In this document: positions 1 through 64,000 of the stretch, one piece after another
How positions within the stretch are numbered: the first letter of the stretch is position 1
Layout of the letters: the number at the start of each line of letters is the position of its first letter
Assembly: GCA_902806565.1 (NCBI GenBank)
Contig: CADCXA010000021.1
Location: 310,001 to 374,000, forward strand
DNA: 64,000 nucleotides
Direction of reading: 5' to 3'
From: Hypoxylon rubiginosum
Taxonomy: Eukaryota; Ascomycota; Sordariomycetes; Xylariales; Hypoxylaceae
Made by a program: the position numbers and the translations under genes
Notes under the pieces: model-generated
The model's database searches: none
Seen by the model: the letters and a program-made list of their open reading frames with translations, nothing else
What the model was told of the DNA's origin: nothing

Positions 1-126
1 AAAGATCATCTACCCTAAAAACATATTGAATCCAAAAGATGGCCACGCCAGGCTGCGCTATGTTGTAACAAAATACAAAAGAGATGAAAGTTTTAAAAAA
101 CAGTACATTGCACACGAGAACACGTT
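1..126. other. 3' flank of the erdS-like gene
   Basis: This is noncoding sequence downstream of the minus-strand stop codon at 127-129. It is A-rich and probably 3' UTR plus terminator. No other gene is seen before the window edge. Confidence 0.5.
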
Positions 127-2862
127 TTACATCTCGTCCTCGAAAAATCTGATCAACGTTCTGCACCCTGAGACCCCCAGGCCCATGAATGGATAACAGA
201 TGTAGACCGGATCTTGCTTCGCACCGAACTTCTCTCTGAACTCGCTCTTAGCGACCAGTCGAAGTTGTTGAGCGACCGTCTTGTAGGTGCGGCGTAGTAG
301 CTTAGCCTTGACACCATTCAGGTTGCAGCCGATGAGTAGTTCGTCCATAGCGCCAGCACCGAAGGTTACGCTGCTGACCCCTGAAGATGTCAAGCTCGAG
401 ATAGCGCGAGAGATAAGGGCCTCGATGCTGCCAGATGGTGATCCGGGGAAATCGAGCGCGAATTTGATTTGGTAGCCGTGTTGGGGCGAGAGGCGGTGTA
501 AAATGACAAGACCGACAATTTCGCCATTCTTGTCTTCGGCCCACAGGTAGCGCCGGTGAGCCATAGATATCCAGGGGCGTACTTCGGTGATGTGAACTTG
601 CTTGCGACCTTTGCGACTCTCCTTCCAGTCGACAATGCGCTTGTCGATACGTTGTTTCACTTCATCAGGTACCGGCTCACCAAGCTGCGTTTCGTGGATC
701 TTCACTTCGGCCCTCTTAGCCTGGCGCTCCTTCCTGGCCACCGTATTCGCGCTATTCACGTCTACGCGCTCTTCAGCGACGCATGTTAGCGTTCGCCATC
801 CAAGTTTGCAGCCGAGAATCTCTTCGACCTGCGCAGAGACTAGCAGCCAGATGGGCCGAAGATCCTCGCTCTTCCTCAAAAATTTAAGGAACGAACTGAT
901 AACCATGGGATACTGGCGAGTGTCGCAAAGCGGGTTACCCATTATCATGGCATATCCATTTTCTGCGGCGTATCCAATCGCTGCTCCGGTCTCCGTATCG
1001 CGCCAGACCCTGTACCGGTCGTCCAGCCAAGAAGTATTCGTCGCATCGCCGTAGTTGACAATAAGCTTCTCAAGCTCAGGCAAATGAACGTGATCGTGAC
1101 CTCCTTCGAACTCGTAGCGGATCGTATCAGCTTCTGGGAATGGAACCTTTCCGGGTTGGTTGGCTTTCTTCGCAGGTAGGGATTTCGGATCCCTCGGGAA
1201 TAGGGTGGCATTACGAACGTCTCCTAGATTCAGTAAAAGGAATAGCACACGTTCCAGGCCAATCCCGCACCCGGCATGAGGTGGTGCACCCCACTCGAAG
1301 GCCTGCATGTACTCTTCCATTCCACCCGGATCTACTCCTGCTTTCTTCATTCTTTCAGCCAAGAGTTTCGGCTGGTGAATTCTCTGACCTCCCGTCGTGA
1401 TCTCTTGGCCGCGAAGGAATATGTCGAAGGAATTGGTAACCGTGTCGTCATTGGGGTCCAAGTGTGTATAGAATGGTCGCGCCGACGCGGGGAATTTGTC
1501 GAGAATGAAATAATCGGTCTTGTACTTCTCCTTGACGAGCTGGCCGAGCCGCATCTCTGCACGTGTTCCGAGATCCTCATTCTCGGAAGCTTGCTTGCCA
1601 TCGTCGTCCGTCCATCCTGACGAATTCAATAATTGAATTCCTTCCTTGAAGGTAAGGCGGGGAGTCTGTTCCAGCCAGACCAAGTCCTCATGCGGGAATC
1701 TCGTCTTCACGCCATCCAGCTCCTTGCGATACCGAGCGTAAACGCCCTTGAAAATAGACTTCAGCATCTCGTCGATGACGTCCATGGCTTCGTGGTAATC
1801 ATTGTGAATCATCATCTCTATATCTAGACCGGTGTACTCAGTTAGATGTCGGTGCGTGTTGCTGTCTTCTGCTCTGAAAACGGGACCGATTTCGTAGACG
1901 CGGCCAAAATCCGCGGAGATGGCCGACTGCTTGGACAATTGCGGGCTCTGCGCCAAGAAAGCCGTCCTTCCGAAATAATTTACTCTGAACACCTCGGCGC
2001 CCGATTCTGTCGCGGCTGGCATGAGCTTGGGGGTTTGGATCTCGATGAATCCTAGATCGTCTAACGTAGAGCGGAAAATGTTGCAGATGCCCGAACGAAT
2101 TCGAAATACGCTCTGCATGACGGGAGTTCGCAGGTAGATCAACCGGTTGCCGATGCGAACTCGGTTCGTAGCTGCTAGGCGCACTTCATGAGTCTCGTCA
2201 TCCTCCACTACCTGTTCCATGTTGTAAACATCAATCGGCGGAGGCTCCTCCACCGGGACTAAGACATGCATGCTGTCGATGAGGATCTCCAAGTCGTGTA
2301 TACTGCACGTCTTTATCTTCTCCGGTGGCGCGCGTACAGTTCCTCGAATATGCACTAGGCATTCCGCGTTCAAATGCTCTGCCCACCGTACGAACTTTTC
2401 GGACACAGCGCCGTCCCGGGCTTGCAGGACACCTTGCACGGTATCAACCTGTTGGCGCAGGAGGATGAATGCTAACTTGGCACTTACGGACCGCACGTGG
2501 TGAAGCCGCGCAGTGAAGCTAATAGTCTCTCCAATGTGGTCGGTAGTTAGCTCTTCAAGGGAGAAGGATGGTGGCATGTCCTCTGCGGTGAGCGTGCCAT
2601 AGCTCGATTGTAGCTCTGGTGGCTCAGATGCTAGCGCTGCTTCTTCTTCCTCTTTCCGCTTCGTCTGTAACGATTCGCGACATTCCTTATGTGACAGTCT
2701 CTTGGCCTGTTTCTCATATAAAGCCTTCACCCGCTTCTTATCCGACTCATCGCTCAACCTGTCCGTGTCGCCGATCTGGATCTTGGTGATATGGTTCTTG
2801 GCGGAAGAGTGGCCGACGATTCGGTTGAGCAGCAGCAAAGGCTGCCTTAGCCTTACGGGCAT
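127..2862 (-). CDS. erdS: AspRS-DUF2156 fusion, ergosteryl-3-beta-O-L-aspartate synthase (ErdS-like)
   Basis: A single-exon protein of 911 residues. Residues about 95-560 form a class IIb aspartyl-tRNA synthetase: an OB-fold anticodon-binding domain (about 110-205), motif 1 (GFIEIQTPKL, 271-280), the flipping-loop region FLAQSPQLSKQ (302-312), motif 2 (FRAEDSNTHRHLTE, 329-342) and motif 3 (GCGIGLER, 531-538). Residues about 585-905 match the GNAT-like DUF2156 (phosphatidylglycerol lysyltransferase C-terminal) type, with a basic linker near 705-760. In published work this fusion (ErdS) charges tRNA-Asp and transfers Asp to the 3-beta-OH of ergosterol. A divergent alpha/beta hydrolase next door fits the ErdS/ErdH pairing. 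All AspRS motifs look intact, so the synthetase half is probably active. The first 40 residues resemble no domain, so the true start could be slightly internal. Automatic pipelines would call it simply aspartyl-tRNA synthetase. Confidence 0.9.
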   Translation of the reverse strand: MPVRLRQPLLLLNRIVGHSSAKNHITKIQIGDTDRLSDESDKKRVKALYEKQAKRLSHKECRESLQTKRKEEEEAALASEPPELQSSYGTLTAEDMPPSFSLEELTTDHIGETISFTARLHHVRSVSAKLAFILLRQQVDTVQGVLQARDGAVSEKFVRWAEHLNAECLVHIRGTVRAPPEKIKTCSIHDLEILIDSMHVLVPVEEPPPIDVYNMEQVVEDDETHEVRLAATNRVRIGNRLIYLRTPVMQSVFRIRSGICNIFRSTLDDLGFIEIQTPKLMPAATESGAEVFRVNYFGRTAFLAQSPQLSKQSAISADFGRVYEIGPVFRAEDSNTHRHLTEYTGLDIEMMIHNDYHEAMDVIDEMLKSIFKGVYARYRKELDGVKTRFPHEDLVWLEQTPRLTFKEGIQLLNSSGWTDDDGKQASENEDLGTRAEMRLGQLVKEKYKTDYFILDKFPASARPFYTHLDPNDDTVTNSFDIFLRGQEITTGGQRIHQPKLLAERMKKAGVDPGGMEEYMQAFEWGAPPHAGCGIGLERVLFLLLNLGDVRNATLFPRDPKSLPAKKANQPGKVPFPEADTIRYEFEGGHDHVHLPELEKLIVNYGDATNTSWLDDRYRVWRDTETGAAIGYAAENGYAMIMGNPLCDTRQYPMVISSFLKFLRKSEDLRPIWLLVSAQVEEILGCKLGWRTLTCVAEERVDVNSANTVARKERQAKRAEVKIHETQLGEPVPDEVKQRIDKRIVDWKESRKGRKQVHITEVRPWISMAHRRYLWAEDKNGEIVGLVILHRLSPQHGYQIKFALDFPGSPSGSIEALISRAISSLTSSGVSSVTFGAGAMDELLIGCNLNGVKAKLLRRTYKTVAQQLRLVAKSEFREKFGAKQDPVYICYPFMGLGVSGCRTLIRFFEDEM

Positions 2863-2915
2863 CGTGTCGCGTCTATCGTTGTCGCCGTCGCCGTCGTGGT
2901 GGCGGTCGAATATCT

Positions 2916-2954
2916 CTCGTTTCGTTTCGTTTCGTCTCGTCTCGTCTCGTCTCT
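2916..2954. repeat. CGTTT/CGTCT pentanucleotide repeat
   Basis: About seven tandem 5-bp units (CGTTT changing to CGTCT) lie 50-90 bp upstream of the erdS-like start codon, probably in its 5' UTR or core promoter. Read on the transcribed strand it is a GAAAC/GAGAC purine-rich run. Confidence 0.8.
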
Positions 2955-3821
2955 ATAGTAGTATGGTCTAAGCTGGTCTATCTAAGCAGAACCAAGCGGG
3001 TTGAAATATAGGAGGCAGGTTGATTTTTGTGGGTTGCTGCGCCTGTGTTGATAGCGGCGCTTCGGGGTTCACAAGAGATCTGGATTGGTGAAAAGCAGAC
3101 AAAGTACGGAAAGTTCTCGGGTTTGTATCGTGAGAAGAAGGGTTCAGTGAGAAGTTTATATTCAACCTTGGCGGAAACTTGGTTCGATAGGTCCAGACAT
3201 ATCGCCCCTGCTCCGGTTCCAATTCCAGGTACTAGTAAATTCTTTTTTTTATTTTTATCTTTTTTTTTAGGCCTCTGACCTACCTAAGCAGCTTAGCAGC
3301 TAAGCTCGGCTCTTACGGCGCATGCCAGTGCATGTATGTGAGTGCCTCATGGGATGAATAATTGGCCATTACTTAGCTCACATGGTTCCGGCACTCCGAG
3401 TACCTTGTAACACCCATCCACCATCTTCGAAATGCAGGCTTAGAAGAAAAAAGAAAAAAAACCAACGATGATTAATCGGCGTTCCCAGTTACCATCCATG
3501 TACCTGTGACGAAAGGGCTGAGAGGGAGTATCCATATCGGAGCAAATGGACCGGAACGGTGTCAACTGGCACGTCCAATCAACAACTGCGCTGCCCTCCA
3601 AGACTATCCTTATTCGGCAAATCGCTATTTCCAGACACTTTAATGCAGGGGATAGCGGCAGCAGAGGTGCCACAGGGGTGCCACAGATACGCCATGATTG
3701 ACCTAAATTGGTCTTTAGTTGCCGCTTCATTTGTGGGACTGAAGAGACTCATGACATCACGAAGCCGAACATCCAGTTCCAGCAGGTCGGTCCCGTTACT
3801 AAATTTTGTAATTCGTGTGCC

Positions 3822-3848
3822 AACTCATGGAACTCATGGAACGTATGG
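3822..3848. repeat. 9-bp tandem triplet (AACTCATGG type)
   Basis: Two exact AACTCATGG copies (3822-3830, 3831-3839) are followed by the variant AACGTATGG (3840-3848). The unit shares the TGGAAC core with the CCACTGGAA triplet 114 bp further on. Confidence 0.8.
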
Positions 3849-3961
3849 AAAGCGTCCAACCGTATTAAAGCGTGTCGTAGACGACTAGGCAAGTACTTTT
3901 GCCATCAGCCCTCTAGTTATCGTCCCCTAATCTCAAATAGGTGTAGTGACGTTGTAAGGTG

Positions 3962-3988
3962 CCACTGGAACCACTGGAACCACTGGAA
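3962..3988. repeat. 9-bp perfect tandem triplet CCACTGGAA
   Basis: Three exact CCACTGGAA units lie back to back in the erdS/erdH intergenic region. Function is unknown; it could be a regulatory iteration or a minisatellite. Confidence 0.85.
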
Positions 3989-4720
3989 GCTTTTGGGGTA
4001 ATTCGGACTTCTTCTACCGCTGCTTGCCACGCCTGCGCCACAATCAATGTGTAACCTTTTGAAGATCAACGAGAACATCTACCGTCTTTCAGGGTAGGTC
4101 AGCCACATATTTCAACTCTCCAGCCATAATGTCACCCTTTTCTAACAGTCTACTATCAGGCCATTAAACGAATTCGCCGAAGTCCGGGGTAGGGCTTAGC
4201 CAAGTTAGCAGCTTGTTAGCAGCTTTGGCAGGTTGACAGCCAGCAGACTATCCCGAGGCCCAAGGTAACAAGCCACCCCCTAACCCCCTTGCCCCCTAAT
4301 CGTTACCGAAACGTCACTGGACGGTGTAGACTCCTGATACAGTCACTGTACCGCCTATCAAGCCTATCAGCCATTGCTGGTCTAAGCCTCGCTTGACTTG
4401 CTTGCGCAATACGCCCTCCTCGTCTGGATAATTTGGAAAATAGACAGGTATCAGAATCTTATCCAGCTTCTACCTACACAAGACCATCAAACATTGTAAT
4501 AATTTTTATTTCGTTCTGCTTCAACAATATCAAAGATCAACAACTACTCGACTTCTCCAAACAGCTGTCGGGTCGATCTGAGCATTCACTTGGTTTTGCC
4601 TCTTGTTTCTGCGTGCGATGCGCACACGATTTATAATCTAAACCTCTGGAGGAACATTATACCGTGCACACCTGCACCTGACTCCTGACTCGCGCACATC
4701 GAGTATAGCTCAACCTCAAG

Positions 4721-5896
4721 ATGCAGACCGTTGAGGGAATACCCGTCCCTACCAAGAGTAACCCGGAGAAGGTACTCGAGGGTCAGGTGTCTTCCTACGA
4801 AAAGCCAAAGAAGGCGAAGGACAAGACTGGCGCTCCTCCTTCGCGCTTCTCTCTCCGCATGACAGCTGGTTGGTGGAGGTCATTGCAGTGCGTTGGGATG
4901 GGCTTGCATTTCCTCGCTTCACCCCGACCGCCTAATCCAGATTTTGTCAAGTTCATCCCCTCTACATTAGCAAGCAAGAAAGGCCAGTTCAGCCTGCAGT
5001 TCTACCTACCAGAGGGATATAAGAAGGACCCGAGTAGCGACAAGTGGCCTGTCGTTGTCAACTTTCACGGCGGCGGTTTTACGCTGGGGAGCGCAACGGA
5101 TGATGCGAGGTTCGCGCGTGTCGTGGTAGACAAGTGCCACGCTGTCTTCGTCTCGGTCGATTATCGACTAGCACCTGAATTCCCCTTTCCTACCGCTGTC
5201 GACGATGGAGCGGACGCGATACTATATATCATTGAGAACGCGGCGAAACTTCGGCTGGACTGCAATCGAATAGCAACGTCTGGATTTTCTGCAGGCGGTA
5301 ACATTGCCATCACAGCGCCTATCCGCCTTTTCGAGCACTGCAAGACGGCAAAGGTCCCGGAGTATCGTATTATCGCTGTTGCAACATGGTACCCGATCAC
5401 CGACTACACCCTAAGTCGCGCCGAGCGACGGGCGCTGGCGCTCCGTCCTGAAGCCACCCTGCCGCCGACATTGACAAACCTCTTTGATGCATCCTATCTG
5501 TTTCCACCCGATCTAAACCTTTCTCACCCGTGGCTGTCGCCCTCGCAAGCATCCGACGAGATGCTCAGGGAGAGCATTCCTCCAAACGTCATCTTCTACA
5601 CGTGTGAATGGGACATGCTGCTTCACGAGGGCGAGGAGCTTGCCCATCGGCTGCAACAGGAACCTATTTCGAAGAATGTCTACTATACTATGGTAACTGG
5701 CGTGGCGCATGGCTGGGATAAGGGGCCAAACCCAGTGAAACCCCCTCCGAAGTGCGAGAAGCTCTACGCAGAGTGTTGCAAGACGCTTAACAGCATTTTC
5801 GAAGGAGACGAAACACATTCTTCTTTCCTCCACATTCCGCTGAAACTGCCCCAAATCCTACATTCGAAGCCAAAGGACGAGAGTGACGGGGAATGA
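4721..5896 (+). CDS. erdH: Alpha/beta hydrolase, candidate ergosteryl-aspartate hydrolase (ErdH-like)
   Basis: A single-exon, 391-residue protein of the hormone-sensitive-lipase-like alpha/beta hydrolase fold. The oxyanion-hole motif HGGGF is at 116-120, the nucleophile elbow GFSAGG at 188-193 (Ser190), the likely acid is Asp298 (CEWDML), and the likely His is His330 (GVAHGWD), so the triad is complete. A hydrophobic stretch near 50-66 could anchor it to membranes. No signal peptide is evident. It lies divergently from the AspRS-DUF2156 fusion. Published work describes ErdH as the dedicated hydrolase that removes Asp from ergosteryl-aspartate and is often encoded near erdS. The hydrolase family is clear from sequence; the ErdH assignment rests on the neighbour. 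The alternative is a generic fungal esterase/arylacetamide deacetylase. Confidence 0.75.
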   Translation: MQTVEGIPVPTKSNPEKVLEGQVSSYEKPKKAKDKTGAPPSRFSLRMTAGWWRSLQCVGMGLHFLASPRPPNPDFVKFIPSTLASKKGQFSLQFYLPEGYKKDPSSDKWPVVVNFHGGGFTLGSATDDARFARVVVDKCHAVFVSVDYRLAPEFPFPTAVDDGADAILYIIENAAKLRLDCNRIATSGFSAGGNIAITAPIRLFEHCKTAKVPEYRIIAVATWYPITDYTLSRAERRALALRPEATLPPTLTNLFDASYLFPPDLNLSHPWLSPSQASDEMLRESIPPNVIFYTCEWDMLLHEGEELAHRLQQEPISKNVYYTMVTGVAHGWDKGPNPVKPPPKCEKLYAECCKTLNSIFEGDETHSSFLHIPLKLPQILHSKPKDESDGE

Positions 5897-7091
5897 TTCT
5901 ACCTATCTGCTCAGCGCCAAGCGCCTACATAAACTGTCAACTACCACTTACCACTTATCAGACCCCTATGCATCACAGATACCAATCATTACAGCTCTAG
6001 GATACCCTAATGTATAACATCGTCACATCTATTGTCATATTTACATTTATGACCACTCATTATCGACTAATCACAATTACCCTAGATTGTATTTGTGAAT
6101 TAATAGAAATCATTTAATCAATCTCGCTCGGCTAGATATCCGATATACGTGTTCAATGCTGAGTTGTATCATGATGCTTAGGCGAATGTGAGGTAACGAG
6201 ATCATACAACGCCAGACCAAAGACAAGATATCTTGAAATTCGTAGCAATGGTGAGTTCGTATACGTCATCTCTTAGCTTTATGGTGGGGTAACCGCCAAG
6301 ATCCAAGAGCTTCGGCAGTGCCAGCGCTAGCCGTGCAACAGCAGATATAGGTCTACGTCAATAGACCCTTTTAGTGCATACTCTAGTTATATATGTCTTA
6401 GATATCGACGTCTTGCATCAATGTAATAATAGGTTGATATGTCAGGCATTCTCTTACATGTATGTCGTGCAGAAGCATGATTTATAATAAATCTATGCAA
6501 CCCAGCTGACGCTTTCGACCGCTTATGTATTTTTTTTGGAGAATGCATAGTAACACAATGCGACACGTTCTTGTAAATCCTGCCCCTTTCCCGGGTATTT
6601 GTATGATTATATGGCCTATATTGCATATTACGATAGCATTCGCGTCTTGGTAACGGCCGAATCATGCATATTACGCATATTATGCTAGAAATGCAGGGGT
6701 CAATGCCGGGCCGTTCGGACTTACCTTTAGGACCCAACGGGCCAAATGCTCCAGAAAGCAGAAGGGGCTCATCCCTGCTTCGCGGATCTCGAAATGCAAA
6801 ACGTCATCGCCTTCCTCTACGCTTTCTCTGGGCTTTCGTCAGTCTTCGTGTCAACTTTTTTGGATCGATCGATATTACGATCCCTATCCTATGTCCTATG
6901 TCCATCTCCGTCAAAATCCCCGACGCCACAACAATATTATCTACCGCGAAATGAGATTAACAACTTTTCACAGGACTAGGAGTCTGCTCACTGACAAATG
7001 ATCGAATTATCGTGTCAGTCTAGTTCGCAGAACCTAACGAAACATTTCTTCTATTCTTCTTCGGCAAACTAGCTGCTCTAGGCCGGCCCTG
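5897..7091. other. Intergenic region without recognisable genes
   Basis: About 1.2 kb between the hydrolase and the membrane-protein gene. Short frames around 6387-6979 on both strands overlap each other, match no family I know and lack clear splice context. I see only UTRs and spacer. Confidence 0.5.
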
Positions 7092-8277
7092 ATGAGTTTC
7101 GATATGGCGAGCAATGACTTGGAGAATGGGACTGCCGCTCTAAACCCGCCTCCCGCGTCGTCGGGCCCAGACGAGTCGGGATGTTCGTCGTCTACCTCGT
7201 CCGCGCCCGCGCCCGCGAGCAAGGATCGGAGCGAGGAGCTACCCGGCCTCCCGCGACTGAATTATAAACTATTAGACCACAAGAAGAAGCTCTTCCTAGT
7301 CGGAGGCCTCCTGGTGCTCGAAGGAAGCATCTTACCTCTTGTATTATTCTACCCGCTGTGGTACGCCACGACTCTTAGACATGGTATTCGTAAGTATCCC
7401 GTATTTCGTATTCCGTCTTCTGCGCCCGTCACCATCGAAATAGTATCAGATCAAATGAATAATAAATATGCCAAACCCAACTGCTTACGTATATGACCTA
7501 GTTTTCGCAATTATCACTTCGTTCTTTGGCATCGTTTCGGGCCTCGAGTTCGCCCACCGCTCCTGGCGACTTATCCTGAAAGATGACAAGTACCGACCAC
7601 TCGACGGCGGGCGCTGGCGCTTCGACTTTACACACATGACGCTATCGATCGGCTACACGGTGATGACGGGAATATTGATCGGCGCATCGATCCCCCACGA
7701 ACCTCTTGTGCGCCCCCTTGCCATGCCGTTACCCCTATTCTTCATCGAAGTGGGCTCTCTAGCGCTCGCGAGCGGCTGGATGGACGCGAGAAACATGCAC
7801 ACTACGTGCAAAGTCAGTTCGACCCCAAAGGGTACACTGATGCCGCCTATACTTTTGATATTCATAGAAGACGTCGTTGCCGTCGACGGCGGCGCGGGCA
7901 AGACGTACAGGAGGAGGCTACTAGGTAGATACAAGGCCAGCAAGCATTTCAGAGCTTTAATCAAGGGACTGAATTGGTTCTGGGGTGTTGGAAGCATACT
8001 TGTCGGGGTGGGCTCGTTAGCAGTGGTGTGGACAGTACAACAAGAAATTGCCTATGGCATCGGTAAGTTTCGAAACCTTCTATACACGACTTACTCTTGC
8101 GTTATGGTACTAATCCAATACTTTACAGGGTGGGGCGCCCCGCTAGTTTTCACTACTTTGTGGACATTTATCACGATATTATGGGCGCGCCGAAGTCTTC
8201 GGATAGAGAAGAAGAGTTGGATGGCTGATTTGCGATGCCAGTGCCAACACAACGACGAAAAGACGCCGCACTCTTAG
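7092..8277 (+). CDS. Fungal multi-pass membrane protein, function unknown
   Basis: A three-exon gene encoding about 335 residues. Exons are 7092-7389, 7502-8062 and 8129-8277. The first intron is GTAAGT..CCTAG (112 nt). The second is GTAAGT..TACAG (66 nt), has a TACTAAT branch site and no stop, and is easily missed. Splicing joins H-G-I-L-F-A and Y-G-I-G-W-G in frame. The first 60 residues are Ser/Pro/Ala-rich and cytosolic-looking. Then follow about six hydrophobic helices, including KLFLVGGLLVLEG, FAIITSFFGIVSG, LSIGYTVMTGILIG, PLFFIEVGSLALA, WGVGSILVGVGSLAV and LVFTTLWTFITIL. It looks like a conserved but uncharacterised fungal integral membrane protein. No catalytic motif is visible. Confidence 0.75.
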
Positions 8278-8817
8278 AAGGGAGATGCGAATATACATGG
8301 AATTTATACTGTAGAATAACGATATACGATCATGAATCCCAAAGAATAAGGGACCAAAGTAATAGAAGTGACTCTGGTCACGAAGTTCCCATAAGTCCAT
8401 GAGATCAGACAACTGATGACTACCTACTCAATGAAGTTAAAGTGTGTACGCCTTCTTATATTATAAGATGTCGTCATCCATCTCGTTATTGATCACTGGC
8501 TTAATGGCCTCACTAGTTCAATAGTGTTTTAGTATTGCAGAAGACAGCGTAATAGGGGAATTCCATTCTTGAGTCATATTTCAAAAAGTCCATGTGAGCG
8601 AGAAGTCTAAATCGAATGTAATTTCATCTAGCTAATTATATTTTAAGTATGTCTAATGTCTAACAGTTGAATATCAGATCATCCTCGGCCAAAATCCAAT
8701 GCACGCATTCTAACCCCTTAACGCCTTGAAAATGCAAATCATATTCTAAATGCCCGACGCTTTGCAAATGACCGCCCAATGCAGACCTCACACATAAACC
8801 ACAACACGATGTTCCAA
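8278..8817. other. Convergent 3' intergenic region
   Basis: Convergent 3' ends of the membrane-protein and But2-type genes. The stretch is A+T-leaning, with no frame worth calling and no RNA gene seen. Confidence 0.5.
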
Positions 8818-9561
8818 CTAGCAAGTATAAGAGAGGGTGATGCCGTTCTTGCCGTCCTGGTACATGTACAGGTGGCCGTCGCCGTTAACAGGGTTGAGCG
8901 CGACCTTGATATAGATATTCTCGGCGCAGGCGACCGGGCTGCCGGTGTGGTTGGTAGCCTTCTCGGTCTGGTCCCAGAACGTGAAGTCCATGGTCGAGTC
9001 CTCGGCCGAGTCGTCCTTGGGCTCGTAGGCGGCGACGCTGGCGGCCGACACTTTCGTGTCGTCGGCGGGGAAGCCCGTCAGCGGGACGGTCGACAGCAGG
9101 CCGTTCTTCTCGACGACGAAGACGCGCTCCGACGCGTCGGCCTGCGACCACCCGAGCGTGCAGCTCTTGGCCGAGGCCGGGATGCCGCGGAAGACGGCGA
9201 CCTGCTCGAGGGCCGGGGCCGTGCCGACTTCGAGGCGCGAGACGGACGCCTCGGCGCGGTCTGGCTCCGACGGGTACAGGTTGTACATGGTCGGCTGCCA
9301 GAGCTTGACGCTGCCGGTGCCGGTCGGGCAGGCGGCGGCGGCGACGGTGGTCGTAGTAGGAGGAGCGGGGACGGCGGTGGTGGTGGTGGTGGGAGAAGTG
9401 ATGGAGGGGAGAGCGCAGGGGTCTTGGGTGAAGCAGCCCCGGTATCCGTTGGCGCATGAGTAGAACACCGAGCCTGCCGGGCAGTCCGTCCATGTCGGGG
9501 CGGCCACGACAACTGCGGCGAGGCAGGCCAGGGAGGCGGCGGTCTTGAAGATGGCAGACAT
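8818..9561 (-). CDS. Secreted But2 C-terminal-domain-like protein
   Basis: A single-exon protein of 247 residues. A signal peptide is clear (hydrophobic core 8-20, likely cleavage around AA-PTW at 20-21). Next comes a short Cys module (CPAGS..SC..GYRGCFTQDPC, about 27-49), then a Thr/Pro/Ala-rich linker (about 50-78) likely to be O-mannosylated. The C-terminal domain of about 165 residues has the W-P..Y-PSEPD start, the FxGIP..AxxCxLGW core and a terminal Cys. This resembles the But2 C-terminal-like domain family of small secreted fungal proteins. Codons are strongly GC-rich at third positions. A 14-unit AGT repeat lies in the 5' leader. Function is unknown; a cell-wall or effector-like role is only inference. 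Confidence 0.75.
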   Translation of the reverse strand: MSAIFKTAASLACLAAVVVAAPTWTDCPAGSVFYSCANGYRGCFTQDPCALPSITSPTTTTTAVPAPPTTTTVAAAACPTGTGSVKLWQPTMYNLYPSEPDRAEASVSRLEVGTAPALEQVAVFRGIPASAKSCTLGWSQADASERVFVVEKNGLLSTVPLTGFPADDTKVSAASVAAYEPKDDSAEDSTMDFTFWDQTEKATNHTGSPVACAENIYIKVALNPVNGDGHLYMYQDGKNGITLSYTC

Positions 9562-9591
9562 TTTGCTGTTGGAGATGGGATTCGTACTGGG

Positions 9592-9637
<46 letters not shown>

Positions 9638-10088
9638 ATAGGTATTAAGATGAGAGAAGATCGAGTTAGTTATGAAATATTAGTGATTAGACTGGTTTTG
9701 AAGATGTGAGATGATGATGAGAGATGGTGATAGTAAATTATCGTAAACATTGACGATGATCACCGCCTTTATACATGTTTGCTACCTACCTACTAAGTCT
9801 TTGCGAGCTATTGTTGGTGCCATCGCCAGCGAGGCTCTGAGGCTGGTCTGAAGGAATCAATGTTGGGGCCCTAGCTGCTGACAGCGAAAAAGCGCGGCTG
9901 AGTGCATGGTGAATAGCACTAAGCACCCGGCCGACGGGGCGGTAGAATTGACAGCAAATGGGAGAGGCAGGGAAAGTTGAGGCCTAATTAGGATCTCGGA
10001 CTACTAATAAGCCCCCCGCAGTTATCGTAGATTGGAGCATCGGAAGCGGGACTGCGCATGGTGATCCTAATAGGCAGTCCTACCTGCA
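9562..10088. other. Promoter region of the But2-type gene up to the element edge
   Basis: Apart from the AGT tract this stretch shows no gene. It retains normal base composition right up to the left terminal repeat, so the mutation that erased the element did not visibly leak outward. Confidence 0.5.
9595..9636. repeat. (AGT)14 microsatellite
   Basis: Fourteen uninterrupted AGT units lie 34-75 bp upstream of the But2-type start codon, so probably in its 5' UTR. Such a tract is likely length-polymorphic between strains. Confidence 0.95.
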
Positions 10089-10110
10089 CTCCGCTGTAAA
10101 TTTACGCTAA

Positions 10111-10197
10111 ACCGCCAAAGTGACAAAAGTGCCAAGTTCGCCAAATCTGCTAAACCTGCCAAACCTGTAAAATGAGCTAAAACCATAGTATATATAA
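10111..10197 (+). repeat. Left terminal inverted repeat (87 bp)
   Basis: Aligns gap-free to the reverse complement of 38888-38974 with 79 of 87 matches. Left/right differences are G/A at 10122, T/C at 10138, 10148 and 10151, G/A at 10174, C/T at 10183 and 10184, and G/A at 10188. The outer part is G+C-normal and carries four 9-bp GCCAAAYCT-like iterations (10131-10166). The inner 20 bp grade into the A+T block. Confidence 0.9.
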
Positions 10198-10356
10198 TTC
10201 CCATATTATATAAATATATTAGGTTCTTAATAAATTAATATATTTTATTAATTTAAATTATAAAAAATATATAATAATTAATTATAATTATATTTAAATT
10301 TAAAATTAAATTTATTATATTTATAAAATATTTATAATAATATTTAAATTATTATA

Positions 10357-10488
10357 AAATTATTATTAAATTATTATTAAATTATTATTAAATTATAATT
10401 AAGTTATTATTAAATTATAATTAAATTATTATTAAGTTATAGTTAAATTATTATTAAATTATAATTAAGTTATTATTAAATTATATTT
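10357..10488. repeat. 11-bp minisatellite, left subterminal array (12 units)
   Basis: Twelve perfectly phased 11-bp units of the AAATTATTATT type, with variants AAATTATAATT, AAGTTATTATT and AAGTTATAGTT. It starts 160 bp inside the left terminal repeat. The strict phase distinguishes it from ordinary A+T drift. Confidence 0.9.
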
Positions 10489-13400
10489 AAAGTTTAAATA
10501 AAAAATATATAATTTTTATAATTTAAATAAAAAATTTAATTTATTAGTATTAAAAAAAATATAAGCTAGGTTTATTTATATATAAAGTTTTAATATTAAA
10601 ATAATATAATAGTTTTTTAATTTATAGTTTTATTATTTAAATAATAAGTTTTATATATATATATAATTAAATTTAAAAATTATATATTAAAAAATTAATT
10701 AACTTTTTCTTATAATTTATATAGTTTATTAGTTAAAATAAATTAAAGTTTTTATTATAATTTTAAAGATTTATTTAAAAATAACTAATTATAAAAATTT
10801 AAAATTTTAAGATATAAATTTATAAATATAAATAAAATAATTATTATAAATAAATATTATTTATATTTAATTTATTTTTTATTTAAATAAGTGTTAAATA
10901 AAAAAAAATATTAAATATTATATAAAATATTATTATAAGATATTTTATTAATAAGAATATTAATATTATAAAATAATAATATTATTATAAAATTATTTAA
11001 ATAATAAAAAAAATTAAAATATTATTATATAAAAAGTAATAAACTTAATAATTATAAACGTTTTTATATATATAAAAATAATAAATAAAAAAGTTTATTA
11101 AATAAAAAAATTTATTATATTTACTTTTAATATTTTTAATAATATAAATATTTAATATTATTATTTTAAAAGTTATAACCTTTTAAATAATAAAAGTTAA
11201 GTTTTTATAATAAAACTTTAATTTTAATAAATATAAAAAACTTTTAAACTTATATATTAATATTATAATAACTAATATTTAAAAAACCTTAATTTTAAAA
11301 AAATTAATATAAATTATTATAAAAAATAAATTAATAATAATTTAAATAACATTTTAAATTTTATATATTAAATATAAGCTTATTAAAAAAAGTTTATAAA
11401 AATAATTAAATTATTATTATATATATTTTTATAGTTTAATTTATAAAATATTTAAAATATATTTAAAATAAGATTTTCTTTTTATAATTTAAAGTAAATA
11501 ATTTAATTATAGTTTTATATATAATATATTTTTAAAAAAGTTTATAAAAACTAGATTATTTTTACTTATTATAATGTTAAATATAATATAAAAAAAAACT
11601 TTTATTATAATAAACTAAAAAAAGTTATATAAGTTTTAAAAAACTAATAAAATTAAAACTTTTAATAAATAAAAATAATAATTTTTATTACCTAGTATTT
11701 ATTTATTTAATATTTATTTACTTAAATATATATCTAAGTATTAATATTTTAAATAATAAAATAATATTTAGTAAATTAAATAAATATTTATTTAAATAAA
11801 AAATAATTAATAATCGGAATAATTATTTTTATTATTTTAACGGTTTTATATTATAAGTATATATTTAAAAAATAAGTAATTTATAATTATTATAAAAAAT
11901 AATATATAAATTTTTAATATTTTTTAAATTTATTTTTTTATTTTTAAAATATTTAATAAATAACTATATAATTATATTTATTTTGTTTTTATTTATTTTT
12001 TTATTTTATTTAATTAAACTATATATTATATTATCTTATTATATAAAAACTTATTAAATATTAATACTGGTTTTTTTTTATCCTTTTTATATTATTTTAA
12101 ATAATCTTTTAAATTAATATATTTATTAAAATATAAATAATCCTTATTTTTAATAAATTTTAATAAATATTACGTTAATTATTTATTATAAATCCATTAT
12201 ATTTCTAAGGTTAAAAAACTATTAAAATCATATTTATATATTAACTTTTTTAGTTAATATATTAATTTTAATAATAAAAAATTAAAAATTAAATTTATAA
12301 TATAATTTTTTACCCTTATATTATTTAGGTTTATTTAAAGTTTATTAATATAACTAGTAATTTTACTTTTTTATCGTTTAATAATATAAGTATTTTATAA
12401 ATAAATATATTAAGTTACTTTTTATTATAATAGGTTTTTAAAAATAATATATATTATAATTTAAATATAAAGTTAATACTTTTTAAATAAATTTAAATTA
12501 TATAAACTTTTAAAATATTATTAATAATATAATATTAATATTAATATTTAATAGTATAAATATTAATTTATTTATAATTTAACGATTAATTATATTAATT
12601 TAAAAAAAAAGCTATTATTATTTAATTTTTATATTATATTAATTTATATAAAATTTATATAATTTTAAAATACATATGTTTTATAAGTATTTTATTTTTA
12701 TTTTATTTATAAATTATATAATTATTTAAAACCTAGTTTATATAACTAATTAATATTATATTTAAATTATAAAAAAAGTTTTAATTTTATAATTTATATA
12801 GGTTATTTAAAGTTAAAATCTTAATATAATAATTATTTTAAAATATTAATTAGTTATATTTATAAATAAACTATTAGATTTATTAATATTATATTATATA
12901 ATTTTATAAAAATAAATATTAATATTTATATAGATTTTAAATTTAATAAAATGAAGTTTTTAATATTTATTTATATTTTATAATTAATTTAGTTTTAAAA
13001 TTAAAAGAAGTTTTTATTTTTTATTATAATAAATTTTTTTTTAATTATATTAATAATTTATAACTTTTAAATATATTTAAATATATTTAAATTAAATTAT
13101 ATTTTTAAAAATAAGTTATTTTATAATTATATATATTAGTTTATATATTAATTTTTTTTTTATATTTATTAATATATTTAATTTAAGTTTATAATTATAA
13201 TAAAACTTAATTATATTATTTTTATATTATTTATATTTAATTAAATCGGTAACTTTTTATTTTATATTATTTTTTAAATAAATTTTAATAAAAAAATATA
13301 ACTTATATTAATTTTTTTAATAAATTATAAATAATTAAAAATAGTTTTATCGTGGAAATTTATATAAAAAAAATAGTTTTATATTTATTTTTTTATTTTC

Positions 13401-13604
13401 TTTTTATATTTTATTAAATTATATTATACCGTATCTTATTACGCCAGTTTATATTAAAAGAAATATAATATTAAATTAATATTAAAATATTTTTACGTTA
13501 AATAATTAATAATTTTAAAATAAAGTAACTTTATTTTAAAAAATATAAATATATTTATTTAAATATTATTAATATTAATTTCATTTTTATTAAACTTTTA
13601 TTAG

Positions 13605-14590
13605 TTTAAATATTATTAAAAGATTTATATATTTATATAAATATTATATTTTTATTAAAGTTTTTTAATAATTTTTTAATAAGATAATTAATTTTTTTAA
13701 TATTATTAAGTAATAATTTCCTTAAATTTAATAAAGTTATATTAAGTTAAATATTAATAAAAGGTTTATAAAATAATATAAATATAATAATTTTTATAAA
13801 ATTTTTAAAGAATTATAATTTTAAATAGTTAGTTTTTTTTATATTAATAAATAAAAATCTTTTTTTATTAATTAAAGTTATATTTAATTAAATATTACTT
13901 TAAGGTTTTTTAGTTAATATAAATATTATAGTTTTATTATAATTTCTAAAAAATTATATTTTTAAAAAATTAATTTTTTTAATATCATTAAATAAAAATA
14001 TTTTTAATTTAACCTAAATTATATTTAATTAAATATTATTTTAAGGTTTTTTAGTTAATAAAAATATTATATTTTTATTATAGTTTTTAAAAAATTATAT
14101 TTTTAAATAGTTAATTTTTCTGGTATTATTAAATAAAAATAAATTAAAATTTAATAAGATTATATTTATTTAAATGTTAATTAAAAGTTTATAAGTTAAT
14201 ATAAACGTTATATTTTTATTTAAGTTTTTAAATAATATTAAGTTTAAATAGTTTTTTTTTTTAGTATTATTAAGTGAGAATTTTTTTATATTTATTAAAA
14301 TTACCTTTATTTAAATATAGTTTAAAAGTTTATAAAATTATATAAATATTATATTTTTATTAAAACTTTTAAAAGATTTAAATTTTAGTTAGTTAATTTT
14401 AACGGTATTATTAAATAATAATTTCCTTAAGTTTATTAAAGTTATAATTACGTTTAAATAAATATTATTAAAAGGTTTATATATTAATATAAATGTTATA
14501 TTTTTATTAAAATTTTTAACGGATTTTATTTTAAAATAAATAGTTTTATTAATATTATTAAGTAATTTAACTTTTATATAATTAAAGAGT
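13605..14590. repeat. Tandem repeat of about 141 bp, about seven copies
   Basis: The anchor GATTTAT/GGTTTAT recurs at 13622, 13764, 13905, 14046, 14187, 14328 and 14475, giving spacings of 142, 141, 141, 141, 141 and 147. A second anchor (TTTTTATTA) recurs at 13649, 13791, 13931, 14072, 14213, 14354 and 14501. Some copies also share AATTTCCTTAA. The period is 47 x 3 bp, suggesting a repeat-containing protein gene before RIP. The protein family cannot be recovered. Confidence 0.75.
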
Positions 14591-17584
14591 AATAAAAAAT
14601 AATATATTAATATTTAAATTTTAAGTATTTTAAATATAAAATATTAGTTATATGTTAATAATATTAAATTATATATAAATTAATTTATTAATTATTTTAT
14701 TAAAAAACCTTATTTATTTTAATTTATTTTATATATTATATATTATTATTTGTTTTTTTTTATAAGTTATTTTTCACTTTTTATAAATATAAAACTTTAA
14801 AAAGATTTTAAGTTTTAACTAGTTTTTTTTTTTTTTTTTATATTAATTAAATTATTATAATAAATATAATAAATAATTATATAAATAATAATCACTAGAT
14901 TTTACCTTAGATTTTAAACAATATATAATATCTATAAAATGTTTTTTTAATAAAGTTTTTAATATTAAAAAACTTTTATATTAATATTAATAATATAATA
15001 AAGTGTATTTTATTAAATAATTTAAAAAAGTAAATAACTAAATATATAAAATTAATTATAGGAAATTTCCTTGGTGATTTATTAAGTTTAATTAATAAGT
15101 TAATATTTTTAAATAACTAATTTTAATATTTATAAAATAAAATAAAAACATTTTTAACGCGTGTTAAATTTATAAATTTAATTAATTTAAAAGATTAATT
15201 AAAAAATATAAGCGAGTTTTTATTTTATATTAATAAGTTTTTTATTAATATTAATTTTACGATTAAATATATAAAATAGTTTTTTAATATTACTATAAAT
15301 TAGTTTAAATTTTTTTACCGGTTTAAATAAATTTTTTTATTATTAGTTTTTTAAGAAATTAAAATAATGGATTTTTATTATTATTTTATTATTTTATAAC
15401 TTTTAAAAATTATATTTAAGGTTTTTAATAAAACTTTAAAATTTAAAAAATAATATATTAAATATTTTTATTAATTATTATTATATAATAAAAAGGAATT
15501 TTTTAAGTTTTAATAAATTAATATAATAAATTATTTTTAATTATATTAAAAAAGGTATTTTTAACGTATATTTAACATTAAAATATTTATTTATATTTTT
15601 AGTTATAATAAATAACTTATTTTAATATAAACTATTAAAAACTTTTTATTTAAAAAATTATAAACTAAAAATTTATTTTTTATTATAATATAAACGGAAT
15701 TTTTTTTAACGGCTTAAAATAAAAATATATTTTTTATTATAATAAAAGTAAAATTCTTATTAATAGTTTAAATTAAGTTATTACTTTTTTTTAATAATAA
15801 AAAACTTTTTTTATAGGTTTTTTAATATTATTTTTAAATTTATTTAATTAAGTTATATATTTTTAATTAGTTATAATTATATATATTAATTTTTATATAT
15901 TAATTTTTTATATATTTTTTAATTTATATTTAATTTATTTTAAAAGTTATTTAAATATTAATATGTTATATATATTATTATTAATTTATTAAAAAAATAA
16001 AATATTATATAATAATTTTATATTTAAAAAAAGTATTTTTATTTAAATAATTAATAAAATATAACTAATTAAAATAAGTAAAATTATTAACCGTCGATTT
16101 TTTAACTTTATTTTTTTAATTTTAAATATATATAATTTTTTATTTTTAATATAATAATTTTATAAATAAAAATATATAATTTAATAAATTATTATATAAT
16201 ATAAATAATTTAGTTATTTTTTAATTATAATAAGAAATTATTTATAAAGAAATATAAAAAAAAATAAAAAAAAGTAGTTATTATTTTTATTAAATTTTTT
16301 TAATTATATAATTACTGATTTTTTTATATTATATTTTTATTTATAATAACTTTAATATTTTTATTTTTTATAACGTTTTTATATTAAGATTATTATTTAA
16401 AAAATAATTAATAAATAATATTTAATAAATATAAATATTAATTAAATTATTTTTATAAAAATATTTATAAATTTTTTAATAAAGGTTTTTATTTAATATA
16501 TTTATATTATTATTTATAATTTTATATTACAGTTATTAATTAATAGAAAAAAAAATATAAATAATATATTATATTTAATATTTAGTTTAATATACTTATT
16601 ATTTTTTATATTATAAATAATATAAATAATATAGTTTATATAATAAGTTTAAATATATTTATATAACTTTTTATTAACTTATAAAAAAATAAAATAATTT
16701 AAAATACACTAGTTAAAAATATATTAATTAAAAATATATTAAATAAAAGTATATTATAATATAATTATTTTAAAAATTTTAATATTATTAATAAAAATAT
16801 TATATATATATTTAATATTTTAAAGAAAAAAATAGTTATATATAAAAAAATAAAATATTTAATATATAACTGGTTTTAAAGTTAAATAATTTTATAAGTA
16901 AAAATTATTTTTTATATTTTTTTTATTATAAAAACTAGTGAGAAAATATTATATATATTAGTTTATAAAATAATTAATAGTAAGTTCGTGTAATTTATAT
17001 AATTTTTTATTTAATTAATATATAGATTTTAATAAAATATTAAGTTTAGGTTTTTTTTAAAAATAATAATTAACTTATATATTATTAGTTTTATAATAAT
17101 ATTTATTATAAATTTAATTTTAAATTATTTTTTTATTTTTAAAAAGCTAGGTATTTTTAGTTTATTTAATATTTCTAAATTTAAATTAAAAAACGTTTTT
17201 ATATAATAGAATTTTCTAATTATAAATTAATAATATTTAATGATTTTTATAATAAAAATATAATATTTTAATTTAAAATAATAAATATAAAAAAGAAAAT
17301 TTTTAAAGCTTATATAATAATATATAAAAAAAAGTAAAAAACTTTAAAATAAATTATTATATAGTTACTAGTTTTAAATTTATTTTTATTAAAAATAAAG
17401 TAAGCTTTTTAAAATAAATAAAAATATTAAAAGTTTTTTATATTAAAGTTATTATTTATATTATTTTTTTATTAAAGAAAAAAACTTATTTTATTATTAA
17501 TTTTATATTATTAATAAATTTATAAATAAGTAAAAAAAGTAAAGAAAAAAATAAAGAAGAAAATAAAAAAAAAATAAAAAAGGA

Positions 17585-17692
17585 GGTAAAAAAAAAGGTA
17601 AAAAAAAAGGTAAAAAAAAAGGTAAAAAAAAAGGTAAAAAAAAAAGTAAAAAAGAAAGTAAAAGAAAAGATAAAAAAAAAGGTAAAAAAGGA
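17585..17692. repeat. 12-bp GGTAAAAAAAAA tandem repeat (9 phased units)
   Basis: GGT, or its variants AGT and GAT, recurs exactly every 12 bp at 17585, 17597, 17609, 17621, 17633, 17645, 17657, 17669 and 17681. In the plus frame each unit reads Gly-Lys-Lys-Lys, as expected for a lysine-rich tail whose Glu/Arg/Gly codons drifted to A. The overlapping minus-strand Phe/Leu/Pro frame is an artefact of this repeat. Confidence 0.8.
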
Positions 17693-20600
17693 AAAAACAT
17701 TTATTTATTTATAGTTAATAAAAGAATAAAATATAAGATTAAATATTTTTATTAAAAATTTATTTAAAAATATAAAACTATTTAACCGTTTATTAACCTT
17801 ATTAATTTAATTATAAATAACCGTTTTATAGTTAAATATAAAACTTTTATTATATTAAAAAATTAAACTTAATATAAAAACTTTTTTACGTTAATTAATT
17901 AAACTAATAATAGTTTATAATATAACCTGATTTTAAATTATAAATATAATATTTAATAATATTAAATATTAAGTTTTTTTTTAATATAATTATTTTATTT
18001 ATATATAAAAATATAATATAAAAAAAAATTACTAATTTATATTTATATATATTTATTAAACTTTTAAATATTAATAATTAAAATATATTTTCTTTTTAAT
18101 TTAATAAACTATTTTATTTATTATATAATAATATAAAGTATATTAATTTTATAAAATTATTAGTTTTATTTATATAAAATTTATATTATAACGGTAAATT
18201 ATTATATAATTTTTTGATTTAAAATAAAAAAAAATAACTATATTAATAAATATTAATTAATTTTAAAAATTAAAAATCTAAATTAATTTATATAGTATTT
18301 ATTTAAATTAAATATAATAAAAATGGTAATAAAAATAATAATAATAAAAATAACGGTAATAAATATAATAAGAATAGTGAAATTAAAAATAAAATAATTA
18401 AAAATAAAAAAATTAAATATAAAAAGATTAAAAATAAATAATTAATTAAAGCTAAGGCTTAGTTATAAAATTATTAATAAAAACTTGTTAAAAATTAACT
18501 TTTAATTTATATTTATATGGATAAGTTATATAGCTAGTTATTTAAAATATTATAATTTTATTTTTATTTTATTTTATTTTTTAGATTTTTTTTACTATGT
18601 TTTTTATTAAAAAAATATAGGTTTATTTAATTTATTTAAGTATTTAAAATATAATTTATTTAATGTTAAAATGGTAAAAATAATTAAAAAATTATATTAA
18701 GAATTATATATAAATATATAAAAAATAATATAAAAAATAATATATAAAATTATATAAAATAATATAATAAATAATATAAGCGATATTAAAATAAAGTTAT
18801 TTATAATAACTATAAAATAAATGTTTTTTAATTTATTTAAATCCTTTATTTATTACTTATAAATATTTATAAAAAATATAAAGTTTTAAATTATTTTTTT
18901 ATAACTTTTATAACTTTTAAGTATTTTTAAAAATATCTTTTTTTTTTTTTATAAATTAAGCTATATATTTTAAACTTAAAATAATTATTTTATATATTTA
19001 AATAAACTTTTTACGTTTAATAAAAAATGTGTTATAAAAATTTAAACTTAATAATTTAAAGAGATAATTAAATTTTATTTTTATAATAAATACTTTTAAT
19101 ATTAATAAATATAATATATATATATATATTTACCAGTTAAATTATTTATTATTAATATTATTTATAGAAAATTTTTAATTAAAATATTAATTTTTAACAC
19201 TTAAAAAAACTATAAATTAACAGTAAATATATTTACTTTATTATTTATTAAGCGTATTATATTATTTATATTTTTATTTATATTATATATTAAAACTTAA
19301 TTATTATTAATAGGAGGTATTGTTTTATTTATAATATTATTAATTATATTTCTAGTTTTTTAAAACGTGTATTTATTTATTTATTTAATACCGTGATTTT
19401 ATTTATAATATAATCGTTTAAAATTTAAAACTTATTTATTATATAATAGTTTATAATTTTAATATAAATATTTATAATTTTAATATAAGTGTTTATAATT
19501 TTAATATAATTATTTAAAACTTAAAACTTGTTTATTATATAATAATTTATAATTTTAAGTTTATTAATTAATTAATTATAACTTTAAATAAATATTATAT
19601 ATATTTATATTTTATATTTATATATTTAAAGCTTATATTTAACTATTTATAATATAAAACATATTTAAAATTTTATTATTTTATTATATAATAAATAAAT
19701 TAACGTATTTTATAAACTTTTATAATAAAATTTAATAATTATTTATTATAATAATAAAATTTAACTGGTTATTAATATTTATTATAAAAATAAAATAAAA
19801 AGAATATAAGTTTAATTTAAAATAAGATATTTAAAAAAAGAATTTATAATGTTAATTAAAAAAAAAAAAAGTTTTTATTATATTTTATATATTTATTTAA
19901 TAATTTAATTTAATATAAATATATAAATATAATTTAATAAAGTTATATTTTTTTATATATTTATTTTAATTTAATTAGTTACTTTTATTACTAAAAATAT
20001 AATAAATATTTTTTTATAATTTAAAAAATATAAAAATTATTTGTTTTTTACCATTAAAATCTTATAATCTATAAATTTTTTTTTTTTTTAAAATATATAT
20101 TAACATTTAAAATTTAACCAACTATATAAATATAATTTAAAAAACGTTATTATACGCGGGATTTTATATATATAATATAATATATTAAACATTATTATAA
20201 AATAAGTTATTTTTTAAAAAAAAAAAAAAGTTAATTAATTATTTTATAATTATATAAAAAATAAAAAATTTAAAAGGTATCTAGTAATTATAAATATATT
20301 ATTATAATATAAAAATATATGTTTAAAATAAAACCATTATTTTTAAATAAAACTTTTATTAATATATAATATTATTAAAAAAGTTTATAAAAAAAATAAA
20401 TATATTAATATATCCGTGATTTTATATACTTTTAAATTAATTAATCTTACTTTTTTTAGTTTTAATATAAAAAATAATATAAATATTTTTAATTAATTAA
20501 TACCGTAATAAGAAAAATAAATATATTAATAAAAGTTTAATTATTTAGTTTTTATTTTTAATAAAATTATAATTTTAATAAATACTAATTATTTTTATTT

Positions 20601-21140
20601 TTAACTTTAGGGTATTTTATTTTTTTTTATAGTTATATTAGTAAAAGATATTATATAATTATTAAATATTTTATATTTAAGTTTTATTATTTAGTTATAT
20701 TATTAATTTATTATATAACTTTATTTTTATTAAATTTTATTATATTTATTAACCTTTTTTAGTTTTTATAGGATTTTTTTAAGTATTTTTTTAGTTTTTT
20801 AATATTAATAACATTTTAATTAACTATTGTTTTTTTTATTTTATTTTATATTATTAATATAAAATAAGTTACCACGCTTATTTTATTAACTAGTTTAGCT
20901 TTTTAAATTTTTTATTATATTTTTTATTATTATAAAAACATTTAATTTTTATTTTTAAAAGTTATATTTTTAGTTTAAAGTATAAAAATCTATGTGTTTT
21001 TTAATATTTTATAATTTTAATATATAAAAGATTATAAGTATATATTTTATTTTAATTATACTTATAAAAATATTTTTTTTTATTAATTATAAAATTTTTT
21101 TAAACCGTAATTTTTTTATAATAAAAAAAAAATCTATTAC

Positions 21141-21345
21141 TTAAAAAATTATATAGTTTAAAAAATAAAAACGATTTATTTTCTTTAAAAAAATTATATA
21201 ATATATTAAAAAAGTTTAATTTATTTTTTATTAAAAAATTATATAGTTTAAATAAAATTAATTTATTTATTATAAAAAAACTAAATAAAACTAATTTATT
21301 TTTTAATAAAAGATTATATAATTTAAATAAGGTTAATTTATATCT
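21141..21345. repeat. 45-bp degenerate tandem repeat
   Basis: ATTATATA-type anchors followed by AATAAAA/AATTTATTT lie at 21148, 21193 and 21238 (45-bp steps), with a further related copy at 21313. The period is a multiple of 3. It is probably another coding-repeat relic inside the RIP block. Confidence 0.5.
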
Positions 21346-21783
21346 TATAAAAAAATTTTAACTAATTAAATTAACAATAAAACCTTAATTTTAAAAATTA
21401 AAAAAACTTTATAAAATATAAATAATTTAATATATAAGTTAAAAGTTAAATATTATTATATTAATATATATTAATATATATAAAATATATTATAATATTT
21501 TATTTTAATTTATTTAACTAAATTATATATTTTATTTTTTTAAATTTATAATGTTTTAAACATTTAAAATATTTATACTATGTTATTTAATATTATTTTA
21601 AAACGTTAATTTAGTTTTATCTTTTTTTTAAATATAAAAATATCCGATATATAATCTAAGGATAATATTTTTTTTAAAATTAATTTTATATTAATAAGTT
21701 TTTTTTTAATAATATCGTTTTTATTATTATTATTTAAATTAAACCAGGAATTAACTATCGTTTTATTATTATTTAAAAAAAGG

Positions 21784-21893
21784 TTATTTATTTTATTTAA
21801 ATATAATATATTTAATTTAAAGTTTAATAAAAGACTTTTTATTTTATTTAAATATAATATGTTTAATTTAAGGTTTAATAAAAGATTTTCTGT
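21784..21893. repeat. 51-bp tandem duplication
   Basis: Two close copies of a 51-bp unit start near 21791 and 21842 (TTTTATTTAAATATAATAT then TTTAATTTAA.GTTTAATAAAAGA). They differ mainly by transitions. The period is a multiple of 3. Confidence 0.7.
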
Positions 21894-24800
21894 TTTATTA
21901 TTTAATAATTATTTTTTTATTTTATTGTTTAATAATAAACTTTTTTTTATATTATTTAATAATATAATTAAAATTTAAAATACTAAATCTTTATTTTTTT
22001 AATATATTTTATTTTTTTAATATATTATAACTTTTAAATTTATTATAAAATAAACTAAATATATAAAAAAAGTATAAAAGTTTAATATAAATAAAACATT
22101 TAATATTTTTTTTTAATAATTAAAACTTAAATTTAATAATATTGTTTTTAACGATAAGTTTTTTAATAAAAATAATTATAATATACTAATAATAATTTTA
22201 AACGTTATTATAAAAACTAAATAAATATATAATTAATTTAAAAGGTTATTATTAAAAATATACTATAAAATAAAAACGATTAAATTTAAAAAAACAATAT
22301 TAATTAAAAAACTTATATTTAAAAAACTTAAGTTAAATAATAATTTAAATTAAATAAGTAATTAATAAAAAAAGTAAAATAAAAATATAAAAATAAATAT
22401 TATAATAAAAAAAGCTGTTATTTAAAAAGTTTATTAAAATATAATATTTAATAATTATATTTATATAAGTTAAAATTTAATTAAAAAAATTTTAAATTTA
22501 TTTATATTTAAACGCATTTTTCCTTTTTCCGATAAAGTTATTAAAAAAATATAATTTAATTTATAGAAACTTTTTATATTAATATTTAATATTATTTTAA
22601 AATTATTAATATATAAAGTTATAATATATATATTATAATTAAAGTTTAATAAAAACAATATATTTATATATATATTTATTAAAATTATATATAATAAAAA
22701 AGTTTTATTTATTTAGTTTTTTATAAAATTAAAAAGTAACGGTTTTAATAAATGTTTTATTAATTAAGTTAAAGAAAATTAAGTTATTATTAACTTAATA
22801 ATATATATTAATTTAATAAGGATATTTAATAATTAATTATAAAATATATTAAATATTAATAAATTTAAACTAAATATTATTATATTTAATTTTATTTTTA
22901 ATAAAATAAATACGCGCTTTTATATTATATAATAATAAATATAAAATAACGTTACTTTTTTTTATGTTTATTATATCGATATTTTTATTTTAATAAAAAA
23001 AAAAAAATATAAAAACCTACGTATAATAATTTTTAATATTATTTATTAAATAAAAAAGAAAAGTTATATTTTATTAACAGTTATTAATTATATAATAATA
23101 TTATAAATAATAACTAATATTTTATTAATATTATTTTTTTTATTATAACGTAAAAAATATTTTTATAAAAATAATTAAATATTTTAATTTTAATTTTTAT
23201 TAGTTTTAAATAAGCTTTTTACTTTATTATAAAATTTAACTTTTATAAAAAAACAGCCAGTAAAATATTTTTATAAAAATACGTAGGTATTTTAACTTTT
23301 ATTATTTATAAATAAATTATCTTATTTATTATAAAGTTTAACTTTTATTAAATTATAATTAATAAAACGTTCTTTTAAACGTTTATTAATATTTTTATTT
23401 TTAATGGTTAAAAATAAATTATATCGCTTATTATAAGGTTTAATTTTTATAAACCTAATAATATCACCGTTTAAATAATAAAAAAAACGTTTTTTTAAAA
23501 ATACACCGACGTTTTAATTTTAATTACTTATAAATAAAAAGTTAAATTTAATTACTATAAATAAATATTAAATATTTAACCGCTTATAAAATAAAATACT
23601 TTAAATATATAAATATAATTAAAAAACTTATAATAAAATTAAATAAAATAAAAGCTTTTTATAAATTAAATATTAAAATAATATATATTATAAAATTTTT
23701 AAAAGTTTTTATAGTTATTTTTATTAGCTTAATTTATTTATAATAAAATTATTTATAATAAGGTTATTTATATAAAAATAATTTATATTTAATATAATAT
23801 TTATTTTTAAATCTTTTATTAAATCTTTTTAATAAGTTATTTTAAAATAAATAAAAAATTAAAAAATTAAAATGTTATATTAAAATAATCTTTAATTAAT
23901 TAAAATAAATTGTTTTTTTCTTTCTTTTTTTTTAATTTTTCCTCTTTTTTTTTTCTTTAATTATTATAAAAAATAATATTAACGTTAATAATAAAAGTAT
24001 TATTTATAATAAAAACATATTTAAAATAACTATTTATTAAAAAAATAGAATTTATAATACCTTATTAATCTTTAATAATTAATAATATTATAATATTTTT
24101 TTAATATAAATAAGGTATTTATAATAATTTTAATAAAATATATTAACTTTTATTTTTTTTATAATATTAATATATTTATAATTTATTTTTACTAATTATA
24201 TATTTATTTAAATTTTTTTTTATTAGTATTTAATATATTATCTATTAATAATAAATAATTAAATAAAAATAATACCTTTTTATAACTTATTATAATAAAG
24301 TTTTTTTAGTTTATAATATATATAATTATTAATTTAAATTATTATTTTATTTTTATTAAAATGTTAAATATTTAATTATAATTATAATATTAATTAATTA
24401 AAATAAATATATAAAATACTGGTATTTATTTATAATTATAATATACCACTTTTTTATAAAAAAACTACTATTTATAATAATTATATATAAAAACTATTTT
24501 TTATATATTTTTTTATAATTAAAATTAATTAAAATTATAATTAAAATTATTATTATTAATTACGCCGTTTAAAACCTTTTTATCTCCTTATAATTAAAAA
24601 GCTTTTTAAATCGTAATATACTTTTTTTAAAATAACTATTATTTTTTTTAATGGAATTGTTTTTTTTATTATTACTTTTTTTTTTTTTTATATATTTAAC
24701 GTAACTTTTTATTATAAATATTACTTATTTAAATTAAAGAAAATAATTAATTATAAAAAAAAAAAAAGAAATATTAATAATTAAATATATAAAATTAATT

Positions 24801-27800
24801 ATAGTTAATTTACTTTATAAATTATTAATTATTATTAAATATTTAATTAATTTAATAAATTTTTTTTATATTTTATAAAAAACAATAAAAATATTTATAA
24901 TAAATATAAAAAATATATTAAAAAATATATCTTTTAAAAAGCGTGAGATTAATTTTATTAGTAACTATATAAAATAAATATATTATATTTTAATTAATAT
25001 AAAACATTTTATTATAATAATGTTTATTATTATATAATTATTATATATATTATTAGTTTTTTTTAATTTATAATTAAAAGTATTTAAAGGTTTTAATTAA
25101 ATTTATTTACTTTTTAAGTTTTAAAAATCTAAGGTAAAAATAATTTTTTAACATTTATTTATTTATAATTTTCTATTTAATATATATAATATTTTTAATA
25201 ATATATTTAGTTTTAAAAAGTAAACTATAAAACATTTTTATTATTTAATATTATATAATAAAAAATGGTTTCTTTAAAATTAAAAAAAAAGAATAATAAT
25301 TATTACTTTTTTTAAAATAAAAAAAAAAGAAGTTAAATATATATTTTAAATATTTATTTTTTATAATTTTAATAATTATAATATTTAATTAATCTTTGTT
25401 TAAATTACTAAGTTATTTAGTTTTTTAAAACCTTAATAACTTAATAAAAATATTAAGTTTAAGTTTATAATAAAAATATTAACTGGATTAATAAAAATAC
25501 CACTTTTATTTATAATTAATATAAAATTTATAAATAAATTAAAAATAATAAATATTAAAACCTTGTTATTTATAATTAGTGTAAAGTTTATAAGTGAAAT
25601 AAAAGCGATATATAATAAGGATTTAATAATTATAATTAAAATAAAAGTAATATTTATTTTAATATTTTATTAAGTTTTATTGGTTTTAATTAATAAAAAA
25701 AGAAACGTTTATAATAATAAAAATAAAATATAAATAATTATTTAACGCGTGGGTAAATTTATTATATATATTATTAATATATTATTTTAATATTAAACTA
25801 ATTTTTATATTAATTTAAAAAGTTATATATTTATTTTATTTTTAAGTATATAATATTTCTTAGTTATTTTTATTAAATAAAGGAGAAAAACTATAAAAAT
25901 AATAAAAAAAAACTAACTAGTATATTTATTTATTTATAAATAAATTTTTAATTTAAATTAAATAATCTTTTTATTTTATTTAAATTTATTATATAAAATA
26001 AATATATTAAACTAAACACCAAGAAAATGTTTAAATATAAAATAAATATAAAAAGCAAATAAACGTAACTTGTTTAATCTTAACTACTTTTTATTAAACG
26101 ATTATAAAAACTCTTAAAATATCCTATAAAAAGAAAACGTTTAATAAAACTATATTTTTAATATTACGATTATATACTAACTATACTAAAAAAAAAATAA
26201 ATAATATCTTAAAAAAAATCCCGTAAAGATTTTCCTTTAAATATAAGGTATCTATAAAATATCACGTGCTATTCTTATAAAGTAACTAATATTTATAGCA
26301 CTAATTCAATATATATTTAATTTATTTATATAAATAAAATATATATATTTTAATTTAAATATAAAAACGTTTAATTTATTTAATAATATTAATAATTTAA
26401 TTTTAAATATAAATCTTAGTTTAAAAAAAAGTTATATATTAATAAAACTTATATAAAAATAAATAGTTTTATTTAATTAAATTATTAAAAACATATAAAA
26501 GCATATAAATTAATAATTATATATATAATAATATTAATTTAAACGTTTAACTTTTAAAATATTTTAATATTTAGTTAATTTATTTAATTTTTTATTATTA
26601 TAATTATTTAATTATAATTTATTATTTTTATATTTTAATATTATTTTATATTTTTTTTACGTTTTTTTATCTTTTTTTTTTTCTTTTAATATAAGTTTTA
26701 ATAATAAGTTTAATAATAATAAATTTGATATTTTAACTATAATTAATTATATATAAACCGGATTTTATAATAAAATATAAAATATAAACTATAAATAAAT
26801 TTATTAATATAATAATTTTAATAATAAAGTAAAATATTTTATTTATAATAAGCACTTTTATTAAAATATTAATAATAACTATAAAAAAAAAATAAAAATA
26901 TAATAAATATTATAAAATTTATTATTATTTTTATTTTAATTTAAAATCTATATATTTATTATTTAATATTATATTAATAAAAATAAAAGAATATTTATTT
27001 AAATGTTTAAATAATATAAGTTTATTTATTATTTATTAAAAAAATTATTTAATATAATTAAAAATAAGCTATATAAATATTAAATTAAATAAATATTATA
27101 TATATTTAAATTATTTTTTTTAAAAATATATTATTATTAAATTATATAATAATAAACAGTAAATAATTAATAGTAACTAAATTATAATATTTATAAAATA
27201 TTTTAAAAAAAAAAAAAAAGCTTTTATTTAGTTTTAATTATTAAATAATTTTATAAAAATATAAAATATATTAACTAGTTTTTATATATTTTAATTAAAA
27301 ATTAAAGGTTTTTTAACTAATAATATATATAAAGTTTATATTATAATATTTATATTATATATTTATAAATTATAAAAAGTTTATTATTTTTTATTTTTTA
27401 TTATATTTATATTAAAAATATTAACTTTTTTAAACTAGTTATTTTTAAGTTAATTATTATTAAACTAGTTATTTTTAAATTAATTATTTTTATTAAATTA
27501 ATTATTTATATTAAGTTAATTTTAATTATTAACTTTTAAATTTAAAAATAAAATAATATATTATATAATAACTTAATATATATATTTTTATTAATATTTA
27601 TTAAAAAATTTTATTTAGTTTAAATAAAACTATTAATTATATTAATAAAGGTTATAATTATTTTAATATAATATATATTTTATTAAAAAAGTTAATATAA
27701 AAAGAAATTTTTAAATTAGTTAATAATAATAATTTTAATTTACTTTTAATTTAAAAAATATTTATTAGTTATTAAATAAATAAATTTACTTTTTAAGTTT

Positions 27801-29191
27801 AAAAGTATTTTATTATAAAAAAGAATAATATATTAATAATAAAAGTAAATTTTAACTTTAAAATAAAATTAAAATTAAATAAAATTAATATTATTAATAC
27901 CTTAAAAATTATTTTAAAATCTAATAAAATTATTATAATTAATTAATTATTAATATATAATATATATATTTATAAATAAAAAGTTAGTTTATTATTAATT
28001 AAATTTATTAATAAAACCTAAAAACGTTAAATAATAATAATAATAACTATTATTATTTTTAAAAAAATCTAAAAATAATTTTTATTTTTAATAAATATAA
28101 TATTAGTTAATATATAAAAGTAATAAAACTTAAATATTATTAAAAACTTTTTTATAAATAATAATAATTTATAAGTAATTATTATTATATTAAATTAAAT
28201 ATTATATTTTTAGATTTTAGGTAAATTTATATTAATTTATTATTTTACGTTATTATATTATTATTAATTAATTAATTTTTTAATATTAATATTTTATATT
28301 TTTAAACCGATTAATAAAATTATAAATAATAATTAAAAAATATTATTTATATAAAATTATAATATTAATATATATAATTTTTTTATTTATAACTTAAAAT
28401 ATAAAAATAATAATAACTTATAAATAAAATATTATTTTTAAATATATTTATAAAAGCCGGTGTTATAATTTTAAAAAAAAAAGTATTTTATTAAAATTTA
28501 TTTATATTTTTTTTTATTAAAAGTTTAAATATTCTTAGTTATTATATATATAGTATAATATATTATAATATAATAAACATTATTATTATTAAAAATATTA
28601 AGATTTAATATTAGTTTTAAATTAAAATAATTAAAATAATATTAATATATAGTTATAAGTGTTAATATAAATTTATTAAAAAAAATAATATAATAATATA
28701 ATAATAAATTACTAGTATAATTATTAAGTAAATATATAAAAAATAAATTTAAGATTTAAAAGTAATATATATATATAGTAAATTAAATAAATATAAAAAT
28801 TTAAATAAAATTCACGATATTTAAAAAATTTAATAAATTAATTTTATATATATTTTTATTATAAATTTATAATTATTTAACTAATTAAAATAAATAAGAT
28901 TAGTTATTATTAAGTAATAATTTTAATTAAATAAGCGGATTATTTTTTAGTTATATATAAATAATAATGTTATATAATAATATAAAAATTAAAAATAAAG
29001 TTATTAGTTTAATAATAAAAAGAAATAATGTTTAAAAATAATAAATGGTTTTAAAATAAATGAAATAATAATATTTAAAATTAATATTTATAATTAATAG
29101 ATATATATAGTAATAAATACGTAATATAATATAAATAAATAATATAAAAAATAAAACTATTATTTATAATAACACTTAATAAAAATAACTT

Positions 29192-29257
29192 AATAATAAT
29201 TAAATAACAGTTTAATAATAATTTATTAATAATTTAAATACAGTTTAAAAATAGTTA
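29192..29257. repeat. 11-bp minisatellite, internal array in reverse orientation
   Basis: Six phased 11-bp units (AATAATAATTA, AATAACAGTTT, AATAATAATTT, ATTAATAATTT, AAATACAGTTT, AAAAATAGTTA) are the reverse complement of the subterminal minisatellite. Two units keep CAG, pointing to an ancestral unit near AAACTGTTATT. Confidence 0.75.
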
Positions 29258-29578
29258 TAAATTTATTATATTTTAATATAAATTACTTTTTATTTTTAAT
29301 ACACTTTTTTATTTAATAAAAGTTTAATATATTAATATTTAATTTATAATTTTAAAAATATATTATAAATATTTTTAACATATTAAAATAATAACGTTTA
29401 AATTATTTATTAAAACTAGTAATAATAAAAATAATATAGTATTTTTTTTTAATATATATATTAATTTTTATATATTTAAAAATTAAATATTAATAAAATT
29501 AATAAACGTAAAAAATATTTTAATTATTTAAAACTTTTATTTTAACTATAAATATTTTTATGGTATTTAAAATTTTTT

Positions 29579-29633
29579 AAATTATTATTAAGTTATTATA
29601 TAATTATTATTAAGTTATTATTTAATGTTAATT
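29579..29633. repeat. 11-bp minisatellite, internal array (5 units)
   Basis: Five phased units (AAATTATTATT, AAGTTATTATA, TAATTATTATT, AAGTTATTATT, TAATGTTAATT) in the same orientation as the subterminal arrays. Confidence 0.75.
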
Positions 29634-30351
29634 TAGTTATTTTTTAGTTATAATTAATAAAAATAAAACTTATTTTAAATAAAAATTTTATTGGTTAAGT
29701 TTTTATAAGTTAATTAATATTAGTTTTATTATTAATTAATAATATTTAATTAACTTTTTAAAGTAAAAAAAACATATTAAAAAAAGTTATAAATTTTTAA
29801 ATATATTTATAAATTAAAATACTAGTAAATATTATAATAACTTAATAATAAATAATATACTAATTATTATAATATTTTTTATTAATTAAGTTTTAGTTTT
29901 TTAATATAATAATAATATATAAATTAAATTAAAACTTAATTAACATTTAAAAATTAATAAATTATAAAATATATAATTAAAATTATATTTAAATTTAATA
30001 TTATATATAATATTATTTTTAAAATTAAAAAAAGTGTAAATATATTAATAATTATATAAAAGATTTTAATTAATAATTATAATTTTAAAAATATTAATAC
30101 GATTTTTATATTAAAATAAATATATAAATTATAATTAAATAATAATTTAATTAAAATTAAGTAATAGTTAATAAATATAGTTAATTTATTATTAACTTTT
30201 TTTATATTAACTAAAAAATTTATTATTAAAAACCTATAAAATATTTTTTAAATGTTAGTAAAATAAATATTAATTAAATAATATAATGTTTTATATAAAT
30301 TTATTTTTATAAAAAATTAATATAATATATAATTTTATTATAAGTTTAAAT

Positions 30352-30417
30352 AAACTATTATTAAACTATTATTAAATTATTATTTAACTATTATTTAATT
30401 ATTATTTAATTATTATT
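30352..30417. repeat. 11-bp minisatellite, internal array (6 units)
   Basis: Six phased units (AAACTATTATT twice, AAATTATTATT, TAACTATTATT, then TAATTATTATT twice) in the same orientation as the subterminal arrays. The retained C at unit position 4 marks the less mutated state. Confidence 0.85.
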
Positions 30418-33400
30418 TAGTTTAACTTATTAATATTAATTAATTATAATTTATAAAAACTTAAAGTTATTATAATAAACTTAATTATAAATTAATTTAA
30501 AGTTAAAATATAAAAGTATTTATATTTCTAGTTTTATATTAATTAATTAATAAATTAAGCGTATAAATAAAGTTTTTATAATATAATAAAAAAAAACTTT
30601 TTATTATTAAATAAGTTTTATATATTTAAAATAAATAATATTTTATTTAAATATTTAAAAAATAATAAGTTTATTATTTAAATAATTAAAAAATAATAAT
30701 TATTATATTATATTAAAATGTTTAAAAAATTAAAAATTAAAAAAAAAGAAAAAAGTAATAAAAATAAAATAATTTTAACATTTAATTAAATATTAATACC
30801 TTAAACGTAAATTTAATTAATATTAAATAATAGTTTAAATAAAATTAATTATAATAATTATATTATTAGTTTTTAACTAGCGCCGAATAATAACTTAATT
30901 AAAGTTAATTATAATATTAATTTTATTAAGTTAAAAAAATTTAAATCTAGTAATTTTTTATATTTTTAAATACTAGTAATATTAATAAATTTTATTATTA
31001 AATTATATTTAATAAATAACGTTAATTATATATTAATAAATAGTTAAAATAAATATAATATAGTTATTATTTAACTAAGTAATTAATTAATAGTTTTTTA
31101 ATAATTAAATATTATAATAAATAATAATAAGCTTAAAAATAATAACGATTATTATTTTATAAACTTATTATTTTTATTGGAAATTAAAATTAAAATTAAA
31201 AATAATAAAACTAAAATTAATATTATTAAAAATGGTAATAATAGCTTTAAAAATAATTTAATAACTAATAAAAATGGCGAGGTTATTAAAAATATAAAAA
31301 CTAGATTAATAGTGGTTAAATAAAAGTTAAAAAATAAATTAATAATAATTTAATAATAATAGTTAAATAAAAGTTTAATAACTATTATTAAAAAACTTAA
31401 AAAGAAAAAATATAACTTATTTATATCGCTTAATAAATAATAAATAATTAAATATTAAATTAAAAATATAAATATATTTACTTTTAATTTAAGTAAATAT
31501 TTTTTATATAAATAAATTAAATATTAATATAATAAATTAATTTATTTATATATTTATTAAAAATTTATTTATATTAAAAGTTATATTAATTTATTTTAAT
31601 TTTTATATAAATTTATATAGTTTTTACTATTATTAGTTTATTTATTAATAGTTTTTTTTTTTATAATAATAAATGTTATAATTATTATAAATAACAACCG
31701 ATTAAAAATTATTAATTATTATATTTATTATATTTATTAATTATATTAATTAATATAAAAATAACTTTATATATATGTTTATATTAATTATATATTATTT
31801 TAAAACTTTTTTAATATAATAATTATTTATTTAATTATATTTAATATATAATATTTTAACTAATAAATTTAAATCCTATAAAAAGTTATATATATAATTT
31901 ATTTTTTTAAGTTTAATTTATTAAAATAAAACCTTAAAAATATATTTTTTTTTATATATTCCTTTCCCTTAAAATATTATAACTAAAAAAAGTAATATTT
32001 TTATTTAACTTTTAAAACTTATTTATAATACTATTAAATATAAAATAAGTAACATTAAAATTTATATTTATTTTAATATTAATATTATTAAACTTATTAT
32101 TATACTTTTAAACTTATTTATATTTTTTATAATTTTTATTATTTTTTAAATTAAAAAAACGCTTTTTATAAATATTTAAATTATATAAATACTTCTAATA
32201 ATTATTAAACTTAAACTTAAACTTATTAAATATTAATATTTTATCGTTTTAAATAAAATAATTATTATTATTAACTAGATTTAAATTATATATATATTTA
32301 TTATTTTTATTTATAAATTAACTATAACTTTTTTTAAACTTTAATATAAATTTATTTTAAATTTTATATATATTTTTATTATTATTATAAACTTATATTA
32401 AATAATAGAAATATAATATAAAAATAATATATATAGTTTTTAAATAAAAAATATTCCATGTAAAATAATTAAAAAAAAACTTAACTTTAACATTTAAAAA
32501 ATCTTAATAAATATAATTATAATATATTATATATATATTATATAAATATCTTATATTCGATTTAATAATTTTAAAAATAAAAATATATTAATTATTTAGT
32601 TTTTTTAAAATAATAATAAGCTTTTTATAATTAAATATATAATAAATATTATTATAAAAAAAAAGCATATTATTTAAATTATTAATAAATTTATTATCAC
32701 TTAATATTTTTACGTATTATTTTATATAATTAATATTAAATTATAACTTAGTTTTTTTTAATATTAAATATATTGTTTTTATTTTTATATTATATTATAT
32801 AACCCGGTAAATTTTATTATAATTAATAATAATTATATAATTAATTAAATTAGTTAATAAAGAAATAAATATAAATATAATAATAACTTATTAAACAGTA
32901 AAAAAAAAAATGTTAAAACGGTTTTTATTAATATATTAAAAAAGTTAATAAAAACGTTATTTAAAAATATAATAAAATATAATAAAAAAGTATTAAAAAT
33001 ATAAAAAAACTACTAGTTATTAAAAGAAAACATTATAATATATAACTTTAAATTTATTATAATTAAAACTTAAAAATATAAAATAAATATAAAAATAAAC
33101 TTATATAATTAAAAATATAAAAATAATAAATTCTTTAAATAATAATATTATTAGTTGTTAATAATATAATAATTAAAATAAGATTAATATTTTAAAAGCT
33201 TTTAAAATATAAAAAATATAAAATATTTTTATTAAATATATTATTATAAGGTTAAATGTTTTTAATTATAATATAATAAATATATATTATAAAGTTATAA
33301 TTAATATTATTATAATTTAAAATAAAGAAAAATAAAAATGGTTTTATATATTTAAAGTAACTAGGATATTTAATATTAATTATTAGTTTTATAATAAAAT

Positions 33401-36400
33401 TAAATTAATTAAACTTTAATTTAATAATTTTAATATTAATAATATTTACCGGTTATATAAATTTCTTAAAATAAAAGTTTAATAAAAACTTATATAAAAT
33501 ATAAAATAAATTTATTATAAAAAAAAAAAAAATTTTAATATTATAAACTAAAAATAATTTTAAAATTAAAGTTATAATAAATATAATATTTATTAAAAAT
33601 TAACATTTAATAAAAATATAAGGTATTTATATAAATAGTTTTAATATTTATAATATTAAATAAAAATTAAGTAATTTATTAAATATTATTTTTAAGTTAT
33701 ATTATAATAATCTTTTATTAAAAAATATAAACGTATTTTTAACGTTTTTTATAAATAATAAAAAGTGTTAAAAATATATTTATATTTATCTTTAAAAATT
33801 ATATAGCTTTTTTAAATTTACTTATATTTTTTTTTTAACTTTTTTATGTTTTATAATTTTTTAAGTATAATATATATTTAATTTTATATAGTGTTTAAAT
33901 GTTTTTTTTTTTTTTTTTTAAACGGTATTAACGTGTAATTTAATTAACATTAATTTTTAATTAACTTAGGTTTATTAATTTTTTTTATATAATATTAAAA
34001 GACTTTTTCGCCTTTTTTAAACTTTAAGAAAAATCTTTTAGTTTTAATAAGTTTTTTAGTTTTTAAAAGCTTTTTTAGTTTTATTTTTTTTAGTTTTTTA
34101 TTATAAATATAATTTATTTATTAAGTTTTTATTATAATAATTATTATTATTAAATTAAAGAAATAATTATAAAAACTAGTAAATAAAAATAAGGTTAATA
34201 ATAATAATAATAATAAACACGTTAATTTTAATTTATATAACTAATTAATATTTAATATAACTTATTTTAATTTTTTTAAATTTAATTAAAACTTTTTTAT
34301 AACTTTAAATTAAATATAAATAAATTATTTTTTAACTTTATTTTATTTACTTTAATATATTTTATATATTAATAAATATAATAATTAGTTTTTATTAATA
34401 AATAATATAAAATTAAATAAGTTTATATAATAAGTTTTAATTAAAATTAAAAATATAAAAGTTAATATTATTATTATTTAAATAATAATAAATAAAAATA
34501 TATTTAAAACTTTATATTTTAATATATAAACCTTATTAATAATTTAATAAGTTTCTTTAAAATAAATTATTATTTTAAATATATAATATATAAATTAAAA
34601 CTGTTATTTTAAAGAAATTAAATTAAATATAACATTAATTATTAATTATAAAAATAAGTTAAAAAAGGTTTTTTAAATTAATTAAGATTTTAATTATTTT
34701 TAATTATTTATATATAAATATATGGTAATGTTTTATTTTTAAAATAAAACTATATTTAATATTAAATAAAAAATAATATATTTTAATATTATATTATTTT
34801 ATTTTAATATTTAAATAATATATATATTAATTGTTATTATAATAATAATAAAAAAAGATGTTTTTATTAATTAAATATATAATAAAAATCTAAATTTAAG
34901 TAATAATATTTAATTTTTATAATAGCTATTATAAAATAATTAAAAATAAATAATATATTTATAGTTATTTTTATATTAATATTAATTTATAGTATTTTAT
35001 TATTAATATTTAATAAAAATATTAAGTTTATAATAAAATAAAAGTTTATTATTATTTTTTTTAAAGAAAAGTTAAGAAGGTTAAAAATTATTATAAATTA
35101 AATACTTATTATTATTTTAAATATTAATAATTAAGTATAAAATAAGTTTTTTTTTTTTAAAATATAAAAATAAGTTAAATTATTAATAAAAAATATTATT
35201 AAATTAATAAAATATATTATAAAAGTTATACTACTTATTTATAATATTAATATTATAAATATTAGTTTATAATAATTTATTATTATATAGTTAAACTTTA
35301 TAATATTTAATAAAATTTAATTATATTTTATAAAAAAAATATAAAAATTATTAATTTAAGGTTAAAAATAATTAAAAAAAATTATTAAATTTTAATAGTT
35401 ATTAATTAAACTTTTTATTTATATTAATTTTAAACTTTTAAATATATTTAAGTTAATAAAATATATTTAAATTAATTTTTTTTTAAAAACTAGCGATATT
35501 TTAAAAAATAATATAATTAATATATATAATTAAATTTATTTATATAAGAATTAAAAATTATTTTAAATTATTTATAAACTTTTTTATATTTTATATAAAT
35601 TTTAATAAAGTTATATATATTTATTTAATAAAATTACTATAAAAATAAATAATATATAATAATAAAAAACTAGTTTTAACTAATAATAAATTTTAATAAA
35701 ATTTATATAAATATTAAAATATAATAATATATATTAATTAAAAGTGAGAAAAATAATTAAAATTAAAAGAAATATATAAAACTTTTTAAAAATAAAATAA
35801 TAAATAAAAAAATTAAATAAAAAATAAAAAAATTTAATAAATAAAAAGAAATATAATTTATATTTTTTTAATTAACATTTTTAAAATATATTATAATAAT
35901 ATATTTTATTATAAAAAAAGCGAATAAAATAAAAAGCTAATTAAAAAAAAAATATATATTATAATTAGTTATATAAATATATATTTAAGTAGATATTAAA
36001 AAAATATTATTAATATTTTTTTTTTTAATTTTATAGGAAATAATTAATTATAATTAAATTAAAATATAAAAATAAAATATAAACATTTTTTATTTTACCT
36101 TTTATTTTATTTTTATTTTATTTTTTATTTTACCTTTATTTTATTTTAACTTATATTATTAATAAAAAAGTCGGAATTTATATAAAATTTAATATTAAAT
36201 TAAACGCTTTAAAGCTTTTAATTAAATTAATAATAGTTTTTAATTTTAAAAAAGGATTTTTTTTATAAAATATAAATAAATAAAAAAAATAATATAAGTT
36301 TAAACTTATTAGTTATTAAATTATAATTAATAAATATTAAAATTAAACTTATTAAATTATAAACTTTAAAAAATAATATTAACTATAGAAATAATTTTTA

Positions 36401-38479
36401 CTAAAAAAAAATAAGTTTTTATAACTTATTTAAATTTTATATTAAAAAAAAAGGTTAACTTTTTTTTAAAAAAAATATATTTTTAATAAATAAAATAGTT
36501 AAAATAAGGTTAGTTTTAATAAAAAAAAAGGTTAAAGGATTTTTTAAAAAAATCTTTAAAATAATATATATTATTTATTATAAGTTAATAATATTTAATA
36601 TTAATTAAAATTATAATTAAATAAAGCGATTATTTATATTAAATAATATATATTAATTATTATTATTTAAGTTTTAGTTTAAGTTTTAATAAATAAATTA
36701 AAAATATTAAGTTATTTAATTTAATGGTTTTTAATATAATATTAATACTTTTTTATAAAATAATATTTTTATTATTTTAAAAAAATTTAATAAGCGTTTT
36801 AATTTAGTTTTTTAATATTTAGTTAAGTTTTTTTTATTATTATTATTCTTAGTTTAATAATAAAAATAATATATATTTTCTTAAAAATTAAAAATTTTAA
36901 AGTTTTTAATAAACTTTATTTATTAATATAATTAGTAGATTTTATTAAACTTATTTAAAAAAAAATTATAATATAAAAATATATTTTTATTTTATAAAAT
37001 AAGTCGCTAAAAAAAAAGTATATTATTATATTAATTATATATATAATAATATTTATAATAAAATAAAAAAAATCTTTAATTTTAATATATATTATTTAAA
37101 ACTTTAAAATTCTTAAAAAGTTTATTTATATAATAAATAAAACACCTTATAATAAATATATTTAATTAAATTATAATAAAAATAAAAAAATAAAAAAATC
37201 TAAAAAAAAATAAAGTAAATAAGTAGTAGGAGATAAAAAAAAAACAAATAAAAAAAAAAATAAAAAGATATAATAATTAAAAAAAAAGAAGAAAAAAAAA
37301 GAAAAATAAAAATATATAAAAATAAAAAATAAAAATAACTTTTTTTTATATATATATATATATAAATATAAATATATTATTTTATAATTATATATATAAA
37401 TTAATATTTATTATTTATTTTTATTAAAATATATACCTTAAAATTATATAACTATAAGTTATAATAACTATAAATAGTTATTTAATATTTAATTTTTTTT
37501 AATTATATTTTTTTTTTTATAATTTTAATAACCGTAAAAAGTATTTATTTTTATTTAAATAATCTTTTTTAAAGTTATAATAATAAAAACTTAATATAAA
37601 AAAACTTATTTAATTTAATTTATTTATATAATAAAATATTTAAAAACTAAATAACTATAAATTAATTAAATAATTAAATATTAAATATATATAAATTAAT
37701 ATATAAAACTATAACTTTTATATTTTAATTTTAAAATAATTAAGCCTTTTTATAAATTTTTTTTATAAACTAATAAAAACTAAAAATTAAATAATAAATT
37801 TTAATAACTATTTATAAATATAAATTATATTTATTTTATAATTTATATATAACTATTTATAATATTTTTAACATATTATTTTAAATTAAAATTATTATAT
37901 TTTCTTATAAATCTTTTTTATAAATAAAAAGAAATTATAAATTAATTAGTTTTATAAAAATTTTAATAATAAATAATAAATTCTTATAATTATATTTAAT
38001 TAAAAATCACTTAGTTATATTTTTAATATATAAATATTTTATAATTTTGTTTTTTTTTAAAAGTTAATTTTAAATATTTAATTATATATAAAACTATATT
38101 TTAAGTTATATTTTCTAGGTTTTTTATTTTTTTTTTTATTATATTTAATTTTATATTAATTATATTTATATATATAAATAAAAAATTCTTTATAAAATTA
38201 AAAGATTTTTATTAAAATTAAATAAAAAGCTTAATAATTAATATTATTAAATAAAACTTATTTTATATAAATTTTTAATATTAATTATATTATAATTAAA
38301 TAAAAAGCGATAAAATAAAATAATAAAAAATAAAATTAAAAAATATAATATAATTAAAGTTTTAATTAACTATTAAAATTATAATAATAACTTATAAAAC
38401 AAAAAAAACTTAATATATAATTTATAAATATATTAATTAATATTAAAAAAATATATATTTATTTATTTTTTTTATAATA

Positions 38480-38721
38480 TAATAATTATTTAATTATTAT
38501 TAAACTATAATTAAAATATTATTAAATTATTATTAAATTATTATTAAATTATTATTAAATTATTATTAAATTATTATTAAATTATTATTAAATTATTATT
38601 AAATTATTATTAAATAATTATTAAATTATTATTAAATTATTATTTAATTATTATTAAATTATTATTTGGTTATTATTAAACTATTATTTAATTATTAATA
38701 AGTTATTACTAAGTTATTATT
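38480..38721. repeat. 11-bp minisatellite, right subterminal array (22 units)
   Basis: Twenty-two phased 11-bp AAATTATTATT-type units end about 165 bp inside the right terminal repeat. The orientation is the same on the plus strand as the left array, so these arrays are direct and not part of the inverted termini. Confidence 0.9.
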
Positions 38722-38887
38722 AAATTAAAAATATATTATAATTAAATTATTATTATAATTAATAATTTTTATTTTAATTTTTTTATTATATTTTATATAT
38801 TATTATTAATTTATATATTTTTTATAATTTAAATTAATAAAGTATATTAATTTATTAAAAACTTAATATATTTATATAATATAAAAG

Positions 38888-38974
38888 TTATATATATTAT
38901 AATTTTAGCTTATTTTACAGGTTTGGCAGGTTTGGCGGATTTGGCGGACTTGGCACTTTTGTTACTTTGGCGGT
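38888..38974 (-). repeat. Right terminal inverted repeat (87 bp)
   Basis: Inverted partner of the left repeat. Its 9-bp units (read on the minus strand: GCCAAGTCC, GCCAAATCC, GCCAAACCT, GCCAAACCT) are closer to a clean iteration than the left copy. Just outside, GGCGGTTT (38970-38977) and AAACCGCC (38982-38989) can form an 8-bp stem with a short loop. Confidence 0.9.
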
Positions 38975-40080
38975 TTTTTGTAAACCGCCAACGGTCCTGC
39001 AGGCACAGAGCCGAGTGAATATGTGGCTGTGCCTTCCGTATATTCGGCTAGCCTGCCAGCTTTTCCCCGTCCCGCCAACACGGTTGGTGATGCCAAGGCC
39101 TTGGCATGGCCTATTAATAAGTCCACCACGTGGGACCCTTACCCATCACAGCCTTAGTAAATATTAGAGTCAGGTAGTCGCGCTATGTATTTTGGAGTAT
39201 CTTAGGCAGATACTAAAGCTACCGGTATCTAGTAAATAGCCTCAACTGAGAACTTTTACGGACATCATTTTTCGCAACCTCCCTACGGATAGGCACCCAC
39301 CAATTCTATATCGCGGCAGTCTATATAGATGATAAGACAGGGATAGTTCATCTGTCCTAGTCCAACACAGCACTCTCGCACTTTGCGGTGGGCTATTTCT
39401 CTTTGCCTCATTTTATTGCTGACACTAGAGAACAACATTATACGGATCCCGGCCAACAGCTCGGTTTGAGCCCCAGAATTCAATATTTCATACCTAATTG
39501 GCTAGATTTCATAGATGCGTTCTTTAAGGTCAAGTTGGATGGGGTAGAGCTTTCCATGAGATTTCAATATCTGGTTCGGGTGTTTTTCGCTACTTGGCAT
39601 TCGGTCGTTTTTCGTGGAACTTGTATTGAGCCAACTTTTCATACCCCAGAGGACTGTATAACACGATAGAATAGAAACCAATTCTCTGAATTAGGGGAGC
39701 ACGTTGCCCAAAGGTCCGGAATACACCTACATATCGTGCTCTCAAAATGGAGTGCATATGACCAACTACCTTGGTATGATATAGCCTCATGCATGTATTA
39801 TTATACGAGCCACACATATCACAAAATAGGATGCTCAATACCTACCTTACACCGCCGATTAACTCTACAAGAAATACTCTTGTCCGATAGCCCAATCAGT
39901 CTGGGTGTAAACATGCCTCATAGTGAAGATTATAACCAAGGCTTGTAACTAGATGAAAACAGGAGATGAGTCCGACTAATAGACTTCGTTAGTTACCACC
40001 CTGTTTTGAAGTTGGTGCTTAAAAGGTAGATTCATTGGTAGATTTATATGTAAGATTTAGGTCAAGGCTCTCGTCCCTGC

Positions 40081-40221
40081 TTATTTTAGAATCACAGTAC
40101 CTTGCTGTAGAGGGGGCTTAGCAAAAATTTGAAGACCAACAGGAAAAGCCAGTTGACTTCTTAAAGCCGTTTGTCCGCCAGTAGAAGCAGAGAAATTAGG
40201 AGCTAAGGATATTTCGCTTGT
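40081..40221 (-). pseudogene. Weak amidase-signature-like C-terminal relic
   Basis: An open minus-strand stretch of about 46 codons ends at a stop and includes LAFPVGLQIFAKPPL. This resembles the GLPVGLQ..G/AKP segment near the end of amidase-signature enzymes. An in-frame stop lies immediately upstream, no neighbouring catalytic segment was found, and no start is present. It could be chance. It is offered only as a possible decayed fragment. Confidence 0.25.
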
Positions 40222-40570
40222 TCACCAGAACCTTTTTTAACATGCATGATAGATGCCTTAGGTTCCATCTATTTTTCCGCCCTTGTTCGACTACGTGTTC
40301 TCGTGGATATGTGGTCAAAGATATGTTCCCTTGACTCATGAATTACGACGACGCCGATATCGATGCTCTGCCTCGGGTCATGCCACGTAAGAGGGCACCC
40401 AGATAGCTTCTATAAATACAGCTAATGTCTTAGTAGGAAATGGAGGATGAGAGAACCCGTAGATACTATAATAAGGGGATGAATAATAGGTACCTAATAG
40501 GTAGGGGTTGGGGCCGAGTACAAAAAGGGCTCGAAAAAGGACAAAAAGATAAAAGAAAAAAAAAACAAAT

Positions 40571-40753
40571 TACCGGGAGCCAGATTCGAACTGGCGTCTC
40601 CGGTCAAGCCGGTCATCTGCTAGCATTCATTGAAGCTCCTCGCTGTGGCTGGCATCCACAAGGTTTGAATGTGGTGTCTGGCATCCGCGTTTTAGAGATC
40701 CAATGGATGCTTCAGGCCACTCTCCCAGAATCATACCACTAGACCACCCCAGC
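40571..40753 (-). tRNA. tRNA-like sequence, interrupted in the anticodon arm (possible pseudogene)
   Basis: On the minus strand GCTGGGG (40753-40747) can pair with TCCCGGT (40578-40572) as a 7-bp acceptor stem with three G-U pairs. A D-arm follows (A-box-like TGGTCTAGTGG). The 3' half has a clean T-arm, GCCAG-TTCGAAT-CTGGC (B-box-like). Between them lie about 110 extra bases, no loop with a canonical T33 can be drawn, and no anticodon is assigned. The intervening part holds two copies of GGATGCCAG. It could be an intron-bearing tRNA with an unusual intron, a tRNA split by an insertion, or a dead copy. Confidence 0.4.
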
Positions 40754-41541
40754 TTTTGAATTGTTGGAAATAAGTGCACCAATTCTGCCATATAACCCTT
40801 TCGTTAGGGAAGTGCCCGGGTCGGCTGTTGCCCCGGAGATCCTGGGGTAACGCCCTACAACCAGCCCGAGATAGCACAAGATGAGAGCATATATTTCATC
40901 TGGTTGTCACCTAGCAGCCAGTGGGCACATTGCAGCCTGCACGGCGAAGATCCCGGTTATTTATTCTGTCTCCCTTTGGCTTAATTTTACCAATTCGTCT
41001 TTGGGCTCGTGAAATGTATCGAATAAACTAGACAACATATCGACTGCCTGTCATGAGAACGGCAGAACTCTAGGAATTAGTAGCTCATAGGGTAACTACT
41101 TTCACTTCTGAGACCGCAACACGTTGTAAAACCTATCGGTACTCTTTAGTCTCAGTCAACTGTTATTTTCATCATCTCAAATTTCATGTTTTAGGACTTA
41201 CTGGGCGGTCTTTCTAATGGTAGTGTAATGTGTCGCCAATGTACCTACATGGGAAAATCATGGCCCTCGTGAAGTCAAACCGAGCTGTAAATGATTATAT
41301 ATCAAGAACGGTTTTTAGCCCTGTATTCTTGTAGTATTTATCAATTCGCTGCCTATTTTGCTTTATTCTTTACAGAGCTACGTCAATATTAGCTCTTACA
41401 TTGGTAGTAGTCTGAGGCACGAAAGGGGTAGATATGATTAGCTCACTTCTTTGTCCTACTAGGACGGAAGTGAAACTGGTAGACAACTGACAACACATAG
41501 GGACCTTGACGCTATATCTGATATATTAGAAGATAGATTAA

Positions 41542-41549
41542 TATAAAAG
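41542..41549 (+). promoter_or_regulatory. TATA-like box of the O-methyltransferase gene
   Basis: TATAAAAG lies 65-73 bp upstream of the start codon at 41615, a plausible TATA position for a fungal gene. Confidence 0.4.
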
Positions 41550-41614
41550 CAGTACATTGCCTGGAATTTCTCAATGAAAGCCTCAATTCAAAGTAAGTCG
41601 ACCTATTTCCCACC

Positions 41615-42418
41615 ATGCCTAATTCCGCCACCAAGACAAATCTAAGCATTATTCTCGGCGGTTTGGAGGCTAGTACCGAAGTCCTTGAAGTTCTCTTTAC
41701 TTTGCATGCGAATTTCCTTACCGCAAACGATTCCTTCGGCGGGAGTGCCGCGGCGGCAGAAAATGTAAGAATTTACACTGCCCCGGACCCTAATAAATGC
41801 GTTTTGCTGCATATTATCCTTCGAGCAACCGAGGCGCGTTTCGTTGTCGAGGCCGGGAGTTCCTTTGGCACCCGCACCATATACCTTGCCTTAGCCGTTA
41901 CGCAGAACGTCGCCAAGCACAATGCCGATGCCTCCAAGAAGGTCGTTGACGGACGAGTCTTGGCAACGGAGGCTGACCCCCTAAAGGTAGCGGTGGCCCG
42001 CCGCCCGTGGAACGCAGCCGGAGAGGAGATCGAGGGAGTAATTGAACTTCGAGAGGGCGACGTACGAGAAACGTTGAAGACAGGATTGCCTGAGCACGTT
42101 GACTTTCTGTTGCTAGATAGTAAGTCCATCTAGGTACCTAACCTAACTTATACAATACAGGGGAAACGCCTAATTCCCCAGAGGTGTAACTAACATAGCC
42201 TAGTCCACGCTACTCTTGCTCTATCAGCATTCCATCTTGTTCTCCCACACCTCAAAATCGGTGCGATGGTTGTTGTAGACAATATCGATAGTGCCAATCA
42301 GGAATATCAGGAGTTGATGACCTACATGAGAGATCCCGCCAACGGATTCAGATTCCAGACGGGCCTTTATTCTGGAGATCTACTAGTTGCACACTATGTC
42401 GGATCAGAGACACATTAA
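41615..42418 (+). CDS. Class I SAM-dependent O-methyltransferase (family 3-like)
   Basis: Two exons, 41615-42119 and 42204-42418, encode about 239 residues. The 84-nt intron runs GTAAGT..CCTAG with a CTAAC branch site and joins LLLD-IHATLALSAFHLV in frame. The SAM-binding motif I is FVVEAGSSFGTRTIYLA (76-92), with an acidic motif II region (TEADP, 118-122), VDFLLLD (162-168) and AMVVVDNID further on. It ends after YVGSETH. This matches fungal O-methyltransferases related to the caffeoyl-CoA/catechol type, which often sit in secondary-metabolite clusters, but no cluster partner is seen here. It is the first gene right of the giant element. The substrate is unknown. Confidence 0.8.
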
Positions 42419-42797
42419 AGTTGGGTTGGCCTTTTCGAAGGTGGAATTGAGCGTTAGGGTATTAGCAGCAGCAGTTCTATCGATATTATATGGCATGAGA
42501 AGACAGTCTTACCTACTTACCTACGTAGTCATGAGTAAGCTGAAAATGCATTATGTCGGAATCAGTGTCACGAGCAGAGGTCAGGGGTAGTCGAGCCTAC
42601 GCACTCATTAATTCATATTAATACTTATGCTGCTCAATATGGCCCAAATTAAGTACCAATATCGTATCATCCTCCCAACGCCATGCTTAAAACCAAGACG
42701 GAAAATGATTCCACAACTCCTAAAATATCCTTTTCGAGCTTCGTTAACCATGATAGCCGTCTCTGTAAACCGTAGATGCCTCTGCGATTATCCATGT
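42419..42797. other. Convergent 3' region
   Basis: About 380 bp between the stop codons of the methyltransferase and the LtrA-family gene. Small frames here are not credible. It probably holds both 3' UTRs. Confidence 0.5.
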
Positions 42798-45245
42798 CTA
42801 GTGACTAGCCCCTCTGTATTCCGTCGTGTTGCGAGCACCGGAACTCCGTCGCCTATCGTGGCTATGTCTCGAGTGCCTCCTGCTCCTGTCGCTCCTCGAG
42901 CGTTCGTGTCTATGCTCGTCGTATCCGGCCAGGGGAGGAGATCGTATAGTATTATCGATCGAGGTGTAGCCAGTGCGCCTATCTTCGAAGTCGTGAATGG
43001 GGTGGTTTCTTTTTGTCATCTCGGTTAGGACGTGGCTCTCGTGAGCCTCCTTTTGTGCTTCCACCTCCTTGTACGAGCCCCGTCGCAGGTGGCCCATGCA
43101 CCATCCGGACGGGTGAGGGAGGTGCGTCAGGACGAGGACGGCGAAGTAGCTGATGGTGATGGTGGGCAGCATCCAGACGCTTCCGATAAAGGACGTGTAG
43201 TTCTCGTCGCGGAATACCGCGTCTTCGTTGGAGGCTATGATGGTAAGCAGTGCCAGGACGATAGAGACGACGATGCAGATGACGGTTCGGAAGATGTTGA
43301 AGGGAGTCCATCCTCGACGTTTGCTGATAACATGCATGATGGTCATCATGAGTAGGACAACTCCGGCGCATGCGAACAAATAGATGTACTAGCCACCGGT
43401 TAGTTATCGTCGAGGTGATGGTGAGGTTTTAATAGGAAATAACTTACGATAAGGATAAATCGTCGCACAATTGACATTGCAATCTCGGATTGCTGGTATT
43501 CGGGCTGAGTAGTACCTTTCTCTTCCTCAGGGGGCGTGATTTCGAACGCGTTATAGACAGCGTTGACCATCGTGTTCAGCAACTCAGTCGTATCAGCGTC
43601 GAAGTGCTCTTTCGTCGACTCATCTGGATCCTCCCAGAATGAATCCGGAAAGCTGGCGATATCAGCGAGAAGTTCCTTGACGGACTCCCAGGCCTCGAGA
43701 ACGTCAAGGGGCTGATATTTCTGTAGGAATGGCTCGATGATATCTTTGATCGAGTCGGAAACTTTTTGCGAGGTCGGGTCGTCCGCAAGTACTTCTTCGG
43801 CTGCCTTTACTACCTTTTCCACAGCTGCGGTAGCAGACTCGTAGACACGAGCCCAAACAATGCATTGGTTGGCGCCTTCGAGAAGAAGAGTGAGAGCAAT
43901 GTGGAAAGGCAAATGCAGTGATGTCCTATTAAGAACTCAGGAGTTAGAGACCTCTATCAAGACTTAGAAACATCGTGCTCCTCTTGTAGCGGAAACTTAC
44001 CACCACACTTGATACCGCTTCGACATGGAATGCTCATCGTGCATCCAATCAAAGTAGAGCTGGAAAATGATATATATCAAGGCTGTACTAGCCGTCACTA
44101 GACCAATGATTTCCGGGCCTAAACTTGTTAGCTATGAGCTAGGAACGTTGCATTGCCAGGGATACATACTCCACATGGTAAAATTGACATCCTTGACGAA
44201 AGTGTCTTTCACGACAAGAGTGATGCTCTTCGCGAGAATGATACAACCTTCACCGAGGATGACGAGCGTAAGGAGGTTCAGCCGCTCGCCCAAGTGAGTA
44301 CCGAGGAAAGTCAGGACGTGGGACAGCTGAGAAAAGGACAGGTGCAGAGCCATCTCAATGACGCCGCCGATGTACCAGACAAGGAACACACGACTGCTCC
44401 TCCCCAAGTCGTACCTGAATGAGACACCCAAGTAGATCGCAGCGGCGCACAAATGGAGGACGGCGGTGAAGGCCATAGGACGCTTGCCATCGGCGTATTT
44501 GCGGATCTGGAAAAGGACCATCCCGTACTGGAGGGCGAGGACGAACCGAGAGACGGCAAGAAACAACGACATCGTCCTGAAGACAGATACGATCTGGTCG
44601 TTGGGGTCAAAGTTGGTACCGATCTCAGCGAATCCTATCATAACTCCCAAGTGTACCGCCTTGCAGCAGCGCTCCCATACGCTGTCAGCTGTGAATCGCA
44701 CGTCGTAGAGGGTAGTCAGTAGCCATGTCGTCCACAAGAGGCTAGATGCTATGTCAGACAACAATCCGGAGACTATAGTATGTAGAGTAACTAGCCCACT
44801 TACACCATGTACCCAATGAAGGAATTGAATTGTGCCAAGTCGGAGATATCGTGTATCTAAACACGGCATTAACACACACGTAAAGCTGCCATGGTAAGTA
44901 AGAAGACTCACGCTGGTGAAGACGTTCAAGTTGGCGACGAACCATAAGTCGTAGAATAACTCGAAATTAGTGGCAGCTTCGTTCTATCGTTCGTTAGCAT
45001 CGAATACAATGCACACGTAACCATCCACGATAACTCACTTTGAAAAACTCAGGAGTGTCGCGAGACCGTTGTTTACCAAGCTGGGCATCGTCGGAATGGC
45101 TGGAAGGGGTACGTTGGTGGTGATGATGGTGCTGGTGCCTCATGGGCATGACGCGGTGCCCCGACCCGCACTCGGAGGGTTCTACTATTCGGGACCCGAC
45201 CAGCTGCAGCCGGTGGCCGGTGTAGTCGAGATCGTGGTGAGACAT
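42798..45245 (-). CDS. LtrA-family (low temperature requirement A-like) multi-pass membrane protein
   Basis: Seven exons on the minus strand: 45245-45039, 44983-44912, 44856-44804, 44741-44170, 44118-44001, 43925-43448 and 43388-42798. Together they encode about 696 residues and every junction keeps frame. The hallmark ELFYDLWFVANLNVF opens the membrane domain right after a His/Arg-rich cytosolic N-terminus of about 70 residues. About ten hydrophobic helices follow. An acidic, helical insert of about 100 residues (43,530-43,850) separates the middle and last helices. The tail from about residue 620 is Arg/Ser/His-rich. An upstream in-frame ATG at 45365 would add 40 residues, but the 45245 start fits a short cytosolic leader. 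Fungal LtrA proteins have no proven function. Confidence 0.8.
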
Positions 45246-46540
45246 GCTGGGCGAAATCGTAGATCTCCTGCAAGACTCGGAATTCTGTCTGCTTTTGCTC
45301 TGGGACGAACAGCCAGTCGGAAGGTTGATGGGATATCGACAGAAGAGTTCCCAAATCTCAGCCAAGAATCGAGGCTCCTCCGCGGGTTATATTGCAACTC
45401 GGCGGACCCTCTCTTCTTTCGCTGTGCTGCTGCCCAGCGCACGAGGGGCGGTGTTCCGCCTTGCATTTCGGCGTCAGCATCGCGGGTCCAATTTTTTCAG
45501 CCTACATCCCATTTGTGGGTATCATGTTGCGCTGTCGTTCCTTTGGGCCTATTCAGGGCCCGGGAGCCTCATGAAAAAAGTCCTTGGAAAGAGGGTCTAC
45601 CCACGGGCAACGCTACTTGTTACCTTGCACGACATATGCACTGCGGCCACACCCTAACACGAGGTTGGAGTAGGGAGACAGGGAGATTGGCATGTCCAGT
45701 TATAGATAGGGCTGATAGCTGACTTTGCAGGGCTTCGGCATAGCTGTGGTCCACCCCGATGCATGGGATTCCAATGTTTCCAAATCGCTGGCGCCAGCGG
45801 TTGGTCGGTTTACCACGCTGTCAGGTTGAGAAGCATGCGGCGTGTCGAAAGTGGAAGCATGGGGTAAGACATGGCCAATCAGACCCGGGTTCGTTCCCGT
45901 GCCGCAGCATTACTACGTTTTGGGAATAATGAGGGAAGAAATAGAATATTGAAGATCGACAGACTAGCATCCTACGAAAGTCCCTTCACTCTCTGATATC
46001 GTTTAGTTGATGAGACATGGAGCAAGACATCACGAGAGACATGCCAAGATTCCATTCACGACCGTGGCCATTGATATTATCAAAATCTGGTGAATGCTTC
46101 GTCAGATTATATTATTAGAATAAGATTGATTCATATATGATACCGCCATCGCCGTCCCGCCATCTGCGTGAGCATCCATCTAAGACCTGTGCAACGCGGC
46201 TTTCTGCCGACACCCCAAATATCGCGGAGATGGGTTTTCTCTCTTCGACTGATTATGTCCAAGTCAGAAATAAGATGAGACTGCCAAGACGCAACGGCGA
46301 ACGATCATTTGCCGTGCTGACCTCAGTCTAACAGCTCCGACGTCTCTCTAGAACAAATCAGCAGCCACAACGAGCCACGCAAGAAGGTCTAAAAAGATTT
46401 TTGTGCGCCGAAGATGTAGGTACAAAAATGTTTCATGATTGACGGGCGTGCCGAAAGGGCTCAAGGCGCCGAAGCTGATTGCTGGGATTTCCGACCGACT
46501 TTGTTGTTTTATTATGCAGTTTAATGTAGGCACGTCGCCA
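45246..46540. other. Upstream region of the LtrA-family gene
   Basis: About 1.3 kb holding the 5' UTR and promoter of the LtrA-family gene. Many short frames here are antisense shadows. A tRNA-like stem (45,837-45,905) was examined and rejected. No gene is supported. Confidence 0.45.
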
Positions 46541-46747
46541 TCAATCGCTGTAAGCTGGGCAGTGCGGATCATCGCAGAATTCGTCCTTGGAAAAGATCGG
46601 CAGGGCTAATTCGAGCTTCGCATCCGCGCAGGACTTTCGTCGCTTCCTAGCCCACTCGCACTGCTCGACTTCGTACTTCCATTCGCCTGTCGTCTCCTCG
46701 ACGAACCGGCATCCACACCTGTAGAAAAGATCGTGGCGTTTGCACAT
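46541..46747 (-). CDS. Small cysteine-containing protein, MC..CGC family, unknown function
   Basis: A 68-residue protein beginning MCKRHDLFYRCGCRF and ending CDDPHCPAYSD, with six further-spaced Cys and many charged residues. No signal peptide is seen, so it is probably nuclear or cytosolic and the Cys/His could bind zinc. The M-C-x8-C-G-C start recurs in the small protein at 47,755-48,009. Short fungal proteins with an N-terminal MC..CG(C/H) motif are widespread but undescribed. The call rests on motif sharing and an uninterrupted frame. Confidence 0.5.
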   Translation of the reverse strand: MCKRHDLFYRCGCRFVEETTGEWKYEVEQCEWARKRRKSCADAKLELALPIFSKDEFCDDPHCPAYSD

Positions 46748-47754
46748 CGTTTCGATTCGAAGATTTTGTCGAGGCGTGGTAATTTTGGATTTTTAAACAT
46801 TAATATGTGTGTTATTTTGCGATGCTTGTTTGATGTTTAATAACTGACGTGACCTCTCCTTTGGAAAGAAATGCAAGAGGGATGTCTGTTGAGAGCGTCG
46901 AGCTATTTTGGTGACAGTCTGAACAAAGAAAGTAGGCAAGGTCTCGTGCCCTCGCTACAGCCATAAAGACTTTCTTCTCTCGCTATATCTCGCTATGTAC
47001 CTACCAGGTTGTAGGCACTGTCTCGAACTTGAGGTTCGTATTCAGTCTCAAGACTCGTTACGTGTAACGATATTACTTCCCGAGTTAGTGACATGCGTTT
47101 CGCCACAAGGCCCATCACAAGTCCATATCAAAACGACCATCTGGCATGCTAACCGTAGTCCATTTCGCAGAAGGTGAGCTGGCAACGCATAGAAGAAAAA
47201 AGAAGTCAATGTGGTATTTTGCTGGCCTGACTGCCCGGTAGTGGTACCTATGTAACTGGTAAGGCGGGCCATTGCTGACCCCTATTTCCTTGGACTGCAT
47301 CTGTCAAGGCATGTGTGCCGGGAATCAATTAAATCTTATCGAATAATTCCGAGAACTGGTCCATTGGTTAGGGCTCCGCCAGTCAGATAACACGAATTGA
47401 GTTCATAATCTCGGCAATGGTATCAGGTTGTGTATGATGGTTGAGCTTAGGTAAGGTACCAAACTCCCTCTTGAGCTGGTTCGGGTGGAATATTGTTGGG
47501 AATTGAATTTCATGGAATCTTTCTATTATTTCAAGCTTCTTTGTCTTATCCCCTTGTTGAGTTCAATGCCAATGTGGGCATCAAAGAAGCTTGATCCTTT
47601 ACAGCTTTAGACATAAAACCAACCTTGGGCACACCAAGTCATAGGTGGCAAGTAGAATCTCAATAAAATCGCAAACCCCCATTAAAAGAGTAGACATAAC
47701 CGAGATATAGCTAGATTATTCTGTTCTGGCCTCTGGGTATTACACAGATTAAGT
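46748..47754. other. Divergent intergenic region between the two MC..CGC genes
   Basis: About 1 kb upstream of both small cysteine genes. Short frames on both strands around 46,995-47,300 are overlapping and unrecognised. It likely holds both promoters. Confidence 0.4.
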
Positions 47755-48009
47755 ATGTGCCAGGACGTTACATTCAAATTGGCCTGCGGCTGCAAATCGA
47801 AACCGGGCATCGAACTCTGCAGCAATGCGGAGGATGGACGCGCTTGTGGAGAAGTCAGGCAAGTCGAGACCAGGTCGATATGCTGGTGCAGGAACAGCAT
47901 ATGCCGATATCGTGCATATAAGCGATTAGACCGGCAGATGAAGTATCTCGAGGAGGATAAGGAATACGAAGAGGCTGAACAACAATGGGCGGAGGAGTCG
48001 AAGAAGTAG
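47755..48009 (+). CDS. Small cysteine-containing protein, MC..CGC family, unknown function
   Basis: An 84-residue protein beginning MCQDVTFKLACGCKS. It has ten Cys in its first 53 residues (including CGC, CSN, ACGE and CWC..ICRYR), followed by an acidic, probably helical tail (YLEEDKEYEEAEQQW). It shares M-C-x8-C-G-C with the minus-strand protein at 46,541-46,747, and the two genes are divergent. There is no signal peptide. Zinc binding by the Cys-rich half is an inference. Confidence 0.55.
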   Translation: MCQDVTFKLACGCKSKPGIELCSNAEDGRACGEVRQVETRSICWCRNSICRYRAYKRLDRQMKYLEEDKEYEEAEQQWAEESKK

Positions 48010-48270
48010 ATTCAACATTCGGAGCAACATGATGGCGCGAATTCGAGGGAAAGAAGAGTGCCCTTAAGACTAGAAAGATAATCAAGCAGTTATTTATTCC
48101 GTAGATGTCGGTAGGTTGGATGGCTGGACACGCAGAATTTGTTCCTAGGGCCCACGTCGCCCCTTATTCTAAAGGTTTATTAGGATATTTCTTACATACT
48201 TCTATATAACAGATCACTTAAGCATATGCATGTACAAGTTGTAAACAGAATGGTATCAAGTCGCGCTATC

Positions 48271-49827
48271 TTACGCCAAGAAGAGGCTACCCAACACCAA
48301 TGCTCCTACCAAGGCGCCGAGGCTCGTGCTAACCTTCGCTCCTAAACTACCAGGCGTGTTACTATCGGAAGTATTGCTGTCCGTGCCGTTCTGGGAACCG
48401 CTTCCGCCATTGGCACTGCTACCGGCACCAGAGCCGCTGGAACTATTGCTCGCCGCCGCCGCCACAGCCTGTTGCGGCAAGATGCTAACAAGGGCACTTA
48501 GAACACCGAGCTGTTGGGCCGCGCCCGACGTGCCATCGTTCTCGGAGGTGCTCCAGTGGAAGCCGCAGAGGCGCCCGCTGTCGCCGCCGGTGCACTGGGC
48601 GACGGCGGCCTTCGCGCTCGTCTTGAGGACGGGCAGGATCTTGGCGGCCGTGTACGGGGCCACCTGCATGGTCGCGCCGAGGCCGCGGTTCAGGATGCCC
48701 TTGTAGAACATCATGTCGGTGTTGCACAGGTTCGACTTCTCGCAGGAGGCTTCGAAGGCGACGCCGTCGGGGAAGAACGTGGCGAGGATCGCGTCGACGA
48801 GCCCGTCGACGCGGCCCTTCCACTTGTCGTCGCCGTCCGTCTGTGGTCCGAGTTAGTACCAAAACATACCTGAGCCAACCGGAAACAAGAGTCCGGGGAA
48901 AAAGAAAAGAAAAAAAGGGGGTGGGGATTGTACATGATTGTACAGATATGCGGAGCCCTGCAGGAGCATCGCGGCGGTGTACGAGAACTGCGCCTTATTG
49001 ATAGACGAGCAGTCCTCTGCATGAGCTCCGTCATAGACCTGGTACTTGTCGGTGACAAAACTGATATCCACTAGGAGGTCGTAAGTGTCGCTGGCCGCGT
49101 CCGAGTACGTCTCGTTCCTAGTCACGTACGCCAGCTGGGCGGCGAGGTTGAAGAATCCGATGTTCGAGGCAGAATTGACGTAGTCGTACCCGTTGTTGAA
49201 GGGGTACAGCATCCACCGTAGAGCGCCTTTGCAATCTCCGTCGTCTACCCGTCGGCCGTCGCCCGCCTGCTCGTTGAACACGTTCTCCGCCAGCGTCAGC
49301 CACTGCGGGGCGTCGGACGGCGGTGCGGTAAACGCCGACTCATCGGCGTCGAGGGCAGAGAGAGCCCAGATGGTCTGATCGTCGTTGCCCAACGTGGAGG
49401 TGAAGTTGGCCGGCAGGTAGTCGGCATTCTCCCCGACCTGCCATATCAGACCTTGTGAGATGAGGTCGTCGTATTTGGTCTCACCGGTCTGGCTCCTGTA
49501 GTCCAGCATGCTCCCCCATAAAAGACCGCCGGTCCACCAATAGTAGAACCCCTTATCCGAAGAGGCCTCCGGAAGGATACCGGGAATATTTCCTGGTTCG
49601 TTACCATCGTAGTAGCTCATTAGGTCCTCCGCCACTAGGGCCGCTGCGGCCTTGATAGAGTCTATGGCCTCGAGAGTGAGCCACGTACATTTGCCACAAG
49701 GAAAATTTTTATGTCGCTGTCAAGCGTACTCACCTGCATCTTCGACGTCCACGGTTAAGCCTGCTGCAAGCGCTCCATGGACGGCTAGCAAGACGCAAGC
49801 TAGCGAATTCTGCGTGATTCTAGCCAT
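48271..49827 (-). CDS. GPI-anchored GH76 mannan endo-1,6-alpha-mannosidase (DFG5/DCW1 type)
   Basis: Three exons, 49827-49734, 49661-48934 and 48840-48271, encode about 463 residues. Introns are GTGAGT..CATAG (72 nt) and GTACAA..CACAG (93 nt, containing a long purine tract). Splicing gives EDA-DSIKAAAALVAED and YLYNH-TDGDDKWKG. A signal peptide (1-21) is followed by the GH76 domain with YYWWTGG (71-77) and the catalytic pair in GNDDQ (Asp125-Asp126). The C-terminus has a Ser/Gly/Asn-rich linker and a hydrophobic GPI signal. In yeast the DFG5/DCW1 enzymes act on the GPI core mannan and attach GPI proteins to wall glucan. This enzyme should act at the plasma membrane and cell wall. Confidence 0.9.
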
Positions 49828-50616
49828 GTGGGTGATACTATTCGGAAATAAATCAGATGTGAGTAGGTAAATAAACGAATGAATTATGTTAGATGACTCG
49901 CTACGGCTGAAACGAATGAAGCCGACGACATGAACTGAAAAATGACTTGAAGATGCGGCTGTCCTTTTCTATTAATTAACCCCTTCCCCGTCGCGCATCA
50001 CGGGTCCACGCGGGAAATTAGAACGGCCTGGGTGCTCCCGCTCAGCCGCTCAGCCCAACCAACAAGCAAGGATCGTACGTTTTAAACGAGTGGTGCCTAG
50101 CGAGGCACGACGAAATGAGCTTCTGAAGAGCCGCAACGTTGGAACACAGCAAAGGCACAGCAAGGCACAGCACATTCGGATCGTATAAGCCGTTGGATGG
50201 CTAACCCGAGTTGGATTAAATAACCCCATGATTTATAGAGCGAAGGCTACAACACCACGTTAGTATCGTGATTGACATATGTCGATGGGCACGAAGAAAT
50301 TGTGGCCGGCCCCGAATCTAAGGAGAATAGATTATGCTGATGGAATTAATGATGGATGTAAAATATATCTGCTAATTTGTCCACATAGAGATGCTGAATT
50401 GGTCGTATCCAGACTTTGTGCAAGTGGCTTAGACAGATGCAATAGGAATATACGAACTTTGCAGGGCTATTTTTAGGAGAGTAGCAATTGAGCAACGCTC
50501 GAGGGGCAAATATCGTAAACTCGCTATCTCTTAATCAAATTGGAAAAACAAATCATATTGCCTTTAAGGGTATCAATAGTCGCCCCAAACCCTCTCTCAC
50601 CCTCTTTCTCTCACAC
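49828..50616. other. Promoter region of the GH76 gene and 3' flank of the PCI gene
   Basis: About 790 bp with no supported gene. The short plus-strand frame at 50,279-50,476 is not recognised. Confidence 0.45.
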
Positions 50617-51564
50617 CTACCGACCCTTGATCTTCCGAATGATGACCTTTGTACCGTCCAGTTCCCACCCGACGCCGTCCTCCGCCGTGAGACTAGCCCA
50701 TTCCGAGCCCGCGCATTTCTCCAGAAATTTCAAATCCACATTCAAATAAGCCCTCCCGAAGCACTTGAGCAAGTGTTTCCGCACGCCCTCCTCGGCGTAT
50801 TCGAGCAGTTTCGCCCTGTGGCCGTCGACCCTCCTCTTGAGCCGGTTGAATTCTATATAGTTGTCGTGTGTCAGCGCGTCGAGGATCCCGTCTACCTTTG
50901 CATCTCTCAGCCTATATTTATGGCGTAATGCAAATGCCTCGGCCAAGTCATTTCGCCGGCAAGCCGTGTCGAGGACGAGATAGCCGACCACCTCGCTCAT
51001 TTCGACCGACGTCATACTATGTAGCGGCTGTATTCGGCGGAGTAGGTGGAGGATGGCGGGGTGGTAAGATTCGGGGTGCTTGACTAGGACGGAAAGCCGG
51101 ATGCAGAAGAGGTAAACCTGTATCGCGAAGTCGTCGACGCGCTTGGAGGCCACGATACCCTCGCGCAGCTTCCTAAGCGCTGCCAGCACGTCAGATAGCC
51201 CCTTGGTGTTGCTCGGGACGGTAGCTGGGGTGATTGAAATCCTGCTCGGGTCTATCGTGGGAGAACTCGTGGCTGATTCGGTAGGAACGTTCCGGTCGGT
51301 AGAGGATGAAGAGAGGTCGAGCGAGGCGAAGCGGCGGAGGAGCTCGTCGCGTTCGCCGGCGTCGGAGCAGAAGTTCATGTAGCGCTCGACGATTTTGGTA
51401 TAGTAGCGTTCCTGGGTCTTGAAGTCAAGCAATCTAGGCCGTCTTTGTCAGAGCCCGGGAGATGCGTTGACTCTTCCCTTGATGGCATGGCATCAAGAGA
51501 TGCAATTGATCACCCACCTAGTGTCCCCTTTGGAGGGTAAGCCCAAGGCCTCCAGCGGGTCCAT
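50617..51564 (-). CDS. PCI-type CSN8/PSMD8/eIF3k-domain-like protein
   Basis: Two exons, 51564-51518 and 51433-50617, encode about 287 residues starting MDPLEALGLPSKGDTRLL. The 84-nt intron runs GTGGGT..CCTAG. A helical N-terminus (QERYYTKIVERYMNFC) and a Ser/Thr-rich linker (about residues 55-90) lead to a helical repeat domain and a winged-helix-like C-terminus (YLNVDLKFLEKCAG..WELDGTKVIIRKI). This resembles the CSN8/PSMD8/EIF3K superfamily of small PCI subunits found in the COP9 signalosome, proteasome lid and eIF3. Which complex it joins cannot be settled from sequence reading; CSN8 is my first guess by size. Confidence 0.6.
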
Positions 51565-53465
51565 CTCGACCGGCTTTAGACGGCTCCATGGTGCAGAAGG
51601 TGTTCTGCTTCCTCGGGCGCCCCCGCGTCCACGCATTGTCAAGTCATGTCAAGCGATAGCCCTTTTCCTAGAGTGTGTTTGGAAGTTGAGCTGTTAAGAC
51701 AACTCGAGATGGACGGGATAGATTGATTAGGTGTTGATCTAATGCTAACCCGATAAGATAATGGCGGGCTCTAGCCTCTACTTGGGTGCCATCAGCCACG
51801 TTAAGCCACCCCCTATCCTTGCTTTCCCCCTATAGTCTAGAAGGCAAGCTTGTCTCCAAGACCCAAGATAACCTAACACGTTAGATACTCAAAGGAGTTT
51901 CTTGATTTAATTACCCGGTAGCTATGTCGAAGAGGAATTAAACTCAACAGAGATGTCATAGCGGCCGTACTCTCAGTCTGACAAAGACCCCGAATACTCT
52001 TTGACAATAGGAGCATAAGTGCCTTCGCAAAGCGACCACGCCCAACAATCCAAACTTCTCTTTTAAATGTTACTTAAAGGGGGTTGAGAGACTGTCGAAC
52101 TGCCAGGTGTTTCTCAAAATGGTAGCGACGTATATATACACTCATCGGTCTCTAGGGCAGACATGAAACTGTTACAGCATACCTAGGTAGATTCCTAGGA
52201 CTTATACAAAGTGCCTAATACAGACTCGTTGCGTATAGGGGTAAAGCTCAACATGTCTGAAAATATACAGAAATAAAGTCGCCAGTTGTACTTCCAAAAC
52301 TTAAAAAGCTCTGACATTCCAGCGCCGAAAAATAAAAGTATCCGGTTTTATTTGGATCACGGCATCTTCCCTAGCACGGATACAGACTTGAGCATCCCGG
52401 GAGGATCGCGTGCCAGACGCGCAACCGAAAGATAACCGGCAGCTGTTACGGGGGACGGAAGGCAAAAACGATGAGAAACCCAGGTTCCAGATCACGGTAC
52501 GTAACGCGATAGTTGACGCTCTCAGAGCCAATGGTTTAGTAGTGGCGAAAGGAGAGAGCCCGCACATCTATCTCGGAGCTACTGCCGCCTTCGGATGGTC
52601 TAGTAGGCTCGACCAAGACCCGGAGAACAGAAATATCGATAACCTCACCATACTCAATACGTAGGTCGGTAACTATACACGGAATCCGTTCATTAGCCAA
52701 GGTGAGAATATTGACGCGGCCGCCAACCAACTACTTGCACAGTTCATACAGTTCCACGAATTCAAGGAGCCTCGCTTCCGGAAAACCACGTAGCCGGTAA
52801 TTTAAGCCATGGGACAAAATATAGTTTAGGCTACGGGGTATTTCGAATACCTACATAGACAAAGACCGGGTGAGTTAGTCCGCTCCCTTCATGAGCCGAA
52901 GCAGTAAAAATGTATACCTGAGTGATCCGTAGAAGACTGTTCGATAAGCCGATAGGCTCCTGAAACCCACCAATTTGTAGGTGCACGTAGATACTCGACA
53001 CTATTTAGTGTGTTATGAAGATGTTTATTTTTGTCGTCTTGTTGACTATCAAGCGTCACTTCGCTAGCAATCCTAATTGAAGTGCCATACTATTCGTGGA
53101 CAGTGAACATTGTTATTTTCTGCTCAACTCGAAATGCCCTTCATGCTTTGCAAATTGTGGCAGACAGGGTTCAAGCCACCAAATCTGTGCTCCGTCACCA
53201 TAGAGCTAGCCCGTAAGAAACATCCGTGGTATTCTACTTAGCCCAGTTATAGAATTCACCCCGAGCGGTCGATGACAGGTTATAGCATATCTGCACGTAT
53301 AAACCACTGTTATGGACATTTCATCAGTATTATTGTAATTACGAGCATCGATAGTACACCCAGCCCAACGCCGAACCGAGACTTGACTTCGTGAACCCAA
53401 TTTTGCTTGCTTCCTCGACAAACGCAGCGGCGGAGTTGCATTACCCCTTCCCTTCCCGCCTCAGC
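51565..53465. other. Intergenic region, about 1.9 kb
   Basis: No recognised gene. Overlapping frames at 52,301-52,567 (minus) and 52,410-52,664 (plus, 84 codons, rather polar composition) cannot both be real and neither matches a family I know. A decayed gene here is possible. Confidence 0.4.
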
Positions 53466-54921
<1,456 letters not shown>

Positions 54922-57900
54922 TTATACGGGACTGACTTCCTTCTTCTCCTTCGTGCTGGCCCGGGTATCAGTATGACTTTTTCCAATGCTCCGCCAGCTC
55001 TTCAGACTGCTGAAGCTCATCGTGCGATGGAACTTCCGGCCGTGCTCCTCGTCGCCCTGTGAGAAGGCGCCCCGTACCACGGCAGCGTCCTCGAGCAGTC
55101 TGAAGTGGCGCTTGGTCATCTTCCACAGCTCCATCCCCGTAACGAATATGATAGTGGCAGCAACAGCCAAGCTCCACTCCCAGCTGATATCCACGTGCTT
55201 GAAGACGCTGGTGTTGAGCGTGGGGATGTAGACGACGGGGAACACGCTCAGGGCGCCCAGGACCACGGCCCAGAACAGGAACCGGTTCCCGTAGATGTCC
55301 TTGAACAGTGGGAATTTGGAGTCGTCGTCCGGGTTGAGTCGGAACATGGACCGTCGGAGGTCCTTGAACTCCCACGCGCTGATCAGAATGAGCCAGGTCA
55401 GCTCGGCGAACACCGCAGCGCGCGCCCGGAACACGGGGACGCAGTCTGGCGAGTACAGCGTGTTGCAGTTCTCGCCCAGCTGCCCGTTGTTCACCCCGTA
55501 GATGATTATGACGAAGGTCATAAGCGTTAGGGTACCCATGAGCAATCCGTACACAAGCATATCGACCAGGACCTGGTTCGTGAAGACGCCACGCCTCCGG
55601 TCGTGTGGCGGCTTGCGCATGACTTCGCGCGAAGCTTGTTCACGACCTAGTCCGAAGGCGGGGAAAGATGAGGTCAACATGTTGATCCAAAGAATCTGGA
55701 GCGGAGAGATAGGGAAGACTGAAAAGCCCGACTGATCTTGGAAACCGAGCCCGCAAATTAGCAAAATCACCTCACCAACATTCGAGGTTAGCAGGTGCAG
55801 GATGAATTTCTGGATATTGTCGAACATGCGTCGACCTTCACGGATAGCAGCCACTATCGAGTTAAACTTATCGTCAGTTAGCACGATTTTTGCGGCAGAT
55901 TTAGCTACGTCGGACCCGGAGCCCATGGCGATACCAACGTCGGCGCGGGATAAAGACGGGGCATCGTTCACGCCGTCGCCTGTCATAGCCATGTAAGCCG
56001 ACCGGCGTCGGAGGGCTTCGATCATGCGGGTCTTTGTATCTGGTGCGCAACGCGCAAGCACAAGTGGCAGCTCGGGGAGAGCATCAATTTCTGCGTCAGA
56101 TAGCTTATCGAAGTCGTTCGCCTTCTGAACGATGGCACTGGCGACATCGTGACCGAGGACGCTGAGGTTTCTAGGAATGATGCCCACTTCTTTGGCAATT
56201 GCTTCGGCCGTCGCAGGATGGTCTCCAGTCAGCATGTGCACCTATAAAATTTATGATTAGTATTTATTGGAACGAGATTGTCGGGTTTAGTATAGATGAG
56301 ATAGGAAATACTTGTCCTAAGAGAAAAGTAGAAACATGGGTGGACTGCGCTCTACAAAGCGGTAGGATTAGAAGGTACTCACTTTTATGCCAGCGGAAGC
56401 GCATTCAGCGATTGCTGGCGTCGTCTCCTTCCGCGGAGGATCGTATATCCCCGTGAGACCAAGGAGGGTAAGTCCACTTTCGACGCGGGTACGGAGAGCC
56501 TCATCGTGTTCATGGCCCCCCGGTGCAGCCTTTTCTTCGTACTTCCCTTCCCAGGGCCGCGATGCAATGGCAAGCACACGCTGGCCCTGGCTGGCAAAAG
56601 TGTCCATCTGCTTCAAGACCATATCCTTGTATTCGTCAGTCATGGGCTCTCCCCCGATACCGGCAGAAGAGCAGAGGTCAAGCACTCGTTCGACAGCGCC
56701 CTTAGTGAACACCATACTGTGGTCCATGTCCGGACCGTTGTAGATGACCGACATGCGCTTGATGCTACTGTCAAAGGGGAATTCGGCGACTTGCTTCCAG
56801 CCCTCCGCTTCCAGGACCCTCTTGCCCTTTTGGAAACGATGTGCGAACACTTGCAGGGCTATCTCCGTCGGCTCGCCCGTGACTTGCCATTCGGGATCGC
56901 CTTCTTGCGCTTCCGGCTCATGTCTGACGGTGGCAAGGTTGCAAAGCGCCGCAGAGAGAAGGAACGCTTCGAGTTCGGGGTTCATAGTAGCCTCCTTCTC
57001 ATCTTCCTTCTTAGGTTTAGAAGGATTGAGCTTCTCGCTCGGTACGTCAAATTTAAGGACTGCCGCGCTACGCTCCTGGTCGAAGTCTCGCTTTTCAGGC
57101 TCTTGGTTCTGGTCGTCTACCTCGGAGAACGTGACGGTTCCCTCAGTCGGGTTGCTAGGATGTTTGGAGTCCTTCACTGTATAGATTGTCTTGGAGGGTA
57201 TCCATACTTTCCTGACTATCATAGCTCCTTGAGTCAACGTACCGGTTTTGTCAGAACAAATGTTAGTGACACCGCCAAGTGCTTCTAGGGCAGACAAGTC
57301 CCGAACAACGACATTAGCTTTTCGCATGACGGTCACAGCGACAACCATGGTAATAGTAAGGACCCTAGATAGAAGAGCTAATGTTAGTGATATTATCACA
57401 TCAGTGCGTCTGTACAGAGGGGACTTACGCAACAAGAGACTCGGGGATGATAGCAATGCCGGTACTAATGGCATAAATGACAACTTCGTGACGACCGTTG
57501 AACTTGTTAACGGCGAAGACGATGACAGCAAGCAGGAGGGCGCAGCCGAAGAGTATATAAGCCAACTTTGACAACTTGATCTGAAGTGGTGTCCCTTCAG
57601 TCAGCCCAAGGAACTTGCCAATGAAGTCGTAGATACGCTTAGTCAACCCGATAATCGGTTGTCGTTTGCCATACTTCTTATAGTTCATGGACCGACCAGC
57701 CTTGCGATGCTTCTTGGAAGTTGACGCAGCAATCTTGCCAACTTCGGTTTGCATGCCAGTATAGATGACGACACCTCGACCACGGCCTTTACGGACCGTG
57801 GTTGTACCGTAGGCGACATTAATTCGGTCGCCAATTCCAAGCTCTTCATCCTCTAGATGCTCAACTATCTTCTCGACTGGGACGGATTCTCCAGTGAGTG

Positions 57901-58528
57901 ACTGTTCGTCAGCAGCGAGGTTCATGGCCTCGAAGAGGCGGACGTCTGCTGGGACTGTGTCTCCCATTTTCAGAATAACAACGTCGCCAGGCAGAACCTC
58001 AGCACTGTAGAATGATGTTAGCCATGCTTGAACAATATTATCTAGTGGATAAGAGAGTTTTGCGTACTTAGGAATGACCTGAGTTCTGCCATCACGGAGT
58101 ACCATAGCACTAGGAGCAGAAAGAGCCCTCAAAGCATCCATCTTTTTCTCCGCGCCATACTCCTGGTAAAATCCAATGGAGACATTGAGCACAATAACAG
58201 CTAGCAATACTCCGCCCTCTACCCAATCTCGTATAGCAAAACTCAATGCCATAGCAAGGAAAAGGATCTAAGACTGTAGTTAGCATCGTAATACTGTCTT
58301 CAATTGGTAATTAGAGTATCTTACTAAGATCATAGCATTGAACAACTGCTTGAGGAAGATCTTATACCAAGGAATAGCACCACCGATGTCTAGTTCGTTA
58401 GGGGGATACTTCTCCTGTAGCTGAGCAACCTGGGCAGAGGACAAGCCTCGCTCCAGGTGCGTATCGAGTGCTTTGGCGACATCCTGGGCCGTCAAGAGGA
58501 AGGGATGGCGCTCAAATTGGCCGGCCAT
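54922..58528 (-). CDS. P-type ATPase, ENA-like (type IID, Na+/K+ efflux)
   Basis: Five exons on the minus strand: 58528-58325, 58267-58068, 58004-57429, 57364-56383 and 56241-54922. They encode about 1093 residues and all junctions keep frame. The third intron boundary splits the IPESLVA motif of helix 4 (321-327). The actuator motif TGES is at 172-175, the phosphorylation site DKTGTLTQG at Asp365, and the hinge TGDGVNDAP at 741-749. The segment after DKTG (MIVRKVWIPS..PTEGTV) resembles yeast Ena1 and not SERCA. ENA pumps export Na+ or K+ across the plasma membrane under alkaline or salt stress. The cation-binding residues differ in places from yeast, so a related IID function is possible. 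The 63-nt second intron is a multiple of three and without stops, so it may be misannotated as coding. Confidence 0.88.
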
Positions 58529-60713
58529 TGGGTCGAAGGAGGGGATTACACGAGTATACTCGGATTAGAATATGAGTCTGAGTCCTCATAAGGGGGGTTA
58601 TGTCTAGAGAACCAATCGTCTATACCGTGAGAATATTAAGCTTTCCGTTTATGGCTAACTCTATTCTAGATAATATTCTAGAAAGGGGATTGTGAGACAA
58701 TGAGATTCAATAGTCAATTTCAAGCCACCCGACCCGGGGGCAGCTCATGTTTATAACCTTGGATGAAAGCAAAAGATTCAGTTGATACTAGGACACTACG
58801 CCACTGAAGATACAAGTTCTTCCTCATTCCATCATAAATGCCAAGTGAACCAAGACGACTTACCACCACCATTACACTTTTCACAATGCTTGGGAACATG
58901 ATAAGTTACCTTGGACGTGGTTAGTCTCGACTTGGGGCAAACGAAACCTCGTGATTGGCCAGCGTAGACCGAAAGTTTTGGTATAGGGCCGGTACCAAGA
59001 AGACCAAAACGTCAGATGTGGCTAGACATCACTGCATCGAACGTGGATGAGGCTCCCGAAGATACTGGGCAACGGCGGGGTCCTACGCTATAGTCAAAGA
59101 AACTTGGGTACGTCTGTATATATGGTGGCGCGAGGCTTGGCCCTAAGACTACCCAAGACTTGGCATCTTAGCACCGAGACTTGGCGTCTAGAACAGCATT
59201 GTCTAGGTATACCGCTATACTGCTGCTCTGGAAGGTTTGCAAGGCTAGGTGCTGCTGGTGCTGCTGATACGGTCGAGTCGTCGATTACGCTGAAGGGGCA
59301 GAGTGGAATAAAGGAAAGTAAAAAGTGGACCGTCTGGATTAGCGGATTAGATAACCGTAAGAACCTTGCAGTTACGACCACGTGACGCAACCGGCCAACC
59401 GGCCATCGCCTTAATTCTTGGCCGAATTGTCTTGGCCGTAGAATCTCGGCTCATCGGCATCTTCTTGTCTAGATCCATCCTTGGAATTTTATTCTGGAGC
59501 CTCGGAAGAATTTCAATCAACATTCTTCCACTGCCAGGGTCATCGTCCGCATCATGTCGCCCGCTTTATGATCACGCAAGCTGACGAGTCGAAACCCCGT
59601 CCTGCTCGTCCTGCTCATCTGCCCGTCCTCCCAACAATGTGGATCGGCCAATCCCCTTATTCTCCCATCTTCTCCAAGAGCCAACCCGCCTATCATGTTA
59701 CTGAACATTGCTAAATTGACATGAGCCTCAGTTACACGAACCATTCAATCTGACCTACCAAGACAAGTTTTTTTGCTTTGCGATTTAAAAAGGCAACTCC
59801 TTCATCAAACATGAGCCTCCTCCTTCACTGCTCGGATTATTCAGCTCCAGTGGTTATGACGTCCTAAATCATGTGCGGACAGTTCGGATTGATAGCACCT
59901 GGGACAGTGCAAGATGTCCGATGTAAAGCGTCATATTGCCAGCTGACAAATGGCAAGGGATAACTCTTACTAGGCACATGTACCTGGTCCATTACAACAT
60001 TTGAGCTTGTTGGAACCAAAGGAAGACCATCTTGGACAAGTGCTTGCTCTTAAAGTCTATGTTGTTGGTTATGTTCGTTTCGGCCCGTCATCTGTCTGTC
60101 CGGCTGGACGATAAGGTACCTAGGTAGGGTACGGTATAGCCCATTTCGTCCAACTACGCTGGAATGCCGTACCCAGTCAGACCCAGCCAGCCCCCAGCTC
60201 GCTAGTGGGCGTGGTCTGATGTCTCTTGGGTAAATTCCTAGGGACGCAGATCTGGGGACAGCCTCGCAATCATCCTGCAGCTTCCCCTCATTGGTAGTCG
60301 GATGCAGGTGTTCCCTAGCTCCCCTGCTCCCTGGCAGTTTTCTGCTATGTTTGTGTCCCGGTTGCGTAAGGATCTGGTGTCTGGAAGCAAATGTGGGAAG
60401 AAGCTTCGTCTTCAATAGTTTTCCCGGACCGCTGTTGCTTCTGATTCGTTCGTGCTACTGACTGTGAGATGGCTCAAAGAAGCTTGACCGACCTCACCTC
60501 GATTTCTCTCCGTTTCTGTTTTCTTACTTTTCTTCTTCATGCCATCCTCTAGAAGCATTTTTGAAGGATTTAAATATTGAGCAACCAATATCCATCATAA
60601 TTTTCCATCTCTGCCTCCGCTAGCTCACATCTCCCGTCCACACCAACCCTCCGTATCCGTCACCGCGTATATACTGTGCGTACACTACAGTTAGCTCTTC
60701 TGACGTCATCAAT
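58529..60713. other. Long divergent intergenic region
   Basis: About 2.2 kb between the ATPase and the AT-hook gene, which are transcribed away from each other. Frames of up to 121 codons exist but overlap on opposite strands and match nothing. CT-rich stretches before 60,714 fit a fungal transcription start region. Confidence 0.45.
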
Positions 60714-61702
60714 ATGGCCGACAACAACACCAACGGCATCGAGAAAGGTATTGTCTCTTATAAATCTGTCTTTGATCCATCATAGATATACTTGCGATCT
60801 TACCCACGCCCAATTGGAGTATATGGAGAGCTGCGCGCAAAGATGCGGCGGTGCGACAGATCGCGACATGGGAAGTGGCACAGTGCACTAACAGTATGTA
60901 ACCAGGCGCAAGTGGTGAAGTGACGATATCCGAGCCGCAACCCAGTCTTCCTCCAGTTGCCAAAGGGCCTATGAACGCAGGAGAAGATTCTATGGAGCCA
61001 TCTATTGTTACCAATACCGCGATTGCGGATACAGAGACGGCGGCTAGCGCTGAGCCCGCGGCGCAAACCGATTCCATCACTATCAGTTCGAAGGAGGAGT
61101 TGACCGAGAAGTTGGAGGCGGCTGACAAGTTGGCCTCGCAGCCAGAGAAGCCTGCCGATAATGTATCGGAACAGCCCGCCGCTACAGAGACTGCAACAGC
61201 CGACGAGCCATCACTTCCGAACGGCGAGACTAAGGAGCCGCCGAAACCGGTCACCGTTGAAGAAATTCCCGACCAAGATATGCCGGTTGCGCCTCCTACT
61301 CCACCTACCGAGATGACTGGTGCGCTTCCCGTCGACAACCAACCGGATGATGCGGCAAAGGCTGAACCCGTACAAGTGACTACCGAGACTGAGATTGAGA
61401 CTGATAAAGCGGAGGCCACAACGGAGGCTATCACGGAAGCCATCACGGAGCCTACCACAAAGCCTACCACAAAGCCTACCACGGGCGACAAGCGCAAAGC
61501 AAGCGAGGCCGAATCATCTAATGGCGACACTGCTGCTGAAAAGCCTTCGGAAGATGCGCCGGCTGAGAAGAAGCAAAAGACTAATGGGACTGCTACTAAC
61601 GGTGCACCTAGGAAGGTTGGCCGGCCAAGGAAGGATAAGAAAGCAAAGCCTGTTGTCGGCAGAACAGCTCGGAAGACCCGAAGCCAGGGACTGGTCGAAT
61701 GA
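60714..61702 (+). CDS. Low-complexity protein with C-terminal AT-hook-like motif
   Basis: Two exons, 60714-60747 and 60906-61702, encode about 276 residues. The 158-nt intron (GTATTG..ACCAG) links MADNNTNGIEKG to ASGEVTISEP. Most of the protein is disordered, rich in Ala, Glu, Thr and Pro, with a short repeat around 61,425-61,490 (TEAITEAITEPTTKPTTKP). The C-terminus turns basic: KRKASEAE, EKKQKTNG, then an AT-hook-like VGRPRKDKK and ARKTRSQG. This suggests a nuclear protein that binds A+T-rich DNA, with nuclear localisation signals. No enzymatic domain is seen. Similar fungal proteins are uncharacterised. Confidence 0.75.
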
Positions 61703-64000
61703 ATTACTTACGGCGAAACACGATTAGTGATTCTAGCTCGTTATTTCTCCTTGCCATTTTCCATATGTCGATTCGGGTTTCTGCCATAGGGTTATGGATT
61801 TGGAAGAAGAAAAAAACCTGGAGGCACGGTGCGAGGGCTGTCTCTTTTTCCATGATTGATATGGAGTCTTGTACGCTCATGGGGTTTTCTGCACATACGG
61901 TACTCTCACGCCCCAGCGATAAAAGCAAAACTGTTAGGTTTGGAATTAGTTTGTCGCTGTCATGGCCTCCCTGTTTAGGTCAGAAAGCGGCGAGACTTGT
62001 TTGCGCACATGTTTGAGGTGGTCGGCGCAAAGGATTTGTGATACGGTGTAGTACGCTAAAGCCAAATAATACACCACACATAGATTATATGTATTGCGCA
62101 TACTGTCGAAAAGTATCAATACTGCTGGGTCTCTAAACATTTACGCAGAAGACCTGCTATTATGAATTAGGTGAATGTCTTCAGACTTAAATTTACGCAT
62201 TATCATCATTCTTCATCTCGACCCCTGACCCCTCTATAAACACGCAGGCCTCCTGAGGTAACCTGCAGCAGGTAGCTAGCGATCTTTCTGTCGCGTTTAT
62301 GGTAAATAATACATTTCGTAGTTTGAGTTATAGGGTAGGCACTTAAAGATCTGACTATGGAGTACCTACCTACATGTAGACATTACTAAGTTTATCGGTT
62401 ACTCGAAAGAGACCGAATAAATGTAACGACATTGGTAGACCTGTGATCGACTCTTGCTCCCGTTGCTTAACGTCCTCGGCACCTCTAAAATCGAATACGG
62501 GTTAGAGTCAAGCTAACGATCCGCGGATAACTAGTAAAACTCTAGTGACCGCGTATATAACTAACTGGATGTGATATATACGCGTAAGCAAATAATATAG
62601 GATACGGAGGGAGCCTACAGAGGTCTTTCTTCATAGATCTCTAAGTGTATCTAACCGTACTGCTAGTACACTACTATACTTGAGCTATTTCATAACTCTT
62701 ACCATTGTGCTACAGGCGTAGATGCCGCGGCCAGGGCAGGATCATATCACGGGCAAGAACTGGTAGAGTCTGGGATATGTTGTTGGCTTATATATGGCGG
62801 GAAATAGAAGGCTAGTAGTTAGATGCTTAAGAGAAAGTAAACTCGGAACATCGAAGAGTTTGGTTTAGGAGCAATACTACCCATCTGGATGCTGATAGAC
62901 TAGCCAGACGTAGCAGAAGCGACACCGACAACCGAACTTATTAATCCAGTTGGTTGATTTCTTAAAAGTTTTACCTAGCGTCGCTTTTTGATTCATCCTC
63001 TTTGTGGAAAATCTATGCGATCAAGATATATTGGCAGTTGGCTGAGTGTGCCGCTCTCTGACATAACCTAATAGAGACGCGGTTTCCCAGGGTGTAGTGT
63101 GCCCTCGTATGAATCGCTTTCCATTGAACGAGATATTCTAACGAAGTCGAAGGTCCTCCCATATGTTACCGTTCTCAGGAAACGAGATGCTGGTGAACGT
63201 CGGAGAATATAATGTGGCTGTTGGGACTGCCCGTAACAAACTAACAAACCCGTGTCTGGTCGCATCACGAAAAGCAAAATGGCAACTACTAGGTTATATA
63301 TCCCGATATTTCCGACCACATGAGTAGGAACTTCGGACGTAGAATGTTTTATATATCGTCTTCCATTGTAGACCGATCTTAGCACGCCACGTGGTCGTGC
63401 TTGCATGCGGTAATTCAAATCGTTACATACCCGCATGCTAGTAATGAGTTAGCTGACCTCAGAATGGAACGTTTACTTCAGTCAAGCCGTATATAAGATT
63501 ATTTCGAGGCCGCCGGAACGGTACATGCTAGGATATGACTTGGATGTTAGATCTTTTCCCCCAATTGGTTTGTTATCTGCTGGCCTTGAAATGTTAGACG
63601 TTTTATGCGGTGCCAAGGATGAGGTTCTTTGGATTTCGAGCCCTGTTCCCGAGACCCTGGATCGGGATCGGCGACCCTTATACGACGTAGAAACTTTCTG
63701 GATGCTACATTGAATGTACATGTACGTGTTAGATCGATCAAGTCGACGAGTTGTCTTTTACGTACGTACGTGTAGACATACTACACACACATGATAGGTA
63801 GAAAGATATTAAGGGCGAGGTGACTTGGTCTGGTTCATATATGTAGACGCGTGACACAGAACAGTGACCTACTTGCAAGCCATTCAAATGCTACTTGGCA
63901 GCTTGAGGCCAACAATGTCGCGCATATCTGGATCGAAAAAGCTCGTATTCTGGAATGATCCCACTGAAGTCACCCTCCAACTCCACTGACCCATTGGCGA
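61703..64000. other. Gene-poor right end of the window
   Basis: About 2.3 kb without a supported gene. Frames around 63,068-63,741 overlap on both strands and match no family I know. An A-box-like stretch near 62,700-62,730 was examined as a tRNA and rejected. Confidence 0.45.

What the first reader, a model, noticed from the sequence alone, without database searches (positions are those of the whole stretch)
10089..38995. A 28.9-kb element with 87-bp terminal inverted repeats, interior erased to A+T
The edges of a long A+T block coincide on both sides with an 87-bp inverted repeat aligning gap-free with only eight differences, all transitions. This turns an apparent AT isochore into one bounded mobile element far larger than ordinary fungal TIR transposons. 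The motif-rich ends match no element I can name.
Basis: partly seen in the sequence, partly recalled or inferred. Interest (0 to 1): 0.85.

Follow-up and report, generated by a model that had tools for sequence, protein, structure and literature searches.

The report
Giant transposon family erased by RIP
This A+T-only block is one of some thirty dead copies of a 29-kilobase jumping element in a Hypoxylon-like fungus; the fungus's own mutation defence has wiped out its genes, so we can show that it moved but not yet say which enzyme moved it.

Summary
The finding holds and is stronger than stated. The A+T block (6.7% GC) is one unit, 10089-38996 (28,908 bp), with a 186-bp gap-free imperfect inverted repeat at its ends (161/186 identical) and a flanking 5-bp target duplication (CTGCA). 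The termini occur at 26 left-type and 26 right-type sites in the host genome; 17 of the right-type sites pair with a left-type site in inverted orientation, 13 of these at 28.5-29.0 kb. An internal 1.1-kb probe matches 32 places at 88% or more. Thirteen of 17 tested pairs have an exact 5-bp duplication, all different; none of 272 mismatched pairs does. So this is a multicopy DNA transposon, not an isochore and not a target-specific Starship. The A+T content is mutational: copies differ by 7.8% transitions and 0.19% transversions, and mutation fades over the outer ~150 bp, as expected of repeat-induced point mutation (RIP). Purine/pyrimidine codon signal suggests several former genes. Pfam read-through named none; a protein-primed polymerase profile built from viral contigs found none. 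The transposase superfamily is unassigned. Best reading: a giant DDE/integrase-type transposon; Polinton-like and non-autonomous versions remain open.

The parts
10084..10088 (.). left 5-bp target-site duplication CTGCA
   Evidence: equals 38997-39001; 13 of 17 copy pairs exact, 0 of 272 non-cognate pairs
10089..38996 (+). the whole element, 28,908 bp, 6.7% GC
   Evidence: 25 of 25 left ends printed begin here; 23 of 24 right ends printed stop at the equivalent of 38996
10089..10274 (+). left terminal inverted repeat (186 bp, imperfect)
   Evidence: 161/186 identical to the right end, gap-free; one search reports the 174-bp core 10101-10274 / 38811-38984
38811..38996 (-). right terminal inverted repeat
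10106..10182 (+). array of short GCCAAA-type repeats at about 9-bp spacing in the spared part of the left terminus (candidate binding sites, inferred)
   Evidence: best self-match at period 9, 57%
38903..38971 (-). the same ~9-bp array in the right terminus
   Evidence: best self-match at period 9, 59%
38967..38991 (-). perfect 10-bp hairpin TTGGCGGTTT-ACAAA-AAACCGCCAA at the right end only
   Evidence: DNA fold -11.5 kcal/mol, z -5.1; the left end does not fold
10253..10502 (.). 11-bp tandem array next to the left terminal repeat
38331..38759 (.). 11-bp tandem array next to the right terminal repeat
   Evidence: families D1, D13
13545..14566 (-). 7.2 copies of a 141-bp (47-codon) repeat; RY-codon signal on the minus strand at 13579-14583 (335 codons, 19.7 bits)
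   Evidence: the repeat itself inflates periodicity, so coding is likely but not proven
16526..17914 (+). segment with RY-codon signal (463 codons, 17.1 bits), includes the 12-bp array 17532-17689
   Evidence: signal partly from the array
21349..23088 (+). segment with RY-codon signal (580 codons, 22.4 bits), no Pfam match
24711..25913 (+). segment with RY-codon signal (+ 13.7 bits, below the best null; overlapping - strand segment 16.0 bits), in the probe stretch that matches diverged relatives elsewhere in the genome
30610..31497 (+). segment with RY-codon signal (296 codons, 19.5 bits)
31973..33139 (+). segment with RY-codon signal (389 codons, 22.8 bits); strand uncertain (19.6 bits on minus)
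38997..39001 (.). right 5-bp target-site duplication CTGCA

Best explanation
A giant (28.9-kb) DNA transposon family with inverted-repeat ends. SHOWN: copies of one defined length sit at unrelated sites; most tested insertions carry a 5-bp duplication of differing target sequence; the copies compared were nearly identical apart from transitions; the copies read are saturated with C-to-T and G-to-A changes that fade about 100-150 bp inside the end. INFERRED: a DDE/D-type transposase or integrase recognised the ends, probably through the ~9-bp repeat arrays in both terminal repeats, and joined both ends to target strands 5 bp apart. The element probably carried its own transposase among the several genes whose codon rhythm survives. 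RIP then recognised the copies as repeats and destroyed them, so the family is probably extinct in this strain. The transposase superfamily is not identified.
For: Unit and ends: 25 of 25 left ends printed start CTCCGCT; 23 of 24 right ends printed have the same outer boundary. Copy number: 26 + 26 terminal sites, control 0; 32 places (window included) at >=88% over 1.1 kb of interior among 39 scored, 29 at >=85% over 1.2 kb among 40 scored. Transposition: 13 of 17 pairs with exact 5-bp duplications of different sequence, 3 more with one mismatch, 0 of 272 non-cognate pairs exact; no two of 21 left flanks share more than five 20-mers. RIP: medians of 7.8% transitions against 0.19% transversions over 21 copies; unmutated fraction 0.98 at the outer 20 bp against 0.24 inside, 18 copies; flanks average 44-51% GC. 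Former genes: 3-base rhythm in purine/pyrimidine space; five places exceed the best of 20 Markov nulls.
Against: No transposase or other named domain was found, although the control shows that this test clearly detects only strongly conserved domains (1 of 3). Two of the five coding-like places contain tandem repeats whose period is a multiple of 3. One of 17 pairs (C67) has no duplication. Nine of 26 right-type sites have no left partner at the pattern's stringency. The outermost two bases differ between the two ends (CT/GA), unusual for DDE elements (recalled). Copies of 34-45 kb between matching ends show nesting or rearrangement that I did not resolve. Target sequence is not wholly even: G in 10 of 21 left flanks at -5, C or G in 15 of 21 at -1.
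Confidence: 0.65

Rival explanations
1. A Polinton/Maverick-like, self-synthesising element: tens of kilobases, inverted repeats, integrase-made short duplications, with its own protein-primed DNA polymerase.
For: Size, long terminal repeats, several genes and a 5-bp duplication fit (family traits recalled). Repeat arrays plus a terminal hairpin could serve replication (inference).
Against: A RIP-blind profile of polymerase-motif ORFs from viral contigs gave 25.7 bits, no better than its reversal (27.6), while 24 of 25 held-out members scored 53 bits or more. A motif-trio scan was not above the null (24.7 against 23.5-30.6 in 16 shuffles). Limits: a single such polymerase as query recovered only 3 of 11 others well, so a distant eukaryotic polymerase could be missed; the genome search for DNA_pol_B_2 found none but its control rang nowhere. 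The ends are not 5'-AG (recalled).
Confidence: 0.14
2. A giant non-autonomous or composite element: captured genes between ends that were mobilised by an ordinary transposase encoded elsewhere in the genome.
For: No transposase signal was found inside. A precedent for large fungal carriers with inverted repeats exists (PMC9594970, passages).
Against: Thirteen pairs of nearly one length (28,544-28,986 bp; ends) and 18 of 18 compared copies collinear over 8.4 kb (three outlier copies left out beforehand) suggest a stable self-contained unit. No shorter two-ended relative with the same ends appears among the sites listed.
Confidence: 0.15
3. A Starship moved by a tyrosine-recombinase captain (DUF3435).
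For: Large size in a Pezizomycotina fungus. One intact-looking DUF3435 gene exists in the genome (C10:594225-595539).
Against: Orthologous captains target particular sequences (PMC12289983, passage); here 13 duplications are all different. No DUF3435 signal by read-through, a test of limited power.
Confidence: 0.03
4. Not an element: an A+T isochore or centromere-like block, or an assembly artefact, with coincidental edges.
For: Extreme composition. By their coordinates at least seven copies run off contig ends (C16, C17, C30, C34, C35, C51, C59), so assembly is difficult there.
Against: Exact shared ends, one length, and cognate duplications at many sites.
Confidence: 0.01

Closest known systems
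Polinton/Maverick
   Same: size range, terminal inverted repeats, several genes, short target duplications (family traits recalled)
   Different: no protein-primed polymerase detected; duplication 5 bp rather than the usual 6 and termini not AG (recalled)
Ginger2/TDD-4, TDD-5 (Gypsy-integrase-like DNA transposons)
   Same: TDD-4/TDD-5 make 5-bp duplications; Ginger2 terminal repeats are about 50-180 bp (PMC2836005, passages)
   Different: Ginger1 elements are 2.6-7 kb in the same paper, against 28.9 kb here; no rve domain found by read-through; two Gypsy-like polyprotein queries gave only noise
Starships
   Same: giant multi-gene elements of Pezizomycotina (15-700 kb, PMC12289983, passage)
   Different: varied 5-bp duplications instead of a captain's preferred target; long inverted repeats; about 30 near-identical copies; no DUF3435 signal
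ToxhAT and the 294-kb 'Icarus' of Pyrenophora (PMC9594970, passages)
   Same: large fungal segments, the latter with terminal inverted repeats
   Different: those are nested in, or classed as, Starships; this one is a uniform multicopy family
RIP-saturated repeats of Ascomycota
   Same: transition-dominated decay, CpA and TpG depleted
   Different: composition is very low (about 5-9% GC in the copies read), and the fade-out at the repeat edge can be measured over 18 copies

Membership tests
[quoted passage not shown]
   186 bp, 161 identical
[quoted passage not shown]
   13 of 17 exact 5 bp; 0 of 272 controls
[quoted passage not shown]
   no Pfam match in six frames read through; control clearly positive in 1 of 3
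Polinton/Maverick | protein-primed DNA polymerase B | tested here: inconclusive
   no match with a viral-contig profile that finds 24 of 25 held-out members; motif scan not above null; distant eukaryotic forms not covered (single-query control weak)
Polinton/Maverick | retroviral-like integrase | tested here: inconclusive
   rve not seen by read-through Pfam; Gypsy-like queries noise
Polinton/Maverick | capsid and packaging ATPase genes | not tested
   no query sequences at hand
Starship | DUF3435 captain as first gene | tested here: inconclusive
Starship | insertion at a preferred target sequence | tested here: not met
   13 different duplications; only mild base bias at -12 to -1 in 21 left flanks
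LTR retrotransposon | direct terminal repeats and reverse transcriptase | tested here: not met
   terminal repeats are inverted; two Gypsy-like polyproteins score 31.2 and 29.1 bits, near shuffled (25.8, 28.9) and reversed (29.4, 26.7) queries
RIP (as the cause of the A+T content) | repeat-restricted transitions with CpA bias | tested here: met
   CpA 0.24 and TpG 0.27 of expected; transitions 7.8% against transversions 0.19%; flanks largely spared

The most novel reading that the evidence does not exclude
A new superfamily of giant, multi-gene, non-Starship DNA transposons in filamentous ascomycetes. It moves as a 29-kb unit by a DDE/integrase mechanism with 5-bp duplications, using iteron-like 9-bp arrays in both ends and a one-sided terminal hairpin, possibly with its own replication (Polinton-like). 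It has gone unseen because RIP erases its genes wherever it multiplies.
Probability: 0.27. Interest if true: 0.8.

Novelty: new variant of a known kind. Interest (0 to 1): 0.58.

Why it matters
Giant fungal transposons are at present discussed almost only as Starships. This family of about thirty copies, many of equal length, uses a different integration chemistry, and it shows that a large A+T 'isochore' can be a single dead transposon with exact boundaries. The ends are sharp enough to search other genomes for a living relative. The copies also give a natural measurement of how RIP fades at the edge of shared homology: from 24% of informative sites unmutated inside to 98% in the last 20 bp.

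Tried and rejected
Starship, isochore, LTR-element and assembly-artefact readings were tested and rejected or put low (see rivals). Six literature searches gave no paper, in the listings seen, on a ~29-kb inverted-repeat element with 5-bp duplications in Pezizomycotina; the library lacks most subscription journals, and I read passages only.

Gene identity: Pfam read-through of ten segments and of all six frames gave nothing better than E 0.14; most of these weak matches lie in the 12-bp array. The simulated-RIP control found 1 of 3 host genes clearly, one marginally (E 0.046), and missed one. A RIP-blind Smith-Waterman (protein against purine/pyrimidine codon classes) worked on a control: six of the 120 listed homologues of a host gene scored 257-471 bits against at most 22.4 for the runner-up frame. 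Its power falls with distance: one polymerase as query scored 110-167 bits on 3 of 11 other polymerase loci and 25-42 on the other 8. Against the element, 641 ORFs from 56 viral contigs gave 38.2 bits at best, the same as shuffled queries. A 23-bp piece of the right end is absent from viral contigs.

Codon phase of retained C/G among copies showed clear 3-base rhythm only at the 141-bp repeat and none in the central stretch, so it did not confirm the other coding segments.

C9:713103 first looked like an un-mutated relative. Its interior proved to be a common LTR-type repeat inserted about 100 bp into the terminus.

Dropped rows: the copies L028, L036 and L042 are outliers (median transversions 21.5%, 1.4%, 16.1%; cause not examined) and were left out (18 of 21 copies used). 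In one search one of 18 pairs had no recognisable right flank; the pair C51:355507-384652 was found later and not fetched.
Full report
WHAT WAS CLAIMED. The window is G000:C21:310001-374000 of a 48.3-Mb, 70-contig assembly. The best match of a flanking gene (4721-5896) is Hypoxylon rubiginosum at 93% identity, so the host is a Hypoxylon-like fungus (Xylariales); the exact species is not known.

THE OBSERVATION. Inside is 6.7% GC, the flanks 51% and 50%. The inverted repeat is in fact gap-free from the first base for 186 bp: 161 identities, 19 transitions, 6 transversions, all transversions within the outer 20 bp. The right end is 38996: the outermost base is G in most copies printed and A in a few.

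IT IS A MULTICOPY UNIT. A 202-bp left-end query gave 62 candidate places, of which 40 were scored: 25 left ends and 15 right ends. The right-end query gave 438 candidates, 40 scored. A 35-bp pattern search with up to 3 mismatches found 26 left-type and 26 right-type termini, the window's included, and none for the reversed control patterns. Pairing these lists, 17 of the 26 right-type sites have a left-type partner on the same contig in inverted orientation: 13 at 28,544-28,986 bp (median 28,702), one at 29,146 bp, and three at about 35.0, 37.4 and 45.1 kb. A further pair with more mutated ends (C41) spans 34.4 kb. I take the long ones as nested insertions (inference). Nine right-type sites have no partner at this stringency. 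One left-type site (C25:435293) and one right-type site (C19:328988) are short fragments in ordinary DNA. A 1.1-kb internal probe (31.7-32.8 kb) matched 32 places at 88% or more among 39 scored; a second (21.4-22.6 kb) matched 29 places at 85% or more among 40 scored. Both counts include the window, and both lists are capped.

IT TRANSPOSED. For 18 pairs I compared the five bases outside each end; one right flank could not be found. Of the 17 left, 13 are identical (CTGCA, GGAGC, GTTGG, GCGTC, AATTG, CATAA, CGCCG, TAAGA, GATCG, GGTAC, GTCCG, CCGAC, TATTT), three differ at one base (two by a transition), and one (C67) does not match. Among 272 non-cognate combinations none is identical and one differs at one base. 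No two of the 21 left flanks examined share more than five 20-mers; base bias at the target is mild (G in 10 of 21 at -5; C or G in 15 of 21 at -1). A fixed 5-bp duplication of varied sequence is the signature of strand transfer by a DDE/integrase-type enzyme (established knowledge) and does not fit a site-seeking tyrosine recombinase.

WHY IT IS A+T. Over the first 4 kb of 21 copies the interior is 4.6-9.2% GC; the median pairwise difference is 7.8% transitions and 0.19% transversions. CpA and TpG are at 0.24 and 0.27 of expectation. The union of retained C or G over 18 copies covers 28.7% of 8,400 columns, and a Chao-type lower bound for the original GC is 34%; the central 4 kb of 8 copies gives 23.0% and 34.8% (three outlier copies left out of the first). 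Mutation fades towards the left end: among columns where at least one of 18 copies keeps C or G, the mean unmutated fraction is 0.98, 0.92, 0.91, 0.79, 0.56, 0.42 in successive 20-bp steps, 0.51 at 120-160 bp, then 0.22-0.25 (the choice of columns biases the interior value upwards, so the true drop is larger). Flanks average 44-48% GC in the first 500 bp and 51% beyond; one or two of 21 are below 25% in the first 100 bp. This is RIP acting on the repeat and weakening at the edge of homology (interpretation). The low transversion divergence means the copies were nearly identical when they spread.

WHAT IT CARRIED. RIP makes only transitions, so purine/pyrimidine codon patterns survive. Three-base rhythm is present in several places. 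With codon classes from host ORFs, five places exceed the best of 20 Markov nulls (16.7 bits): 31973-33139, 21349-23088, 13579-14583, 30610-31497 and 16526-17914. Two of these contain tandem repeats of 141 and 12 bp, multiples of three, which inflate the signal, and the phase of retained C/G confirmed rhythm only at the 141-bp repeat. The stretch 25-26 kb has the best-supported diverged relatives elsewhere in the genome; three of them show 149, 101 and 157 transversions at the three phases (sums), modest support for a plus-strand frame. Chance alignments between A+T blocks reach 66-68% identity here, so weaker relatives are not counted.

WHAT IT IS NOT, OR NOT SHOWN TO BE. Pfam read-through found nothing credible in six frames; the control recovered one of three host genes clearly, so weak domains would be missed. 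A RIP-blind aligner, strong on close homologues and weak on distant ones, found no match to two Gypsy-like polyproteins or to 641 ORFs of 56 viral contigs. A profile of polymerase-motif ORFs gave 25.7 bits against 27.6 for its reversal, while 24 of 25 held-out members gave 53 bits or more. In the genome at large the family searches gave no DNA_pol_B_2 (whose control rang nowhere), two rve matches, one over the cut-off, in frames that look Ty3/Gypsy-like by eye, and DUF3435 in one intact-looking gene at C10 plus a degraded match at C60.

HOW IT PROBABLY WORKED. Both termini hold an array of GCCAAA-type repeats at about 9-bp spacing, next to 11-bp arrays, and the right end alone has a perfect 10-bp hairpin (-11.5 kcal/mol, z -5.1). 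I infer that the arrays bound the transposase or a replication protein. The unit was then cut or copied and joined at staggered nicks 5 bp apart. The family multiplied to about thirty copies before RIP silenced it. A terminus on C9 carries an inserted LTR-type repeat that is not A+T-saturated in the 65 bp read; the same 70 bp recurs in twelve same-strand pairs 5.6 kb apart at 91-94% identity (not read). So a younger repeat family has escaped this degree of mutation (inference).

KNOWN KINDS. Sizes, ends and duplications resemble Polintons (recalled); TDD-4/TDD-5 also make 5-bp duplications (PMC2836005, passages). Starships carry a captain tyrosine recombinase that targets particular sequences (PMC12289983, passages). 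None can be assigned: the superfamily is open. I file it as a new variant of a known kind (a giant inverted-repeat DNA transposon) rather than as a member of a named family.

Noticed in passing
G000:C19:328988-329019 (L070 51-82): A 32-bp, one-mismatch copy of the right-end hairpin stands alone in ordinary DNA: a footprint, filler insertion, or the source of the end.
   Followed up: partly
G000:C25:435293 (L127): A perfect 35-bp left terminus followed within 67 bp by DNA of ordinary composition: a solo end fragment.
   Followed up: partly
G000:C9:713205 onward (L128): An LTR-type repeat (twelve same-strand pairs about 5,625 bp apart, 91-94% identical to a 70-bp query) is not A+T-saturated where read, suggesting that RIP is weak or lost now, or that this family is recent.
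   Followed up: partly
G000:C46:92253, C25:1399657, C24:939602 (L067-L069): Diverged A+T relatives of the 25-26 kb stretch (12-14% transversions), so further families of such elements may exist in this genome.
   Followed up: partly
window 127-2862 (-) and 4721-5896 (+): Neighbouring genes look like an ergosteryl-aspartate synthase (fused aspartyl-tRNA synthetase, recalled) and an ergosteryl-aspartate hydrolase (name given by sources to some homologues).
   Followed up: no
G000 contig ends of C16, C17, C30, C34, C35, C51, C59: By their coordinates, copies of the element run off contig ends, so these A+T units are likely breakpoints of the assembly.
   Followed up: no
G000:C40:465448: A right terminus with a transversion in its fourth base (GACG instead of GACC), listed; not read.
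   Followed up: no
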